Part shown: piece after piece, positions 1-64,000 of the stretch
Numbering within the stretch: the first letter of the stretch is position 1
Layout of the letters: every line of letters begins with the position of its first letter
From: Powellomyces hirtus
Lineage: Eukaryota > Chytridiomycota > Chytridiomycetes > Spizellomycetales > Powellomycetaceae
Reading direction: 5' to 3'
Assembly: GCA_025526995.1 (NCBI GenBank)
Contig: JAHLKG010000003.1
Coordinates: 248,001 to 312,000 of the forward strand
Length of the DNA stretch: 64,000 bases
The notes under the pieces: generated by a model
Told to the model about the DNA's origin: nothing
Seen by the model: the letters and a program-made list of their open reading frames with translations, nothing else
Database searches by the model: none
Program-made: the position numbers and the translations under genes

Positions 1-1356
1 AGTGAAGAAAGATCCTACTGCAAAACAACTCGTGAAACTGCAAACAGATGTAAATCGCTTCAAAGAACATGTCCCATCTTTTCAAGACAAGATCAAAACT
101 CAGCTGGCAAGCATGAGCGTAACTGTTGCAACCCGTTTTGAGCAAAAGTCAAGGTGTAGACAGAAGCACTCATTACCTTCCCATCACAAAGCACATCTTT
201 AGCATCTCCGACAGCGATCCGCAATCCCACCCGCATCACAAAAGAAACATAGTATACAAACGACTGGCCCCCAGTAACAGCAGTCCCTGAATTACCCTGT
301 GGTATCGAGCACGTATCTCCACATTGTCAGCAGCTACTCAGGCTCTCGACATCAACACAACCCGAAACCAGGTGTACAGTACATACACATGAAGACGCAG
401 CAGCTCTTCTGTCCCTTGCCTCGTGATACTGCCCACTACTGGTTGGCCATGGTCGCACCGCGCAAGAGCCTTGAGTGACTACAGCATCTCTCTGGGGTCT
501 CATGCGGCAAGAGTTGAATAACTGACTGGGACATGAATGGTCTTCAGTGGGAGTGTATTGTCCTGAGAGCGGCCTACCGTGCTGCTACCAGTCCCAGTCT
601 CATATCACGAGGGCAACTAGCGCACGCCGCCTGAGGCTAAGGCATTTCTTTGGAGATGAACAACTGACTAAAATTGCTCTCCAGTGGGATCGCACTGTCG
701 TTGCGGTAAACAAAGGCCTAACCCGCTCAGTCTCGTAGCCCTGTCACGAAGTGAGGCGCTCGCTATCATTCCCGAGGATATGGGTTAAGCTACGGCATCT
801 TTCTGATGATAAACAAACTGACTAGGGCTGGACCCCAGTGTGATCGTACAGTCTTTGCAATTGAAAAGAGACCTACCCCGCTGGGCACCAGTCTCGCATC
901 TCGCAGTGCTGCCGAGTGAGGGGCGATTGAATACTTACTGGCACACACTTTACTAGCACATCATTTGCCTCCAACCAATGGGACCCGTCAAGGGTTAGTT
1001 AGTACACGCCGCCTGAGGCTACGGCATCTCTCCGAACATGTCTCGGTCTCGGAGTATTCCCCGAGGGAGGGGCGAATGGTGACGACATCTATGGGCATCT
1101 GGCTGCGCGCGCGAAAATACAATAAATGCTATTCTCTAAAAATAAAATCCACCCAAAAGTATAAACTTTCGGGCAGACAAAAGTCTAATGTTGCTGTTAT
1201 CAAGCTCAACGCATGCCTGAGCCTTTTTGACTTTTCTGAATTGAAAAATGGTGCTGTCGGTTTCGCCTTTAACCGTCTGCGTACAAAGTGTACGCTTCGC
1301 GTAATCAGGGGGGGTTGAAATATCCCACAAGTCATCTTCATGTGTCACTCATCACA
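1..1356. repeat. Non-coding flank with degenerate repeats
   Basis: No gene is supported in this stretch. Between about 480 and 1080 a degenerate unit recurs: a GCATCT-like core lies at 484, 642, 795 and 1024, so the spacings are about 158, 153 and 229 bp. Each core is preceded by GAGGCTACG-like sequence and followed, in the better copies, by AACTGACT and CCAGTG. The short open frames here have no recognisable domain and overlap on both strands, so I treat them as chance. Confidence 0.5.
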
Positions 1357-2912
1357 ATGTCAAACATGTCAACTCCCCTGATCCGCGAAGCAACACATGC
1401 CGGATCCTGGTACACCAGCAGCGGTAAGAGAGAGAGAGAGCGAAATACGACCAGGGTTCCATTTCCACTAGTTGGAGCTTGTGTACATTTATATATTGAC
1501 TGTACCCCGGCTGTTTGACGCCCACAGGCAAAGCGCTGGGCAAAGAACTCGCAACGTGGCTGGCTGCTGTGCCAAACCCATTACCAGAGACCGACACACC
1601 GCTCCCGATCGGGACATGCAGGGCGATTATTGCGCCGTGAGGAATTTAATTTGTGAAGAGGGGTGGAGGGGGGAAGGGGTGGAAAGACTGAATGGTATCT
1701 TTTTATTTTGGTTGACAGGCACGCTGGGTATGCGTACAGCGGCCCGACGGCGGCGTGGGCGTACCAATGTGTGGATCCGGAACAGATGTGAGGGGTTTTT
1801 GTGTGGAGTTCGCCTGTGTGGGATCCGTGTTTTGGCTGACATTTTGCCGTATATGTGGGGGTTTAGTGAACGGGTTTTCATTCTTGGGTATGCAACAAGC
1901 ACTTTTACGGGCAGGCGGCGGCTCGTTTGTCCGAGTGCGGCATAGGCTGACACAGATTCTGCGGGCGTCTTCTCTATTCCAGGCCCAGTCACCATTACTA
2001 TCTCTCTGGCTGCGCACTCTCTCCATGCAGCGTCTATGCCACCCCATTGGGAAATCTGACATTGGATACTGAAGGTGGGGACCCTTCCTAGCCGCAGTGA
2101 TAGTGTCTATCACTTACACTCGGTGTCATGCTACGGTCTGCAGTCATGGCGGCATTGGAAGCGACGGGCAAGTTTGAAACAATGACCAAGGACCAGGACG
2201 AGGATGAACACAGTATTGAGATGCATTTGCCTTACGTGTACCACACCATGGCATCGTACGTGGGGCCCGCTTTTTGCGATCTAACATGAATGTGCTTTCT
2301 CCGGCAGCACTGAAACTTTAACCCATTTTTATCTGCAGCACGCAACGCACTCCTAAAATCGTGCCTATCCTAATCGGCTCTCTCACATCGTCGCTGGAAA
2401 CCACGTACGGCGCTCTCCTGGCGCCGTACCTCCGCTCCCCGTCGACACTCTTTATCGTGTCCTCTGATTTCTGCCACTACGGGTCGCGGTTCTCGTTCAC
2501 GTCTCTCCCCGCGGCGGCGGGCACCACCACCACCCACTCTGACAACATGCCGATTTACAAACGCATCGAGGCGCTGGACCGCGAGGGCATGCGGTGGGTT
2601 GAGAAGTTGGATCATAAGGCGTTTACAAAGTATCTGAAACAGACGAGGAATACGATCTGTGGACGGCATCCGATTGGAGTGTTATTGTGCGCTGTGCAAG
2701 CCATCAAGGTAAGGGAGTGGCGGGGGGAATGGGGTGGTGAGAAAGGGCTAATTTCTGATTTGGGGTGGGGGGTTTTTTCGCGCGTGTGATAGGAGGAGGA
2801 AAAGGGGAATGTCGATCCTGAATTCAAGTTTACGAAATATGCGCAGTCGAGCCATGTGGAGAGTCCGCGCGATAGTTCTGTATCGTATGCGTCGGGGTAT
2901 CTCACACTGTGA
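1357..2912 (+). CDS. MEMO1: MEMO1-family protein
   Basis: Homologue of Memo, a non-haem-dioxygenase-fold protein linked in other eukaryotes to motility signalling and redox/copper handling. Reading by splice sites gives exons 1357-1423, 1528-1636, 1719-1787, 1867-1887, 1983-2074, 2144-2255, 2339-2708 and 2793-2912, all with GT-AG ends and consistent phases. Family landmarks appear in order: REATHAGSWY at the N-terminus, PHAGYAYSG, RVFILGPSHHYYLSGCALS, DEDEHSIEMHLPY, SSDFCHYG, NTICGRHPIGVLL and a final YAQSS...SVSYASGYL. The conserved His, Asp and Cys positions of the Memo pocket are therefore present. A low-complexity insert (AAAGTTTTHS) follows SSDFCHYG. The ATG at 1357 is the first one compatible with the family start. 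Confidence 0.9.
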
Positions 2913-3495
2913 TGCGTGTTCAAGTACGCAGCCTGACTGAACGCAAACGAATGGAATTGGGAGTGTGAAAGCGTTGGGAGCCACCCGCGGGGGATTGTGT
3001 TTCGGTGTTGGGTTGCATTAGGCGATTCCAATGGTGTGTGTATTGTTTTCCACAGTGTCGCGGGGGCGCGGCTTGTAAATAGTGTGTACATGTAGGTTAA
3101 CCAATATACCATCTCGAAGGCATGCTCGGCTAAAGTGATGCATTGACAAAAAAAGGCGGATCCGACGATCCGATGTGAACGCCCCTGTGCTGAACTGTTG
3201 TTGCTGGGACATTTTTCAGTCATCTCTCTCGCGTTGCGTCTCGCGCGGCTGTAATACTGGATGTGAAAGGGAGAGATGTAAAGAAAGGGGCACATGAGGG
3301 TTGGTATTCGTTTTAGTTTTTTAGGGGTGAAGCAAACTGTTGTTTCTTTTCTGTGTTTTGTCTATCGGGGATGGAGGGATTGGCGGCGCGTACGTGGTAA
3401 CAGCGGGTCTTCCAGTCCTTGTCCGTCTATCGCATCTTCGCGCTCTAGTTGTTTCTTGACCATAACTCTCTAAAACAAAGAGGGACGCATGCATG

Positions 3496-4126
3496 TCAGG
3501 AAAAAAAAACCTTCTGCGCAGGGCGTGGTGTTTGATGTTGCAAAAACCTCACCCTCAAGATGGGTCTCAGTGCGTAGTAGAGTGCGGCTCCCGCGGGGGC
3601 CATCACGAACGCCCAACCAAAGAGTGCGCAGCCGAGTCCCTTGAGCAGGGTCCCGATTCCGTTCCAGAATCCGGCTTGTTTGAGAAAGTCGAGCAGTTGG
3701 GAGGGGGAGAGGGGGAGCGGGTCACGATGGAGGAGGGTTTCGCCTAATCTCATAAACGGGAGTGATCTAGGGGCGGAGCAGACGGGGCGACACGAAAAAA
3801 AAAACACAGGAGGCGTGAGCAGTCGAGGCAGACATGTACGTTTCCTGCTCTCTCTCCCTCCCTTACAGAGCCACATCCACGGGGGTGAGGACCAGATTGA
3901 TTGCCTGCATGATGGGGGTATTCAGCCCCCAGCGCCAGGCGGCCAAGAAACACAGGACCGAGGTGACGCCGAGGACGGGGAAGAGGCCGAACACGACGGC
4001 CATGGTCATGGACATTGCGAGCTTGTCCGGGGCTGTGCCGGCGCGCAAGGCGATTTTGAAGGGAAGGAGGACGCGGGTGCGGAAGAAGGCATTGATGCGG
4101 GATTCGGAGTGGTCTCGGTCGGACAT
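3496..4126 (-). CDS. DUF2062 small membrane protein
   Basis: Two exons on the minus strand, 4126-3867 and 3766-3496, joined across a GT-AG intron (3767-3866) in phase 2. The product is about 176 residues. It carries the DUF2062 pattern: an amphipathic start (FFRTRVLLPFKIALRAG), then hydrophobic stretches (MTMAVVFGLFPVLGVTSVLCF, later FGWAFVMAPAGAALYYAL) separated by the typical NTPIMQAINLVLTPVDVAL segment. The family is widespread in bacteria and fungi and is predicted to be an integral membrane protein; its biochemical role is not known to me. Neighbours on both sides are transcribed from the opposite strand. Confidence 0.75.
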
Positions 4127-4939
4127 TCTGGGCAGTGATGTGTGCGAATTGAGGGGGGGAATGGGTCGGCCCTGAGTGAGAAGGAAGTCGGGGGGGTTTG
4201 GATGAGGAGGGTGACGTGAGCTCGTTTATGGGTTGCACAGCCACACACAGTTCGTGACACGTGACGACATCGGGCATGTGAGTTCCCATTGGAAGGCTGA
4301 TTCGAGCCGGAGTGACATTAGATCATGTCACCCGTTGCTAGATATGACATGAGATATGAGTCAGCCGCGTCCGCAGATTGGTTGGTGGTCATTGGCTCCC
4401 GCTTCCCCGGTGAGTCAATTTGAAATATCGATTGCATATGTGTGTGACCATGTGTGACATGGGGCCCCATCTCTCCTCTATATCTAGGATATCATGGAGC
4501 CTGCGCGGCCCCGTCTTTCTCCATCGCCGTTCGCATTTTTCCCGTGTCTGACAAAGCAGCAGCAGCAAGTGTTGTCGCCCCTGTTGCCTCTGTTGCCTTG
4601 TGGAAAACACACACTCGTAGTTGCTCGTTTCGACACACACTCTCGCAGAGGCACATTCGCTTCTCTCCGTTCCCAGTGTCCGTCCTCAAGGTTTGCGAAG
4701 CCCACAGTGTACCTTCAAACACGGCAGTTCCAAAGGGCGTCCCCACTCCACCTCCGAAACGACCACCCAACGAACTGAACTACCCCCGCCCTATACCGCC
4801 GCCCTTCTACTCGCCCAGTCCATAGGAAACCCCAACGACCTCCCGTCCACCTCCCAATACTACGACCCACCACACAACAGCAGTCAACTAGTTCAATCGC
4901 ACTAACGTTCGCCTTCACCACCACCGAAATCTGCCAACA
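4127..4939. promoter_or_regulatory. Intergenic/5' leader region with a CACGTGA site
   Basis: The 0.8-kb gap separates two divergently transcribed genes: the DUF2062 gene and the CYS-3/Met4-like bZIP gene. It is pyrimidine-rich toward the bZIP start. One CACGTGA motif (4258-4264) matches the core recognised by Cbf1-type bHLH factors, which in yeast partner Met4 at sulphur genes. A regulatory link here is only inference. Overlapping open frames on both strands (4454-4905) have no domain and biased composition, so I do not call them genes. Confidence 0.3.
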
Positions 4940-6054
4940 ATGACTTCCAACTACGACTACATCAGCATGCTCAACATGCCCTCAACGGACCTGTCGCCTC
5001 TTTCGACAACCGACAGCGAGTTCCAGAACGACTTGGATCTGTGGCTCAACGCAGACTTTAGCTTCGATCCCTTGGATCCTGGCGCTGCGGAATTCGGGAC
5101 TGATCGCAAGGGTGGGTAAAAGGCCCCTCTCTTGTGGCCGCACTCGTGGAGTACGACTCACACCAGGGGCTCTCTTGTCTTTTGCGTATTTGTAGCATTC
5201 AACTTTGGCGCCGAACCCACTGCCGTCGCCGAAACGCCCGTCGGTCACCCCTCGCCCGCCCCGGTTGTTGCTCAGACAGCCCTGCTGTCGCAACCGGCGA
5301 TCCCGACCAGCTTTGGTACTCCCAGCTTTGCGGCAACGCCCCTTTTCGCCAACCAGATGGCCATCAACCCTCTTGGTCTCTTTGCTCCAGGCGTTTCCGC
5401 GGCCGGCAACGACATCTCTGGACTGTCTCTGCAGCAGATGATCGCCACCGCCGCGGCCATCAGCAACCCTTTAAACGTCTCGGCACCCGCTACGACCACC
5501 GTTCCGGTCGCGGCCGAAAAGGTCGAGAAGCCCGCTTCGGTGTCCGGCACTGAGGAAGTGCGCGAAAAGACGCTCGAAGAAGTCGACAAGCGTCGCCGCA
5601 ACACGGCCGCTTCTGCCCGTTTCCGCTTGAAGAAGAAGCAGCGTGAACAAGCTCTCGAACAAACTGCCAAGGAAATGTCCGACAAGGCTGCTCAGCTGGA
5701 ACGTCGTGTTCAGGAATACGAAATGGAGCTCAAGTGGCTGAGGCAGCTGGTCACTGACCGCGATGGAAAGAAGCGATTGCGAGACTTTTACGATGAGGTA
5801 CATGGCCCTTGTCCATCTGACGACTGACATCTTGTCACGTAACATGTTGCTTACGTTTCCATTTTTTTTGGCGCATTCAGAGTGGTCTCGCTTTCAACGA
5901 TGGAACCATGGCTGCTGGTTGCGGTCCTGAGGCTTCCGCTGCGGAGACTTGGCCCACCACCCCTGCTTTTGCCGGCGTCATGGCCCTAAAGTCCGCTGGC
6001 CCTGCACCCGCCGCTCCTACTGCTGGCGACAACAAGCGTCGTCGCGTTGACTGA
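4940..6054 (+). CDS. bZIP transcription factor, CYS-3/MetR/Met4-like
   Basis: Three exons (4940-5110 plus one base, 5196-5797, 5881-6054) with GT-AG introns. The product is about 315 residues. The N-terminus is acidic and rich in S/T/L/D (MTSNYDYISMLN..., LDLWLNADFSFDP), typical of an activation region. The bZIP lies about two thirds along: the basic region KRRRNTAASARFRLKKKQ is followed by a zipper with AQLERRV and ELKWLRQLV. This basic region is the type found in fungal sulphur regulators (CYS-3, MetR, Met4). The C-terminus ends in a basic NKRRRVD that could serve as a nuclear signal. A nuclear sulphur-assimilation role is inferred from the basic region alone; other GCN4-like roles are possible. 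Confidence 0.8.
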
Positions 6055-6571
6055 CCAGGGAAATTGATCAGACGATCCCATAAATCGCAGAGATTTTGGG
6101 ACCGCCCTTGTCACAATTTTTTATATATTTTTTTTGTCATGTTTGTTTTGGCCAATGGACTCTGGTCTTAACCTCTGCGTTTACCACCTCATAAGAAAGA
6201 TGTGTGTCACGGGTCCCTGCATAAACAACTTCAGAAGTTAACTTTGCGTTTGTGACTTCTGCAAAGTTCTGCGGTTGCACGGTTGTGACAATAGTTGGCG
6301 GGATACTTTTGCAAATGATACACCAAAAGGCGGAGACGCGTTCACAAGACAAGACCACTGACCGTGACAAACAAGAAGGCCCCGTCCGCCCGCTCGCTTT
6401 CCGCCACGAGTGCAAAAGTGTCAAAAAACAGCACACCAATTTTAGACGCTCCGCAGAGCTTTCCATTGACGTTCTGCAACCTGTCATCGCCTTTAACAAC
6501 AGTCATACCCAATACATTCTCAGGTTATTGCCTGACATTCTCGAAGACTCCCTCCGGGCTTTCTACTCAGT
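6055..6571. other. Intergenic region between the two bZIP genes
   Basis: About 0.5 kb between two co-oriented bZIP genes. It starts with an AT-rich 3' end (TTTTTTATATATTTTTTTTG near 6118). No RNA gene or clear operator was seen. It contains paired TGACTTCTGCAAAG/ACTTCAGAAGTTAACTTTG-like stretches near 6230-6270 that could be factor sites. Confidence 0.3.
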
Positions 6572-8989
6572 ATGGCGACGTCCGCAGCATCTCCGCCAGC
6601 GCAGCAGCAGCTACAGCAGCCGCATTCCTCGGCCGAGCTGGACGATGAGCTCTTCAAGTCTTTCATCAACGACGACCTCCTTAACATGGCCGACATGGAT
6701 CTCACCAGTTACAACGCCCAACTGGCAGACGGCGCAGATTTTGACCCGCTTTCCTATGACATGTTACTGGACGAAACAACGTTCCTGGTGCCACCACAAC
6801 TGCCTTCAGTAGCGCAGGATCAAATGCTGGCGTGGACACCCATGGACGGGATCAGCAGCCCGGAGAGCACGACGTCTAACCTCCGTGCGTTCTCACCTTC
6901 GTCCCCGTCGTCCGCGGCATCGGTGAGATCTCCGACCCAGGAATGGCTTTTGGATTTCGAGGAGGTATGACTGGCAGAGCTTATGTGAGGTCAGACTTGG
7001 CGCAAGAGTACTGACTGACCCTTCTGGTTATGATAGCCGTTGCAGAACACTAGCATACCTAGTTCGGTAGCGACGACTCCACCACCGGTTAAGCCTGTCG
7101 TGGCCGCGGCGCCATCGCCCGTCACTGCCTCCCTTGGCTCCTTCCCGCCACCGATGCCAAATGGCTCATCTGGGCAGCAGTGGAAGTTTATCAACTGTTC
7201 AGCGACAAATATGACAACTCCATCACCACCACCACCACCGCCAGCGTCGGTTGCTTCACGGAAACTATCAATACCCGTATCTCAACAGCGGCAGCAACAA
7301 CAGCAACAGCAACAACAACAACCAATCATCTTGGAACCTCTGCTTCAAATCAAAACCGAGTCCTGCGAGACCCAACCCATTCCCGCAGTGGCGAAACCAC
7401 CTCCACCGAGCATCATTGCTAAAGCGACCTTGGCACCAGCGATCGCGCCCGCTGGCGCATTGGTCCCACCGCCTCCCCCTCTCTCCTTTGTCGACATCAA
7501 GCAGCAACCCCAGCCGCAACAGCCGGAACAACCGCCCGTCCCGCTCACGTCTGCACAAAAGCGGGCTGAGCGGCTCATCCGCAACCGCGCCGCAGCACTC
7601 GAGTCCCGCAAGCGGAAACGCGAACATCAACTCAAACTGGAGGAGCAGAACGAAGCCCTACAAGTTGAGAACGCTACCCTTACCGCGCGCGTACAAGAGT
7701 TGGAGCATAAGGTCGTGGCCCTGCAGACGGAGAACAACTCGCTCAGACAGAAGCTCTACAATGCTTGTGGACAGTTTGCGGACTTTGAAACCGGTCTGTT
7801 TGCAGCCAAACCTCTGGCTGTCCCTGCGGCTGCCGGTAATGGTGGTATTGTGGATTTGCCAAACAAGAAAACCGTTGGAACAGTATTGATGGTAAGTTTT
7901 GTGCAGTTGCATGAGGGTGGATCGTTACCGGAACCGACAATCCTAAATCTTTTCCCCTCCCTCTCTCAGACGGTATTCTTTTCGTTTGCTCTCATCTTCC
8001 TTCCCGGCTTCATGACCTCCACACCTCACCTCGGCGGCCACATTGTCGGCAAAGCCTTCTCCTCGTCTCAACCCTACGACGAAGCCGGCGCGCGGCTCCT
8101 CGATGCCCCACCCCAGATTCTCTATCTGCCTGCATCGGCCGCCGCGCCTTCCACTGCAGTGGGTCTTTACGCGGGCTCCAGCAACGGCGCCCTCGTCCCG
8201 TCATCCCACTATGTCCCGGTGGCGCGCCGCGTGGAAAGCTCGATCTCATTGCCACTCGACTGGCGGTTTGGAGATGTGCTCAACACGTTGGCCAAACAGC
8301 AGCAGCAGCAACATCAAGCGAGGTACCATCATATGGGAGCGCGTGCCCCGGCTCTGTCCGATGGAGCTCTACAGCTCGCGAAGCTCTACAATCTATTCAA
8401 GAGTGACGATGATACACTTGACACTAAAAACAATGACGAAGCCACCACGCCTGTCGCTGCCCACAGTACGCTCCCCAGCACCACCAACACTTACACCGAC
8501 ACGAGATCCCCCGCGCACCAACCCCGTCGCGGCACCGTCGGCAAGCAACTCCTCCACCATACCCGTGACCACCCCATCCCACCGGGCTCCGTCAAACAGT
8601 TCCTCCACGTACCCCCCGGCCACGGCATCCGCTACGAAGCCGACGGCAGCGGAGCAAAAACGGTGCCCCGCCTCCTCACCATTGACGACGCCATCCATCT
8701 TATGCCGTACACCCCCCTCGCGCCGGACCAGCCCACCCCAAACACGATCCCGCGCCCCACCACCGCCGCGGGCAAGAAGAGCGAACGCGAACGCGAACGA
8801 ACCCATGGGCCACGGTTCTCCCTCGTGGCGACGATCCCGGCCCATCATGATCGGCACGCGAGGGATGAGGAACAGGGCGGGTTCTTGCAGCTCGATGTGG
8901 AGGTGATTGACGCGAGACTGGTGAGGTGGAATGCGTCGGGTGCGCCGCCTGCGGCTGCTGCTGCTGCTGCGCCGGCACCACGCGACTAG
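6572..8989 (+). CDS. Membrane-anchored bZIP transcription factor (ATF6/CREB3-like layout)
   Basis: Exons 6572-6964, 7037-7891 and 7970-8989, all phase 0. The second intron (7892-7969, GTAAGT...CTCAG) is 78 nt and open in frame, so unspliced reading would add 26 residues. The N-terminal half is acidic then Pro/Gln-rich, fitting an activation domain. The bZIP has basic region KRAERLIRNRAAALESRKRK followed by heptads LEEQNEALQVENATL and VVALQTENNSL. After splicing, a single hydrophobic segment (TVLM joined to TVFFSFALIFLPGFM) follows about 70 residues later, then a long Ser/Pro/His-rich tail. This order, activator-bZIP-TM-tail, is that of ER-tethered factors released by proteolysis. Activation by ER stress is inference. 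The bZIP class could also be Hac1-related. Confidence 0.75.
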
Positions 8990-9851
8990 CTGCCTGGAGT
9001 GGTGTGCGATAGATCTCGAATGGACAATGTACATATACTTGAAAAAACCAGAGATCCTTTCCTTGCGCGTTAGGATGGTGGGGACAAACGGCGCTGGATT
9101 TTTGCCTTTAGTTCCCCTTAAAACAAAAAAAAAAACCTTGTGAATATGCAAACCGCTTATCCCATGCAGTGTACTTGCCCCCCTTCGATCGTCAATCTCT
9201 GATGCGACTGACGTAACAAATACGCAAGAAAAACGGGAACACGGACAACGTCTGTCCCCCAAACGCACTACCTGGTCGCAACCAAACTGAACGTAGCGAA
9301 AAGCTCGAATCCGGAAAAAAAAACGGATGTCGGGTCTTTTTTCTTTTCGGCGGCGCGAACATGTAATAAAAATTCAAACTAGGTCGAGAATGGGGGGAGG
9401 CCGTGCTGTGTGGGTCTTTTTTTTTTTTTTTTTTTTTTTTTTCTCACTCTTTGCTCTCGCGCGACAGGCGCGCGGGCCAACGACCACCGAGCCTGAGAAC
9501 TGAAAGTGGGACTACATGTCTACTCTATGTTTCTATGTGGTGGGGGGGGGGTGTGTGATCACATACCACCTATGAATTCGAAATGACGCATCTAATGGGG
9601 GGGACTTGCACAAGAGAGGGGCGGAGGAACTGTCGCGATGATGTCGAGTGGGTCAGTTGGAGGTGGTTGCGAGGGGGGCGCAGTTCCGTGTTGGGAGCGG
9701 TGGATGCGCGGGAGCTGGTGGGGCGGGGTGATTGGGGATGTTGAGGGTGTTGAGTGGTGAATTGGATGGGGGGGCGAGATGTTCGTCAACCATGTGGGTT
9801 TGCTCAACAGTGGACGCGTCCCCACGCGGGGGGGGGGTTGCTTGAGCTATC
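8990..9851. other. Convergent intergenic region with homopolymer tracts
   Basis: Space between two convergent genes. It holds A-runs at about 9124 and 9316, a 26-base T tract at 9417-9442 and G-runs around 9540-9550 and 9770-9840. No gene-like frame was found. Tracts of this kind recur at other 3' ends in this genome. Confidence 0.4.
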
Positions 9852-11327
9852 TCACGCAGCCGTCTTCCTGAAGCGGGCAATGAACAAGCCACTCGTGTTC
9901 GACGCCGTGGGGCTGAACCTCAGCACATGCTGCATGCCCTGCACGCCGTCATACATCTCGACCCGTTTCGCAAGCGGGAACGCGTGAGCACCTGGGACGT
10001 GTTCCACGACCACGTTCCCCTCATTGGCGTTCAGAAAATCCGCGACCACGGCCTCATTCTGGCGCACCGTGAAACTACACGTCGCGTACACGAGGATCCC
10101 GCCCGGTTTCAGCAACCGGAAGCCGTTCGCGAGGAGGCCGCGCTGAAGGGTCCACAGCTGCGCGGGGTCGAGGTGGGAGAGGACGTTGTTGTTGTTGTTG
10201 GGCAAGACGAGGTTGGCCCAGCCGGCCCGGTCGTATTTGACGAGGTGCGCAATGGACCCGTCGTGTGTGCATTCGGCGTCGACGAGGACTTTGTCGTAGA
10301 GGTGGGCGGGGTGGGAAAGTTGTGGGTCGGTGCGGAGGAGGCGGGTGGCGTGGAAGGGTTTGAGTTTGGGTTTTTTGCGCGGTGGTGAGGGGCAGGAGGA
10401 GGAGGAGGAGGACGAACAGGGGTGAGGTGGGGATGCAGCGGGAATCGTGCGTGGTGCTGTGGTCGTCATCTCTGGCTCGCTCTGCGGCGAGAGATGTGTT
10501 GGTGACGTGGTAGAAGGGGACAGGGTTGCTTCTGGTTCACTGCACTTGTCATTGGCGGTGGTCGTGCTGAGAGGACCGTCGGGATGTTGGCCCGCAGACG
10601 AGGGATCTGTGGATTGGGGTTCGGTTGGTGGTGTGGAACGCGATGCCATGCGGTGGTCGAGCTCGGATGGCGCGTGGACGTCAAATGTAGTTCCATCTGA
10701 GATAGCCAGGAATGAATAAGGGAGAAAGACGTTGATGAATACGAAAGAAGAACATCGGGTGTTTGGTTTTTGAATGAACATCTGTAAAATTCCCATACCT
10801 GCAACAAACAACCTCCCGCGCTGCACTCTATACTTTTTCAACATATTCCTACACACCGCAATCCTCTCGGGATTGACATCCACTCCCGTCACACTTCCGG
10901 TCCCTTCTTCCCCTTGCAAATCCGCCACATGGCACAGCTTCATCCCGGGTGCACAGCACAGATCCAACACATGGTCGCCCGGCTGCACATCCAGCGCCAG
11001 GACCGCCACACCCGACGCCACATCCACCCCGTAGATTTGGCGCTGCTTATATGCTGGACACGTTGCGATCCGGGTGGATGCGGCGAGAGCGTAGAACCCG
11101 CTAGTGGGTGGAAGCCAGGCGACGGGTGTGAGCGGGGTGCCGAGTTGGAGGGCGAGAGTCGGGATGTCGATGCGGGGTGTGGAGCGAGGGTTGAGCCGGA
11201 TGTAGCGTGGGAGGGGAGACGTGAGGGCGTATTCGGAGAGAGAGAGGGAATTGGAGCGGAGGAAGGCGAGGAAGGGCTCTGGGAAGTTGTCGGAGAGGGA
11301 CATTGTGGGTGGGACCTCTTCGTCCAT
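9852..11327 (-). CDS. NOL1/NOP2/Sun RNA (cytosine-5) methyltransferase
   Basis: Exon 1 is 11327-10799 and exon 2 is 10696-9852; the GT-AG intron (10697-10798) must be removed to join LFVA to DGTTFDV. The domain order is NSUN-like: substrate-side region (RYIRLNPRS), a PUA-like middle, then the SAM fold with motif I VLDLCCAPGMK, GVDVNPERIAVCR, a motif IV cysteine in VLVDAECTHDGSI, and the catalytic-cysteine motif VI LVYATCSFT. Both Cys of the m5C mechanism are visible. A Ser/Thr/Pro-rich insert of about 120 residues separates motif III from motif IV and is unusual. The target is probably tRNA or rRNA; NSUN3/NSUN6-like assignment is uncertain. The start at 11327 is the first ATG with matching context. 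Confidence 0.85.
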   Translation of the reverse strand: MDEEVPPTMSLSDNFPEPFLAFLRSNSLSLSEYALTSPLPRYIRLNPRSTPRIDIPTLALQLGTPLTPVAWLPPTSGFYALAASTRIATCPAYKQRQIYGVDVASGVAVLALDVQPGDHVLDLCCAPGMKLCHVADLQGEEGTGSVTGVDVNPERIAVCRNMLKKYRVQRGRLFVAGMGILQMFIQKPNTRCSSFVFINVFLPYSFLAISDGTTFDVHAPSELDHRMASRSTPPTEPQSTDPSSAGQHPDGPLSTTTANDKCSEPEATLSPSTTSPTHLSPQSEPEMTTTAPRTIPAASPPHPCSSSSSSSCPSPPRKKPKLKPFHATRLLRTDPQLSHPAHLYDKVLVDAECTHDGSIAHLVKYDRAGWANLVLPNNNNNVLSHLDPAQLWTLQRGLLANGFRLLKPGGILVYATCSFTVRQNEAVVADFLNANEGNVVVEHVPGAHAFPLAKRVEMYDGVQGMQHVLRFSPTASNTSGLFIARFRKTAA

Positions 11328-11575
11328 AATCGCAACAAACCCCGCCTTTGCTCCAAAATTCCTTTTCAGTGTTAGTGGGGCACAATGTCTGTGTTAGGAA
11401 TGAGAACTGAGTGCGTTGTAATGGCAGCGTTTGTTTTTGTTTTTTTTTCTGTCTTGCAAGCGAACGAGAGAGTGTGCTTTTCCCCACGCGTTCGCTTTGA
11501 AACGCGTTGGGCAACGCGGGCGAAACGGCATCCTGTCAATTCCCGACCACTAACCCAAAAAGGCTCGCCCCCACC

Positions 11576-12963
11576 ATGCTCTCGCGTGCATTCAGCTACG
11601 CCGCCAAACTCAAAACCAGCCTCGCCGAGGCCGCCGATTCATTCGAGCACGAGCAAAGGACATGGCTGCAACAAAAGCGCGTGCAGGACGGGGCACTCTT
11701 TACCGAAGAAGAAGACGAACAGCAATCACAATCTCATCCCTCCTCCACCGACACCCCCGTTCTTGTTGCTGCTGAACACCTCAAAAAGACGCTGCTTCCA
11801 ATTCGCGATCTAATTACAAAGGCCCTGCCGGAATTGAACCCGGACCAGCCGAGTGATGTGCAGTATGAGGAAAAGGTTGAGGAGGGGGAGAAGAGGAAGA
11901 GTGGGGGAAAAGTACGCATGCCGTGGGATGACGCTGATAACCCTGCGGCGATGAAATCACACGTGTTAGCACTGTCTTTGGTGAGTGAGCTGTGGGCTCT
12001 TACGGCATTTTCTTGTAATCGTTACGTCGGAAGAATGTCTAATGAACTGCTTTGCGACGGGCCTTTGTATACGTTTAGAACAGGAAAGCGTTTTTGGAAC
12101 CACCGCCGGACTCGGTCGATGGCTATACGTTTGATCTCGAGTCGTCGTATCCTGTCATTATGGTAATGAACAAATTGATCAAAATGAACACGACACAAAG
12201 AATAACATTGGAATCACCTGTACAGGAACTTCTCCGAATAGATTCCGCCCTCGCTCAACTCCGCTTCGACCTCGTTCCCAAAAAGATGAAAGAACCTCAA
12301 TTCTGGCGCACCTATTTTTACCGCATCCATCTACTCCGCCTAGACCCAGCTAGCCATACACCTTTGCCCAGCCCGACACCAGCACAGTCGGGATCGCCCG
12401 CCGACTCTGCCACCACTCTTCTCTTCTCGGCACCGGCCACGGCTGAGCGAAGCCCGCCGCGGTCGCCAATTCTCTCATCATCACAGTCCCAATCAGAATC
12501 ACAAGCACGGCCACAACCCATACCAACTGTACACCACCCCCACCCCGCCGTAGCGTCATTCTCCCGCACCGCAAGTTTCTCAAGCAGCAGCAACAGCAAT
12601 GGATTGCCGACGGCTCAAGAACTCCGCGACGAGCTACCTGATCATGACGACGACAACGACGACGACCAGCACCATAATGATCATCACCTCCACAAACCCC
12701 ATGTAGAGATCCATCACGAAGAGGAGGAACGACAGCCCCCGCCGCCGCAGACTCTGGCTGATGATCGTTCCGATTATGATGTAAGCAAACTATTGATGGG
12801 GTCTTTCTTATCTCGTACACAATCACACATCTAATAATGAACATATCGGTACTCCCCCCGCCTCTAGGCATACGCACCGGAAGAATTCGTCAGCGACATG
12901 TATGACGATCATGAGTGGCAGCAACATGAAGGTGCCGACGACGATGACGATTTCAACCTGTAG
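11576..12963 (+). CDS. BSD-domain protein
   Basis: Four exons: 11576-11980, 12079-12162, 12226-12780 and 12868-12963, all phase 0 with GT-AG introns. The N-terminus (FSYAAKLKTSLAEAADSFEHEQ) is helical, as in BSDC1/SYAP1-type proteins, and a PWDD motif precedes the BSD domain. The BSD domain spans roughly residues 140-205 and ends in LVPKKMKEPQFWRTYFYRI, with the diagnostic Phe-Trp pair. The C-terminal half is Ser/Pro-rich, then His/Asp-rich (DDDNDDDQHHNDHH), and ends in an acidic DDDDDFNL. The family is linked to membrane trafficking and AKT/TOR signalling in animals; no role is claimed here. Confidence 0.8.
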
Positions 12964-13572
12964 AAAAAAAGGACGAGTCCGGCCCCGCCATCGGACGCTA
13001 CATAGATTGCCAGCCCCCGCTCGCGTCACATACATACATGAACATTACCATTTTCGTCTCCTCTTACCCTTCTCTTTACCATTTGGCTTGCCCTTTGAGC
13101 TCTGTGCTCTTTCACTTGTTTGTCAAAACAGAATTCCTTTGGTTACATTGGAGAATTCCTTCCTTTGTATATTCTTTCGCTATTTCATCTTCATATTCTT
13201 TCTTTGGATACTGGGCTTTAGGCCGGGCAGGGGACATTCGGGGTGGTGAAGCGCGAGTGACAGCAGAGGGAGCAGGGGGAAAAGGCGCGGTTCAAGAGAC
13301 ACAAGAGCGACCTACATGTTTCCATCAGAATGAGGCATTCATATACACGATCTCATAGGCAGGGAGATGCGGGTAAAGTGATTACAATTACAGAAACTAT
13401 GTTTATATTGACTACTACGTTGGACTCTAGATGGACGGGCATCTACAAAAATTACTAATAACAAGAGTCACGGCAAAAGAAGGATAGATAGAGAAGAGTG
13501 TACAAGTAATACGAAAGCAAGACAAGGGGGCGTGTGTTTTCATGTTCATGTTCGGGTGGTATCGTCCGGGGC

Positions 13573-15295
13573 TTACGGTTTGACCTGACCACCGGCAATG
13601 GCGAGATTGTCCAATTCCTTAGCGACCTCCAGATCGTAGTTGACATAATCAGGGTCGACGACAAACACCGATTCCGAGCGGGACATTGCTGGTTTCCCGG
13701 TAGATTTGCGGCCAATCCATTGGTTGCGGGCCATGAGGACGTTTTTGGCGTCGTCAATGATGCGGAGAGGGTCGATGATGGGAGTGGCGGGATGGTTTTT
13801 CGAGTTTGCGATTCTTAGCACCGCGTGGTCGACGGGCGGCGGTGGGGCGTCGTGATCGTTGGCGTTGTTGGTGTAGTGAGCGACCATGTCGAGAGTAAAC
13901 TGGCCCATGCGTTTGAGGGCGCAGGTGGAGATGGAGTTGAAGGTCGCAAACATGTGGAAGACATGGACCTGGTCTTCGTAGAGTTCGAGGCGGATGGGCG
14001 AGTTGGGGAATTTGTGCTCCGTGAACGCAATACATTCATCGCGCAACTTTTCCGCATCGCCGATTTGGATCAATAAAGGCGGAAGCGGCCGTTGCGGGTC
14101 TTCTTTCGCAAACAAGGGGGACACGAGCGGGTGGTCAAGGAACGAGTTATGTGGTACATAGTAGTGGGATCGCTCCTTGTTGATGTATTTGGGGTCGTTG
14201 GAGCCGTCGGGGAGGTAATCGTACTGGTTGTTGAGGCGCCACGAGGGCATGGAGTGGGTCAGGTCCATCCAAGGCGAGATGAGCGCGGCGCAGCCGGGCA
14301 TGGGGTACTGTTTGCCGTGGTCGCGCAGCCACAGGAGGGAGGACAGCGCAAGTGCGGCGCCAGCGGAATCCCCCATGAAGGTGACTTGCTCGGGACGGTA
14401 TTTGGGTGCCCCCGTGTGTGGAGGTGGGTCGATTAGGAAGAGGTAGCAGGAGATGATGTCGTTGAGAGGGACGGGGAAGGTCGCTTCCGGAGCCAGCCGG
14501 TAGTCGATCGCTGTATGGAGACAATCGTAGACAGAAAGCATTGGTTACCAAAAGCAATAATTTTCGGCACAGTTTTCGAGGCAAGCCAAGATATATGACA
14601 CGACACTGCATTGTCCCACGAATGACCAACACATTTTGGGCCGGCGCACTTCTGCGTCTTTTCACTTCAGTTCACCGTCATCTCACTCTTTACCCTTTTC
14701 GGCAGCCCAACTCTTTCTTTCCCTCTTGCCTTCTGCCACTTACATACCTAGTAGTCTCGCTTTGGCGTATTTCGCCAACCTGTAGGTAATCCCTCTATGG
14801 GTCTTTCTGGAGCAGATGAAGTAGGCTCCCCCATGGACATAAAGAATGACGCGTTCGCTGGCGACTTTTTCGTTGGGTACGCGATCCCAATCAACCCATT
14901 CACCTTTGACGACCCCTTCGGCATCGCGCTCCGACATGCCTTCGGGGAGAACGTCTTTGCGACGAGGAATGTAAATTTTGGACAGTTTGACTCGGAGAGG
15001 AATGGGAGTGGCGGCTTTGTCGGTGAGGAGACGGGCACGCCACACACTGTCTTTGTTGCGCTCGAGTGTGCCTCGCAGGACGCCGAGAGTCATTTGCTGT
15101 AAGACCGAGGCCAGAGAAAGAGTCAGAGAACTGCTTCTGAGACAAACTAGCGTAGAGTCACCAAAGCGCTACACTTACGAAAGTTCTGGTCCATGTTGGC
15201 AGAGGTCCTCTCGTTGGCCGTCTGACTTGGTCCAGGCCGGCAACGTCGTGGAGTTGTTGTGCGTTGAGCGGCGCAGGTTGTGTGCTTGCCCCCAT
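13573..15295 (-). CDS. Alpha/beta-hydrolase, hormone-sensitive-lipase type
   Basis: Three minus-strand exons: 15295-15179, 15096-14748 and 14510-13573. Phases agree only when the ATG at 15295 is used. The product has the HSL-family signature: oxyanion motif VILYVHGGAY, then YRLAPEATFP, the nucleophile elbow GDSAG (catalytic Ser), and downstream LIQIGDAEKLRDE and DQVHVFHMF, which supply the Asp and His. It probably hydrolyses an ester or lipid; the substrate is unknown. A C-terminal extension of about 90 residues after the His (NSKNHPATPIIDPLRI...) lies outside the catalytic fold. An apparent G-run of 13 bases at about 15320 lies just upstream of the start. Confidence 0.85.
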
Positions 15296-15816
15296 TGTTC
15301 AGTTTTGCGCGCCGGGCGGGGGGGGGGGGGGGATATCTAGGGAGCAGATATCAAAGCAACTACGGACAGATTATATCCATCAAAGCACCTGGGGGCCTGG
15401 GGCGGGACGTTTCGTTCCAAAAGCACACTTCTCACTTTTTCCACAGTGTGCTTTTTGTGAGAGTCGTGACGGCAGACAAAGCGGGGCGGCGATTCTGGCG
15501 TTTCCGAAAGGGGCTTATGCATGTCATATGTAGGTTGTGCTAAATACATGCTATTCAGACAATAGTTGTCGTTGATTGACTTTTCAGATCAGATCAGATC
15601 AATCTGTGACTTTTATCGAATGACTCCACAAACGTCATTCACTTTTCGCACAATCGACGCTTCTGGAATCCTGGAAATTCAACGTTTTTTCTTTTTATTT
15701 TTATTTTTTCCTTGATACATACCTGCGTATCTGTGCCATAGCCAGTATCGCCTATATAACCAACAACTCGTTTGTTCTTGCCGTCCCATTCCAGTCAGTT
15801 TCTAAACGCGCACAGC
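15296..15816. promoter_or_regulatory. Divergent promoter region, hydrolase/ILV3
   Basis: About 0.5 kb between divergent genes. It contains a G-run (about 15317-15333), a short GATCA direct repeat (about 15586-15602), a T-rich stretch near 15690 and a TATA-like CCTATATAACC at 15751, some 60 bp before the ILV3 ATG. No RNA gene was seen. Confidence 0.4.
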
Positions 15817-17969
15817 ATGCTCCCCACCACCAGTCTGCGTGGCATTCACTCCGCCGCCAAATACCTGCCTCAATCGTATGTTTGGCTATCTTGCCACCCT
15901 TGCTTATGCTCTCCTTTCTTATGAGAGTGGTATTGACGTGGATATTCTTCTGTCTCGATGCAGATGTCGTGGTGAAATCTTTCTGTCGCGACGAAACTAT
16001 GCTACACCCGCCAACACCACATCACCCAACAGATACAGTGCAAGGATAACCCAGTCAAAGGCACAGGGTGCTTCTCAGGCCATGCGTGAGTATCGGCAGC
16101 TGGCTACTGCTGCTTTTTTGCTGCATCTTGGATTGAAATGTCTTTAAGACGTTTGCTGATCTGCTGGTTCCTTTGCTCACGATGATAGTCCATGCGACTG
16201 GGCTGAGCTCCGCCGACCTCAATCTCCCACAGGTTGGAATATCGAGCGTGTGGTACGAGGGCAATCCGTGCAACATGCATCTTCTCGACCTTGCTGGCCA
16301 AGTGAAAGCTGGGGTCAAGAAGGCGGGATTGATCGGATACCGATTCAACACCATCGGAGTCAGCGATGGCATCAGCATGGGCACGGAAGGAATGGGCTAC
16401 TCGCTGCAATCAAGAGAAATCATTGCCGATTCCATCGAAACCGTCATGAGCGCCCAGTGGTATGATGGCAATATCTCCATACCAGGATGTGACAAGAACA
16501 TGCCGGGATGCTTGATCGCCATGGCGCGCGTGAATCGCCCGTCTTTGATCGTGTACGGCGGCTCCATCAAAGCCGGAACATCGTGTAAAGGCCAACCGCT
16601 CGACATTGTCTCCGCGTTTCAGGTGTATGGTGAATACATTGCGGGACGCATCTCGGAAGAAGAACGTGCCGATGTTGTCAAGCACGCGTGTCCCGGCGCT
16701 GGCGCCTGCGGCGGCATGTACACGGCCAATACGAGTAAGCTATTAATATGGAGAAGCCGCGACAAGAACACGTCAGTATACTAATTGCACTGCAACCCTC
16801 CAATAGTGTCGAGCGCCATTGAAGCAATGGGAATGAGTCTCCCGTACAGCTCATCCACACCTGCCGAACACCCGCTGAAGCTTGAGGAGTGCCTCAAGGC
16901 TGGCGAGGCCATCAAGAACCTGTTAGAAAAGAATATTACACCGAGGGACATCATGACGCGCAAGGCATTCGAAAACGCAATGGTTCTGACGATGGCGCTA
17001 GGTGGTTCCACCAACGCAGTGCTCCACCTTATCGCCGTTGCGAGAGCGCTGGACGTCCCGCTCACCATTGACGATTTCCAAGAGATTAGCGACCGCGTGC
17101 CGTTCATTGCGGACCTCAAACCGAGCGGGAAATACGTGTTTGCGGATCTGCACGAAATTGGTGGAATCCCCGCCGTTCTCAAATACCTTCTCAAAGAAGG
17201 TCTCATTCACGGCGACTGCATGACCGTTACCGGCAAAACCCTTGCCGAGAACCTTGCTCCCCTCCCGGATCTCACGCCTGGACAGGACATCATTCGCCCG
17301 CTCTCCAACCCGATAAAATCATCCGGACACATCCAGATTTTGCGCGGAAACTTGGCGCCTGAAGGGTCAGTCGCGAAAATCACGGGAAAGGAGGGTTTAT
17401 CCTTCAAGGGTCCCGCCAAAGTGTTCGACTGTGAGGAGGACATGCTGAAATCCCTCGAAGACGGCGGCATCGCCAAGGGAGACGTCATTGTCATCCGATA
17501 CGAGGGACCCAAGGGCGGGCCCGGTATGCCGGAAATGCTGACCCCGACGAGTGCAGTCATGGGTGCCGGCCTGGGCAAAGACGTCGCTCTCTTGACCGAT
17601 GGTCGATTTTCGGGTGGAAGCCACGGATTCATCATTGGCCACATCTCGCCTGAAGCACAAACGGGCGGCCCTATTGCACTCGTTCGCAACGGCGATACCA
17701 TTTCCATTGATGCGTCCACTCAATCCATCTCCGTCGATGTCTCGGACAAGGAATTGGAACAGCGGAGAAAGTCCTGGACTGCGCCGCCCCTCAAGGCGAC
17801 ACGAGGAACCCTGTACAAGTTTATCAAGAACGTAAGTGTCGTGCGGGTGCCTTACATCTTCTCCGCGTGGAGCAGTCATATTTCCGAGGTCAATAACTGA
17901 CTATTCCTCTCTCCCTCTACGCTTTCACAGGTCAGCAGCGCGTCCCTGGGATGCACGACAGACGAATGA
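15817..17969 (+). CDS. ILV3: Dihydroxyacid dehydratase, mitochondrial
   Basis: Catalyses the penultimate step of valine and isoleucine synthesis, dehydrating dihydroxy acids to 2-keto acids with an Fe-S cluster. Five exons: 15817-15875, 15964-16085, 16189-16734, 16807-17831 and 17931-17969, giving 596 residues with consistent phases. The N-terminus ([20 protein letters not shown], then RRNYA) looks like a mitochondrial presequence. Fe-S and active-site motifs are present: [41 protein letters not shown] and the C-terminal [10 protein letters not shown] with GHISPEA. Length and motif order are full, so the gene looks intact. The final exon is only 12 codons. Confidence 0.95.
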
Positions 17970-18259
17970 GCTCTCCATTCAACAGATTTTCGCTTTGCAA
18001 AACCTGCCGCATGGCCTCTGCAATCTGCTCGGTTCCCATTCAGTCTGGCTGAGCTTTTTGTGGAAGATATACAATGATTTATTTAATGATAATCACACCG
18101 CCCGCTGACATTTTTGGTCCTTTTGGCTTTTCGATCCGATGCATGTGCATGCGGGTCTGTTTACATGCATGTTGGATGGGTAGAGGAGGGTGAAGGGAGG
18201 TTTCGTGAAGGTACATTATACTCACGGCTATAGCTTGTGCGCGGATGGGAGAAGGGATA

Positions 18260-19313
18260 TTAAGCTACACAATCCACTTTCGCAAACCGCACCGTCCGTC
18301 GCCGCGCATCTACCGCCTCCATGACCATCCGCGCGCTCCCCACAGTATACAAGCCACTCCCGACCACAAACGCCATGGCGACCGCACACCCTTCCCAGCC
18401 CTGCCCACCCGCACTCCCCAGCTCCTTTTTCGCATTCACAATCACCGCTGCGTTCCCCGCCGCAAACAACATGGAGCCCAGCCAGTACGTCGCCGCCACC
18501 ACGCCCCGCATGACATTCACGACCCGTGGGGGTGGTGTGCCGGCGGTCACGCCCAAGAGGAAAAAGAACGAGCCGAGGAGTGATGTCCATTCGATGGGGG
18601 AGTTTGGGAGGATGGTCGAGGAGGATGCGGAGCACGTGCTGACGAGGGCGGAGATGTCGAACATGATGATGCCGAAGAGGAAGAGGGTGGAGGAGGCGAG
18701 GGTGCGGAGATGCGCGGGGGAGAGGGGTGGTGGGGGTGCGGAGGAGGAGGTAGAGGCGGTGGCAGTGGTTGTTGTGAAGAGACTGCTGCGAGAGGTGAGA
18801 ACATCTTCAACAGATTCTGCATGAAGACCATCCCACGCGGTCGGCGCTTTCCCTTTGCTTCCACCCATCTCGGATGTGTACAGAACCACCGATCGGGGCA
18901 GATTTCGTCCCCCGATCGCCGATTTCCCGCTCACTGCTCTTTTCACGCCGCCCCCCACTCCCCCGCCCGCGTCCTCGTGAGGCCACTCATGATAAAGCCG
19001 CCACACCACCTCCCACGCACAGCCAAACTCGACTGCAATCGGGAGCGAAAAAAAGATGCACCCGACCCCATTCGCCATGTTCATAACCCACAGGCCCGTG
19101 ACGTGGGCGGTGAGGTGGGTGGTGCAGATTGTTGTCCCGCTGCTGCTGCTGCTGCAGAGGGCGGAGGCGAGACTGCTGAGGAGGAAGAGAGCAGAGCCCA
19201 GCAGGTAGAGAGAGGCGTTGCGCAGGGCGGTGGTTGTGGACGAGAGGGAGGGTGGTGAAAGCGGGGAGACGGGAGGTGGGTCAGTGGGAGATTGACCGCT
19301 GATGTTGCTCGAC
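18260..19313 (-). CDS. Multi-pass membrane protein (possibly YrhK-like), 5' end unresolved
   Basis: An open frame runs on the minus strand from about 19313 to the stop at 18260. Several hydrophobic stretches share a related pattern (SLYLLGSALFLLSSLASAL, TLFLFGIIMFDISALV, SLLGSFFFLLGVTAG, TYWLGSMLFAAGNAAVIV), and a Ser/Pro/Thr-rich loop lies in the middle. The repeated x-LGS-x-LF pattern recalls the YrhK-like domain of fungal membrane proteins, but this is a weak match by eye. The frame is closed upstream by TAG at about 19314, which may instead be a splice acceptor (CATTAG), so the true start is probably in an upstream exon. It ends VRFAKVDCVA. Confidence 0.5.
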
Positions 19314-19905
19314 TAATGCAGATGTAACAGAAGGCGTTTTGAAGTCAGTGCACCGTGTCGCGGAACCATGACCGAAAAAAAATGACGGTTTTAATGTGGA
19401 CGTTTGGCTATTGCTGTACCTTTTCGTGGGATGGTGCAAGCGCTACGTGCCGCACAGAAGGCCGTCTCTCCATCGCCGATCCAGAACCATATCTCCGCCT
19501 CTCTCAACACTGTGTGATGGGACGTCTGAGCAGAATGGATTGAAGTAATGTTATACTGGTGTGTGCTTTGATTCGGTCGCTTTCTTTTTTGTTGTTTCTT
19601 TCTTTTTGTGTGGGTTATGTTGTGTGGGATGCGCGAGTGATGGCGGACAGACGTCGGAGAGCGCGTGGCTTATCCTTTGCATGCTGTTCTAGGCGCTCAC
19701 CTAATCACAGCTTGCTGATGACTGTTCACAAATACCCCTCCGCCGTCTTGGCAAATTCCAGCAAACAGCAAAACCATTTCGACATTCGATAGTCTGCACC
19801 TGTCACTTGTCCCCATTTTTCCCCTTCAATCCACATTCTCCCAGCATCATCAACTACGCAAAATAAACGAACATTGTTTTCCTGGTTCTTGAAGTTTCTA
19901 AAGTC
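19314..19905. other. Intergenic region upstream of VPS60
   Basis: Nearly 0.6 kb without a supported gene, between divergent transcription units. T-rich near 19580-19610. Any first exon of the membrane protein gene on the minus strand would lie in its left part. Confidence 0.3.
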
Positions 19906-21378
19906 ATGAATCGCATATTCGGAACCAACAAGCCCAAAGCGCCCAAACCGACGATTGCGGACGCCATCAGCACGGTGAGTGAGTGGAGCGAGTGAGGTCT
20001 CATGGGTCGAGAGTCAGCCTGTGGGGGCAGAATAAAATAGATGGGTGAGCGTGAGGGGGATGTGGCTTCTGAATGCATTACTCCTCTGTTTCAACAACTG
20101 TCGGTGTGCTTTGTGTTGCCGTATGTTTCTGAATCTCGTGTGTGTTTTTTTTTTTTTTTTCGCTCAGACGGACGCGCGCGCGGATTCGGTCGAAGTCAAG
20201 ATCAAGAAACTGGATGGGGAACTGATGAAGTACAAGGAGCAGATGAAGCGGATGCGCGATGGGCCGGCCAAGGAGGCCGTCAAGCAAAAGGCGATGCGGA
20301 TATTGAAACAGAAGAAATTGTACGTGTTTTTGTTTTTTGCGAGGTTTGACGTCGATGGTGTGGAGGTGGGAGTGCGTGTGGGGGAGGGGAGATTAGGGGG
20401 GGGGGGGGGGGGGGGAGCGCGGTTTGTGTGGGGAGGAGGGCGGAATATGGAAGGGGTTGACGAAAGCGCACTAAGGGGGGAGGGATTTGGGAGTGGTGCA
20501 GAATTGGGCGGGGGCCCTGCACTCGCAAAAAAGGGTCGCTGATCGAAAAGGACTAGTGCGAGGGAGAGGAGTTTGGAACACCACCCAAACAGAAATGTAC
20601 GCCGTCGCAGAAATCAAAATCAAACCACCCAACTCAGAGATCTTCCCCGTTTCCCCATGTCTCACCAGGTACGAAGGGCAACGCGACCAACTCGTGCAGC
20701 AATCCTTCAACATGGAACAAGGCAACATGGCAATGGACAACCTCAAAAACACGCTCGTGACCGTCGACGCCATGCAGCTCGCCAACAAGGAGCTCAAGGG
20801 CCAGTACAAGAAGATCAATCTGGACAAAATCGAAGTAAGGGGTTTGTGGTGTGTGGGTCATGTACTTGTACCCCCCCCCTACCACTTTTCTTCCCGCCCC
20901 TCACATCTTCTCACTTTTTTGTCCCTTTTGTATGTGGGTATTTTTTATTTTTTATTTTTTTCGTTTCGTGGGTTTTTGTCAGAAAATCCAAGACGAAATG
21001 GAAGACCTCCTCGAACAAGCCAACGACCTGCAAGAAACCATGGCGCGGTCCTACGGCCTCCCCGACGGGATCGACGAAGACGACCTCGAGGCCGAACTCG
21101 ATGCCCTCGGCGACGAGTTGATGGAGGACGAGGCCGAGCCCAGCTATCTCCAGGAACCCGCCTACACCACCACCCCCGACATGCCGAACGCCGTAGCTGG
21201 AGATCCCGCCGCGGTAAGTGTGTGTGTTTGTGGAGAGAGAGAGACGAAAAAAGTAAGGATGATATGCGAGGCCTATTGCTGATTTTTGTTTTTTTTTTTC
21301 TTGCCGATACAGAATCCACTCCAGCTAGATGAATACGGCCTCCCCGTCGCCCCCGCGCCAACAAAACTCAACGCATAA
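19906..21378 (+). CDS. VPS60: ESCRT-III subunit Vps60/CHMP5
   Basis: Exons 19906-19974, 20168-20319, 20669-20834, 20983-21213 and 21313-21378, with agreeing phases. The product is the charged coiled-coil ESCRT-III-associated protein that acts at endosomes with Vta1/Vps4. It matches CHMP5 from end to end: basic [20 protein letters not shown] start, [54 protein letters not shown], and the C-terminal YGLPVAP after an acidic linker. Length is about 227 residues, as expected. Intron 2 carries an 18-20 base G-run (about 20394-20415) and introns 1 and 3 carry long T runs. Confidence 0.95.
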
Positions 21379-22275
21379 TACCCTGGCTTGATCACACCCA
21401 TCACACCACACCCCTAGTCAATCATTCAACCCGCTCTACCGCCCTAGCACACTATTAGGTAGTCCCTCCCACCTTGCCCCGCCAGCGCCGGTTTTTATTT
21501 AGAAGGGTAAAATCCGCAGTTTAGCTAGTTTGCGCCATTAGCGTTTCGTTTTGCTCCAATCCTCAGCACCCCCCCCCCCCCCCCCTCCCCCACCGCGGAA
21601 CGCCCGGGTCCCGTTTTTGATCAAAAAAACATGGGGTGTTGGCCATGTGGGGACATATGTGTGTTTTGTTTTGTTTTGTGTTTACTTCCATTTGTCCCCC
21701 CCTCGCACCGCCCGTTTGTTCCCTTCTCGATGCGTTTGTGTAAACACACCCGGAGGCTCCTTCATGGCTTGCCAGGGGGAGGAATCGCCGAAAACGAGAC
21801 GGGGGGGGGGGGGGGTGGAACGGTGAAAAAAAGTAAAGTAGAGCAGTAACACTACGCCAACAACATCCATGGAGTCGTTAGAGAAAACAAAAAAAAGAGA
21901 ATATCCCATTGCAGGGGCCACAAGCGACACAGGCTCCCAACCCGCACAGCACATTGTTTGCGTTGTCATCTCCCCGCGTCTCATTTTTCACGCGCGCGCC
22001 CCTACTTCATTCTCCCCGTTCCCGCGTCCTCGTACGAAGTAAGACGTTCGGAACGGGTGCGGGGCATGGTCTCTACCGCCACGTTACGATACGTTACGTA
22101 TATGTATATGTATATATATATATATGATAAATGTGCGTGTGCTCAGTGTTGTATCGCCTTCTGTTGGGTGCAGCGGGGGGCGCTGTTCTGATTTTGGCCG
22201 CGTGAGATTCTGGGGTTTTTTTTGCTGCTGCTGCTGCTGCATCTCTCTCTCTCTCTCTCTCTCTCGCTCGCTCTG
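21379..22275. other. Convergent 3' region with homopolymers and microsatellites
   Basis: No gene is supported. Contents: C-run near 21571-21587, G-run near 21801-21815, TATATG/ATATAT repeats at about 22098-22126, a GCT trinucleotide run near 22223 and a CT dinucleotide run at about 22242-22265. Open frames over the area are short and of biased composition. Confidence 0.4.
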
Positions 22276-23381
22276 CTACTTTGTAGCTTTGGGAAACACG
22301 AGGGGCGTGCTGCCTTTGCGATCGGCCATGAGGATGCCGACGTGGGGCATGGTGTTCCAGTGGAGAGAGAGGGTTGCGTTGATTCCTCTGTGAAAAAAAA
22401 AAAAAAAATGAGAGTTAGTTAGTTTTGTTTTAGGCGCAAAAGGTTGCGTTTGTGTGTGTTGGCTTACGCGAGTTTATGACTCATGTCGCTCGCCATATAC
22501 TCGCTCAACTGGTTCCGCAGGTCGATCTCCGCATCGTCTTTCGAGGTGATGATGTCGTCGTAGATGACGATTTGGTTGGTTGGCTAAACATGAAGAGATA
22601 AAAATAAAATAAAATAAAAACAGAGCGTGAGAGACTGCGGGGAGGGGCAGTCGGAAGAAGAAGAGAAGAAGGCAAACATGGGGGTGAGCAGGGGGGGGGG
22701 GGGGAGGCAACGACCGAATCCCCAATTTTGTGGTTCTGTTTTTTTGGGGGGGTGCGGGATGGGCCCCTGTGTTTGCCCCCGTTTTCGTCTCGTTCTCTCA
22801 ACTCAAACTCACATGCGTCGGCGTGGCATACTCTGCGACCACATACACAAACAACTGTTTGGTGTTCCACGTCCAGTACGGTGTCAGGTCTACGTACAAA
22901 ACCCACACACCCAAGAAACACGTCAGTACGCCTCGAATCCCAGAGCTAGCCTTGGCTACGAGTATGCGAACCCCCACCAGCGACCATATTGAAATGGATG
23001 AATGCGAGCTCGGTCATGGGCTGCGTGTAGTCGTAGTAGTGGCCTCGGCGGCCCAGCTTGCTGGTGGGGGGAAACGAAACACAAAAGGCGTCCATTAGTA
23101 TCGTTCTACGACCTTTTGCAGTAATGGGGGCCCTGCTCCCGAATCCAATTCCCAAACCCCCCGCCTTTCTGGCATCTCTGTCTCTATCTCTTTCTGTCTC
23201 TCGCCCCGACTCACACAGCCATCTTCTCCACACTTATCACCGGCCCACCTGCATCCGGGCCTCCCGCATGCGTCGCCAGCAGCAGCACCGGCCCAGAGAG
23301 CGCGACGGCGCCGAGCACGCAGAAGAGGACCGAGATGAAGAATGCGAAGAGGGTGTTGGCGCGTTGCGGTAGCGAGTACAT
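22276..23381 (-). CDS. SPC3: Signal peptidase complex subunit 3
   Basis: Five minus-strand exons: 23381-23215, 23060-22978, 22889-22813, 22583-22468 and 22387-22276, giving about 184 residues. SPC3 is an accessory subunit of the ER signal peptidase, with one N-terminal membrane anchor and a lumenal domain. Landmarks: start MYSLPQRANTLFAFFISVL (RAN plus anchor helix), a lumenal strand ELAFIHFNMVADLTPYWTWN, KQLFVYVVAEYATPTHQPTNQIVIYDD, then INATLSLHWNTMPHVGIL, all matching yeast Spc3 and animal SPCS3. The stop follows VFPKATK. CT runs and A runs lie in and after the introns. Confidence 0.9.
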
Positions 23382-24328
23382 TTGTTTTGCGGTGAGGGGG
23401 CGGGAATGCGCTTTGGGGGGATGGGATCTTTGTGGAAAAAGTGGGTCGACTACCGGAGCTTGCTGCGCACACTACGTGGCCGCCCCTGACGCGACTCGAC
23501 GTGAGAACCGTCTTTTTTGGCTCAAATCCTTGCGCAAACCCATCCCTGAGCATCTCAAAGTTTCCCGTTGTCATACTCGGACTTCAGCTTTGTCTACCGT
23601 GCCGCAGCCGAGTGCCCATCGACGTCGGAGAACCCGTTCCCGGTCACGATAGCTTTTGCCGATCACGCCCTGCATGGCCGTTATTCGAAGCCTGGTTTGA
23701 TCACACCCGCGGAATGCGCTCCGGGAGCAAATCGTCTCCACTGTTTGTGACCTTTGCAAGCCCAAACTGATATCACACAGCGATCCACATTCCGCCCGGT
23801 CTCGGAACCACAGCTTGTTGCTTGTAACCGCGAAATAATGGTCGCCTTTCCGAAAAGAATAACAGCAAGGGAACTTCATCGGGCTTTCAAGCATGGTCTG
23901 GGGGACCGGTTTGTTAAAGTTAAGGCTGGGAGGATACATTGTCAGACTGCAAAAATATATATATATATATGCGACACCCATTCTAGAAACACACACACAT
24001 ATCATCAAACACCGTAAAATTGTGTACTCTTTCTGCAAAAGTCAAAGGACACCGTAAAATTGTGTACTCTTTCTGCAAAAGTCAAAGGACTGACGAAAAA
24101 ACACTGAAATCCGTACAAGATGAGGAGAGAAGAGAAAAGCACTCTGAAATATTAAATATCATAGCTGTTTCCATACAGAAACAGGAAAAAAACGTGGGGG
24201 AAATGGGGTCCTCGAAAGAATGCACTATGGAGTTTGAGAACACGATACGGGAGCCTGCTGTTCGGGCTTGCTGGCTGCATGATTAGGCGATGAGGGAGAC
24301 GAGAGAAGAGGGTAGGTAGGTTTGGGGT
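23382..24328. repeat. Intergenic region with a 2 x 40-bp tandem duplication
   Basis: Nearly 1 kb with no supported gene. A perfect-looking direct duplication of 40 bp occupies 24011-24050 and 24051-24090; each unit begins ACCGTAAAATTGTGTACTC. A short ATATAT run lies at about 23956. The overlapping open frame at 24020 runs through the duplication and has no recognisable domain. Confidence 0.55.
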
Positions 24329-25851
24329 CTACTGCTTGCTCAGGTTGGCAATGACTTCCTTTGTGAACGCGCTGTTGGTGGCTTTACCGCCGAGATCTCC
24401 GGTACGAGCCTTGCCCTCGGCAATCGTCTTGAGGACAGCGCGCTGGATGTTATCGGCATGAGCGTCCATCTTGATGTGCCTCAACATCATGACAGCCGAG
24501 AGGAGGAGGGCGGTGGGGTTCGCAAGGTCCTTTCCAGCAATATCGGGGGCGGTTCCGTGGACGGATTCAAAGATGGATGCCTTTTGGCCAATGTTTCCCG
24601 ATGGGGTGAGACCGAGTCCACCAATGAGACCGGCGCACAGGTCGGACAGAATGTCGCCGTACAGGTTGGGCATAACCATGACCGTGTTGTTCCAGCCCTT
24701 TGTGGGATCTTGGACAATCTGCAAGCAGACACGGTCGAGGAGCACGTCGTCGAGCTTGATGTCGGGGTAGTCCTTGGCGACTTCTTGCGCGACGGAGAGG
24801 AAGAGACCGTCAGCCAATTTCCTGGGAGACAAGGTTTTACGTGTTAGTGAACCTAGGAATCAATATGTCCATCGGTCGGTGCGACAAGATTGCAACAAGC
24901 AAAAAAATAACCCCGTACTCACTGAATGTTGGCCTTGTGCACAACAGTGACTCTTCCACGGCCAATGGCACGGGCGTATTCGAACGCGTAGGTGGCGCAT
25001 CGCCGGGAGGCCTCCTCAGTAATCAGCTTGATGGACTGGACAACGCCTTCAACCACAACATGCTCGATTCCAGAGTACTCTCCCTCTGTGTTTTCACGAA
25101 TCAGGACCGTGTCGACATCGTCAAAGGGGGTTTTGTAACCAACAATGGATTTGCAGGGACGGACGTTGGCAAACAGGTCGAACGTCCTAGACGCAAGGGA
25201 GACGTGTGAGATGTGAGAACGACGGGGGGCGCCAGTGGGTGCAAGTGGAAGTTTTACCTGCGGAGCGTCAAGTTCATGGAAACGTGACCCTTTCCGATGG
25301 GAGTGGCAAGGGGACCCTTGAGGGCAACCTTGTTCTTGTTGATGGAGATCAGCGAGTCCTCGGGGATGGTGGTCTTGCCATCCTTCAGAATGGGGTAGAC
25401 ATCCACAGATTCCCAGACGACTGGAACCTGGACACGAGCAAGGCTTTATGAATACGAATTTCACCTCTGCACACGACATGCCTCTTGTTGGAAGTGGACT
25501 TACCCCCTGTGCCTCAAAAATCTCGACCACAGACTTGGAAATCTCGGGACCGATTCCGTCACCGGGAATCAGAGTCACGATGCGCTTTCCATCCTGACAG
25601 AATGGCAAAATTCAGTTTTTCGCTGGGACCGTTGTGAAGTTCCAAATGTCCGTCTAGTTGTACCTGGGTGTAGGCTCCTTCGGCGGCGGCGGAGGCGAAT
25701 CTCCGACGGCAGAGAGGTGCAGACTATGGGGAAAACGAGAGAGGGTTGAGGGTCATCAAGTGGGAGATGACCGAGCGAGAGTATGACACTCTGCGCGTTG
25801 AGTCGAGACACATACCTGACGGGCAGCACGGGCGAAAGCAGTTCTGAACAT
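24329..25851 (-). CDS. IDH2: NAD-dependent isocitrate dehydrogenase, catalytic-type subunit
   Basis: Mitochondrial TCA-cycle enzyme that oxidises isocitrate to 2-oxoglutarate. Six minus-strand exons: 25851-25816, 25723-25664, 25593-25504, 25427-25258, 25186-24923 and 24821-24329, about 370 residues. The basic start ([12 protein letters not shown], then [10 protein letters not shown]) fits a mitochondrial presequence. Motifs: [12 protein letters not shown], the substrate-binding [17 protein letters not shown] (the Ser/Arg region), [20 protein letters not shown], then [22 protein letters not shown] metal site (here [18 protein letters not shown]) and [10 protein letters not shown]. These favour the catalytic IDH2/IDH3-alpha branch over the regulatory one. 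Length is usual. Confidence 0.93.
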
Positions 25852-26136
25852 TGTGCGGGGGGTTGTTGTTGCGAGGGGGGGAATTGAGTGTTGGACTGTG
25901 CAGAGGGGTTAAGCAGCAGCGGCAAGACAAAAGGACTATGGGTTGGTTGGTTGGATACGCAGGCCGGAATACGCGAAGTTATTGGGGGAAGAATTCATTC
26001 AAAAAGCCATGGCTGGATGTAGCATGTGCGCCACATGTGCTTACATAGGCGGCATCCCATATCCAGCGATCGACCACGAATGGTATCGAACGAACGAGCA
26101 GGCAGACAGACTTGTGTGAAGGGAGAGCTTGACTGC

Positions 26137-26563
26137 GTGAGTGAGTGAGTGAGTGAGTGAGTGAGTGAGTGAGTGAGTGAGTGAGTGAGTGAGTGAGTGA
26201 GTGAGTGAGTGAGTGAGTGAGTGAGTGAGTGAGTGAGTGAGTGAGTGAGTGAGTGAGTGAGTGAGTGAGTGAGTGAGTGAGTGAGTGAGTGAGTGAGTGA
26301 GTGAGTGAGTGAGTGAGTGAGTGAGTGAGTGAGTGAGTGAGTGAGTGAGTGAGTGAGTGAGTGAGTGAGTGAGTGAGTGAGTGAGTGAGTGAGTGAGTGA
26401 GTGAGTGAGTGAGTGAGTGAGTGAGTGAGTGAGTGAGTGAGTGAGTGAGTGAGTGAGTGAGTGAGTGAGTGAGTGAGTGAGTGAGTGAGTGAGTGAGTGA
26501 GTGAGTGAGTGAGTGAGTGAGTGAGTGAGTGAGTGAGTGAGTGAGTGAGTGAGTGAGTGAGTG
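26137..26563. repeat. GTGA tetranucleotide microsatellite
   Basis: An almost uninterrupted array of GTGA (GAGT in register) units, 427 bp, about 106 copies, bounded by GACTGC on the left and GGAGTGG on the right. The long HSLT-repeat open frames on the opposite strand are an artefact of the repeat. Degenerate GTGA/GAAT units continue to about 26935. Confidence 0.95.
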
Positions 26564-27373
26564 GAGTGGTTGACTGAATAATGAATGGGGATGTGATGAT
26601 GATGGATGAGAGAGTGAGTGACTCTTTTTGAATGGCGTGGAATACACACCCCTCCCTGTATGTAGTATGCCTATGCAGTCAGAGAGAGGCCTTTTGTCTT
26701 TTGTCCACGTGATGACAGCGACTCATCTCAGACAGCCTACATGCAGCATGCCACCCATCAATCATTCATCGTCAGCATTCACCTCATTCACCTCATTCAA
26801 TCATGATCGTTCTCATCCGGGCGGGTCTATCGATATCTATGATGGGATCGCCTGTCTGTCTGTCTCTGCGATGAAAAGGGAAAGGAAGGAATATCCCCGT
26901 GAATGAATGACTCAATGAGTGAATAAGTGACTGACTAACTTGAGGATGATAGATCCCAGTGTACGTACTTTGTCTAGGATATATATCGCATGCTTCATTC
27001 AGTCAGTACCTAAACTTTCGGCCACCTCGGCCACGTCGCGAGCCACATTGCCTAGCCAAGGCCACAAATACACGTGACCTTACCTAAGCTTACATAACCA
27101 AATACCTAGTGGGGCTCACCGCCACCCAGATATCTGCACTAGATAGTCAACCACACATTTATCTACGAAAAGCTCAAATACCGTAGGTATTTCACTGCTT
27201 ACAGCACTCACTGTGGCCTCGATTAACTGATACCTGGTTGGACTCCATTGGAATGTCTCTTACATAAGGTAGGCTGTATTTATCTCGTCACTTGAGCCCA
27301 CCCCCACGACATTTCGCCATTGCCATTGCATTTTCGCAATTGCATTTGCCCACATTTTTAACCAACCATTGGG
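26564..27373. other. Non-coding transition into the accessory block
   Basis: No gene is supported. It contains degenerate ATTCA/TGAG repeats near 26750-26930 and several CTAGG/CCTAG words. GTGGCCTCGATTAA at 27213-27226 is repeated in inverted orientation at 63571-63584, near the other edge of the accessory block. Confidence 0.4.
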
Positions 27374-27640
27374 ACAGTCTTTCTTGCTTCTTTGGACTGT
27401 TTCCAACTCGCTCGCCTCAGAATCGACCTTTACTGCGTCCGCCTCCTTCCGCTGTGGACCACTGAACAGTCTTTCTTGCTTCTTTGGACTGTTTCCAACT
27501 CGCTCGCCTCGGAATCAACCTTTACTACGTCCGCCTCCTTCCGCTGTGGACCACTGGACAGTCTTTCTTGCTTTTTTGGACTGTTTCCAACTCGCTCGCC
27601 TCGGAATCGACCTTTACTGCGTCCCTCAGTCGTGGAAAGA
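27374..27640. repeat. 92-bp tandem repeat, three copies
   Basis: Units start at 27374, 27466 and 27558 with ACAGTCTTTCTTGCTT; the third is cut short after the CTTTACTGCGTCC word and runs straight into the start of the Crypton gene at 27654. Copies differ at a few positions (CAGAATCGACC versus CGGAATCAACC). This may be the promoter of the recombinase gene. Confidence 0.85.
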
Positions 27641-28686
27641 AAGAAGGAGTGCAATGAACTTGAGCAACCTACCACCTGCTGCTGCGGCAGCGCTCCATGA
27701 CACCGCACTCAACCAGGACATTGCAAATCTCATCGCCCTGCATGCGAACAATTTGAATCAACTTGTTGCCAACCACAATGCACGGCCTGTGGCCACTCGG
27801 AATGCATACGAATGGCGCGCAAAGTGGTACAAAGATTAGTGTCGCTCCCTAGGCATGGACGAGCGAGCCGCGCCAGACAAAGTTCTTTTATGGTTGAATA
27901 AAGCTGTTATACCGCGAGGTTCAAGCCGCAAAAATGAAAAAGGAATGAACAAACCATACAGCAAGGCGAGCATCGAGCAGTTTATTAAGGCAACCGTCGA
28001 CTTGTGGTCTTATCAATGTCAACTCAACATGAATACAAAAGATAACTGCCCACGTACAAAGACACTCTCCGACATGGTCAAAGCCTACGCCCATGGAGTA
28101 CTCCAGCGAGAGTTAAAAGGATTTGAAGACCGTGGCGTCGGAACACTCATTGATATGTACAGCGAAGCAGAACAGAGTGCCCTAGTTGCACATTGGTGGG
28201 GACAGGTAGGGACATATTAAATCAAGTATTTCAACCATGATCCATGATATCTATGCAAAAAGACATTCTAATGCGTCCAATATCCGTAGGCACAACCAGA
28301 GATGGGCTTGCGGAATGCTGCATGCTTTCTTCTTCAACATTCGACTATGGGGCGTGGACAGAGTATCAGACTGCTTCAGCTCTCATATATGTTCAGCTCT
28401 GATCTACCAAAAGAGGAAGGACCAACGCCAGCATTCGCTATGATAACCATTTCACGCGAAGGGAAAATGAACAAAGTAGGCCGCAAGGAAATGGTGGGTT
28501 GCATGCGCCATAAAGAGGCTGCCTTATGCCCTGTTGGCCATGCCGCGTTCTTCCTTTTCTATCGATATCACAAGACCAATGAACAACCGCCAGACTTCAC
28601 CGATAACGAGTCATGGTACAACACATACTTCATGAAGAGAGATACAAAGCAAGCGAAGTCGAGAAAGCGGAAACATGCAGACACAT

Positions 28687-28841
28687 GTAAGTAAAACGGG
28701 ACGCGTTAGACATCGTCTTTGTGAACATAAGCCAAGCTTGCAGTCAAAAGCACCATTTACTGCGTCCGTCTACACTGGACAATGTTTTTGAATGCCTCTC
28801 GTTCTCTTCCATGCAATGCCGCTATCTAATACCTCCAAAAG
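28687..28841 (+). repeat. Introner-like intron in the Crypton gene
   Basis: A 155-nt intron that starts GTAAGTAAAAC then GGACGCGTTAGACATCGTCT and contains CAAAAGCACCATTTACTGCGTCC-type sequence, i.e. a unit with GGAC...GTCC inverted ends. Its first 80 nt align with the intron at 62638-62822 of an unrelated gene on the other strand. Sister introns in the same gene (28206-28289, 29139-29221, 29651-29735, 36190-36282) keep the same start and end words; the TCTAACGCGTCC end of 29139-29221 is the exact reverse complement of the GGACGCGTTAGA start here. Confidence 0.75.
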
Positions 28842-29849
28842 TAGATGTTGATGGTGCGGGAGAGGGAGAAGACGAATGCAAGGACGATGATCCCAACGGC
28901 ATGTCATATCAATCTCATCGGCAAATCTATCAGCGGGCTCTCAAGGCTTGCAACATCAATGTATCAAAAGTGACACACCTCCCACGTGGCGTTGCAGTCC
29001 GTACAGCAACATCTCGAGGCGTGGATGGAAGTGACGTTAACAGAATGGGAGGCTGGGACCGAACAGCAAAGAATATGTCTTACGATTTGGAGCTCCTGAA
29101 ACAATCTATGCGCGCATTAGGTCAATGGCCGATACAAGGTAATGGACGCATTAAATTGATTAATTGTGTGACATCCATAAAGGGAATGCAAAAAACACAT
29201 TCTAACGCGTCCATCTTTTAGGTGGCGGGTTCTTCTTACCCCGCGCATGTATTGATGTCCCTGAAGAACTAGAAGCTGCCGTGTTTCCATTTGTTGATGA
29301 AGCATTGGGTAATCCACAAGTTACGGACATTGCTGGACAAGGCTTTGCAATGCTGTCGAAGAAAATGCGCTGTGTTGTCATTCAGGATGCTGCAGTCTTG
29401 ATTGACAAATTTCCATTGCATGCCATATGGACCCATCCACTGTTCTGATCACCAGCATTCCTTCTCTACAAGACAGAGCTCTTGGACAGGATGCGCAGCG
29501 TCATCGATCCAACCCTGGCGACTCTTCAATATGTTGTTCCACAAATCGCATCAACGATTACCACCGGTAATCAAGCACTCTCCTTTGAGTTGAGCGGAAT
29601 CTCAAATCAAAACGACATGTCTATCAGACTGGGTAAAGAAATCATTGAAGGTATGTACAGGACAGGACACGTTAAAACATCTTTTTCAGTTCTGAGCCGC
29701 ATTTGGAGTTGAAATATACGATTTACTTTGTCCAGAGATCAGACATACCCGGAAGGACGCCAGCCGTATAGCGGAGAAGATGCAAGGGACTTTTCAGACA
29801 TATTGTAACGCACTGGGCATTCGGCAAGAAGCCACCTCTGTTGCGGTGC

Positions 29850-30088
29850 TGTTAGCACGTACAGACTCTGTCATCGAGTCACAACTGCGCCATCGCAGGG
29901 CGTATCACGCGATCACGTGAGCCCACGTGATCAACTCCGATATAAGTAGTTTTCCTTCCATACTTAATATATCGGTGGGACTTTTCTCTTTTTCTCCAAT
30001 AGAGCGGGATTAAGTTACTTCGTTGTTCTGCTCAGTCAACTACCCTAAAGCTTCCTCAATCATCTACCCAGATACTCTCAGACCAACA
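29850..30088 (+). repeat. copia 5' LTR
   Basis: 239 bp, TGTTAG...CAACA. It contains a CACGTGAGCCCACGTGATC double E-box-like segment and a TATAAGT element (about 29940) followed by a T-rich, then CT-rich leader, which fits a promoter in U3. Confidence 0.95.
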
Positions 30089-30100
30089 GGTTATGAGCCC
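30089..30100 (+). promoter_or_regulatory. Primer binding site, half-tRNA type
   Basis: GGTTATGAGCCC directly follows the 5' LTR. It is complementary to the anticodon stem-loop of initiator tRNA-Met (CAU loop), not to a tRNA 3' end. Priming from a cleaved initiator tRNA half is known for Drosophila copia and yeast Ty5. The Gag ATG (30093) lies inside this site. Confidence 0.65.
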
Positions 30101-33100
30101 TGAAATGGTAGGCAACGAAACGAGCCCCCGGTACACTCGTAGTATGTTAAGACGCCTAACGGGTCGGCAGACCCCAGGGTCCAATACGCTACAACAAGCC
30201 GTAGAACGTGCCGCTAAGAAGAGCACACGAGTGCCTGGTGAATGGACATCACCAGACAATGGAGGGAAATCTGCCGGTAACGATACACCGGCAGAGCCAA
30301 CGCCTTTGAGCGTCAACGCCAACGAGGGCGATGACGCATTGGAAGGGCGTACCCGAAACATCGACCAACGCGATGGCAAGGTCGATACCCGTCCCCTATC
30401 AAGCAGTACAGATGATCACAGAACGATCAACTACAGTACTCCAGCGGCATTCCCAAGTGGGGAATCAGCGAACACCGTGCATGTCCGCCCGCGTGAGGCG
30501 GACGTGGATAGGATAGATAGGCTGGAGAATTCTCTAGCCCAACTAACGGAAATGCTCCAAATGAAATGGCGCATGGATCAGGATGTGAATATCCCGGTCA
30601 ACCCTCAGGTCCGTACGGCACAACGGCGTGTACGCACACCATCACCCACTCGCAACGACGGGTTCGCTGTACCGTGGACAGAGTACAATCAGGAGATTGG
30701 AGCTCAACAGGAATACCAACGTTCTCCATTCGAACGCCGCCCTACATCACCGACATCGAGCATACACAGCGTGACGACCAAAATCGTCGACAGTCGAGGT
30801 GCAAAGGCTTTCGTGGATGGAACGCTGAAAGATACTGGATCTTACAACGGGGAAGCCAATATGGTCAAACTTCGAACGTTCATCGACAAGATTGAGACGG
30901 TTGTGAAGTACGAAATGGTTCCGCCCGAGTTTCTCGTAGATTTTGTGGCTACGAAGCTCACAGGATGGGCATACACTTGGTGGCAGTCGCTCTCACCAAA
31001 TAAAAGGAACGAAATTACGACGTGGCATGACCTTGAAGACGTTGATTCAGGAAGAACCAACACCGGTCTTAGGTCCGCCCTTCTGACGCGGTTCGCGCCA
31101 CGAAACCACACTAGGGATTCGCTGCAGAAATTACGGGAATTGCGTCCCAAAGGCCGCATGGATGAGTACATCACTCAGTTTAACATGCTGGCATTTTCTC
31201 TGCCGAAAACACCGGATTACGTCCTTCAGGATTACTTCATCAACGTGCTAACACCAGACCTTGCGGCCTTGGTTCAGGCTAATGAAGAAAACATAACTGA
31301 TTTGAGCAGTTTACAGGCCGCTGCATCCAGGATCGCCGCCAACATGGCTAAGAAACCTAGCGGGACCTCAACGGATACGCGACCAGGTGCCGCACACACT
31401 GACGCCTCTAAGAAACAAAAGGGTGGCAAGAACCATGGGGAGAAGTCAACGAACGGCAAGAAGGACAAGGAATCTACTCCATCAAACAAAGGCCAAACCC
31501 AAAAGTCGGGTTGTTGGGCCTGTGGAGACCCTAAACACCGAACACAGGAGTGCGAAGTGTTAAAGAAGTTCAAATCCGAGATGGAGAAGAACAAGACAAA
31601 GCAGTCGTCTGATGGTGCTGTTAGCACAAATGCTGTGGAAGCATTACACGTCTGGGTCCGCCAAGAACAACCGTATGAAGCCCTCATCGACTCTGGCGCT
31701 ACGGACCACATGACACCTCACAAAGCGACCTTGGATCCTTCAACCGTGTACAGTGATGTCAGAGCTGTTATGCTCGCTGACAAAACATCACTACCCTCTA
31801 CAGTTCGGGGTACGGTACGAGTAGAAGTTAACGACTATCCAAATCCGCTCGAGTTGGGCAGAGTCTTGCATGTGCCAGGACTACAATGAGATCTCGTATC
31901 GGTAGCGAAATGCAACGATCAAGTCGTTGACGTGCTCTTCAAGTCGAATGGAGACGTCATTTTCACGCGAGACGGCAAAGATATCGCCAAAGGCGTACGC
32001 CGCAACAACGCGTATTACCTGCAAGGTACGCTGCTGTCTGAAAGTCTGTGGACGGATTCAGAAGCATGCACTGTTGAAGTCTCTCCTACACTCGCTCATG
32101 CTCGTCTTGGACACATTGGTAAACACGTCCTGGAGAAGATGGCATCGGTTACGGACGGTTGGTCCGTAGTGGGGGATCTAAGCGACTTCAAAGATTGTGA
32201 AGCCTGCGTGTTAGGAAAAGCCGCTCGTCTTGCATTCCCCCCTGGTAACGTTGAAACCAGGGAGATCTGTGAGCTGATTCATTCAGACCTACAAGGACCA
32301 TTTTGCATCCCTGGTTACGAAGGATCACGCTATTCACTGGAGTTCATTGAACACGCATCCAGATACGTGACTGTTTTCCCTATTCCTTCAAAGGATTCAG
32401 CAGTCATACTCGACAAGTTTCTCATTTACAAGGCGTGGATTGAGAAACAGACTGACCGACAAATCAAGATCCTACGCACGGATCGAGGCACCGAATACTT
32501 TGGCGAGGTTCTAGAGTACCTATTGCAAAATGGTATCACTCATCAAAAGTCCGCGGCCTATTCGAGTCAGCAAAACGGGATTGCCGAACGATGGCATCGC
32601 ACGGCGCTGGACAGGGTCCGCGCCACCTTTGCGGATACGAAACTACCTCGAAGATTCTGGCCTGCTTTACTGGTAGCGGCTGGATACATCTATTCCCTTA
32701 CGTACAACCGCATCAACAAGAAGACGCCGCATGAAATACTGTTTGGCCGGCGTCCTGATGTCGCCCATCTTAGGCGTATCGGTTGCGTGGCGTATTCCGT
32801 TCTAACAAGCAAAGGACGCGATAAAATGGGAAATCGAGCAAAGAAGTCTTACTTGGTAGGCTATGCTCAACCCTCAGGTACCAAGGGGTATCTAGTTTGG
32901 GATCCTATCACTGACAAGGTCGAAGTGTCACGAGACGTGATCTTCAAAGAAGACTTGGGACTCGAACCCAAATATCAGCAGGATCCAGCACATCTTGACC
33001 TCCTAGATGAGGAGAGTCAGGAGGATGACGTCGAATACACCGTGGAGGCGATTATCGACAAGCGCCGCAGTAAGGTGCACACAAAGGAGTACTTGGTTAA

Positions 33101-34925
33101 GTGGGAGGGATATCAAGAACCTACAGGGGAGTCCCGACTTTCACTACTTGATACTATCGCATTGGATGACCGGGAGAATTGAGTAGCCGCGTACGATGTC
33201 GGCACACGTCGAAATGATCCCATTGCTGCATACGCCGCCCGCGCGCGGACTCAAGCAACGATCAACAAAGACGCCATGACATGGAAGCAAGCGATGCAAA
33301 CACCTCAGAAGGAGGAATTTCTCAAGGCTGCACGCATCGAGTACCAATCCCTGGTCGACAACGGCACATGGGAGCTCACCAAGCGTCCACGTAACAAGCG
33401 CGTGATCGGCACAACATGGGTCTTTCAAACGAAGGTCAATCCCAATGGCACTTTTAACAAGCTCAAAGCCAGAGCAGTAGCTCAAGGCTTCTCTCAACAA
33501 CCCGGTCGCAACTTTGGTGATACGTATTCACCTACGCTACCATTCACAGCGCTACGCCTCTTCTTGGCGTATTGTGTCCAGCACGGGCTGGACATCCACA
33601 GTATGGACGCTGTCACCGCCTTCCTTAACAGCAATATTGATAAGGATATCTATATCGAGCAGTTTGAGGGATTCGAAGATCCGGATCACCCCAAAGGCGA
33701 ATGGGTCCTGAAGCTACTGAAAGCTCTCTACGGCCTGAAGCAATCACCTCTTCTTTGGTATGAGACCTTGAAGACTGCACTGTTGAAGCTCGGCTACGAA
33801 GCGGTTTCTGTATGCCCGTGTATCTTTTTCAAGTACGCGACAGATGACCGTACACCTCCGTTGAACAACAATTTGGTCCTTATTCTCGTCTTCGTCGACG
33901 ACCTGCTGATTGCAGCGAAGGATTCGGAGATTCTGGCGAACAGCAAAACGGAGCTACACTCCAAGTTCAAGTTTACGGAACAAGGTCGCGTAACCAGTCA
34001 CCTTGGTCTCGTCTACAAATATGACTTCGACTCCCCTGTTCGTACCCTCGAAATCTCAAATGTCAAGTACATCAACGACGCTCTCGCACAATTCGGCATG
34101 AGCGACTGCCATCCTGTCTCCACTCTGTACACCGTGTCAGCGCGTAACCAACAACCGGAGGATTCGACCCCATTCACGAATCTGAAAATGTATCAGGAAG
34201 CAGTGGGGGTCCTCACTTGGGCCTCCATCACATGGCGATGGGATATCGCCACTGCAGTCGGTTACGTTGCGCGCCGCGTCGCCGCACCTACCAACTCCGA
34301 CTGGAACAACGTTAAACGCATTTTCCGCTATTTGAAGGGTACTCGCGATTATGCCCTCAAGTTCACATCCGAACGAAATGATCCGCATGGCTTACGCATA
34401 TTCACGGATGCGGATTATGCAGGAGAACTCACCGACCGGACGTCCACTACAGGCATTTTGGCCCTTTACAATGGGTTTCCTGTTCTGTGGAAAAGCAGCA
34501 AGCAGAAGTGCACCGCCCAAAGTACGACCAAAGTGGAGTATATAGCTGCAAGTACCGGCCACAACGAAGCCAAATGGCTACGCCAACTCTTGGCGGAAGT
34601 TTTGGGACCTCAACCGGATTACAAATCTCGACCGGTCCCTCTACATGTCGATAATCAGAGCGCCGGGGCCTTGATCCAGTCTAAGGCTATCAACCAACGC
34701 ACCAAACACATCGACGTTCGGTACCATGCTATACGCGATTCGTTCGTGAAGCAAATTATCGAAATCATCGACACCAATACGGACAATCAACTGGCGGACA
34801 TCTTTACGAAGCCGTTTCCCACTGTGAAACATAAGGACGCTGTCCTGAGGATTACGAATGGGACTCATATATTTGATGAACGCATACGCAATGAGGGCGC
34901 GTCTATGGAAGCACACCGAACCTAA
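30093..34925 (+). pseudogene. copia gag-pol polyprotein with two in-frame TGA codons
   Basis: One long frame of about 1610 codons broken by TGA at 31887 and 33180; both read as CGA arginine if reverted. Domains in order: Gag with a CCHC knuckle (CWACGDPKHRTQEC, about 31510), aspartic protease LIDSGATDHM (about 31680), integrase HHCC zinc site (HARLGHIGKH, CEACVLGK), DDE core (HSDLQG, LRTDRGTEYF, NGIAERWHRT), a chromodomain (VEAIIDKRR...EYLVKWEGYQE, about 33030-33150), reverse transcriptase with VFVDDLLI (about 33890), and RNase H (FTDADYAG, TKVEYIAAS). All catalytic boxes are present, so loss of function comes from the two stops. The chromodomain is unusual for this superfamily. Confidence 0.92.
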
Positions 34926-34980
34926 GTGTTACTCGCTGAATGTCAGGAGCATTCGTCACCACACTGGCTTACCTGGGCAT

Positions 34981-35604
34981 CTACACCGCAATTGCGGAAC
35001 CCGAAGCAATGCCCCCCAAGGAGGATGGACCTGCCCCTCCTCCACCATCCTCATCGCTTGAGGGTGAGCGTCGGCTTGAAGAACCCGATGGTCCCTCCAA
35101 CTCCTCGGCTGCCCCCTCCTCCTCCTCCTCTTCCTCATCATTATATGGAGCTTCACGCTCCAGGATGTCCCACATCCTCTTCACCTCCGCTACAGACTTC
35201 TTGTCTGCAGCCCTCTTTTTCGCCTGGGCAGTATCCTTGCCCTTCCCAACCGCCAGCTTCCGGCTCCGCCGGTCCTCTAGTATGGACCTCAGTCCATCAA
35301 GCGTCCCGGTCGCCCGTGCGTGACCCAGAGGCGTACCAGACCTCGCCCGGTCTTTTACCCGGTCTTTCGCCTGCTCGATGTGACGTTCAAGGACCCCTTG
35401 ACGGTCCTTCCGGTGGAACTGTCGGGCATGCACTGCCGACATCGTTCGAATCTCCGCTCGGGACAACCCCGCAGCGGGTGCGCCTCCCTGTGGCGCAGAG
35501 GGCACCACTGACGACGGCACAGCAGGAGCTGTGGTCGTCGCAGGAGCGGTTACCGGCGGTCCTGTCTTTCTCGCCGTCTGCTTCGCTTTGCCCGAACCTG
35601 ACAA
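34981..35604 (-). CDS. Antisense open frame in the copia 3' region, unknown
   Basis: A 207-codon frame on the strand opposite to gag-pol, lying wholly between the pol stop and the 3' LTR. The frame as drawn begins at a TTG codon; an upstream exon or an internal ATG (before SAVHARQFHR) may be the real start. Composition is low in hydrophobics: Ala/Pro/Thr-rich N-terminus, a basic helical centre (RDRQGVLERH-like, KDTAQAKKRAADKKSVAEVK), then an acidic run (EEEEEEE) and a Ser/Gly tail. No domain is recognised. It could be a captured host fragment or an accessory regulator. Confidence 0.4.
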   Translation of the reverse strand: MSGSGKAKQTARKTGPPVTAPATTTAPAVPSSVVPSAPQGGAPAAGLSRAEIRTMSAVHARQFHRKDRQGVLERHIEQAKDRVKDRARSGTPLGHARATGTLDGLRSILEDRRSRKLAVGKGKDTAQAKKRAADKKSVAEVKRMWDILEREAPYNDEEEEEEEGAAEELEGPSGSSSRRSPSSDEDGGGGAGPSSLGGIASGSAIAV

Positions 35605-35788
35605 CTACACCGGCACATAATTAGAAACGTACGCCTCATTGGCGCGGATCTCATAGACCTACCCTGGCCATTCCTCGTATCTTCAAAAATGAAATAAATG
35701 GGGGTGTTTGGGAGTGTACGCGGGGCTGTGTAGTAAAACGTAGATAGAGCAACTCTCTCACTGCCAGACTGACAGGTCTGAGTGGGGG

Positions 35789-36027
35789 TGTTAGCACGTA
35801 CAGACTCTGTCATCGAGTCACAACTGCGCCATTGCAGAGCGTATCACGCGATCACGTGAGCCCACGTGATCAACTCCGATATAAGTAGTTTTCCTTCCAT
35901 ACTTAATATATCGGTGGGACTTTTCTTTTTTTCTCCAATAGAGCGGGATTAAGTTACTTCGTTGTTCTGCTCAGTCAACTACCCTAAAGCTTCCTCAATC
36001 ATCTACCCAGATACTCTCAGACCAACA
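35789..36027 (+). repeat. copia 3' LTR
   Basis: 239 bp, the same length as the 5' copy, with three transition differences (CATCG/CATTG, AGGGC/AGAGC, TTCTCT/TTCTTT). Followed directly by target duplication GGTGC at 36028-36032 and the resumed Crypton reading frame. Confidence 0.95.
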
Positions 36028-36774
36028 GGTGCACGAGATGGTAACAGCGATATCCGACATCTGTCAATCTCCAGCAGCACGCCGGTTACAGTCTACTATG
36101 TCACAGCTGACGGATGCCCCCCCCCCCCTCGCGATTACTCTTTCCAACGTCAACAACGTCAGAAGAAGAGGACGACAAACCCCTGTCGCGTACGACTACT
36201 AGGTAAGCGTTGGACAGGTTAACTGATCTTTTTCGCTCCCAAGCCGTGCTCTAAATTGAAATACATCATTTATTCTGTCCAGAAACCACACGGAACAGCA
36301 CTTGTACGCAGAAGAGACACAACAACAACAACAACAACCACAACCACAACAGACACAGGGCTCCGAGTCTGCCAAATGGCCGCCATATGAGCTTTATCGG
36401 CATCACCAGACAGTGCTTCAAGTTTGGTTGGAATATGAAGAAGGGCAGCCAATTCTTGATGAGATGGGGACGGTTGTTGGAGGACATCCTTCCGTACGTA
36501 GCTTAGAGGTGGCACACAAAGCAACGTGGCGAACGCATAGTTCAACCGAACGGAAATACTGGAGCAAGCGCAAGGTGATATATGATGAAATCGACAAGCG
36601 AATGAGAGAGTCTAGATGCACAGGATATGAGATTGCCGAGATGATGGACATGGAGAGAGAAGGGCTTGGATTGACTCTGGATAAGTACAGGGCACACATA
36701 TTGCCACCACCCAAGACAAAGCGTCGTCATATAGAACTTATTTGTCCTCCTATAGCACCTGCTGCAGATTAGCT

Positions 36775-36997
36775 AGTGACTTGGACACTTTATACGTGTT
36801 CTTTGCGCTGGCAGATAGAGTTGACCTCCAAATAAACTATTTATTGCGTCCAGCATCCTGTGTGGACGCGTCAAATGTTTTCTTTGTGCTCGTGTTGAAA
36901 AGCTGCTTTCATATGTGCTATTTAATGTGTCCTATAGGACCTCTATGCTAACTAATAGGAACAAAAACCCTAACCCCCCGCCCCCCCCCGCGCAAAA
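36775..36997. repeat. Gap between convergent genes with a free introner-like inverted repeat
   Basis: Between the Crypton stop and the H3-like stop. An inverted pair AACTATTTATTGCGTCC ... GGACGCGTCAAATG (about 36835-36880) reproduces the introner ends although it is not in an intron. A C-rich run (about 36975-36990) includes CCCTAA once, which is not a telomere array. Confidence 0.5.
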
Positions 36998-37068
36998 CTA
37001 TACATCTGCATAGGATACACCAGGCATACTACTGGAACCCAAAGGCCCAGCACCCCCGAAGTCACCGT

Positions 37069-37120
37069 TGTCGCAGGCCACTGGGGAAAGCACTAGTGCT
37101 TTCCCCAGTGGCCTGCGACA
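37069..37120. repeat. 52-bp terminal palindrome, left
   Basis: Reads the same on both strands; the centre is GCACTAGTGC and both halves end TGTCGC/GCGACA. It forms the very end of the element. Confidence 0.95.
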
Positions 37121-38455
37121 GGTGATTACCATGGGTTTTACCGGGTTTTCGGCACTTACCATAAACTGGGGATTTGGTATGGGTTTCCGGGTTTTCGGTA
37201 CGTGTAATGTTGTCCAAAACGTGTAATGAACGTGTAATAATCGCCAATACGTGTAATGTTGTCCAACTATAGGAGCAAAGTTCTATAGTTAGCAATCTTA
37301 ACCACCGTTGGCAACAAAGCCACCGACTTAGCTCGATTCAGCGCTTTTTTGGCGCCTCGTTTTCTCCGCGTCCAAAATAGCTCGCGTTCCTAGAGTCGCG
37401 TTGGTTTCCAAGTGGCACCGGTAGCCAAAACATAGCTCGCAAATTGGGGTGCGTTTGGCGTCCGGAATGTTCCATTGTTCCTATCGATGGGAAGACCCCC
37501 CGGACCCTCCCTCCGCCAAAGTACCGTCAGATCGCCGGTAGCCAAAACATAGCTCGTTCCGCCGGTGCTCGTTGGCCTCCGTTGCTCCGGTCGCCAAAAC
37601 ATAGCTCGTTTCCCTGAATGCGTTTGGCCTCCGTTGCTCCGGTCGCCAAAACATAGCTCGTTTCCTTAAGTGCGTTTGGCGCGTTCGCGACTTTGATTAC
37701 GTAATCAACCTTTGTCACATCGGTGGCAATTTTCCAAAACCAACAGAACCCCCTTGGGTAAAATTTAAGAGGGTTCTGTCCCAACGTCCAATGGACGCCA
37801 GTTGTATTCTTCTACTGTTTGGAAGTAGAAACGCTATATTGTTTAGAGCGTAAGTCCTGTAGCTTTTGGTTTTGTCCATGAGTACCCGTCGTCCTTGGGT
37901 AACTTGGGTGGCCACGAGCTGTTACTTCTCTTCTTTTATAGAACTCCCTCTTGTCTAATCTACCTATCGATAGCTAAGGTTACAACCACTATCGCCCGCC
38001 GTAAGGGGGGGGCATGATACTTCCAAGGGGGGGGCATGATAATCGCCTCCATGAAATGTAGCCATGGAGGCAACACCATATTACCAGCCCTCTCCTCCAT
38101 TGCAACCCTCCATACTTCAGTCTGTAACTCGGTAAAAAGGGGGGCATGGGGGGCATGATAATTTCAAAACTTTTCCATATATCTCTGTTTTGTAAGGTGA
38201 GGTGAGGTCAGGGGGGTCGACCTCCTCACCTCACCTTTAAAAATAAAATTGATTGAATAAAGTTTGTATTATCATGCCCCCTATGCCCCCCCTACAACAA
38301 TGAAGCTTCGCTCCATTGGTTACTCCAGGTTTCTATCCTTTTTTAACTCTACCCTCCATGCCCCCGTTCATCGAGCAAATTATCATGCCCCCCCTTCCTA
38401 TTATCATGCCCCCCCTTGTCCCCACACGAATCTTTTAGCTTCTCTTCTTTCAATA
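37069..38455 (+). repeat. Left terminal inverted repeat
   Basis: 1387 bp, the inverted copy of 59800-61186. From the outside in: a 52-bp perfect palindrome (37069-37120); four ACGTGTAAT words (37200, 37219, 37229, 37251); four copies of a CGGT(A/C)GCCAAAACATAGCTC motif (about 37420-37660); a TATAAAAG-type promoter pointing outward (about 37935); several GGGGGGCATGATAAT words in both orientations (38005-38420); and a hairpin with 14-bp arms (38194-38207 with 38224-38237). Confidence 0.97.
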
Positions 38456-38460
38456 CTCAA

Positions 38461-38808
38461 TCATTCCTTGTCTTCTGTTCGGTCGCCAAAGATAGCAACA
38501 GGCTCTTCTGTCTTCTCCCTCGTTGCTGCACGGCGGACATCAAACGACTTCTTTGGTGCTGCCTTCTTTTTGGAGTCTTCATCCTCCTTCTTCGGGGCGG
38601 CCTTTCGTTTCCTTGGAGTCTTTGGCTTGGATTCGCGGAGTAGTTCTTCGACGCGGTTCTCTGCCAAGTCCTTGTAGAAGGCATCTAGGATCTCCCTCCT
38701 GACATTTTCAGGGACAATGGAGAACACTGGGTCGTCTTCAAAAGTTTTAACAATAGCGTCCACAGAAGCCTTGTCTTTGAATGTAGATGTCTCTCGGTTA
38801 AAGTACAT
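38461..38808 (-). CDS. Small basic viral protein, unknown
   Basis: 115 residues, first gene inside the left TIR; its stop lies 5 bp from the TIR edge. The N-terminal half is helical and mixed charge (DAIVKTFEDDPVFSIVPENV), the rest is Lys/Arg/Pro-rich (KPKTPRKRKAAPKKEDEDSK, then DVRRAATREK), which suggests nucleic-acid binding or a virion core role. No family is recognised. Confidence 0.6.
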   Translation of the reverse strand: MYFNRETSTFKDKASVDAIVKTFEDDPVFSIVPENVRREILDAFYKDLAENRVEELLRESKPKTPRKRKAAPKKEDEDSKKKAAPKKSFDVRRAATREKTEEPVAIFGDRTEDKE

Positions 38809-38875
38809 TGTTTTACCTATACAATACTGAAAAATTTACAAGCGCGGTTCATTGAAGCTTAACAAACGCCGACGT

Positions 38876-39559
38876 TTAGATGACGCCGTAGTAACGCTCT
38901 ACTAAAGTATGACAATCCTTCATTTGGAAGCCTACCCCCTTCTGTACAAAATCAGTGAATCCCAAAGCCATACCCTTTTCTTGGTACGAACGCGTAGAGT
39001 AACCACTTACGCCGATGACGGGTACCGGTGGTGAAGAGGTCTCTCTTTCGAAAGCCCGTATTTCACTAACAACAGTAAGGCCATCCTTAAATGGCATTTC
39101 AATATCGGTAAATGCAATGGAGAAGCGTTGTTTCTTAAATAGAGCAATGGCTTGGACGCCATCTGATGCAGTAGACACTGAAACGCGAGGGGAGTACTTT
39201 TTCCAATAACGCTCAAACATTCGTTGTGTAATGACATCGTCATCCGCAAAGAGGATGTGGATGGTGGGAGTATCCGCCGAAGGTTCAAGTGTCGCAGGGG
39301 TCACATGGTTGGGTATAGTCCAGCCTAACTCGACTTGAAACTGTTCAGTGTTCTCGGAAGAGTTTTTGTTGCTTGTTCGCGTATCCTGGTCGGACGAGTC
39401 GTAGAGACTGGTGTGAAGGCCTTCAACGAGTTCCACAACGTTGGTGGTGAAATCTTGTATTATCTGTTTTGCCTCACTGGTGGATGGGGTCAAGTCCTTC
39501 TTCCGCACTTGGAGCTGCAGAAGCAAGTTAAAGCAGCTTTTTTTGCTTTCAGTACTCAT
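38876..39559 (-). CDS. Response-regulator receiver (CheY-like) protein in the virus
   Basis: 227 residues from the ATG at 39559 (the frame opens two codons earlier at a TTG). Residues 1-95 are helical then Ser/Asn/Asp-rich and unassigned. Residues about 100-215 form a REC domain: IHILFADDD (acidic pocket Asp106-108), phosphoacceptor Asp152 in AFTDIEMPFKDG, the switch Ser185 in VIGVSGYS, and Lys207 in FVQKG. Every residue needed for phosphotransfer chemistry is present. No output domain or histidine kinase was seen in the element, so a phosphodonor would have to come from the host; fungal hybrid kinases are the obvious candidates. It lies next to the left TIR, and the upstream gene at 39843 diverges from it. 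Confidence 0.88.
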   Translation of the reverse strand: MSTESKKSCFNLLLQLQVRKKDLTPSTSEAKQIIQDFTTNVVELVEGLHTSLYDSSDQDTRTSNKNSSENTEQFQVELGWTIPNHVTPATLEPSADTPTIHILFADDDVITQRMFERYWKKYSPRVSVSTASDGVQAIALFKKQRFSIAFTDIEMPFKDGLTVVSEIRAFERETSSPPVPVIGVSGYSTRSYQEKGMALGFTDFVQKGVGFQMKDCHTLVERYYGVI

Positions 39560-39842
39560 TTCCAATAGTGTTCAAAATTGTAGCTCCATCTGTCATTCGG
39601 TGGGATAAGTGAGGTAGAAAAATTAGAGTGCCAAATCAATGGTTCCGCTTCTCATCTCAGTGATGGAAACTCCCTTGGTATCGGAAAGATTAAGATCCAA
39701 TCAATCTTCCCAATCAAAAACTCACGGTGCAAATTAGTGTACGCGTCGCCAAACCGTACTGATCATTTTTCTTCCTTGGAGGCAGTTTATCGCGTCTTGC
39801 CTAGGACGTTATAAGCTTGTTACTTTAGTATAACAAAAAACA

Positions 39843-40184
39843 ATGAATCCGCCAAACGCGCGTACAATTGACTGTAACACGGAAGCCGAGTTCGTAAAGA
39901 TTGCAGTAGAGTACCGAGAAATTCATGGCGAGGATACAATGTGGATTGTAAGGCCCACTATCGAGAATAGAGGTCTCTTTCACAAATTGCTTTTGTGTAG
40001 CTCGTTCAAAAGCGTGCACAAAAGCAAGATGCTTTGGAAGAACCGTAAAGGATTCATAGCATTCCAAAACTTGGAGACAGAGGACGGCGAAAGGCGGAAG
40101 CTCCTTGTGTTCGCTAGGTATCAATGCAAAGAGTTAACGATCCATGATTATTTGGAGATCACGTACATCAACGAGAAGTACTAA
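39843..40184 (+). CDS. Small viral protein, unknown
   Basis: 113 residues, starting MNPPNARTIDCNTEAEFVKI. Mixed alpha/beta composition with Trp, Tyr and Cys (MWIVRPTIENRG, LVFARYQCKELTIHDYLEI), so probably a folded domain, but no family is recognised. It diverges from the response-regulator gene, and its last 4 bases overlap the end of the convergent fibre gene (40181). Confidence 0.6.
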   Translation: MNPPNARTIDCNTEAEFVKIAVEYREIHGEDTMWIVRPTIENRGLFHKLLLCSSFKSVHKSKMLWKNRKGFIAFQNLETEDGERRKLLVFARYQCKELTIHDYLEITYINEKY

Positions 40185-43100
40185 GAGGCTGCTATCAATT
40201 GACCAGATAATTTCGATATGCAGTTCCAATCCAACCCAGCGGTGTAGCAAGCGATTGTAGGGTTGAACTTTAACGAAATTATATCATTCGCGTTCAGTAG
40301 CAAATGAAATGTGCCTTGCACGGTGGAATACTGGTTTGGAAACTGCGCATTAATGGTTGCTTGAGTGGAGATACGGTCTGGAGGTAGTTCTCCATTCACG
40401 TCGATGGAGAACATTATATTGTTATTCCCTATAAAGTTGGTCAATCCAATCGAAACGTGGAATTGCCAAAGACCAGTTTTTGGTATAACGTAGTCATAGG
40501 TCCCGTTCCTCCAACCAGATTGAACTCCTTTGTTGTATCTAGTTGTAGTGACCATTTGAATTTTGGTTACAACGTTGGCTGGTAGATTCTGGTAGGTACT
40601 AATTTGGGTGTTGTCGACGATAAAAAATGTTGGTACCTTTGAATCCACGGAGCCATTAACCGTCAGACCTAATGAATTCAGACGAGCAATTTCTGTTACT
40701 CCTCCATACCACTTGAATCCCGTAGATGACCCTGTGGTTGGCACTGCATGCCATACATGACCAGATTCTACTCCCACAGAGTAATCCACGGTAGTTCCCG
40801 AGATCTCAGGGTAGAGGACGATTTTGGTTCCAGTGGACCGAGTTGAAAATGTCGGCGCTTGAACTCCAGCAGTAGAATAGTGAATCAAGTTGGATGCACC
40901 GTTCGTCAGATTCAATAGCCCTCCATTGACCGCGAGTCTACCAGTCATGTCTATGGTTACCACAGGGGTTTCTGTTGATGATCCAGGTGGTCGAGTGAAG
41001 AAGAAAAACGGTGTACCGCCTGTACCAAATCCCCTTCCATCAATGCGGAGGGCAGCCGCTCCACTTGTCAAAGATGGTGTGTGCCTGTAGTTAATTCCAA
41101 CATTGAGGAGAGGGGTTGAACCCCCGACCTCAGTAGTTATTCCGCAGGGAATTGTTCCTGTTCCAATATTGAATGATTTTTGTATGCTTAGGCCTCCAGC
41201 TACCTGGAGGGCTCCGGTCGTGGAAGAGGTGGATTCTCCTGTACCCGTTACAGAAATCGTCGAGTTACTAACTGATAGGGCTGTAACCCCTCCAAACAAG
41301 CCGATGTTTGTACTGTTTGTTGCACTTCCCGCTCCTAGATACGTAAAGTTCCAATACGCATTGTTATTGAGAGAGGCAGCAACTCCAAGTTGCATTGAAA
41401 CATTTGCTGGGGCCGCCAACGATGGGGCATTGAGATATGCAAGTACACTGGTGGTTGTAGACGGATTAGATACGTTCAAACCTCCTCCAACAAACAGGTT
41501 TCTATTGATGCCAACACCTCCTGCAATCTGCAAGGAACCACTGGATGTCGATACCGAATCCTCACTGGAAGCAATCTTCACCTGGGCGTGATCGAGGGCC
41601 AGGGGGAACCCGGCGGTGGTTGTTGTGAGACTAAAGGAAAAGTGACAGAAGGTAAATGGTGTCCGGGTCCTCACACACACAAGTCTTATGTACTTGTAGG
41701 AGCCTGCGGTAAAGTTTAGCGTATGACTTGGGACGTCTGGTATATTATCTTGGTCGACCGCCACTGTCATGGTCCCGGTTGATTGTCCAACTAGCACCGC
41801 GATTCTCAGAGGCATTGATGGAGAGGGTTCGCCGAGTCTTTGATAAATTGTCACGGAAGAGATTGTTCGAGCAGCGGGGAGATCTACGGCAATCCATTCG
41901 CCCGGTACGAACGTACTATTTGAGTCAATCCAAGAGGCTGTTGAAGTAGTATATACACCAGTTGTCGAGTTATAAGTACCGTTTCCAGAGACCCATGGAG
42001 CGGTTAACCGTTCCGATTTGAAACCTCTGTAGGCTTCATATCCAGCCGAGTAGATACTTGAAGCCGTTAAAGTGTAAGTTCCATTCAAGTATTCCCACGT
42101 TGTTGGAGTAGAGGTTCCTGCCGTAAGGGCAGCCCCCCCTGCTGGAGGAAGAGGGACGGGGACTGTATCACTGCCCTTGATTTTACTCCAGACGGTAATT
42201 TCTTTATTTGTTGAACCCCCGCTTTCCAGAGAGACCACTCGACCCGTGAGGTTCGTGACATTAGTGTTTGTAGTAGTCAAGGATCCTATGGAGGCAAATG
42301 ATCCATCAACATAAGTTTTGTTCACAAGATGGTTTCCTAGAGTCGGCGCAGAGGCTACCGTAAGGTTTCCACTATTGACAACCATACCTCCATCGAAAAT
42401 ATCAACGATTGAAGCATTTGTATTTGTCCCTAGCCTAATGACTTTCGAGCCTGATGCTCGAATGATTGCATCTCCGGTTTGTGCATTTGAAAACCACTGC
42501 GTGTTAGACCCGCATCGTCCAAAGGATACATTATCTGCTATAGACAGCGCTACGCTTCCAGTGTTGGTTATATTGATGTAGCCATTGACCGCTAGTGATG
42601 TAAGTGTTCCAACTGAAGTTATCTGCGGCTGAGAAGCATTGACTGATAGCGTCGCTCCAGTTTTGGTAAGTCCAGTCCCAGCGGTTAGCACATCCTGCTT
42701 CGATGTCGTGAGAGCATCAACTGAACTTTTGGTTGCTATGATGGCCGAATCATAGCCAAGAACGCTATTGGTTAAAGTAATCCCTGCAGCAACCGAGAGC
42801 GAGTTTTGCTTCCCGGTTTGGAGTGTTGTTATGGACGATTCAGTATTGGTAACTCTAGTGGCCAAAGCGTCAGTTGAAGCCTTTGTAGAGATTATAGCCG
42901 AATCATAGCCAAGAACATTGTTGGAAAGAGTGATACCTGAAGAAACGCTGAGCAACCCCTGTTTCCCCGCTAAAGACGATTCAGCATTGGTAACTCTAGT
43001 GGCCAAAGCGTCAGTTGAAGCCTTTGTAGAGATTATAGCCGAGTCGTATCCAAGAACATTGTTGGAAAGAGTGATACCTGAAGAAACACTGAGTGTCCCC

Positions 43101-46100
43101 TGTTTCCCAGTTAATGAGGTTTCTGCACTTGTAACCCTGGCTGTAAGCGATGTCAGATTAGTAATGGTTGCATACGTAGCATCCGTGAAGGTCTTGTTCA
43201 CAAGATGAGCTCCAATTGTAGGAGCTGCCGAAGCAGTGATAGTTTGTGTGAAGTTTGCATTGGATCCTGTGAGACCGTTACCAATGAATAACGGCTTGTT
43301 AATTGTAACGGAATCAAGTGGAGTGAAATATTCAATACGTACCCCACAGTAAGCGTACCCCCCTCCATTGGTTAAACAGACCAACCTTATATAACTGTAT
43401 GCTGTAGTGTTTGTCGAGGTAAACCATTTCGGATCACGGTTGGAATCGCTCCAACCAACGGGTGTAGACTGGTGATACAACAGATTCCAGGATGCCCCAT
43501 CATTCGACCCCAAAATTGCGAACGTCTGAGGCATCCCAAGGATGTTGCCTCCATCTCTATAGCGCAGCCTTGTCGCAGAGATGCTTTTGGCTGCGGGGAG
43601 CTGGATTTGAATCCATTCTCCCTTGTACGAAACTCCCGCCGCTGTGGTTTCAGTTGTTCTACTGGACGTACCACCTGCACCCGTATACAGGTTTGTGAAG
43701 TACAGGGACGATCCCCAGTTGGCAAATGCCTTATGTGATCGGTTAACGTTATCACTATGCGAACAGGATATAACGTACGTTCCATTTCCCCAAGCCTCCC
43801 CGGCCACGGTGGTTGTCGAGGGCTCACTATCTGTAAAGAAGACCGTGGAGGGGACCCATCGCTGCATGCCAAAAACAACGTCACCAATGGCAGAGAGTGT
43901 CTCTGATTGGTACGGGTTAATTGAGATAATGTTGCTATTTTTGAGGAGTCCTTTTCCAACGGTTATGGGGCTGTTACTTTCCAAAATAGACACTTTGGCT
44001 TCCACAGCATCCAGAGCAATTTCTGCCCCATAGAGTCGCCCGCCGTGGTTGGCGACTGATGACTCAGCAATGAGCAAACGCGTGTCCAATGGTTGAACGA
44101 GAGAACTAACGGTCTCAATGGTCCAAGGCCTCGATATCTTCTCTTCAAACTCCCAAGTCTTTTCCAAGTTCATTCCATAGCACCACCTCCCAACCCTTAC
44201 GTCCTCTGGCCAGGAGTCGAACATCAATGTTGTGCGTCTAGTATCCTTGTCTGAGTGAATAACAACATTGGATCCTTCGGACCAGATGTAGTTTCCATCA
44301 TCATCGAGATCGTAGATTGGATTTCCATTCTCATCGACTTGATCAGTGCCGTCCGGATTCTTCTTCTTCTTGCGTTCCCGCTGGTACCCGAATATTACAG
44401 CAAACCCTCCTAGGAAACCAAGTAGAGAAGGCAGGACGCCAATAATAGGAAAGATCGGCACCAGCGGAATGGGCGGGATCGGGGGGATTGGGATCAGCGG
44501 TATCGGAAAGATTAGACTTGTAGGACTTGTCGACTGCACGACTTCATTGTTTTCGTTTTTCAGTGTGTCATCTTTGTTATCAGTCTTTTTCTCGTCATCA
44601 TCATCGTCCTGGGTCTTGAGATTTTGGCTCGAGATTATGTACCCGGTAGCTGCGCTACCCATTACGGTTATCCCCATCCCCGCGCTGATTCGTAGATCAT
44701 TGATAAAGGTACGGCCCATCAGGCTCAAACCAGCTCCTGCGCTGTAGTCCTGTTCTTCAGGAATGTTTACAGAGATGGTGTTGTTGCTGATTGTAACATT
44801 TTGGCCGGCGGTGTATGGCTTCAACGTTGTCGAAACGGTGTTTCCCTGCACTTGGATGTGTTCGCTCCCTTGCAGATCGAGTGCTACGCTGTTGCCTGTT
44901 CTCTTCAACCCATTCTCAAAGGTCATGTTTTCCTTAACTGTGTTGAGTCCGACCTTCTCTAGTGCCCCCTCGACATTAAGCGCCAAAACGACATCGTTGT
45001 TGGTACCCTCTCGAAGCCGCACTCCATTTGCCGATTGGAAAATGTAGCCACCGCTTATCTTACCATTCCCGTCGATCTTGACAGATGACCCATTAACCAA
45101 AGGAGAAACGTTAACACCTAAATTGTTATTGGCATCAACTTGTAAAGTGGCATCAGTGCGAACATTGAGGAGCCGTCTATTATTGGTTTCTGGTGCTACA
45201 TCAATAGCCGAGCCACTTTGAATATACTGCGCTACATACGACTGCGTTACAGCCTCGTTTGAATTGGGATTGAAATTCTGACTAAGTTCTACATGCGGGA
45301 CGGACAGCTCAGAGAGCGTGTCATTGTATTCCAGCCGACTAGAAACGTTAAACCCATCGAAGACTCCGTAGAATGGAATCTTATTGTTTCCTTTGGACTT
45401 GATAGCCAGGGCCTTGCCTCCAAACGATGCAAGTGTGTTCTTCTGGGTAAAGTCATCCGAGGTCCGCAAACGCAGTAAAGTGATGTCTGTATCAGGTACT
45501 TCATCTGTAAGGTCTGCTAAGGCATCATACCCAAGTTCTGTCAATTCATCCATACCCATATCAAAGATTCCACCGTTATGCAAAGCGCCCAACGGCTTCA
45601 GCACATCCTCAGTATTACTGACGAGTTCTCCCTCCTCTAGTTTGAGGCCTCGGCCGTAATTGAAAGTAATCGACCCGTCCTCCCCCCGCGCGATTGGCTC
45701 CGTCAAGGTTTCACGAACAACCGAGAGCTGCCCTTCGGCATTCACCTGCAGTGTTGAATCGTGATCGAGTGTTAACTTACTTTCAGAATCAATAAACAAT
45801 GGATCAGAGTAATCCAGTCCCAGCATTCCATGTTGGACCTTTAGTGATTCGTCAAGCACCAGTTTGATCCCGTTGGCGTCTCTGGCCAAAGGGGCTTGTA
45901 ATGTTTCCTTTACAACCGAGAGATCTCCGTCTTCCTTGATCTCCAACGAGGCGTCATGGAACAGGGAGAGGCCTTCTTCGGTAACTGCGAATGGCGCCGC
46001 GGTGATTAGTTCTACAGTTTTGGATTCTAATTCATGGGTTAAAGGAAACTCGTACACATCCGGCTTGTAGTTCAGGGCACCCTCATCTATCGATAGGTAC

Positions 46101-46357
46101 TTGTCGTCAATCTCCAATCCAAGGGACACAACGCCCTCCCCTTCTTTGGTAACGGTGATTGGATCCAAGGATGTAACATCGTTAACCAACAAAGGACCGT
46201 GTTTGTTCTCTATGGTATCTGCAGCGACCTTTTGGAATCCAGTAATCTTGCTATTGGCAGTGAATGCCTTCATGTTGCCTGAGACAACGGGACTAATGAG
46301 GTTGGTGTCTTCAAGGTTCCTGAGGCCTGAGGATGTTCTGCTATTTAGGCCTGACAT
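40181..46357 (-). CDS. Giant fibre/adhesin protein
   Basis: 2058 residues. Approximate layout: residues 60-260 repeat a beta-spiral pattern (VTEEGLSLFHDASLEIKEDG, KVQHGMLGLDYSDPLFIDSE) resembling the triple-beta-spiral shaft of adenovirus fibres; 586-600 is an acidic run; 616-660 is a Pro/Ile-rich hydrophobic stretch ending in LLGFLGGFAVIFGY and a basic RERKKKK, a possible membrane anchor; 839-1011 and 1422-1579 are two discoidin-like (F5/8 type C) segments (GEWIQIQLPAAKSISATRLR, GEWIAVDLPAARTISSVTIY); 1077-1239 are tandem repeats (LSVSSGITLSNNVLGYDSAI); SSTTGALQVAGGL-type repeats follow; the last 150 residues look like a C1q/TNF-type head. It is likely a trimeric host-attachment fibre. Assignments are by eye. 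Confidence 0.75.
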   Translation of the reverse strand: MSGLNSRTSSGLRNLEDTNLISPVVSGNMKAFTANSKITGFQKVAADTIENKHGPLLVNDVTSLDPITVTKEGEGVVSLGLEIDDKYLSIDEGALNYKPDVYEFPLTHELESKTVELITAAPFAVTEEGLSLFHDASLEIKEDGDLSVVKETLQAPLARDANGIKLVLDESLKVQHGMLGLDYSDPLFIDSESKLTLDHDSTLQVNAEGQLSVVRETLTEPIARGEDGSITFNYGRGLKLEEGELVSNTEDVLKPLGALHNGGIFDMGMDELTELGYDALADLTDEVPDTDITLLRLRTSDDFTQKNTLASFGGKALAIKSKGNNKIPFYGVFDGFNVSSRLEYNDTLSELSVPHVELSQNFNPNSNEAVTQSYVAQYIQSGSAIDVAPETNNRRLLNVRTDATLQVDANNNLGVNVSPLVNGSSVKIDGNGKISGGYIFQSANGVRLREGTNNDVVLALNVEGALEKVGLNTVKENMTFENGLKRTGNSVALDLQGSEHIQVQGNTVSTTLKPYTAGQNVTISNNTISVNIPEEQDYSAGAGLSLMGRTFINDLRISAGMGITVMGSAATGYIISSQNLKTQDDDDDEKKTDNKDDTLKNENNEVVQSTSPTSLIFPIPLIPIPPIPPIPLVPIFPIIGVLPSLLGFLGGFAVIFGYQRERKKKKNPDGTDQVDENGNPIYDLDDDGNYIWSEGSNVVIHSDKDTRRTTLMFDSWPEDVRVGRWCYGMNLEKTWEFEEKISRPWTIETVSSLVQPLDTRLLIAESSVANHGGRLYGAEIALDAVEAKVSILESNSPITVGKGLLKNSNIISINPYQSETLSAIGDVVFGMQRWVPSTVFFTDSEPSTTTVAGEAWGNGTYVISCSHSDNVNRSHKAFANWGSSLYFTNLYTGAGGTSSRTTETTAAGVSYKGEWIQIQLPAAKSISATRLRYRDGGNILGMPQTFAILGSNDGASWNLLYHQSTPVGWSDSNRDPKWFTSTNTTAYSYIRLVCLTNGGGYAYCGVRIEYFTPLDSVTINKPLFIGNGLTGSNANFTQTITASAAPTIGAHLVNKTFTDATYATITNLTSLTARVTSAETSLTGKQGTLSVSSGITLSNNVLGYDSAIISTKASTDALATRVTNAESSLAGKQGLLSVSSGITLSNNVLGYDSAIISTKASTDALATRVTNTESSITTLQTGKQNSLSVAAGITLTNSVLGYDSAIIATKSSVDALTTSKQDVLTAGTGLTKTGATLSVNASQPQITSVGTLTSLAVNGYINITNTGSVALSIADNVSFGRCGSNTQWFSNAQTGDAIIRASGSKVIRLGTNTNASIVDIFDGGMVVNSGNLTVASAPTLGNHLVNKTYVDGSFASIGSLTTTNTNVTNLTGRVVSLESGGSTNKEITVWSKIKGSDTVPVPLPPAGGAALTAGTSTPTTWEYLNGTYTLTASSIYSAGYEAYRGFKSERLTAPWVSGNGTYNSTTGVYTTSTASWIDSNSTFVPGEWIAVDLPAARTISSVTIYQRLGEPSPSMPLRIAVLVGQSTGTMTVAVDQDNIPDVPSHTLNFTAGSYKYIRLVCVRTRTPFTFCHFSFSLTTTTAGFPLALDHAQVKIASSEDSVSTSSGSLQIAGGVGINRNLFVGGGLNVSNPSTTTSVLAYLNAPSLAAPANVSMQLGVAASLNNNAYWNFTYLGAGSATNSTNIGLFGGVTALSVSNSTISVTGTGESTSSTTGALQVAGGLSIQKSFNIGTGTIPCGITTEVGGSTPLLNVGINYRHTPSLTSGAAALRIDGRGFGTGGTPFFFFTRPPGSSTETPVVTIDMTGRLAVNGGLLNLTNGASNLIHYSTAGVQAPTFSTRSTGTKIVLYPEISGTTVDYSVGVESGHVWHAVPTTGSSTGFKWYGGVTEIARLNSLGLTVNGSVDSKVPTFFIVDNTQISTYQNLPANVVTKIQMVTTTRYNKGVQSGWRNGTYDYVIPKTGLWQFHVSIGLTNFIGNNNIMFSIDVNGELPPDRISTQATINAQFPNQYSTVQGTFHLLLNANDIISLKFNPTIACYTAGLDWNCISKLSGQLIAAS

Positions 46358-46454
46358 GTGTCTAATTACTAGTTGGCCTACAAATACTTTCAGCTCAGCT
46401 AGGAGCTCTAAGCTTAGGTAAACATGTCACGACGCGTCTTGCCCCCACGCGTTT

Positions 46455-48011
46455 TTAGATGACTCTTTGGCGTTTGGTAGGCCTTGTTGCACCTGCAGCA
46501 GGAGGTCGCTTCTTTCTAAGTCCGGTTGCTTCTTCAATCATTGGATTCACTTCAAAGTTTGGAGGAATGGCAAAGTCGACGTGTGGCTGACCGCGCAACT
46601 TGGCAATCGGTCGAAGGAAGCCAGCCGCCACGGCTTCCGTTCGTTGCGGGCGGGGATCAATGACTGCAGTCGCATCAATCTGTGCATTGATGTTGCGTCC
46701 ACGGCGTTGTTTGGTTACCGCCTTGACGGATCTTAGAGTGATCTCCTCGACATCAGCATCAGTTCGTTGCTTCTTGTGAACAGTTGGCCTCCCGGGGGCA
46801 CCGGCGAGAGCAACTCGCTTTACGCTTGGATTCAATCGGAATGCCTCTGGAAGATCTCCAACGCGTGGCTTTTGCGCAGGACGTCCGGATCCCTCCTCTG
46901 CATCATTGCTTTGCTTTACACCACGGGTTGATACAGGATCCAATGTTTGCGCTCTGACTCTAGGATTTATGGTTTCGACCTGAACTACCCTTGAGGGCTC
47001 CATCGGCCCCAGGGCAATCCTTTCTTGTGCGGCATCCACAGTTCGTAGCACGGCCTTTTCAACTGTTGGCTTCTCCTTCTTGGGAGCCTTCAACCTTGCA
47101 TAAGGCTTGCGACGAAGATTGGCAAACGGAGAATGTGCAGATGCTGCAACAAAGGTATCTCGAGACATTTCAGTATTGGCAATGATATCCTCGACCTCTC
47201 TTGGATCGTTAATGGTCGTCAAGGCAATCTCTGGCTTTACTTCAATAGGTTCTGACTTGATGTAGAACGAATCCGTCATCTCTTCGTCTCTCTTTACATC
47301 AACAACACCCATGTCCGGGAAGGCGCCCGGCATCACTGGATCCTGATACTCGAAAGGATTACTTACAACAGGAGGCTTGAGGACGCTGCTGGAACCCCAA
47401 GTGATGCTTCCGGCCCCCGTTGCATTGTCGATGGAGATGGCCTTTTCCCTTGTAAGGATTACAGGGTTGATGCGCTTGGAATTGGAGTTTAACTGATCGG
47501 CAGACTGCGGTACCTCGGGGAGGTCGTGGGGCGCCTCGAAAACCAGACCCGTTGCAGCAGTTGTTGCCGCGTTGTAGTGGAAGACATTCCCCTTCGTATC
47601 AGGGATAGGTAAGCCACTGGTGGAGGTAGAGGTTCCAATGGCTACAGTGTTATGCCGTCTGGATGGAGTGATGGAGTCGAGGTACCTTTCCTTTGCTCGG
47701 AAGTCCCGTTCGGCTTTGACATACTCCTGGCCGTCCTTGTATGCCTTGGTATGGTGCTCCCCAGCCGACATCCGCATGACTTCAGCAGACGATACTTGCT
47801 TTTCACGAACGGGGGCGACATAGTTCTTCTTGGTGGCCATATCCTTGTCGTGGATGTTCCGGTTCCAAGAATACGTCACATTTGGGCGGCCGTATTCGTC
47901 GAGGTCATTGTAATCCAATGCCTGCCCGATCTGGTGTCGTTGGAGATTAGGCACACCTTTACTCTGGTTGATTCCCTTGAACTCCAGGTAGTTTGCTCTA
48001 TAGAATGCCAT
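46455..48011 (-). CDS. Viral structural-type protein, unknown
   Basis: 518 residues. The N-terminus (MAFYRANYLEFKGI, NLQRHQIGQALDYNDLDEYG) looks folded; the remainder is rich in Pro, Arg and Lys and seems largely disordered, ending in KKRPPAAGATRPTKRQRVI, a basic tail. Position between the fibre and a small amphipathic protein suggests a minor virion component, but no homology is recognised. It starts back to back with the gene at 48005; the two start codons lie within 7 bases. Confidence 0.6.
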   Translation of the reverse strand: MAFYRANYLEFKGINQSKGVPNLQRHQIGQALDYNDLDEYGRPNVTYSWNRNIHDKDMATKKNYVAPVREKQVSSAEVMRMSAGEHHTKAYKDGQEYVKAERDFRAKERYLDSITPSRRHNTVAIGTSTSTSGLPIPDTKGNVFHYNAATTAATGLVFEAPHDLPEVPQSADQLNSNSKRINPVILTREKAISIDNATGAGSITWGSSSVLKPPVVSNPFEYQDPVMPGAFPDMGVVDVKRDEEMTDSFYIKSEPIEVKPEIALTTINDPREVEDIIANTEMSRDTFVAASAHSPFANLRRKPYARLKAPKKEKPTVEKAVLRTVDAAQERIALGPMEPSRVVQVETINPRVRAQTLDPVSTRGVKQSNDAEEGSGRPAQKPRVGDLPEAFRLNPSVKRVALAGAPGRPTVHKKQRTDADVEEITLRSVKAVTKQRRGRNINAQIDATAVIDPRPQRTEAVAAGFLRPIAKLRGQPHVDFAIPPNFEVNPMIEEATGLRKKRPPAAGATRPTKRQRVI

Positions 48012-48364
48012 CTCTTTACACTATGGAAGCGATTTATTTTCCAAAGCTACAAGAAAAAGAGGGAATGGGAAAATTCTTTGCCAACTTAAAGAAAAAGGCT
48101 AATACATTCATCTCTCATGCACCAGACTACGCCAAGAAGGCCCGCCATTTTGTCAACACAGCGGTTGGACACGCAGGGAAGGCGTCAAAGTTTATCACAA
48201 ATGTTAACGACGCCCTTCAGGACTCTCCATTATTCTCTGATAAGATTAAGGAGACATCTCGGCGCGTTGATTCCACGGCGACGAAGGGTGTAAGAAGACT
48301 GCAAGAGATCAACAAACAGGGTCAGGAATTCATAGATAAAGTTCAAGGTGGTGAATTGACATAA
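48005..48364 (+). CDS. Small amphipathic viral protein, possible membrane-active virion protein
   Basis: 119 residues from ATG 48005 (or 113 from ATG 48023, which would leave a short divergent spacer). After MEAIYFPKLQ it is a basic amphipathic helix (FFANLKKKANTFISHA, DYAKKARHFVNTAVGHAGKA). The rest is helical and charged. Size and character recall the small lytic virion proteins of adenovirus-related elements (pVI/pX-like), but this is analogy from composition, not homology. Confidence 0.5.
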   Translation: MPSLYTMEAIYFPKLQEKEGMGKFFANLKKKANTFISHAPDYAKKARHFVNTAVGHAGKASKFITNVNDALQDSPLFSDKIKETSRRVDSTATKGVRRLQEINKQGQEFIDKVQGGELT

Positions 48365-48400
48365 GTACATATAAGACATAATAGTAGCTAATACTACTAA

Positions 48401-49561
48401 CTAAGCTTCGCGCATCTCGTAACCTAACAAGACATGGGCTTGGCCCTGGAAAGTCTTCCGGTATCCAATGCTCTTGCCGCGAAGCTCCAAGTCCTCTAGA
48501 TAAACGATGAGGAAGTTCGCGGCTTTGGTTTTACCGTTTACCGCGTCGCCGTTGTTCACTCTCCATTCTGCTAGGCCGGGATGGGTTGCTACATAAGCCA
48601 TGAACGGCTTGCTCAAGTCGCTTCGAATGCGAACAAAGCATGAGTCACTGGTGGTTTCCTCGGTGACTGAGCCCAAGAAGTTGTGCATGTACTGATAGGG
48701 AAAGCCGTGACGTCCCATTCCCTCTGCGTTGAACACGTCGTCTCGGACAGCTTTGGTTTCTTCCAACACAGCCTTCATGCCTTTCTTCATCGACTTTTGG
48801 TTTTTGAGTACCTTGACTAATGCCGTGCCTTGCTGCCCAAACTCTTCGAGCACTTGTTGGAGTATTTCCCGTTTATTCAACTCCTGCTGTTCGAGCAGCA
48901 CTTGAAGCTGATCCTGTTGGTCGAGGAACGCTTGTCTTAGCACTGTTTGCTGGAAGAGCAGCTCTCGATGATGGTCTGCCTCTTGCTTGAGCATCTCTTT
49001 GTAATGTCTCAACTGTCGCTCTTGCATGATCTCGTGTCGACTGTCTGAGCTCTTCACAATCTCAACGACATCAACGACCCAAGATGGGTACTCCACGTCC
49101 CCTTGGTAATCCATTGGTTGCAATGTCGGCATCGTTAGTTCTTCTGCCGCAGCTTTTTCCCCTTGGTCCGTAACTGATTCTGAGTCCGAGGACTCAGAGT
49201 TAATAGTCGTAGGTGACTCAGCTTCCTTGCCTTGGATCGTAGCTTCCTGGCCTTGGATCGTAGCTTCCTCGCCTTGGATCGTAGCTTCCTGGCCTTGGAT
49301 CGTAGCTTCCTCGCCTTGGATCGTAGCCTTTGCTTCCTTGGCTGCGGCTTCAGCAAGCTCGGCCTTTAGTGCTGCACGCCGCCCCCTTGCCTTCAATTTA
49401 TTTTTCTCTCGGTTTCTCACTATTGACGCTTGCTTTTTGGGTGTATAATGACTTATATCTTTCGCTGGTCCGCCCCGCTTCGATTTGGGGGTATCCACCG
49501 ACGCCCCGCCAGCGTCGTCTGCGGAAGACTTGGGAGTCTTTGTTTTTGGAGCTTTGGCCAT
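48401..49561 (-). CDS. Coiled-coil viral protein with heptapeptide repeats
   Basis: 386 residues. Basic start (MAKAPKTKTPKSSADDAGG, KARGRRAALKAELAEAAAKE); five tandem copies of ATIQGxE (plus-strand 49218-49325, 21-bp DNA repeats); an acidic Ser-rich linker; a long coiled coil about residues 165-280 (RQLRHYKEMLKQEADHHREL, EQQELNKREILQQVLEEFG); and a folded C-terminal domain (FPYQYMHNFLGSVTEETTSD, FLIVYLEDLELRGKS). No family is recognised. A fibrous or scaffold role is a guess. Confidence 0.6.
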   Translation of the reverse strand: MAKAPKTKTPKSSADDAGGASVDTPKSKRGGPAKDISHYTPKKQASIVRNREKNKLKARGRRAALKAELAEAAAKEAKATIQGEEATIQGQEATIQGEEATIQGQEATIQGKEAESPTTINSESSDSESVTDQGEKAAAEELTMPTLQPMDYQGDVEYPSWVVDVVEIVKSSDSRHEIMQERQLRHYKEMLKQEADHHRELLFQQTVLRQAFLDQQDQLQVLLEQQELNKREILQQVLEEFGQQGTALVKVLKNQKSMKKGMKAVLEETKAVRDDVFNAEGMGRHGFPYQYMHNFLGSVTEETTSDSCFVRIRSDLSKPFMAYVATHPGLAEWRVNNGDAVNGKTKAANFLIVYLEDLELRGKSIGYRKTFQGQAHVLLGYEMREA

Positions 49562-49942
49562 TGTTGTTTTGTTGTAGTGGTGGTTACTGTTGCTGTAGGT
49601 TGGAAAGGGAACAGTTTTGGAAAAGCGTCCTTATATGCAGTAGGTATTGCCAACCGATGAGGCGTTAGCTTCTTAACTACAATGACATTGTGTTGTAAGG
49701 GGTAAAGATACCGACAAGTTGGTTAGCTGGCAAGCCTAGACAAAACTAGCAACCTGTAACAACGAGTTCCTATCTTTTTCCGGCAATGGAAAGTCAAAGT
49801 TCCTATCGTTTTCCTGTGTTGGAAAGTCAAAGTTCCTATCTTTTTCCTCTAAACGAAAGAGCAAGTTACTATAACGAGCTGTCGGATGAAATATATAAAG
49901 CTATTTAAAGATAAGGAACCTTAAACCCATAAACAATCACTT
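49562..49942 (+). promoter_or_regulatory. Intergenic region with three spaced repeats upstream of the tyrosine recombinase
   Basis: Three copies of GTTCCTATC(T/G)TTTTCC begin at about 49765, 49799 and 49832, that is 33-34 bp apart (about three helical turns), separated by GGAAAGTCAAA. An ATATATAAAG and TATTTAAAG lie at about 49892-49907, some 40 bp before the ATG. This looks like an operator array plus TATA region for the recombinase gene. Confidence 0.55.
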
Positions 49943-51037
49943 ATGTCAGAAAACTCAGGATCAACAGAACCAACCATGGATACAACCACCCAACAGGAAC
50001 GCCCAGTGCTTAACCACGCCTTCCTGTACAAGATTTGGCAACGCCAAACCTCAAAGTCGGAGGCTACTATCCAAAATGAGACAAACAGGTTGAAACACTA
50101 TTCCCAACACCTGCATCTTCTTAGATCAGGAGAGGAGATGATGGCCAAGATTGCCGAAACCCATCCAAACAGTTGCTTGAACCATACCAAGTTATTCAGT
50201 AAGATTTGCCATCTTTGTACAACTGAGGAAAAGCGGATCATTCTAGGCGACACGCTCCCCGAAGGCGCTGATGTAACTGAGACCTTTGAAAAGCAGGTAC
50301 ACTCTTACTTCAAAAAGGCTAGAAGCGACCTATGCAAAGAAAAATGGGGAGAACAGGAAGCCCAAGAGATGTCAGAAAAGGACAAGAAGAACTACGTGGA
50401 AATAGATGTCATTCGGGCACAACTGAGGACTTGGTTGAAGAACATCTCCCAAAAGAACATTATCGAGAATCAGTTCATCGTTGCCTTGGGAATTATTACA
50501 CTGTCCGACAAGATGCGACGAATGGATCCGGCTCTCATCAAGTTCCGCAACTTTAATGACAAGGATGAAGTTATCCTCATCAATGATGGAGCCGGCTTCC
50601 ATATCAAGGAATGCACAAAGACAAAGGACGCGGCAGTGACTATCCTTTTTGGCGAGGAGATGGTGCCCTACGTCAAGATGTTGATGAAAGCCCGCATCGC
50701 CAAAAAGCAGAACTATCTCTTCATGAAAGTGCAGGCAAAGACCAAAGCCGATGGTGATGAGAAACACACACTCAATCCTGATACAAAGTGGTTCTCCAAC
50801 GAGTTTAACAAAAAGATGAAGATTCTATTCGGTAAGAACTTGACAACCAGACTCATCAGGATCGCCGTGTCAATCAAACTGTCCAAGACGGATATTGGGG
50901 GCGACCTTGTGTATCACAGGTACATGTCAGACTACATGGGACACTCGTACGATATGCACAACAGAAGTTACAACCTATTCAAGGACCCCAAAAAGACGCA
51001 AGAGGCGAGCGACTCTGATGGGCAGGCTGATCAATGA
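49943..51037 (+). CDS. Tyrosine recombinase (second integrase)
   Basis: 364 residues. Residues about 25-130 fit a core-binding domain (FLYKIWQRQTSKSEATIQNE). The catalytic half shows Arg in SDKMRRMDPALIKF (about 192-193), a RLIRIAVS box II (303-308, where HxxR is usual), MGHSYDMHNRSYN with His334 and the presumed nucleophile Tyr343. The arrangement fits phage-integrase-type enzymes; a residue at the box II His position is replaced by Arg, which some subfamilies tolerate. It ends in an acidic tail. It is convergent with the retroviral-type integrase gene, overlapping it by 7 bases. It may resolve replication intermediates rather than integrate. Confidence 0.75.
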   Translation: MSENSGSTEPTMDTTTQQERPVLNHAFLYKIWQRQTSKSEATIQNETNRLKHYSQHLHLLRSGEEMMAKIAETHPNSCLNHTKLFSKICHLCTTEEKRIILGDTLPEGADVTETFEKQVHSYFKKARSDLCKEKWGEQEAQEMSEKDKKNYVEIDVIRAQLRTWLKNISQKNIIENQFIVALGIITLSDKMRRMDPALIKFRNFNDKDEVILINDGAGFHIKECTKTKDAAVTILFGEEMVPYVKMLMKARIAKKQNYLFMKVQAKTKADGDEKHTLNPDTKWFSNEFNKKMKILFGKNLTTRLIRIAVSIKLSKTDIGGDLVYHRYMSDYMGHSYDMHNRSYNLFKDPKKTQEASDSDGQADQ

Positions 51038-52416
51038 AGCGCATTGTAATCTTCTACTAACTCTGGCGCAAGTTCTATTAACTCCCTCTCTCCCCTCCAC
51101 TCATCACTGTCACTAGTGTAGCCTAGATAGCGCACCTTGTACTCTACCCTCCCCCTGTATCGTCGTTTGTCCACAATGAATTCTATCTCGTACTCTGCTT
51201 CTTCATCAACGTTGTTGGCGTTCGATATTCTAAGTGACTTTCTCCGTTGTCGTACTTGTACTTGTGGGACCTGGGGAACTTGTGCAACCTCGGAGTCTCC
51301 ACGATTAACCAGCTCGTTGTGGACGAGACTGTCATCTTGTGGTGCGTTTGGACTTTCAACGTCTTCATCAGACAAGTCCTCCAAGTCGTCATCGGCTTCT
51401 TCTATGTCCCTACTGAGGATGGGCGGGATTTCTAGCAGATCCGTTTGTGCGTACCTTCCTTTAAGTACATCTCCATTCGCGTTGGCCAGCCTGTACGATG
51501 GGAGAAAGTTGGCGTACGTCGAGTTAAGCCGTTGGACAACGGTTAGGATCTCTTTGTTCCAGTATCCAAGCAAGCCGGGCTTCTTGACTGACGATTGGAG
51601 AACTCTACGCGCCCTCACCTGCTGTCCAACGTAAAGAGGGCGCATCATCTTTTTCGTCTTATAGCGCGAGGCAAGGTTGGACGCAATCTTCTCCTGCACT
51701 TTCTGCTGCATCTCATCACCTGCGTTCTCCAAAGAGTTCGGGGTGACACCTGTAGCAAATGACTTTGAGTTGTTGATTGAATCTATAACTCCCTGGAAGC
51801 GCGACACCCACCTCTTGTCTCCGTGGAGCTCCATGAGCCTGTAGAGTGCTGCCTTGATGTCCCCTCCACGTCTTTCTACGAACGCGTTGCTTTGGGGTCG
51901 CCCAGGGGCGCTGTATGTATACTTGATCCCACGGGTGTCGAGGAGGGCTCTGTAGCGCGCTTGGAACGTGCTCCCGTTGTCTGATTGGATAATTGTGATT
52001 TTCTTACCCTCTCGTTGCATTTGATCCAACATGGACTCGATTGCGTCTACCGTTTCCTGCTCTTCTTCAGTGCGTAAAGGTCGGCCCCATGACTTCTTGG
52101 TGTATCCGTCGACCACATGGGTGAAGCCAATGTACCCGCTGTCGGGATAAGTTCGCAGGGAAACATTATCTAATTGAAGGTACCCCGGCTTTGTGATCTG
52201 TAGGGGGGCAATAGTGGAGCGGTTAGAGTTTGGCTTGTTCTGGGTTTGCCAAGAGCTCTAGTTTTTCAACCAGTACAGTATGGCACGTCGACTTCCCTTA
52301 AACTTTGGGTGCTTAGCGAGCACAGCGTCCCTTAAGCGATCTCTTCCAAAAGGGTACGTTTCATAGACCTTAGCAACAAGTTCCTCTTCCTCCGATGAGA
52401 GTGGAACAAAAGACAT
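51031..52416 (-). pseudogene. Retroviral-type (DDE) integrase with chromodomain and one in-frame TAG
   Basis: Conceptual frame from ATG 52416 to the stop at 51031, 461 codons, with TAG at 52258-52260 (codon 53; probably a CAG originally). The part before the TAG is a short helical region (MSFVPLSSEEEEL...); the part after it carries the whole catalytic core: first Asp in LQLDNVSL, second in IIQSDNGSTF, Glu in NAFVERRGGDI. The C-terminus is an SH3-like region (RPLYVGQQVRARRV), an acidic linker and a chromodomain (FIVDKRRYRGRVEYKVRYLG, then DEWRGERELI). An internal ATG at 52116 would lose the first catalytic Asp. The stop could be real inactivation or a suppressed codon. Confidence 0.85.
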
Positions 52417-52451
52417 CTCGTGTTTCTTTAAGCTGTAACTTACATATTTGT

Positions 52452-53165
52452 TTAAAAGTAGTCCTTGAAGCCATCCTTGTCGCAGTATCTGTACATGGTT
52501 TTGGCGTCATCGGCTGCGAGGTTTACGTAACAGAATGAATAAGGCTCCCGGGTGCACTCGATGAGATACGTGAGAACTTCCTTTCGGTTCTTATACGCAG
52601 AGGTGAGCAGTCGCGCCAAGATTTCCATGTCTTCCGCATTGTTCTTGAATATGATCCATTCCGTGGTGTTATTCTTTTGTTTCGATGACAACTGCGATCG
52701 AACGGACTGCACGACAACTATGGAGGAACACAGGGTATGTCTTCCTTTGCAGTATAGATTGGACAGTTCCTTGTTAAGATTTTTCCCTTGAGCATCGTTT
52801 CCTGCATCGTCTATGTAAAGCAAACATGTCCGCCCCACCTCTGCCAATTCCTTTTGTTCATTGAGGATCTCTCTAATGGTGGTGTTATTGACTTCATCCG
52901 TAAAGTATATGTTCCTATGCTTTGTTTTGTTAGCCAACTGTTGAATGCTCTTATCATAGAGTACAGTGTCAGACATGATGATTACACGGTCGAACACATT
53001 GGCATAAACTTCGTCAATCAGACCACATACCAAAGCGGATTTTCCACTTTTTCTTGGAGCGACTATGGTGGTACAAATGGGAACATCCTGAATATCGAGC
53101 GGGATCCTGGGATCTCGTACTTTCTTCTTGGTTGGAAAGATGGGCTTCGGCTTGTACGAAGGCAT
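52452..53165 (-). CDS. Genome-packaging ATPase, FtsK/HerA (A32-like) family
   Basis: 237 residues from the ATG at 53165 (the open frame extends 20 codons upstream, into the promoter of the penton gene). Walker A is APRKSGKS at 36-43 and Walker B is CLLYIDDAG at about 114-122, followed by a sensor-like SIVVVQSVRSQLS. These match the DNA-packaging ATPases shared by Polinton-like viruses, virophages and nucleocytoplasmic viruses. It diverges from the penton gene with 35 bp between the two start codons. Confidence 0.9.
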   Translation of the reverse strand: MPSYKPKPIFPTKKKVRDPRIPLDIQDVPICTTIVAPRKSGKSALVCGLIDEVYANVFDRVIIMSDTVLYDKSIQQLANKTKHRNIYFTDEVNNTTIREILNEQKELAEVGRTCLLYIDDAGNDAQGKNLNKELSNLYCKGRHTLCSSIVVVQSVRSQLSSKQKNNTTEWIIFKNNAEDMEILARLLTSAYKNRKEVLTYLIECTREPYSFCYVNLAADDAKTMYRYCDKDGFKDYF

Positions 53166-53200
53166 TAATATTTCCTCTTCTTTACATAAAGAAGAGAAGA
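53166..53200. promoter_or_regulatory. 35-bp bidirectional promoter, ATPase/penton
   Basis: The two divergent ATGs are separated by 35 bp containing TTAATATTTCCTC and a TTTACATAAAG stretch, AT-rich on both sides. A shared late-type promoter is inferred. Confidence 0.4.
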
Positions 53201-53926
53201 ATGTACGGCGAGTTCCTTTACTCATCTCTGAAGCAACGTGTCTACAACATCCAACCTAGGCGGGTGGAGGCGTTCAAGATCCTCTCCGTTTCGTTCCTGC
53301 AAGACTGGGACCTGGTAGAAAACGGGGTGAACAATAAGATTGCCTTTGCCGAACAAGGAAGCGACACTGTTCTATACGCAACCATCCCCAACGGTAACTA
53401 CTCGATTGTGAACTTTGGGGACGCTATCGCCTCCGCCTTGACTGCAGCCTCGGGGGCAGGCAACACCTATGAAGTGACATATAGCCCAGTAAGCCGACGA
53501 CTAACAGTTTCTACGAGCGGTGTTGATTTCAAGATTCTCGAAGGATATCGCGGCACCACAGCCTATGTATTGACTGGCATGTCGAGCAGGTACGAGACGG
53601 GATATGGAAAGAGCCTTACCTTGAAGAATCCTGTTAACCTTAGCGGGAGTTACCCGGTCCTCCTGACGTCCAACATCTCCGTAAAGGGGCAAGTGTATCT
53701 CACTGACTACACCGACGCTGCGCAGTCGGTCGTTTGTTCCATGACTCCAGATAGTTTTGGTGACATTGTCACTTGGACGAACGATGGAGGCGAATACCTC
53801 CCGGTTGAAGAAACGGTCACTAGGGTGGAATTCCATCTTGTGAATTCGTTGACTGGCCAAGAGGTTTCCTTAAATAGTCCTTTATCTGTGCGTTTCGCCA
53901 TTCTAGACGATAAAAACGATGTGTAA
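53201..53926 (+). CDS. Penton (minor capsid) protein, single jelly roll
   Basis: 241 residues. The N-terminus matches pentons of this virus group: a Tyr/Gln-rich start (MYGEFLYSSLKQRVYNIQPR), then SVSFLQDWDLVENGVNNKIA and YATIPNGNYSIVNFGDAIAS, the WD.V..GVNN and IP.GNYS words being characteristic. The rest is beta-rich (SPVSRRLTVSTSGVDFKIL) as expected for a jelly roll. It precedes the MCP with one small gene between, the standard morphogenetic order. Confidence 0.85.
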   Translation: MYGEFLYSSLKQRVYNIQPRRVEAFKILSVSFLQDWDLVENGVNNKIAFAEQGSDTVLYATIPNGNYSIVNFGDAIASALTAASGAGNTYEVTYSPVSRRLTVSTSGVDFKILEGYRGTTAYVLTGMSSRYETGYGKSLTLKNPVNLSGSYPVLLTSNISVKGQVYLTDYTDAAQSVVCSMTPDSFGDIVTWTNDGGEYLPVEETVTRVEFHLVNSLTGQEVSLNSPLSVRFAILDDKNDV

Positions 53927-53955
53927 GTTTTTTTTTCTTCGTTAAGCTTTAAAAA

Positions 53956-54459
53956 ATGAGCCAAGAAGATACATTGCAACATGAAGAATCGAGTGCCGAT
54001 GGGGAACCTACAGAGGAATCCCAATCGGTGCAAGATACCGACCAACAGCCTGAACAAGAACAGGTACGAGAGCCAGAGGTAGCTCCGGCACCACCCAAGA
54101 AGCCCCGCTCCCCCGGCCAAATCGCAGCCATGAAGAAGGCCACCGAGGCGCGAGCCAAGAACCTCCGGGAGATGCAGGCCCGGAAGAAGAAGGAGGATGC
54201 TGTTCTAGAAAAGCAACGCAAGATCGACGAGGCAAAACGCATTCTTGAAAAGGAGAAGGAGGAACGCAGGATTAAGCGCGAGTCACGGAAGAAGGCGTTG
54301 GAAGAAAAGCAAAAAGCCAAACCTGTACCCAAGGCACAACCTAAACCCAAGGCAAAGCCCGCTCCATCGTCCGCTCCTGCCACCAATCCATACACAACTT
54401 TTGTAGAATTCGATCAGTCAGAAAGTGAGGATGATGATTATGGAGGTATATTCGGATAG
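53956..54459 (+). CDS. Charged coiled-coil viral protein, unknown
   Basis: 167 residues: an acidic Gln/Glu-rich start (MSQEDTLQHEESSADG), a SPGQIAAMKKATEARAKN helix, a highly charged coiled coil (EKQRKIDEAKRILEKEKEER), a Lys/Pro tail and an acidic end (SESEDDDYGGIFG). Placed between penton and MCP, with 29 and 34 bp gaps. It could be a scaffold or cement protein; no family is recognised. Confidence 0.6.
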   Translation: MSQEDTLQHEESSADGEPTEESQSVQDTDQQPEQEQVREPEVAPAPPKKPRSPGQIAAMKKATEARAKNLREMQARKKKEDAVLEKQRKIDEAKRILEKEKEERRIKRESRKKALEEKQKAKPVPKAQPKPKAKPAPSSAPATNPYTTFVEFDQSESEDDDYGGIFG

Positions 54460-54493
54460 TCTTACTATTATTTTTTTTCTACAGCTGTAGTAA

Positions 54494-55744
54494 ATGTCTC
54501 AAGTAGCAACTGTTCCTCGAAATTGGCTATTCGCATCTTCCTCTTTTTCTAGGAGTTGGTCTGATCCTAGGGGCGAGGGGGTAGCTGTGTATAGCCCCAT
54601 TGGACAAAGCGAGTATTCTACCAAAAGTCGCAACCTTACTCCTATCAGGATTTCGTGCGACTCTAACAGCGTGAGTTTTATTCTGCAGAAACTTTTGATC
54701 TCTATGGATGTGACTGCGGTAAATGACGGTGCACCTACTTCAGGGGCTGGAATCGTCAATTCCAAACTTGGTTTAGAATCATTGATCCAGAGTATAACTG
54801 TGAAAGCCGGTGGCGTGGAAATGACCAAGATTGACAACTATCCTGCGTATCTTTCGCAAACGTACCGCAATCTGAACAAGGGACATAAGCAACTCCTCCA
54901 AAACATGAACGGATATGGAACAACCAACATCTTTGCCGGAACACATACGGCCAGTGTAAACATGCATCCAATGTTGGGATGTTTCCATCCAACTAATGAC
55001 CAGTTCTTCCCCGTCTGGGCACTTCCTAATCAAGCGTTGACTATCGAAATCGTTCTTGCTGACCCCTCGACTGTTTTCACTAGTGGAAATGTGAACGAAC
55101 TTCGAGTGTCTAACATTCGATGCCTTGTTCCATATATTACACCCCCTCCAACAATCGTCTTCAACGTCACTCGAAGTATCGCAGATGGCAAGAGCATCTT
55201 CTACGACTTTTGCCGCTCGACGATGACCGAGGCACCAGCAAGCGGCGGATCCCAAAACGTGTTCAACCTTCACATGTCCGGAGTCCGCTCTCTCATTGGG
55301 TTCGAGGCTTGTTTCGTAGATGACGATGTTCTAGCGGATCCCACTAAGGACAAGAGCGAAATGTTCTCCTCGCAAAATCTGAGGGAGTGGCGGGTCCAGT
55401 TGGGGCCAAACGCTCTTATTCCTTCGGGCGCTCAAGGGTTTACTCATGGGCCGTACAACAAAGAAACACTTCTAGTCAGTCACCTGTCAAACAACGATTT
55501 CGATCAGATGGCAGATATGGACATAAACTTCGCTGATTATGACCAAAAGCAGTTCTCTTTCAGTTACGGTTTCCAATCGAAGGACGAGGGCTCCACTGCG
55601 GCTTTGAGTTTCACAGGCACCGATAGTATCTTGAAGATTATCACCAAGCACGCATCTCCCCCTCCATCCCAAAAAGTGCGTTTGTTGACTACTTACCACG
55701 AGAATGTCACATTGTCCATCGGAGGGCTAGTTACGGTGGTCTAG
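54494..55744 (+). CDS. Major capsid protein, double jelly roll
   Basis: 416 residues. The N-terminal region contains the hallmark pattern of Polinton-like virus capsid proteins: paired strands (LTPIRISCDSNSVSFILQKL), GIVNSKLGLESLIQSITVKAG with the loop that follows (MTKIDNYPAYLSQTY), and mid-protein strands (VWALPNQALTIEIVLADPST). The second barrel includes NVFNLHMSGVRSLIGFEACF and ends in TTYHENVTLSIGGLVTVV. The length is somewhat below the commonest 450-600 residues but plausible. It is the highest-value marker for classifying the element. The assignment rests on overall pattern and gene order. Confidence 0.85.
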   Translation: MSQVATVPRNWLFASSSFSRSWSDPRGEGVAVYSPIGQSEYSTKSRNLTPIRISCDSNSVSFILQKLLISMDVTAVNDGAPTSGAGIVNSKLGLESLIQSITVKAGGVEMTKIDNYPAYLSQTYRNLNKGHKQLLQNMNGYGTTNIFAGTHTASVNMHPMLGCFHPTNDQFFPVWALPNQALTIEIVLADPSTVFTSGNVNELRVSNIRCLVPYITPPPTIVFNVTRSIADGKSIFYDFCRSTMTEAPASGGSQNVFNLHMSGVRSLIGFEACFVDDDVLADPTKDKSEMFSSQNLREWRVQLGPNALIPSGAQGFTHGPYNKETLLVSHLSNNDFDQMADMDINFADYDQKQFSFSYGFQSKDEGSTAALSFTGTDSILKIITKHASPPPSQKVRLLTTYHENVTLSIGGLVTVV

Positions 55745-56000
55745 TCTATTGAGGCGAATTGTTTCCATCAGTGTAAAAAACTGTTCAAGGTTTGAACAGT
55801 TTGTATTAGCTAAGCATACGCGTTACAGTTAACAGCTAGCTACAAACCATATCACGTGATAGGACAAACTGCAAAAGTCCTATCACGTGATAGACAAATT
55901 GGAGAAGCTGTATCACGTGATAGGGTTTCCAACAGCTTGTCATAGGGAACTAAACGCGACCATTTAAAGACATGGGTTGTATTTGTAACTACAGAGTAAA
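55745..56000 (+). promoter_or_regulatory. Region with three TATCACGTGATA palindromes
   Basis: Between the MCP stop and the zinc-ribbon gene. The 12-bp palindrome occurs at 55850-55861, 55881-55892 and 55911-55922, 31 and 30 bp apart. A hairpin-like ACTGTTCAAGG...CTTGAACAGT (about 55781-55802) just after the MCP may be a terminator. ATTTAAAG at about 55962 is a TATA candidate. Confidence 0.6.
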
Positions 56001-56177
56001 ATGGAAGAAACCAACGCACCAGCCACAACTACACGAAAACGCGACTGTAAAGGAGGCTGTGGAAACGAGATCGACTGGATCTCCCATAGGCCTTGGTGCT
56101 GGGAATGTTATCAAAAGAAACTGGCCACAAAGGCGGCCAGCTGGAGTCTGCTCGATAGCAATCAGGAAGACTCATGA
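56001..56177 (+). CDS. Small zinc-ribbon protein
   Basis: 58 residues. It begins MEETNAPATTTRKRD and carries a Cys pair CKGGC and a second pair WCWEC about 20 residues later, forming a C4 zinc ribbon. Such proteins are frequent in this virus class and are often regulators. A TTTAAA element lies about 40 bp upstream. Its end overlaps the convergent gene at 56172 by 6 bases. Confidence 0.6.
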   Translation: MEETNAPATTTRKRDCKGGCGNEIDWISHRPWCWECYQKKLATKAASWSLLDSNQEDS

Positions 56178-56387
56178 GGCCTTTCTTTTCCTTTTCGGCG
56201 TCCTTGTTATTCTGATGCGAAGATGACCATTGGGATATAGTTCCCCGTCCAGATTGGCAATCTTTTTCGCCGTTAACTGATTGATTTGCATTTGCTTGGC
56301 TAGAGATCTGAGACTCGGTGCTGTAAACGTTTTGGATACTCCAAAGTTCTCAAATGTTCCGGTGTAGTTGTACTCGCTCCAACCCAT
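56172..56387 (-). CDS. Small viral protein, unknown
   Basis: 71 residues, starting MGWSEYNYTGTFENFG. The centre may form a short helix-turn-helix (SLRSLAKQMQINQLTAKKIA), the end is basic (RITRTPKRKRKAS). A DNA-binding role is possible but not shown. Confidence 0.45.
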   Translation of the reverse strand: MGWSEYNYTGTFENFGVSKTFTAPSLRSLAKQMQINQLTAKKIANLDGELYPNGHLRIRITRTPKRKRKAS

Positions 56388-56618
56388 TATGTTATGTTCT
56401 ATAGTATTAGCTTACATGTTATTTCTCCTTATATGTGTGTGCGTTTCACGAAGCTCTAAGCTATCGATAGGAACATGAGCTACATAAGGTAACATCTAAC
56501 AAACAATCAGCTTACATCAGCGTGGGGTGGGCCATGTTTAGCTTACTGCGTTTAAAAGGTAAGAAATTTCTTGTAATGTAATAGTATAACACAGCCGGAC
56601 CAAATCCAACATTGAAAC

Positions 56619-59390
56619 ATGAGCATGCACACCCAAACTTCCATTCAGGACAAGCCTGTTTCATCTGTTCTTCCTGCGCCCGAGGAACTTATTGAAGATA
56701 ACTATGTAGACGACGGCAACGGTAATTGGGTGCTAGTCAAAACTAAGCCTGCGTCGAAGAAGCAGAAGGCAGCCAAACCCACCGGGCAAAAGCGTAAAGT
56801 CGCCAACCAGCCGATTACTCCGGTTACCAATACTGAAAAAGAACCCAACGAGAAACTTGAGGAGGAACTCCATTTCCGTACGGCAAGGAAGCGGGATTTT
56901 ACACCTCCTGTATTGTCCGAATCAGTTGCCTTCTCTTTGGTTGAATATATCCACTTTGGCCGAGTCCGTGCCATGTTGAAGAGTCCCGGCGTCCCGGAAG
57001 AAACCAAAAGCGAGTTACGCCAGTTGAAACGGAGGCAAGTGCATAAGAATGGTGTTACCACCTCGTACGCCTACGCTGCCAATGCCGTCGATAACTCTGG
57101 TCGCTTATGGGCACAAGGGCCCGCGCTCCAAAACATGGACGCCAAAACGAACAATGTTCGTCAGTATCTCGCCGCAGGTAAACTGGGCGATCTTGATCAG
57201 GTCAACTCGGTTTTCTATATTCTCGCCCATCTGCTGAAAACGTACTCGATCAAATGTCCAAATGTCGACGAGTACATTGCGTACCGTGCGGAGATTTTGA
57301 AACGGGAGAAGGTTGACAAGGAGTCAGTCATGTACCTCTTAAATTACAAACCTCGCAAAGTCCGTCAGCCTTTCTTCGCAGAGATCCATCGCGTCCTCTA
57401 CGAGAAACTTGTTCCCCACCTTCAAAAAGACTACCCTGCACTATGGGCTAAAACACTTGCCTCCCGTAAGCCGGAAACCATGCGGAATCGGGAGGGCAGT
57501 TTCTTCACCAAGGTCTCTCATACATTGGAAAACAAGATTACTCTTGCTATGAAGGAGTTTCTTGAAGAGAATGATTGGAAAGTGTCCGGGATTGTTTTCG
57601 ACGGTCTCATGTTCCACAAGCGCGACGACAAAGAGATGACACCCGATGTGTTGTTGGAGTGTGATCGATACGTAAAAGAAAAAACCGGCATCGTTTGTAA
57701 AGTGGCAGAGAAGCCCATGGACGTCACCCAAGAGTTCCTCGACCGCTTCCAGTTGACTCTTACACCAGTCGACACGGATGAACAAGAAGAGGAGGACGAA
57801 CCGTTCAGGGAAAAGGAATCAAAGAAAGATTCCAAGGGCAAGTTGGATTATTCGCGACTCAACAAACTTCCCAAGTGGCGCAAATTCCCATGGCGCCGCG
57901 TCACTAACCCTTCTCATAAGAATCTGGCAGAATGGTACTTCGAACTGCGTAACGGTGCCATTCTCAAGCATCAGACTGCAGGCTATATATACGTGCTTGG
58001 AAAGGACAATGTATGGCGACAGTTCGAATCAGTTCGCGCGTCGGACCTAAACTTGCAGGTAGCGGATTCACTTGTTCAGGAATTCCATCAACTCATACAA
58101 GATGTCAGTGACGACGGCCAGGAGAAGAATGTCAGGGCTCTCCAGCACTTATTGAACCACTTCCAGGATGAATTAGAAAGAGAGTCCTTTTCTCTGTCAG
58201 TTACGAACAACGTTGGGCGGATGGCAGACGCGAATGACAATTGTGTCGACCTCTTTCTCTCCAAACCCGAACTACTTGCCTTCAACGATGGTGTCTATAA
58301 TCTGCAGACAAAAGAATTCCGTGCAATTCTGCCCAAGGATTACATTCTGCATTCGACTGGATACGACTTTCCGAAGGGGCCGAGGAACGATACCATTCGA
58401 AAGGAATTGGAGGCGTTCTTCAGCAGTATTTACGCCAGCACTGAAGTCAGAGATTACCGTATGCGCGCCCAAGCACGTGCTTTGTATGGAAGGGTGGTTG
58501 AGGAGATATACATGGTTTTGAAGGGCGAAGGACGGAACGGCAAGGGGGCGGAGGACTACCTTATTAAGAAAGTATTTGGTGGATATTACTTCAGCATCTC
58601 ACCCAACAACCTTACAGGAACGTCGCGAAATGTAGACGCACCAAACGCACAGATGTTCAATATTTTTGGGAAACGTTACATTTCAACCTCAGAGCCCAAG
58701 GGAGGTGAAAAGATGAATACTGAGGAAATCAAGAAACTGACCGGTAACGATCCGTATACTGTACGAACCCTACACTCCAAGCCAATCTCGTTCCCCGTCA
58801 CGGGACTCCTCAATATCCAAACCAACAATATCGTCAAATGGGACAAGGTCGATACCGGACTTGTTCTCCGATCCCGTTGCTGCGAATACCCCTACACCTT
58901 TGAGCCTGCAGATGATATTGATGCAGACGATGAGGATTCTGACAGTGACGATGGCGACGCCGAGGATGCAGACATGGTCCAAAGTATGACTAAGCCAATG
59001 GATATGACATTGAAAGCACGCTTTGGGAGGACGGATTATCGCAACGAATGCCTTTTCATGTACTTGGACATATTCCAAGACATCTTTGTCCGGGATAACA
59101 AGTTCGACTTCACACTAAAGGCTCCGGACGCGGTTGCGACGTTCACGCGACAGAACTTGGTGAAAAGTCTAACGATCGGTACATGGTTCGAGAACACCTA
59201 CACCATAACCGGCGTCAAAAACGACAGGGTGCTAAAGAGTTCCATTTACGAAGCCTACGTTGCCTCGCGTCTTGGACAAGAGACAGTTTCCCTCAAAATA
59301 TTTCACAAGGAACTGGCTCCAGTATTGCCCCAAACTGTCAAACGCCGTGGCAACATATACGTAGTTGGCCTCACCATGAACTTAGAATAA
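56619..59390 (+). CDS. D5-like helicase fused to a polymerase/primase-like N-terminal region
   Basis: 923 residues. Residues 1-90 are basic and disordered. About 95-390 is a large domain with VSGIVFDGLMFHK near residue 327, a word shared with the TVpol/replicative regions fused to viral helicases; whether it is a polymerase or a primase remains open. About 410-620 is a D5_N-like segment (LLAFNDGVYNLQTKEFRAIL). The superfamily 3 helicase follows, with Walker A KGEGRNGKG at 636-643, sensor-type RYISTSEPKGG, and the PVTGLLNIQTNNI segment. An acidic loop (DADDEDSDSDDGDAEDAD) interrupts the C-terminal part. It is the only replication enzyme found in the element. Confidence 0.85.
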   Translation: MSMHTQTSIQDKPVSSVLPAPEELIEDNYVDDGNGNWVLVKTKPASKKQKAAKPTGQKRKVANQPITPVTNTEKEPNEKLEEELHFRTARKRDFTPPVLSESVAFSLVEYIHFGRVRAMLKSPGVPEETKSELRQLKRRQVHKNGVTTSYAYAANAVDNSGRLWAQGPALQNMDAKTNNVRQYLAAGKLGDLDQVNSVFYILAHLLKTYSIKCPNVDEYIAYRAEILKREKVDKESVMYLLNYKPRKVRQPFFAEIHRVLYEKLVPHLQKDYPALWAKTLASRKPETMRNREGSFFTKVSHTLENKITLAMKEFLEENDWKVSGIVFDGLMFHKRDDKEMTPDVLLECDRYVKEKTGIVCKVAEKPMDVTQEFLDRFQLTLTPVDTDEQEEEDEPFREKESKKDSKGKLDYSRLNKLPKWRKFPWRRVTNPSHKNLAEWYFELRNGAILKHQTAGYIYVLGKDNVWRQFESVRASDLNLQVADSLVQEFHQLIQDVSDDGQEKNVRALQHLLNHFQDELERESFSLSVTNNVGRMADANDNCVDLFLSKPELLAFNDGVYNLQTKEFRAILPKDYILHSTGYDFPKGPRNDTIRKELEAFFSSIYASTEVRDYRMRAQARALYGRVVEEIYMVLKGEGRNGKGAEDYLIKKVFGGYYFSISPNNLTGTSRNVDAPNAQMFNIFGKRYISTSEPKGGEKMNTEEIKKLTGNDPYTVRTLHSKPISFPVTGLLNIQTNNIVKWDKVDTGLVLRSRCCEYPYTFEPADDIDADDEDSDSDDGDAEDADMVQSMTKPMDMTLKARFGRTDYRNECLFMYLDIFQDIFVRDNKFDFTLKAPDAVATFTRQNLVKSLTIGTWFENTYTITGVKNDRVLKSSIYEAYVASRLGQETVSLKIFHKELAPVLPQTVKRRGNIYVVGLTMNLE

Positions 59391-59492
59391 GTTGAGCAAT
59401 TGTTACAAGCTTGCTTATCGATAAAAGCTTTAACACTAGGAGTAAGCTTTGCTATTTAAGCAGCTGTAACATTAGTAACATACAGAATCAAA

Positions 59493-59780
59493 ATGCTTCC
59501 AACCGAGTTACTTTACACAATCCACCGCTTCTGCGACCGTGATACAGGCGGAGTTATGACAGATGCCTGCAACCTATACTTTTCCATTCGCCAAAGGGCT
59601 CACGCTTTGGAAAAAGAACCATGGAAGAGGTTCAACAAGTTGAAGTCAATTACCTTCAATCTGGAAGGCCGTGTCTTTGTGTTCAACGACTCCCCTGCCA
59701 ATATGGACAACTGGAATGATTACATGCTTAGGAGAGGAGCGGGCATTACTTTTGCACCAGTTCGTCCCATCCAGAGGTGA
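59493..59780 (+). CDS. Small F-box-like protein
   Basis: 95 residues. The start MLPTELLYTIHRFCDRDTGG has the LP.ELL..I pattern of an F-box, followed by a helix (LYFSIRQRAHALEKEP). No substrate-binding repeats follow. Last gene before the right TIR (20 bp away). ATTTAAGC lies about 40 bp upstream. If real, it would plug into host SCF ubiquitin ligases. Confidence 0.45.
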   Translation: MLPTELLYTIHRFCDRDTGGVMTDACNLYFSIRQRAHALEKEPWKRFNKLKSITFNLEGRVFVFNDSPANMDNWNDYMLRRGAGITFAPVRPIQR

Positions 59781-59799
59781 TAGGTCCAACACAGATACA

Positions 59800-61186
59800 T
59801 ATTGAAAGAAGAGAAGCTAAAAGATTCGTGTGGGGACAAGGGGGGGCATGATAATAGGAAGGGGGGGCATGATAATTTGCTCGATGAACGGGGGCATGGA
59901 GGGTAGAGTTAAAAAAGGATAGAAACCTGGAGTAACCAATGGAGCGAAGCTTCATTGTTGTAGGGGGGGCATAGGGGGCATGATAATACAAACTTTATTC
60001 AATCAATTTTATTTTTAAAGGTGAGGTGAGGAGGTCGACCCCCCTGACCTCACCTCACCTTACAAAACAGAGATATATGGAAAAGTTTTGAAATTATCAT
60101 GCCCCCCATGCCCCCCTTTTTACCGAGTTACAGACTGAAGTATGGAGGGTTGCAATGGAGGAGAGGGCTGGTAATATGGTGTTGCCTCCATGGCTACATT
60201 TCATGGAGGCGATTATCATGCCCCCCCCTTGGAAGTATCATGCCCCCCCCTTACGGCGGGCGATAGTGGTTGTAACCTTAGCTATCGATAGGTAGATTAG
60301 ACAAGAGGGAGTTCTATAAAAGAAGAGAAGTAACAGCTCGTGGCCACCCAAGTTACCCAAGGACGACGGGTACTCATGGACAAAACCAAAAGCTACAGGA
60401 CTTACGCTCTAAACAATATAGCGTTTCTACTTCCAAACAGTAGAAGAATACAACTGGCGTCCATTGGACGTTGGGACAGAACCCTCTTAAATTTTACCCA
60501 AGGGGGTTCTGTTGGTTTTGGAAAATTGCCACCGATGTGACAAAGGTTGATTACGTAATCAAAGTCGCGAACGCGCCAAACGCACTTAAGGAAACGAGCT
60601 ATGTTTTGGCGACCGGAGCAACGGAGGCCAAACGCATTCAGGGAAACGAGCTATGTTTTGGCGACCGGAGCAACGGAGGCCAACGAGCACCGGCGGAACG
60701 AGCTATGTTTTGGCTACCGGCGATCTGACGGTACTTTGGCGGAGGGAGGGTCCGGGGGGTCTTCCCATCGATAGGAACAATGGAACATTCCGGACGCCAA
60801 ACGCACCCCAATTTGCGAGCTATGTTTTGGCTACCGGTGCCACTTGGAAACCAACGCGACTCTAGGAACGCGAGCTATTTTGGACGCGGAGAAAACGAGG
60901 CGCCAAAAAAGCGCTGAATCGAGCTAAGTCGGTGGCTTTGTTGCCAACGGTGGTTAAGATTGCTAACTATAGAACTTTGCTCCTATAGTTGGACAACATT
61001 ACACGTATTGGCGATTATTACACGTTCATTACACGTTTTGGACAACATTACACGTACCGAAAACCCGGAAACCCATACCAAATCCCCAGTTTATGGTAAG
61101 TGCCGAAAACCCGGTAAAACCCATGGTAATCACCTGTTGCAGGCCACTGGGGAAAGCACTAGTGCTTTCCCCAGTGGCCTGCGACA
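59800..61186 (-). repeat. Right terminal inverted repeat
   Basis: 1387 bp, inverted copy of 37069-38455 with the same motif order. One difference was noticed: TGTTGC at 61135 instead of TGTCGC. A TATAAAAG at about 60315 precedes a 54-codon frame (ATG 60376) that points outward and exists in both TIRs; its meaning is unclear. Confidence 0.97.
61135..61186. repeat. 52-bp terminal palindrome, right
   Basis: Same palindrome as at the left end with a single mismatch on the inner arm (TGTTGC against GCGACA). Confidence 0.95.
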
Positions 61187-61809
61187 ACCGTGTGGATTGT
61201 AGTCGTCTTCCTCGTTGTCCCGCTTTCGCGGGTCATGCTCAAATTCGGATGAAGAATCCAACTCCGACTCCGACTCCGTCGCCGTTGCCTTCCCCTTCCC
61301 CTTCCCCTTCCCCTTCCCCTTCCCCTTCCCCTTCCCCTTCCCCTTCCCCTTCCTCCTTTTTAGAGAAGCTGCCTTCTCCCTGGCAGCCTCATCGCGGATC
61401 TGCAGTCGCCGCAACTGCCTCACGCGTTCAGGATCAAGGCGCCCGCCCAAAGCTGCCGCAATCTGAACCTGCAATGTAATGAAGACACAGTAAATTGAAT
61501 TTTTGCGTCCAGGGGATGGACCAATCGTTCAAATAACTGATTTAATGCTTCCTAATAATCAGACATGCACTTACGTCGTACTTTGTGACAGTGGATCGCC
61601 TGGTATGGCGAGACACCAGGAGCGAGTCTGCCAAAAAACTTGCCAGAAAGAGCTCCGCTCCTTCTTGCAGTACATCCATGCCCCTGGCATTCCAATGCAG
61701 CTTTCTTTTTGCGTTCAACTCGTCCGTCCACACCGGGACGGCGATCCCGCGGACGCATTGTCAAAATGGTGCCTTTGGGATCAACGCGCCCACTTTGGAG
61801 GCGTAATAG

Positions 61810-61994
61810 CTGGCATTGAAGGAAGATGGAGGACGCAATAAATCATCAGAAAGGGTTCAGAATGGCAAAGCGCATTCAAAAACACCATCTAATTTGTCCA
61901 GCGGTACTCGGACAAATTAGATGATGTTTTTGACCGCAAAGCATGGACGGGGACACAAAGAAAGCATCACTTGCGTCCAATACTCATAACTCAC
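61810..61994 (-). repeat. Introner-like intron 1 of the H3-like gene
   Basis: Minus-strand intron beginning GTGAGTTATGAGTATT then GGACGCAAGTGATGCTTTCT. It carries an almost perfect hairpin: AAAACACCATCTAATTTGTC on the plus strand at about 61881-61901 and its complement at about 61909-61930. Splicing to CAATGCCAG gives the H3 reading frame. The second intron of the gene (61469-61574) contains a GGACGC...TTTACTGTGTC unit. Confidence 0.7.
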
Positions 61995-62326
61995 TCGATC
62001 TCTTTCTGTGCCAGTTTCCCTGCTCGGTGTTTAAGGTTTCTTTGCGGCGGAGGTGGTGCTGCGAATCTGCCGAGCTTGCTGAGTGTAGACTTGGGGGGAA
62101 CCCCCGCGGTCCAGTCTTTCGTTTGCATAACAGTCTCAAGGTCTTCGTCTGAGCCTGTGGGACTGGGAGACCTTTTCCTCTTTGGTGGTTGCTTCTTTGG
62201 TGGCATTGTCTGTGTGCGTGTCGTGTGTGAAATGGAACAGAATGTGAATGAATACTGATACTACTATATTGCAAAACAATCAGAACCCTCCCCTCTTCCC
62301 CTCCCCTCTTCCCGTCCCCTCTGCCA

Positions 62327-63222
62327 CTACTCGTCCTTGTCCTCCTCCTCCTCCTGCTCCTCCTGCTCATCCTGCTCATCCTCGGTCGCGATCTCGTCAG
62401 CTTGGGGATTCATTGATTCTCTGGTCAAAACCTCGCCCATTCTTGCACGAGTCGCACAAGTAGCTGTTGGGATCGTTGGTGGAAGGAACTCCCTCTCCCA
62501 GACAGGGTTTTCTCTGGCTTTTGCATTAGGGCACCGTGAGCCATGGCTGCAGTCCACCTCAGCAGTTCTAGGGACTCTTGGCATGTGCCACATTGCGTGA
62601 TGGTCGCGATCGACAGGATGAAACTTGAGGTCGCCGCCTACAACAATAAATAAAGGTAGAAGTGAGTGGACATATTAAATAACGTTAAAGCGTATAGCTA
62701 CTCCGATTGCGTGCGAAAAAACCATTTACTGTGTCCAGCACATACGGACGCAGTAAATGGTGTTTTTGATTGCCAAATTTGTTTACATGCACAAAGACAA
62801 TGTTTAATGTGTCCATACATACCCAAGAGCTCCTGGCGTACACATATCCCCCTAACACGCTCCCCTCCAGCGTAGTTCCTTGCTTCATTGCCAACAAGAG
62901 CCCAGCCAGCCGCCACACCAGACTCGAGTTGATGTGCCAAGGTATTGATGTGATTGATGTCTGTCATGGGCCACCAGTACCAGGCAGTCCCCTTCCGCTG
63001 TAAGGTCCGAGGGGGGCAGGCTTTGGCAAGGTATCGCAGGAGCGCAACGGTTGCTTGCAGTTCTTCTTCCGCCATGCGAGCTTGAGTGGCTGCAAAACCT
63101 TCGAGATAATGTCCCTCTTCGGGTGGTTGCGACGATCGTTTCCTTCCACCACCACCACTTCCACCACTACCACTTGCACCACCTCCTCCGCCTAGGTTAA
63201 ACAATCTTGCTACGGTTCCCAT
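62327..63222 (-). CDS. Unrecognised two-exon gene of the accessory block
   Basis: Exons 63222-62823 and 62637-62327 on the minus strand, about 236 residues. N-terminus: Gly/Ser-rich linker (NLGGGGGASGSGGSGGGG) and KRSSQPPEEG; then a helical domain (ARMAEEELQATVALLRYLAK), a WYWWPMTDINHINTLAHQLE segment, a Cys/His-rich part (DRDHHAMWHMPRV, DCSHGSRCP) that might bind zinc, and a long acidic tail (EEQEEEEDKDE). No family is recognised. Its 5' leader has another introner-like intron (about 63229-63336). Neighbourhood and shared introns suggest it belongs with the Crypton and H3-like genes. Confidence 0.5.
62638..62822 (-). repeat. Introner-like intron in the unrecognised gene
   Basis: Minus-strand intron beginning GTATGTATGGACACATTAAA then CATTGTCTTTGTG. 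It aligns with the start of the Crypton intron at 28687 and contains two GGAC...GTCC units in opposite senses; one pair forms a hairpin around plus 62727-62768. Confidence 0.75.
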
Positions 63223-63336
63223 AATGCCCTACTTACAAAAAAAAACAAAAAAACTGCGGGACGCATGTCAGTTTGTTTTTCAATGCAAATTGGACTGCTC
63301 TCTTCAAATACACCATCTAACCCGTCCCTTACATAC

Positions 63337-63839
63337 CTCGTTTGTGGTGTTGTGCTCGTTGTGTTATGAGATAAGATGAGATGAGATGAGAGGTGTCAGA
63401 TGGGGAAAGATGAGTTGGGGGGAGAATGGGATTTGACAGGTGCGCCAGCTGAGATTCGGCAGCTCGAGTGCTGTGCTGACGTGTTCATGAACACGTGTTT
63501 TCCATTGGCTTGGTTGGCTTGAAATCGGCAAAATCGGCTTGAAAGTCAGGTATTTAAGTGCTCGGCCACATTAATCGAGGCCACACACCAGGTCACAAAA
63601 TGTGGCGCTTAGTCGCGATGTGAAAGATACCTTCACAGTCTTATTAGGCCAGTCTATATCCCCTCTGGATGATGACGTTCAGTTTCACTTCTACTATCCA
63701 TACTCTGCTGCGTGTGTCTCCGCTCTCCCAAACTGAAACCTCTTACTTTCATCACAACAACACTCTCACACACGCCCACACACATACACATTGCTTTTGT
63801 TACAACTCATATATACGCTTCCATACACCCCTGCCGCAA
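63337..63839. promoter_or_regulatory. Intergenic region at the right edge of the accessory block
   Basis: Contains GATGA/GATGAGA repeats (about 63367-63390), ACGTGTTCATGAACACGTGT palindrome (about 63479-63500), the TTAATCGAGGCCAC word (63571-63584) shared in inverted orientation with 27213-27226, and a CA-rich leader before the next gene. Confidence 0.4.
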
Positions 63840-64000
63840 ATGGCTGCTATACACGACAACAACGAGGACGACCCTCGAGGAGCCCTCGTCTCAGAGACCT
63901 CTCCCTTGCTGGGCGAAAACGTCCCCGCTGACTCCCCCGACCGCCACAACGTCGACGACGACGACGACGACAACGACTTCACCCGAGCATCGTCCAGCAA
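63840..64000 (+). CDS. N-terminus of a possible vacuolar MFS transporter, cut by the window end
   Basis: ATG at 63840 opens a frame that is still open at 64000 (53 codons). The sequence is acidic and polar (MAAIHDNNEDDPRGALV) with an ETSPLLGE word, which resembles the dileucine-type vacuolar signal in the cytosolic tails of fungal vacuolar amino-acid transporters, then a VDDDDDDND run. No membrane segment is within the window, so the family is a guess. Confidence 0.35.
   Translation, partial: MAAIHDNNEDDPRGALVSETSPLLGENVPADSPDRHNVDDDDDDNDFTRASSS

Follow-up and report, generated by a model that had tools for sequence, protein, structure and literature searches.

Palindromic ends that could fold into hairpins in an endogenous Polinton-like virus from Powellomyces hirtus, a chytrid fungus

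Results

The window, that is the whole 64,000-nucleotide stretch of Powellomyces hirtus DNA that was analysed, contains a complete endogenous Polinton-like virus (PLV) bounded by terminal inverted repeats (TIRs) and a target site duplication (TSD) (Table 1). Its ends at 37069 and 61186, the 1,387-bp TIRs, the TG...CA termini and the duplication of ACCGT on both sides, all proposed in a first-pass annotation, were borne out, and full alignment of the two TIRs revealed a single mismatched position (37117). Insertion took place in linear form and duplicated 5 bp of the target. A search for other copies in the host genome, which the same annotation had recommended, found six sister copies, and the anatomy was the same in all five complete copies, each with a different 5-bp TSD. 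The TG...CA termini are not a general rule, being found in palindrome classes P1, P2 and P6 while classes P3-P5 end in TA...TA. Between classes, the TIRs are 74-75% identical over about 175 bp.

Table 1. Position of the element and of its features in the window
Feature	Position	Strand	Basis or remarks
Target site duplication ACCGT, left	37064..37068	.	sequence and joined-flank check
Complete endogenous Polinton-like virus, 24,118 bp	37069..61186	.	G000:C3:285069-309186; TIRs, TSD, palindromic ends
TIR, left, 1,387 bp	37069..38455	+	1 mismatch vs right TIR
Terminal palindrome, left, 52 bp, perfect	37069..37120	.	palindrome scan, folding
Response-regulator receiver-domain protein, 229 aa	38876..39565	-	PF00072 E 6.5e-17
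113-aa ORF	39843..40184	+	in C13 and C30b, tblastn 74% and 51%
Fibre/spike, 2,058 aa; adenovirus-fibre-like repeats near N-terminus, F5/8 type C domains	40181..46357	-	
518-aa protein, no assigned function	46455..48011	-	in C30a 36%, C30b 79%
386-aa protein, ORF only	48401..49561	-	no family over its cut-off
Putative tyrosine recombinase, 364 aa (R192/193, K226/228, R306, H334, Y343)	49943..51037	+	motif, spacing
rve integrase core and C-terminal chromodomain, stop-to-stop frame	51031..52257	-	PF00665 E 9.3e-10, PF00385 E 1.1e-8 (part 51031-52116)
N-terminal stretch of integrase frame, ended by in-frame TAG 52258-52260	52258..52416	-	sequence
A32-type packaging ATPase	52452..53165	-	PF04665 E 6.9e-6 and 9e-6 (two scans), over cut-off
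Presumed penton/minor capsid protein, 241 aa	53201..53926	+	adjoins MCP; conserved
167-aa conserved protein between penton and MCP	53956..54459	+	gene comparison of copies
Double-jelly-roll major capsid protein (MCP), 416 aa	54494..55744	+	fold confirmed, relatives
90-aa ORF	55954..56226	+	kept in C8, C25, C13, C50 at 60-71%
D5-type primase-helicase, 923 aa, N-terminal extension	56619..59390	+	D5_N E 1.1e-9
TIR, right, 1,387 bp	59800..61186	-	1 mismatch vs left TIR
Terminal palindrome, right, 52 bp, one mismatched pair (inner arm)	61135..61186	.	palindrome scan, folding
Target site duplication ACCGT, right	61187..61191	.	sequence and joined-flank check

The double-jelly-roll fold of the MCP, on which the first-pass reading had been made to depend, was confirmed, and the packaging ATPase, the D5-type helicase and the integrase with its chromodomain all matched their families over the Pfam cut-offs. 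The primase-helicase also matches PHROGs phrog_1156 (E 6.9e-29) and, below its cut-off, NCBIfam TIGR01613 (E 5.6e-21); by motif, we take its N-terminal extension to be a possible TVpol. The penton or minor capsid protein is presumed because it adjoins the MCP and is conserved, and gave no match in profile searches (Pfam, PHROGs, NCBIfam). Its gene was matched in all seven MCP-bearing copies; in C25 the match falls in several pieces, so that the frame there looks broken. Neither a protein-primed PolB nor a protease domain was found among the 11 ORFs of the window element scanned with Pfam, and scanning ORFs of the window copy, together with parts of the other copies, revealed neither a protein-primed PolB nor a Rep-type nickase. 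Copy C30b encodes a Prim-Pol. When the sequences of the MCP, the fibre and the two types of recombinase were compared with solved structures, no credible match emerged.

The rve integrase is present in all seven copies. The claim that many genes of the element are intact needs a limit here, the integrase frame being cut by an in-frame TAG unless this is spliced out; longer stop-free integrase frames exist in C8, C13, C50, C30a and C30b. Recent activity of the window copy is accordingly supported in part: the TIRs differ at only one position and those of the four other complete copies are 99.5-99.8% identical, whereas the stop in the integrase speaks against it. The argument that an empty site restores a reading frame was not supported, since the longest frames across the joined flanks (134 and 135 aa) fall short of the median found for 300 random joins of host DNA (212 aa) and prove nothing. 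Nor did the CpG ratio, examined for a depletion that would point to methylation, give a clear signal (0.89 in the element vs 0.95 and 0.81 in the flanks).

In the fibre protein, PF06536 scored over its cut-off (E 9.6e-9) when residues 1-300 were scanned alone and is absent from the list of the whole-protein scan, and PF00754 (E 6.9e-16) and PF22633 (E 4e-13) were also matched. Relatives of the fibre occur in C30a (58%) and C30b (79%), in a comparison that covers the interiors of C8, C25, C13 and C50 only in part and so misses genes there. The receiver-domain protein has a 99% identical counterpart in the C11 fragment. The first-pass annotation was silent on these two proteins, and it likewise overlooked the palindromes at the ends, the six sister copies and the putative second recombinase.

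Both ends of the window element are 52-bp palindromes. In the six sister copies every end that was assembled is likewise palindromic, over 52-54 bp, which brings the total to 12 of 12 assembled ends in the seven MCP copies. Searches of the host genome, in which the palindrome scans cover even lengths only, found 17 of this type spread over nine contigs, 15 of them perfect and two with one mismatched pair. The TSD lies immediately outside the palindromes in the five complete copies, and an own 5-bp TSD is present at all six sites where both flanks are readable, namely these five copies and one solitary palindrome (C3:481967-482018, with CATGC on each side), the single such case in the genome. 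As no such palindrome arose in 20 mononucleotide shuffles of the window and the anatomy is kept in every complete copy, the ends of the element are not due to chance.

The palindromes differ in sequence while retaining their symmetry. Nine of 26 arm positions differ between P1 and P2 and six of 27 between P4 and P5, each difference being mirrored in the opposite arm; the mirroring merely follows from each sequence of a pair being palindromic, and what it adds is that their sequences differ. Between classes of equal length, 6 to 16 arm positions differ, yet all are palindromic. In all six classes the outer edge conforms to T[AG]T[CG][AG]CAG[GT][CG]CA, and the inner flank is GGT in five and GGG in one; such an edge motif outside together with GG inside is expected if the cut site once continued into the TIR. 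All eight palindromes tested by folding gave complete hairpins.

Convergent with the integrase gene lies the gene of the putative tyrosine recombinase. Tyrosine recombinases have a catalytic R-K-R-H-Y set, with about 9 residues from H to Y. At motif level, this set with an H-to-Y distance of 9 is found in the C3, C8 and C50 types, and the C30a candidate has only R, H and Y at a distance of 8. The protein was located by search in six of the seven copies, including relatives of the window protein in C8 and C25, and in these six it adjoins and is convergent with rve; the seventh copy has a candidate recognised by motif only, away from rve. The assignment is weak. PF00589 matched two of four C50-type members, themselves 99% identical to each other, below the cut-off (E 0.02-0.028), a sigma-factor model scored better on the C50 protein but still far below its cut-off (E 0.0015), and profile searches gave no useful family match for the window and C30a proteins. 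The AlphaFold model of the window protein was unusable (pLDDT 39.5), and neither BLASTP nor hhalign of small alignments found credible similarity to N15 TelN. Among 5.8 billion proteins, the window protein retrieved only itself, and the C50 type retrieved two Powellomyces proteins and one other.

This gene appears to vary partly in step with the palindrome centre, in four groups of which some are related by descent. In C8 and C25, as in C13 and C50, the putative recombinases are 99% identical and the palindrome is the same, and the C30b protein, 70% identical to the C13/C50 type, goes with a palindrome sharing the central 18 bp. Between C3 and C8, rve shows 92% identity and the palindrome arms agree at their first 15 positions, whereas the recombinase is 47% identical and 9 of 11 inner arm positions differ.

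Discussion

The fold of the MCP, the gene set, the TIRs and TSD and the chytrid relatives support the first-pass identification of a complete PLV in a fungal chromosome, and thus an endogenous PLV of P. hirtus. The element has a double-jelly-roll MCP, an A32-type ATPase and 1,387-bp TIRs, and its 24.1 kb lie in the range given for PLVs (TIRs, 14-40 kb; available text of PMC12220804). Judged by its capsid protein, it is close to the PLV of Spizellomyces punctatus, which belongs to the same chytrid order: pairwise identity to the DAOM BR117 proteins is 65-66%, and it may belong to the published S. punctatus group of PLVs. It is not the first PLV in fungi, as the integrated S. punctatus element was published in 2021 by Bellas and Sommaruga (excerpts of PMC7805220) and names exist for six Powellomyces viruses, of which the window copy may be one. 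Integrated relatives in fungus and oomycetes share TIRs, with 5-7 bp TSDs in three elements, and 52% of the S. punctatus group carry a chitinase (same excerpts), whereas Pfam scans of 11 ORFs of the window element gave none; the string 'palindrom' is absent from the text of PMC7805220. Powellomyces chytrid fungus MELD viruses 1-6 (NCBI taxonomy) come from the same host genus and were compared by their names and one protein, the hexon of MELD virus 5 (P0005), which is 66% identical over 99%. The probable source of these names is Starrett 2021. All the nearest relatives that are named are chytrid or chytrid-virus proteins. In IMG/VR, 58 stretches retrieved through the MCP alignment and 289 through the integrase alignment yielded no confirmed relative.

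Other families share parts of this organisation. Mavericks/Polintons have an rve integrase, TIRs, a double-jelly-roll MCP and an A32 ATPase, and the 5-bp TSD falls within their 5-6 bp (available text of PMC8547959). The element was not placed among them in the strict sense because its scanned ORFs include a D5-type primase-helicase instead of PolB, nor among the adintoviruses, which are defined by a PolB with an OTU-like domain (available text of PMC11071296). Mid-GC EMALE virophages of Cafeteria combine an rve integrase with a predicted tyrosine recombinase and short TSDs (PMC8547959, in part); unlike the present element they are virophages, and 'palindrom' and 'hairpin' are absent from that text. 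In phaeoviruses, a large telRL-like palindrome is proposed as the target of a telomere resolvase giving hairpin ends in a eukaryotic virus, but it lies inside the provirus, and a separate tyrosine recombinase is held responsible for insertion (PMC13236599, in part). In the literature seen on Polintons, virophages and PLVs, where subscription journals are thinly represented, and in that on PLV tyrosine recombinases, viruses of chytrids, Powellomyces or Spizellomyces, and MELD or adintoviruses, sampled in part, no description of palindromic, hairpin or telomere-resolvase ends was found.

The palindromic ends could fold into hairpins and suggest a testable way in which such viruses may protect, copy and insert their DNA. 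Targets of protelomerases, which form hairpin telomeres, are near-perfect palindromes of about 40-60 bp, and those found here, nearly all perfect, are of that size. The site of phage N15, which may serve as a yardstick, has 56 bp with 2 mismatched pairs and adjoins the gene of its enzyme. Outside the chromosome, the PLV would have a linear genome, each end being folded or closed into a hairpin that turns at the centre of the palindrome. Nicking of the hairpin stem by the rve integrase would occur at the border of palindrome and TIR (CA or TA, then GG), so that the entire palindrome becomes a 3' tail, and strand transfer with gap filling would then place a complete palindrome beside the 5-bp TSD at each end. 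The putative tyrosine recombinase would act on the palindrome centre, either to resolve replicated ends or to recombine the two palindromes at excision; after the latter, a single palindrome would stay behind between the TSDs, as in the solitary site. The weak recombinase assignment, the single solitary palindrome, the covariation in four groups and the stop in the window integrase count against this model, and we consider the chances of it being right as a whole to be even.

The palindromes might instead be symmetric binding sites of a tyrosine recombinase through which the provirus leaves as a circle, one palindrome to each product, with no hairpin telomeres. Identical palindromes are also direct repeats, and one recombination between them gives exactly a solitary palindrome with its TSD; ordinary recombinase sites are, on the other hand, usually shorter and have an asymmetric core. 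Circular donors have been inferred for the tyrosine recombinases of phaeoviruses and PLVs (PMC13236599, PMC4642659 and PMC12220804, each in part), but 5-bp TSDs at insertion fit rve and not such recombinases (PMC12220804, in part). Symmetry over 52-54 bp to the outermost base and the shared GG at the inner border would also go unexplained, and we find this reading doubtful.

Complete hairpins from every folded palindrome would equally suit a parvovirus-like rolling hairpin, in which free 3' palindromes prime themselves and the integrase or another nickase opens them, with neither closed telomere nor resolvase. The lack of a protein-primed PolB among the scanned ORFs makes an end-priming problem plausible, but no Rep-type nickase was seen there either (the other copies being read in part), the Prim-Pol of C30b may prime, and rolling hairpins by themselves leave unaccounted for why the second gene varies together with the centre of the palindrome; we regard this as rather improbable. 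We give very little credence to a symmetry that has no role of its own, whether inherited from one origin, produced by assembly or serving a dimeric integrase only. The copies are indeed related and their TIRs are similar between classes, yet drift would have destroyed the symmetry that classes of equal length keep despite their differences, and the spread over nine contigs, the own TSD at each of the six readable sites and the empty shuffles all argue against it.

Searching IMG/VR by palindrome patterns gave four loci in one search and none in another. The only perfect palindrome among the four (locus L065) lies at the start of a contig that also carries a gene whose translation looks ParA-like, and was set aside as perhaps a bacterial linear replicon or phage; its nine-base likeness to class P4/P5 is taken as chance because the search was for those bases.

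To conclude, we are not aware of an established account of how PLVs without a protein-primed polymerase preserve and replicate their ends. Here five complete copies within a single genome have ends fixed to single-base precision, which makes this problem directly testable, and P. hirtus is a chytrid that can be grown. The end classes change sequence but keep their symmetry, partly in step with a recombinase-like gene, and one candidate excision scar is present; a further addition is an adenovirus-fibre-like protein in a DNA virus of a fungus. It is conceivable, if unlikely, that an entire lineage of chytrid PLVs has hairpin telomeres, their near-perfect palindromes being made and resolved by a viral resolvase of tyrosine-recombinase type, with resolvase specificity evolving along with the palindrome centre and rve opening the stem at its base. 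In that case, one terminal structure would serve end protection, replication, insertion and scar-leaving excision.

Results

Copies of the virus in the host genome

The window (G000:C3:248001-312000) lies in the 29.26 Mb, 60-contig assembly of Powellomyces hirtus, a chytrid of the order Spizellomycetales. A major capsid protein (MCP) search revealed seven copies of the Polinton-like virus (PLV) in this genome, all with an open capsid frame (416-428 aa); five are complete, and those on contigs C13 and C50 are truncated by contig ends. The first-pass annotation had placed the insert ends to the base, at 37069 and 61186, and this was confirmed together with the 1,387-bp terminal inverted repeats (TIRs; one differing base, left and right compared in full) and the target site duplication (TSD) ACCGT on either side. 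A reported TIR match of 1,393 bp contains six flanking bases because the TSD is partly symmetric. TSDs flank all five complete copies (ACCGT, TCGGA, ACGGA, GGCGT, AATGT). The proposed restoration of a reading frame at the empty site was not upheld: the frame across the joined flanks has 135 aa, fewer than the 212-aa median of random joins, and thus provides no evidence. A fragment on C11 (L046, G000:C11:1-5000) is a mosaic, probably formed by recombination: its TIR is of the C8 class (98.4%), whereas the adjoining interior shares 98% identity with the copy in the window.

Complete copies and selected genes of the window copy
Feature	Location	Strand	Remarks
Complete copy C3 (window)	window 37069..61186		TIR mismatches: 1 in 1,387
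Complete copy C8	C8:760242-785197		TIR mismatches: 3 in 1,516
Complete copy C25	C25:28544-53149		TIR mismatches: 6 in 1,422
Complete copy C30a	C30:86357-111551		TIR: 2 mismatches and one gap in 1,334; right side compared up to 1,552 bp
Complete copy C30b	C30:114665-139423		TIR mismatches: 4 in 731
Integrase gene (rve)	window 51031..52257	-	
Second gene	window 49943..51037	+	
Response-regulator receiver domain protein	window 38876-39565	-	Encoded within virus; 99% identical copy in C11 fragment
Adenovirus-fibre-like repeats fused to F5/8 type C domains	window 40181-46357	-	Fungal DNA virus

Palindromic ends

The seven copies have 12 ends in the assembly, and each of these carries a palindrome of 52 or 54 bp; 11 are perfect, and the one on the right of the window copy has one mismatched pair. 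Together with five others (on C11, on C19, a second one on C50, one on C7 with one mismatched pair, and a solitary one), the host genome holds 17 palindromes, 15 of them perfect, in six sequence classes (P1-P6); further classes may exist, since the pattern searches were keyed on known edges. Besides its ends, the window contains no such palindrome (even lengths, arms >=14, <=1 mismatch), nor did 20 shuffles of it produce one. Symmetry is retained across classes: arm differences are mirrored between the equal-length classes P1/P2 (9/9) and P4/P5 (6/6), and likewise in P1/P3 (15/15), P3/P6 (15/15), P2/P3 (16/16), P1/P6 (6/6) and P2/P6 (8/9). One degenerate consensus fits the outermost 12 bases in all six classes, the two bases that follow the palindrome on its inner side are GG in each, and folding predicted full hairpins for the eight palindromes tested.

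Outside the host, a contig from IMG/VR that also carries a ParA-like gene begins at its first base with a palindrome of ~84 bp (L065:1-84; central 42 bp checked by script). This is perhaps a hairpin telomere, sequenced by read-through, from a linear replicon of bacteria.

Integrase, second gene and other cargo

The integrase gene is present in all seven copies and open in five; one in-frame TAG interrupts it in the window copy and several stops in C25. In six copies it is adjoined by a convergent second gene of C3/C8/C25 or C13/C50/C30b type. The C30a candidate, picked out by motif, lies ~4 kb from rve (L048:178-1338), and its match to the C50 type reaches a probability of 13% only (hhalign E 0.0021). 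Tyrosine recombinases carry the catalytic residues R, K, R, H, Y in this order with a typical H-to-Y spacing, and both order and spacing recur in the C3, C8 and C50 proteins. The assignment is putative: profile searches do not confirm it, and the predicted fold model was too poor to bear on it. The second gene and the palindrome centre vary jointly, while integrase and outer arms remain similar. This is clearest between C3 and C8, with rve 92% and the second gene 47% identical; the first 15 arm positions are the same and 9 of the 11 others differ.

Replication genes vary between copies. Similarity to the 923-aa window protein extends over no more than a section of its N-terminal half, at 27% in C8 and 29% in C25; C30b has Prim-Pol and DUF5906, and C30a a helicase resembling herpes origin-binding protein. 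A replicase-like match (35%) at G000:C8:1093508-1094374, distant from every capsid copy, may be another element type or a remnant. The C50 copy encodes a C-5 cytosine DNA methyltransferase (L053:4462-6636; PF00145 E 1.2e-34), and C13 has a frame of equal length. A short receiver-like ORF, judged by eye, lies close to the C30a integrase (L047:6244-6627).

Discussion

PLVs in chytrids are already known, as are virophages with two recombinases (PMC8547959) and phaeoviruses with telomere resolvases (PMC13236599). In the part of the literature that our searches covered, we found no account of PLVs whose ends are palindromic.

The anatomy of the copies, their TSDs, the symmetry retained across classes and the gene content are directly observed, whereas we infer a hairpin state of the ends, nicking by the integrase, a role of the second gene, and excision. 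If the integrase nicks the hairpin stem, the inner border of the palindrome would be the cut site; with free linear ends, this border should be irrelevant to the integrase. Nicking of the hairpin there would leave the palindrome as a 3' tail, strand transfer by the integrase would generate the TSD, and gap filling would then complete the palindrome. Excision may also occur: the solitary palindrome (C3:481967-482018) has the same sequence as the window left end and is flanked on each side by CATGC, and the simplest reading of this single case is that it is the leftover of an excised copy.
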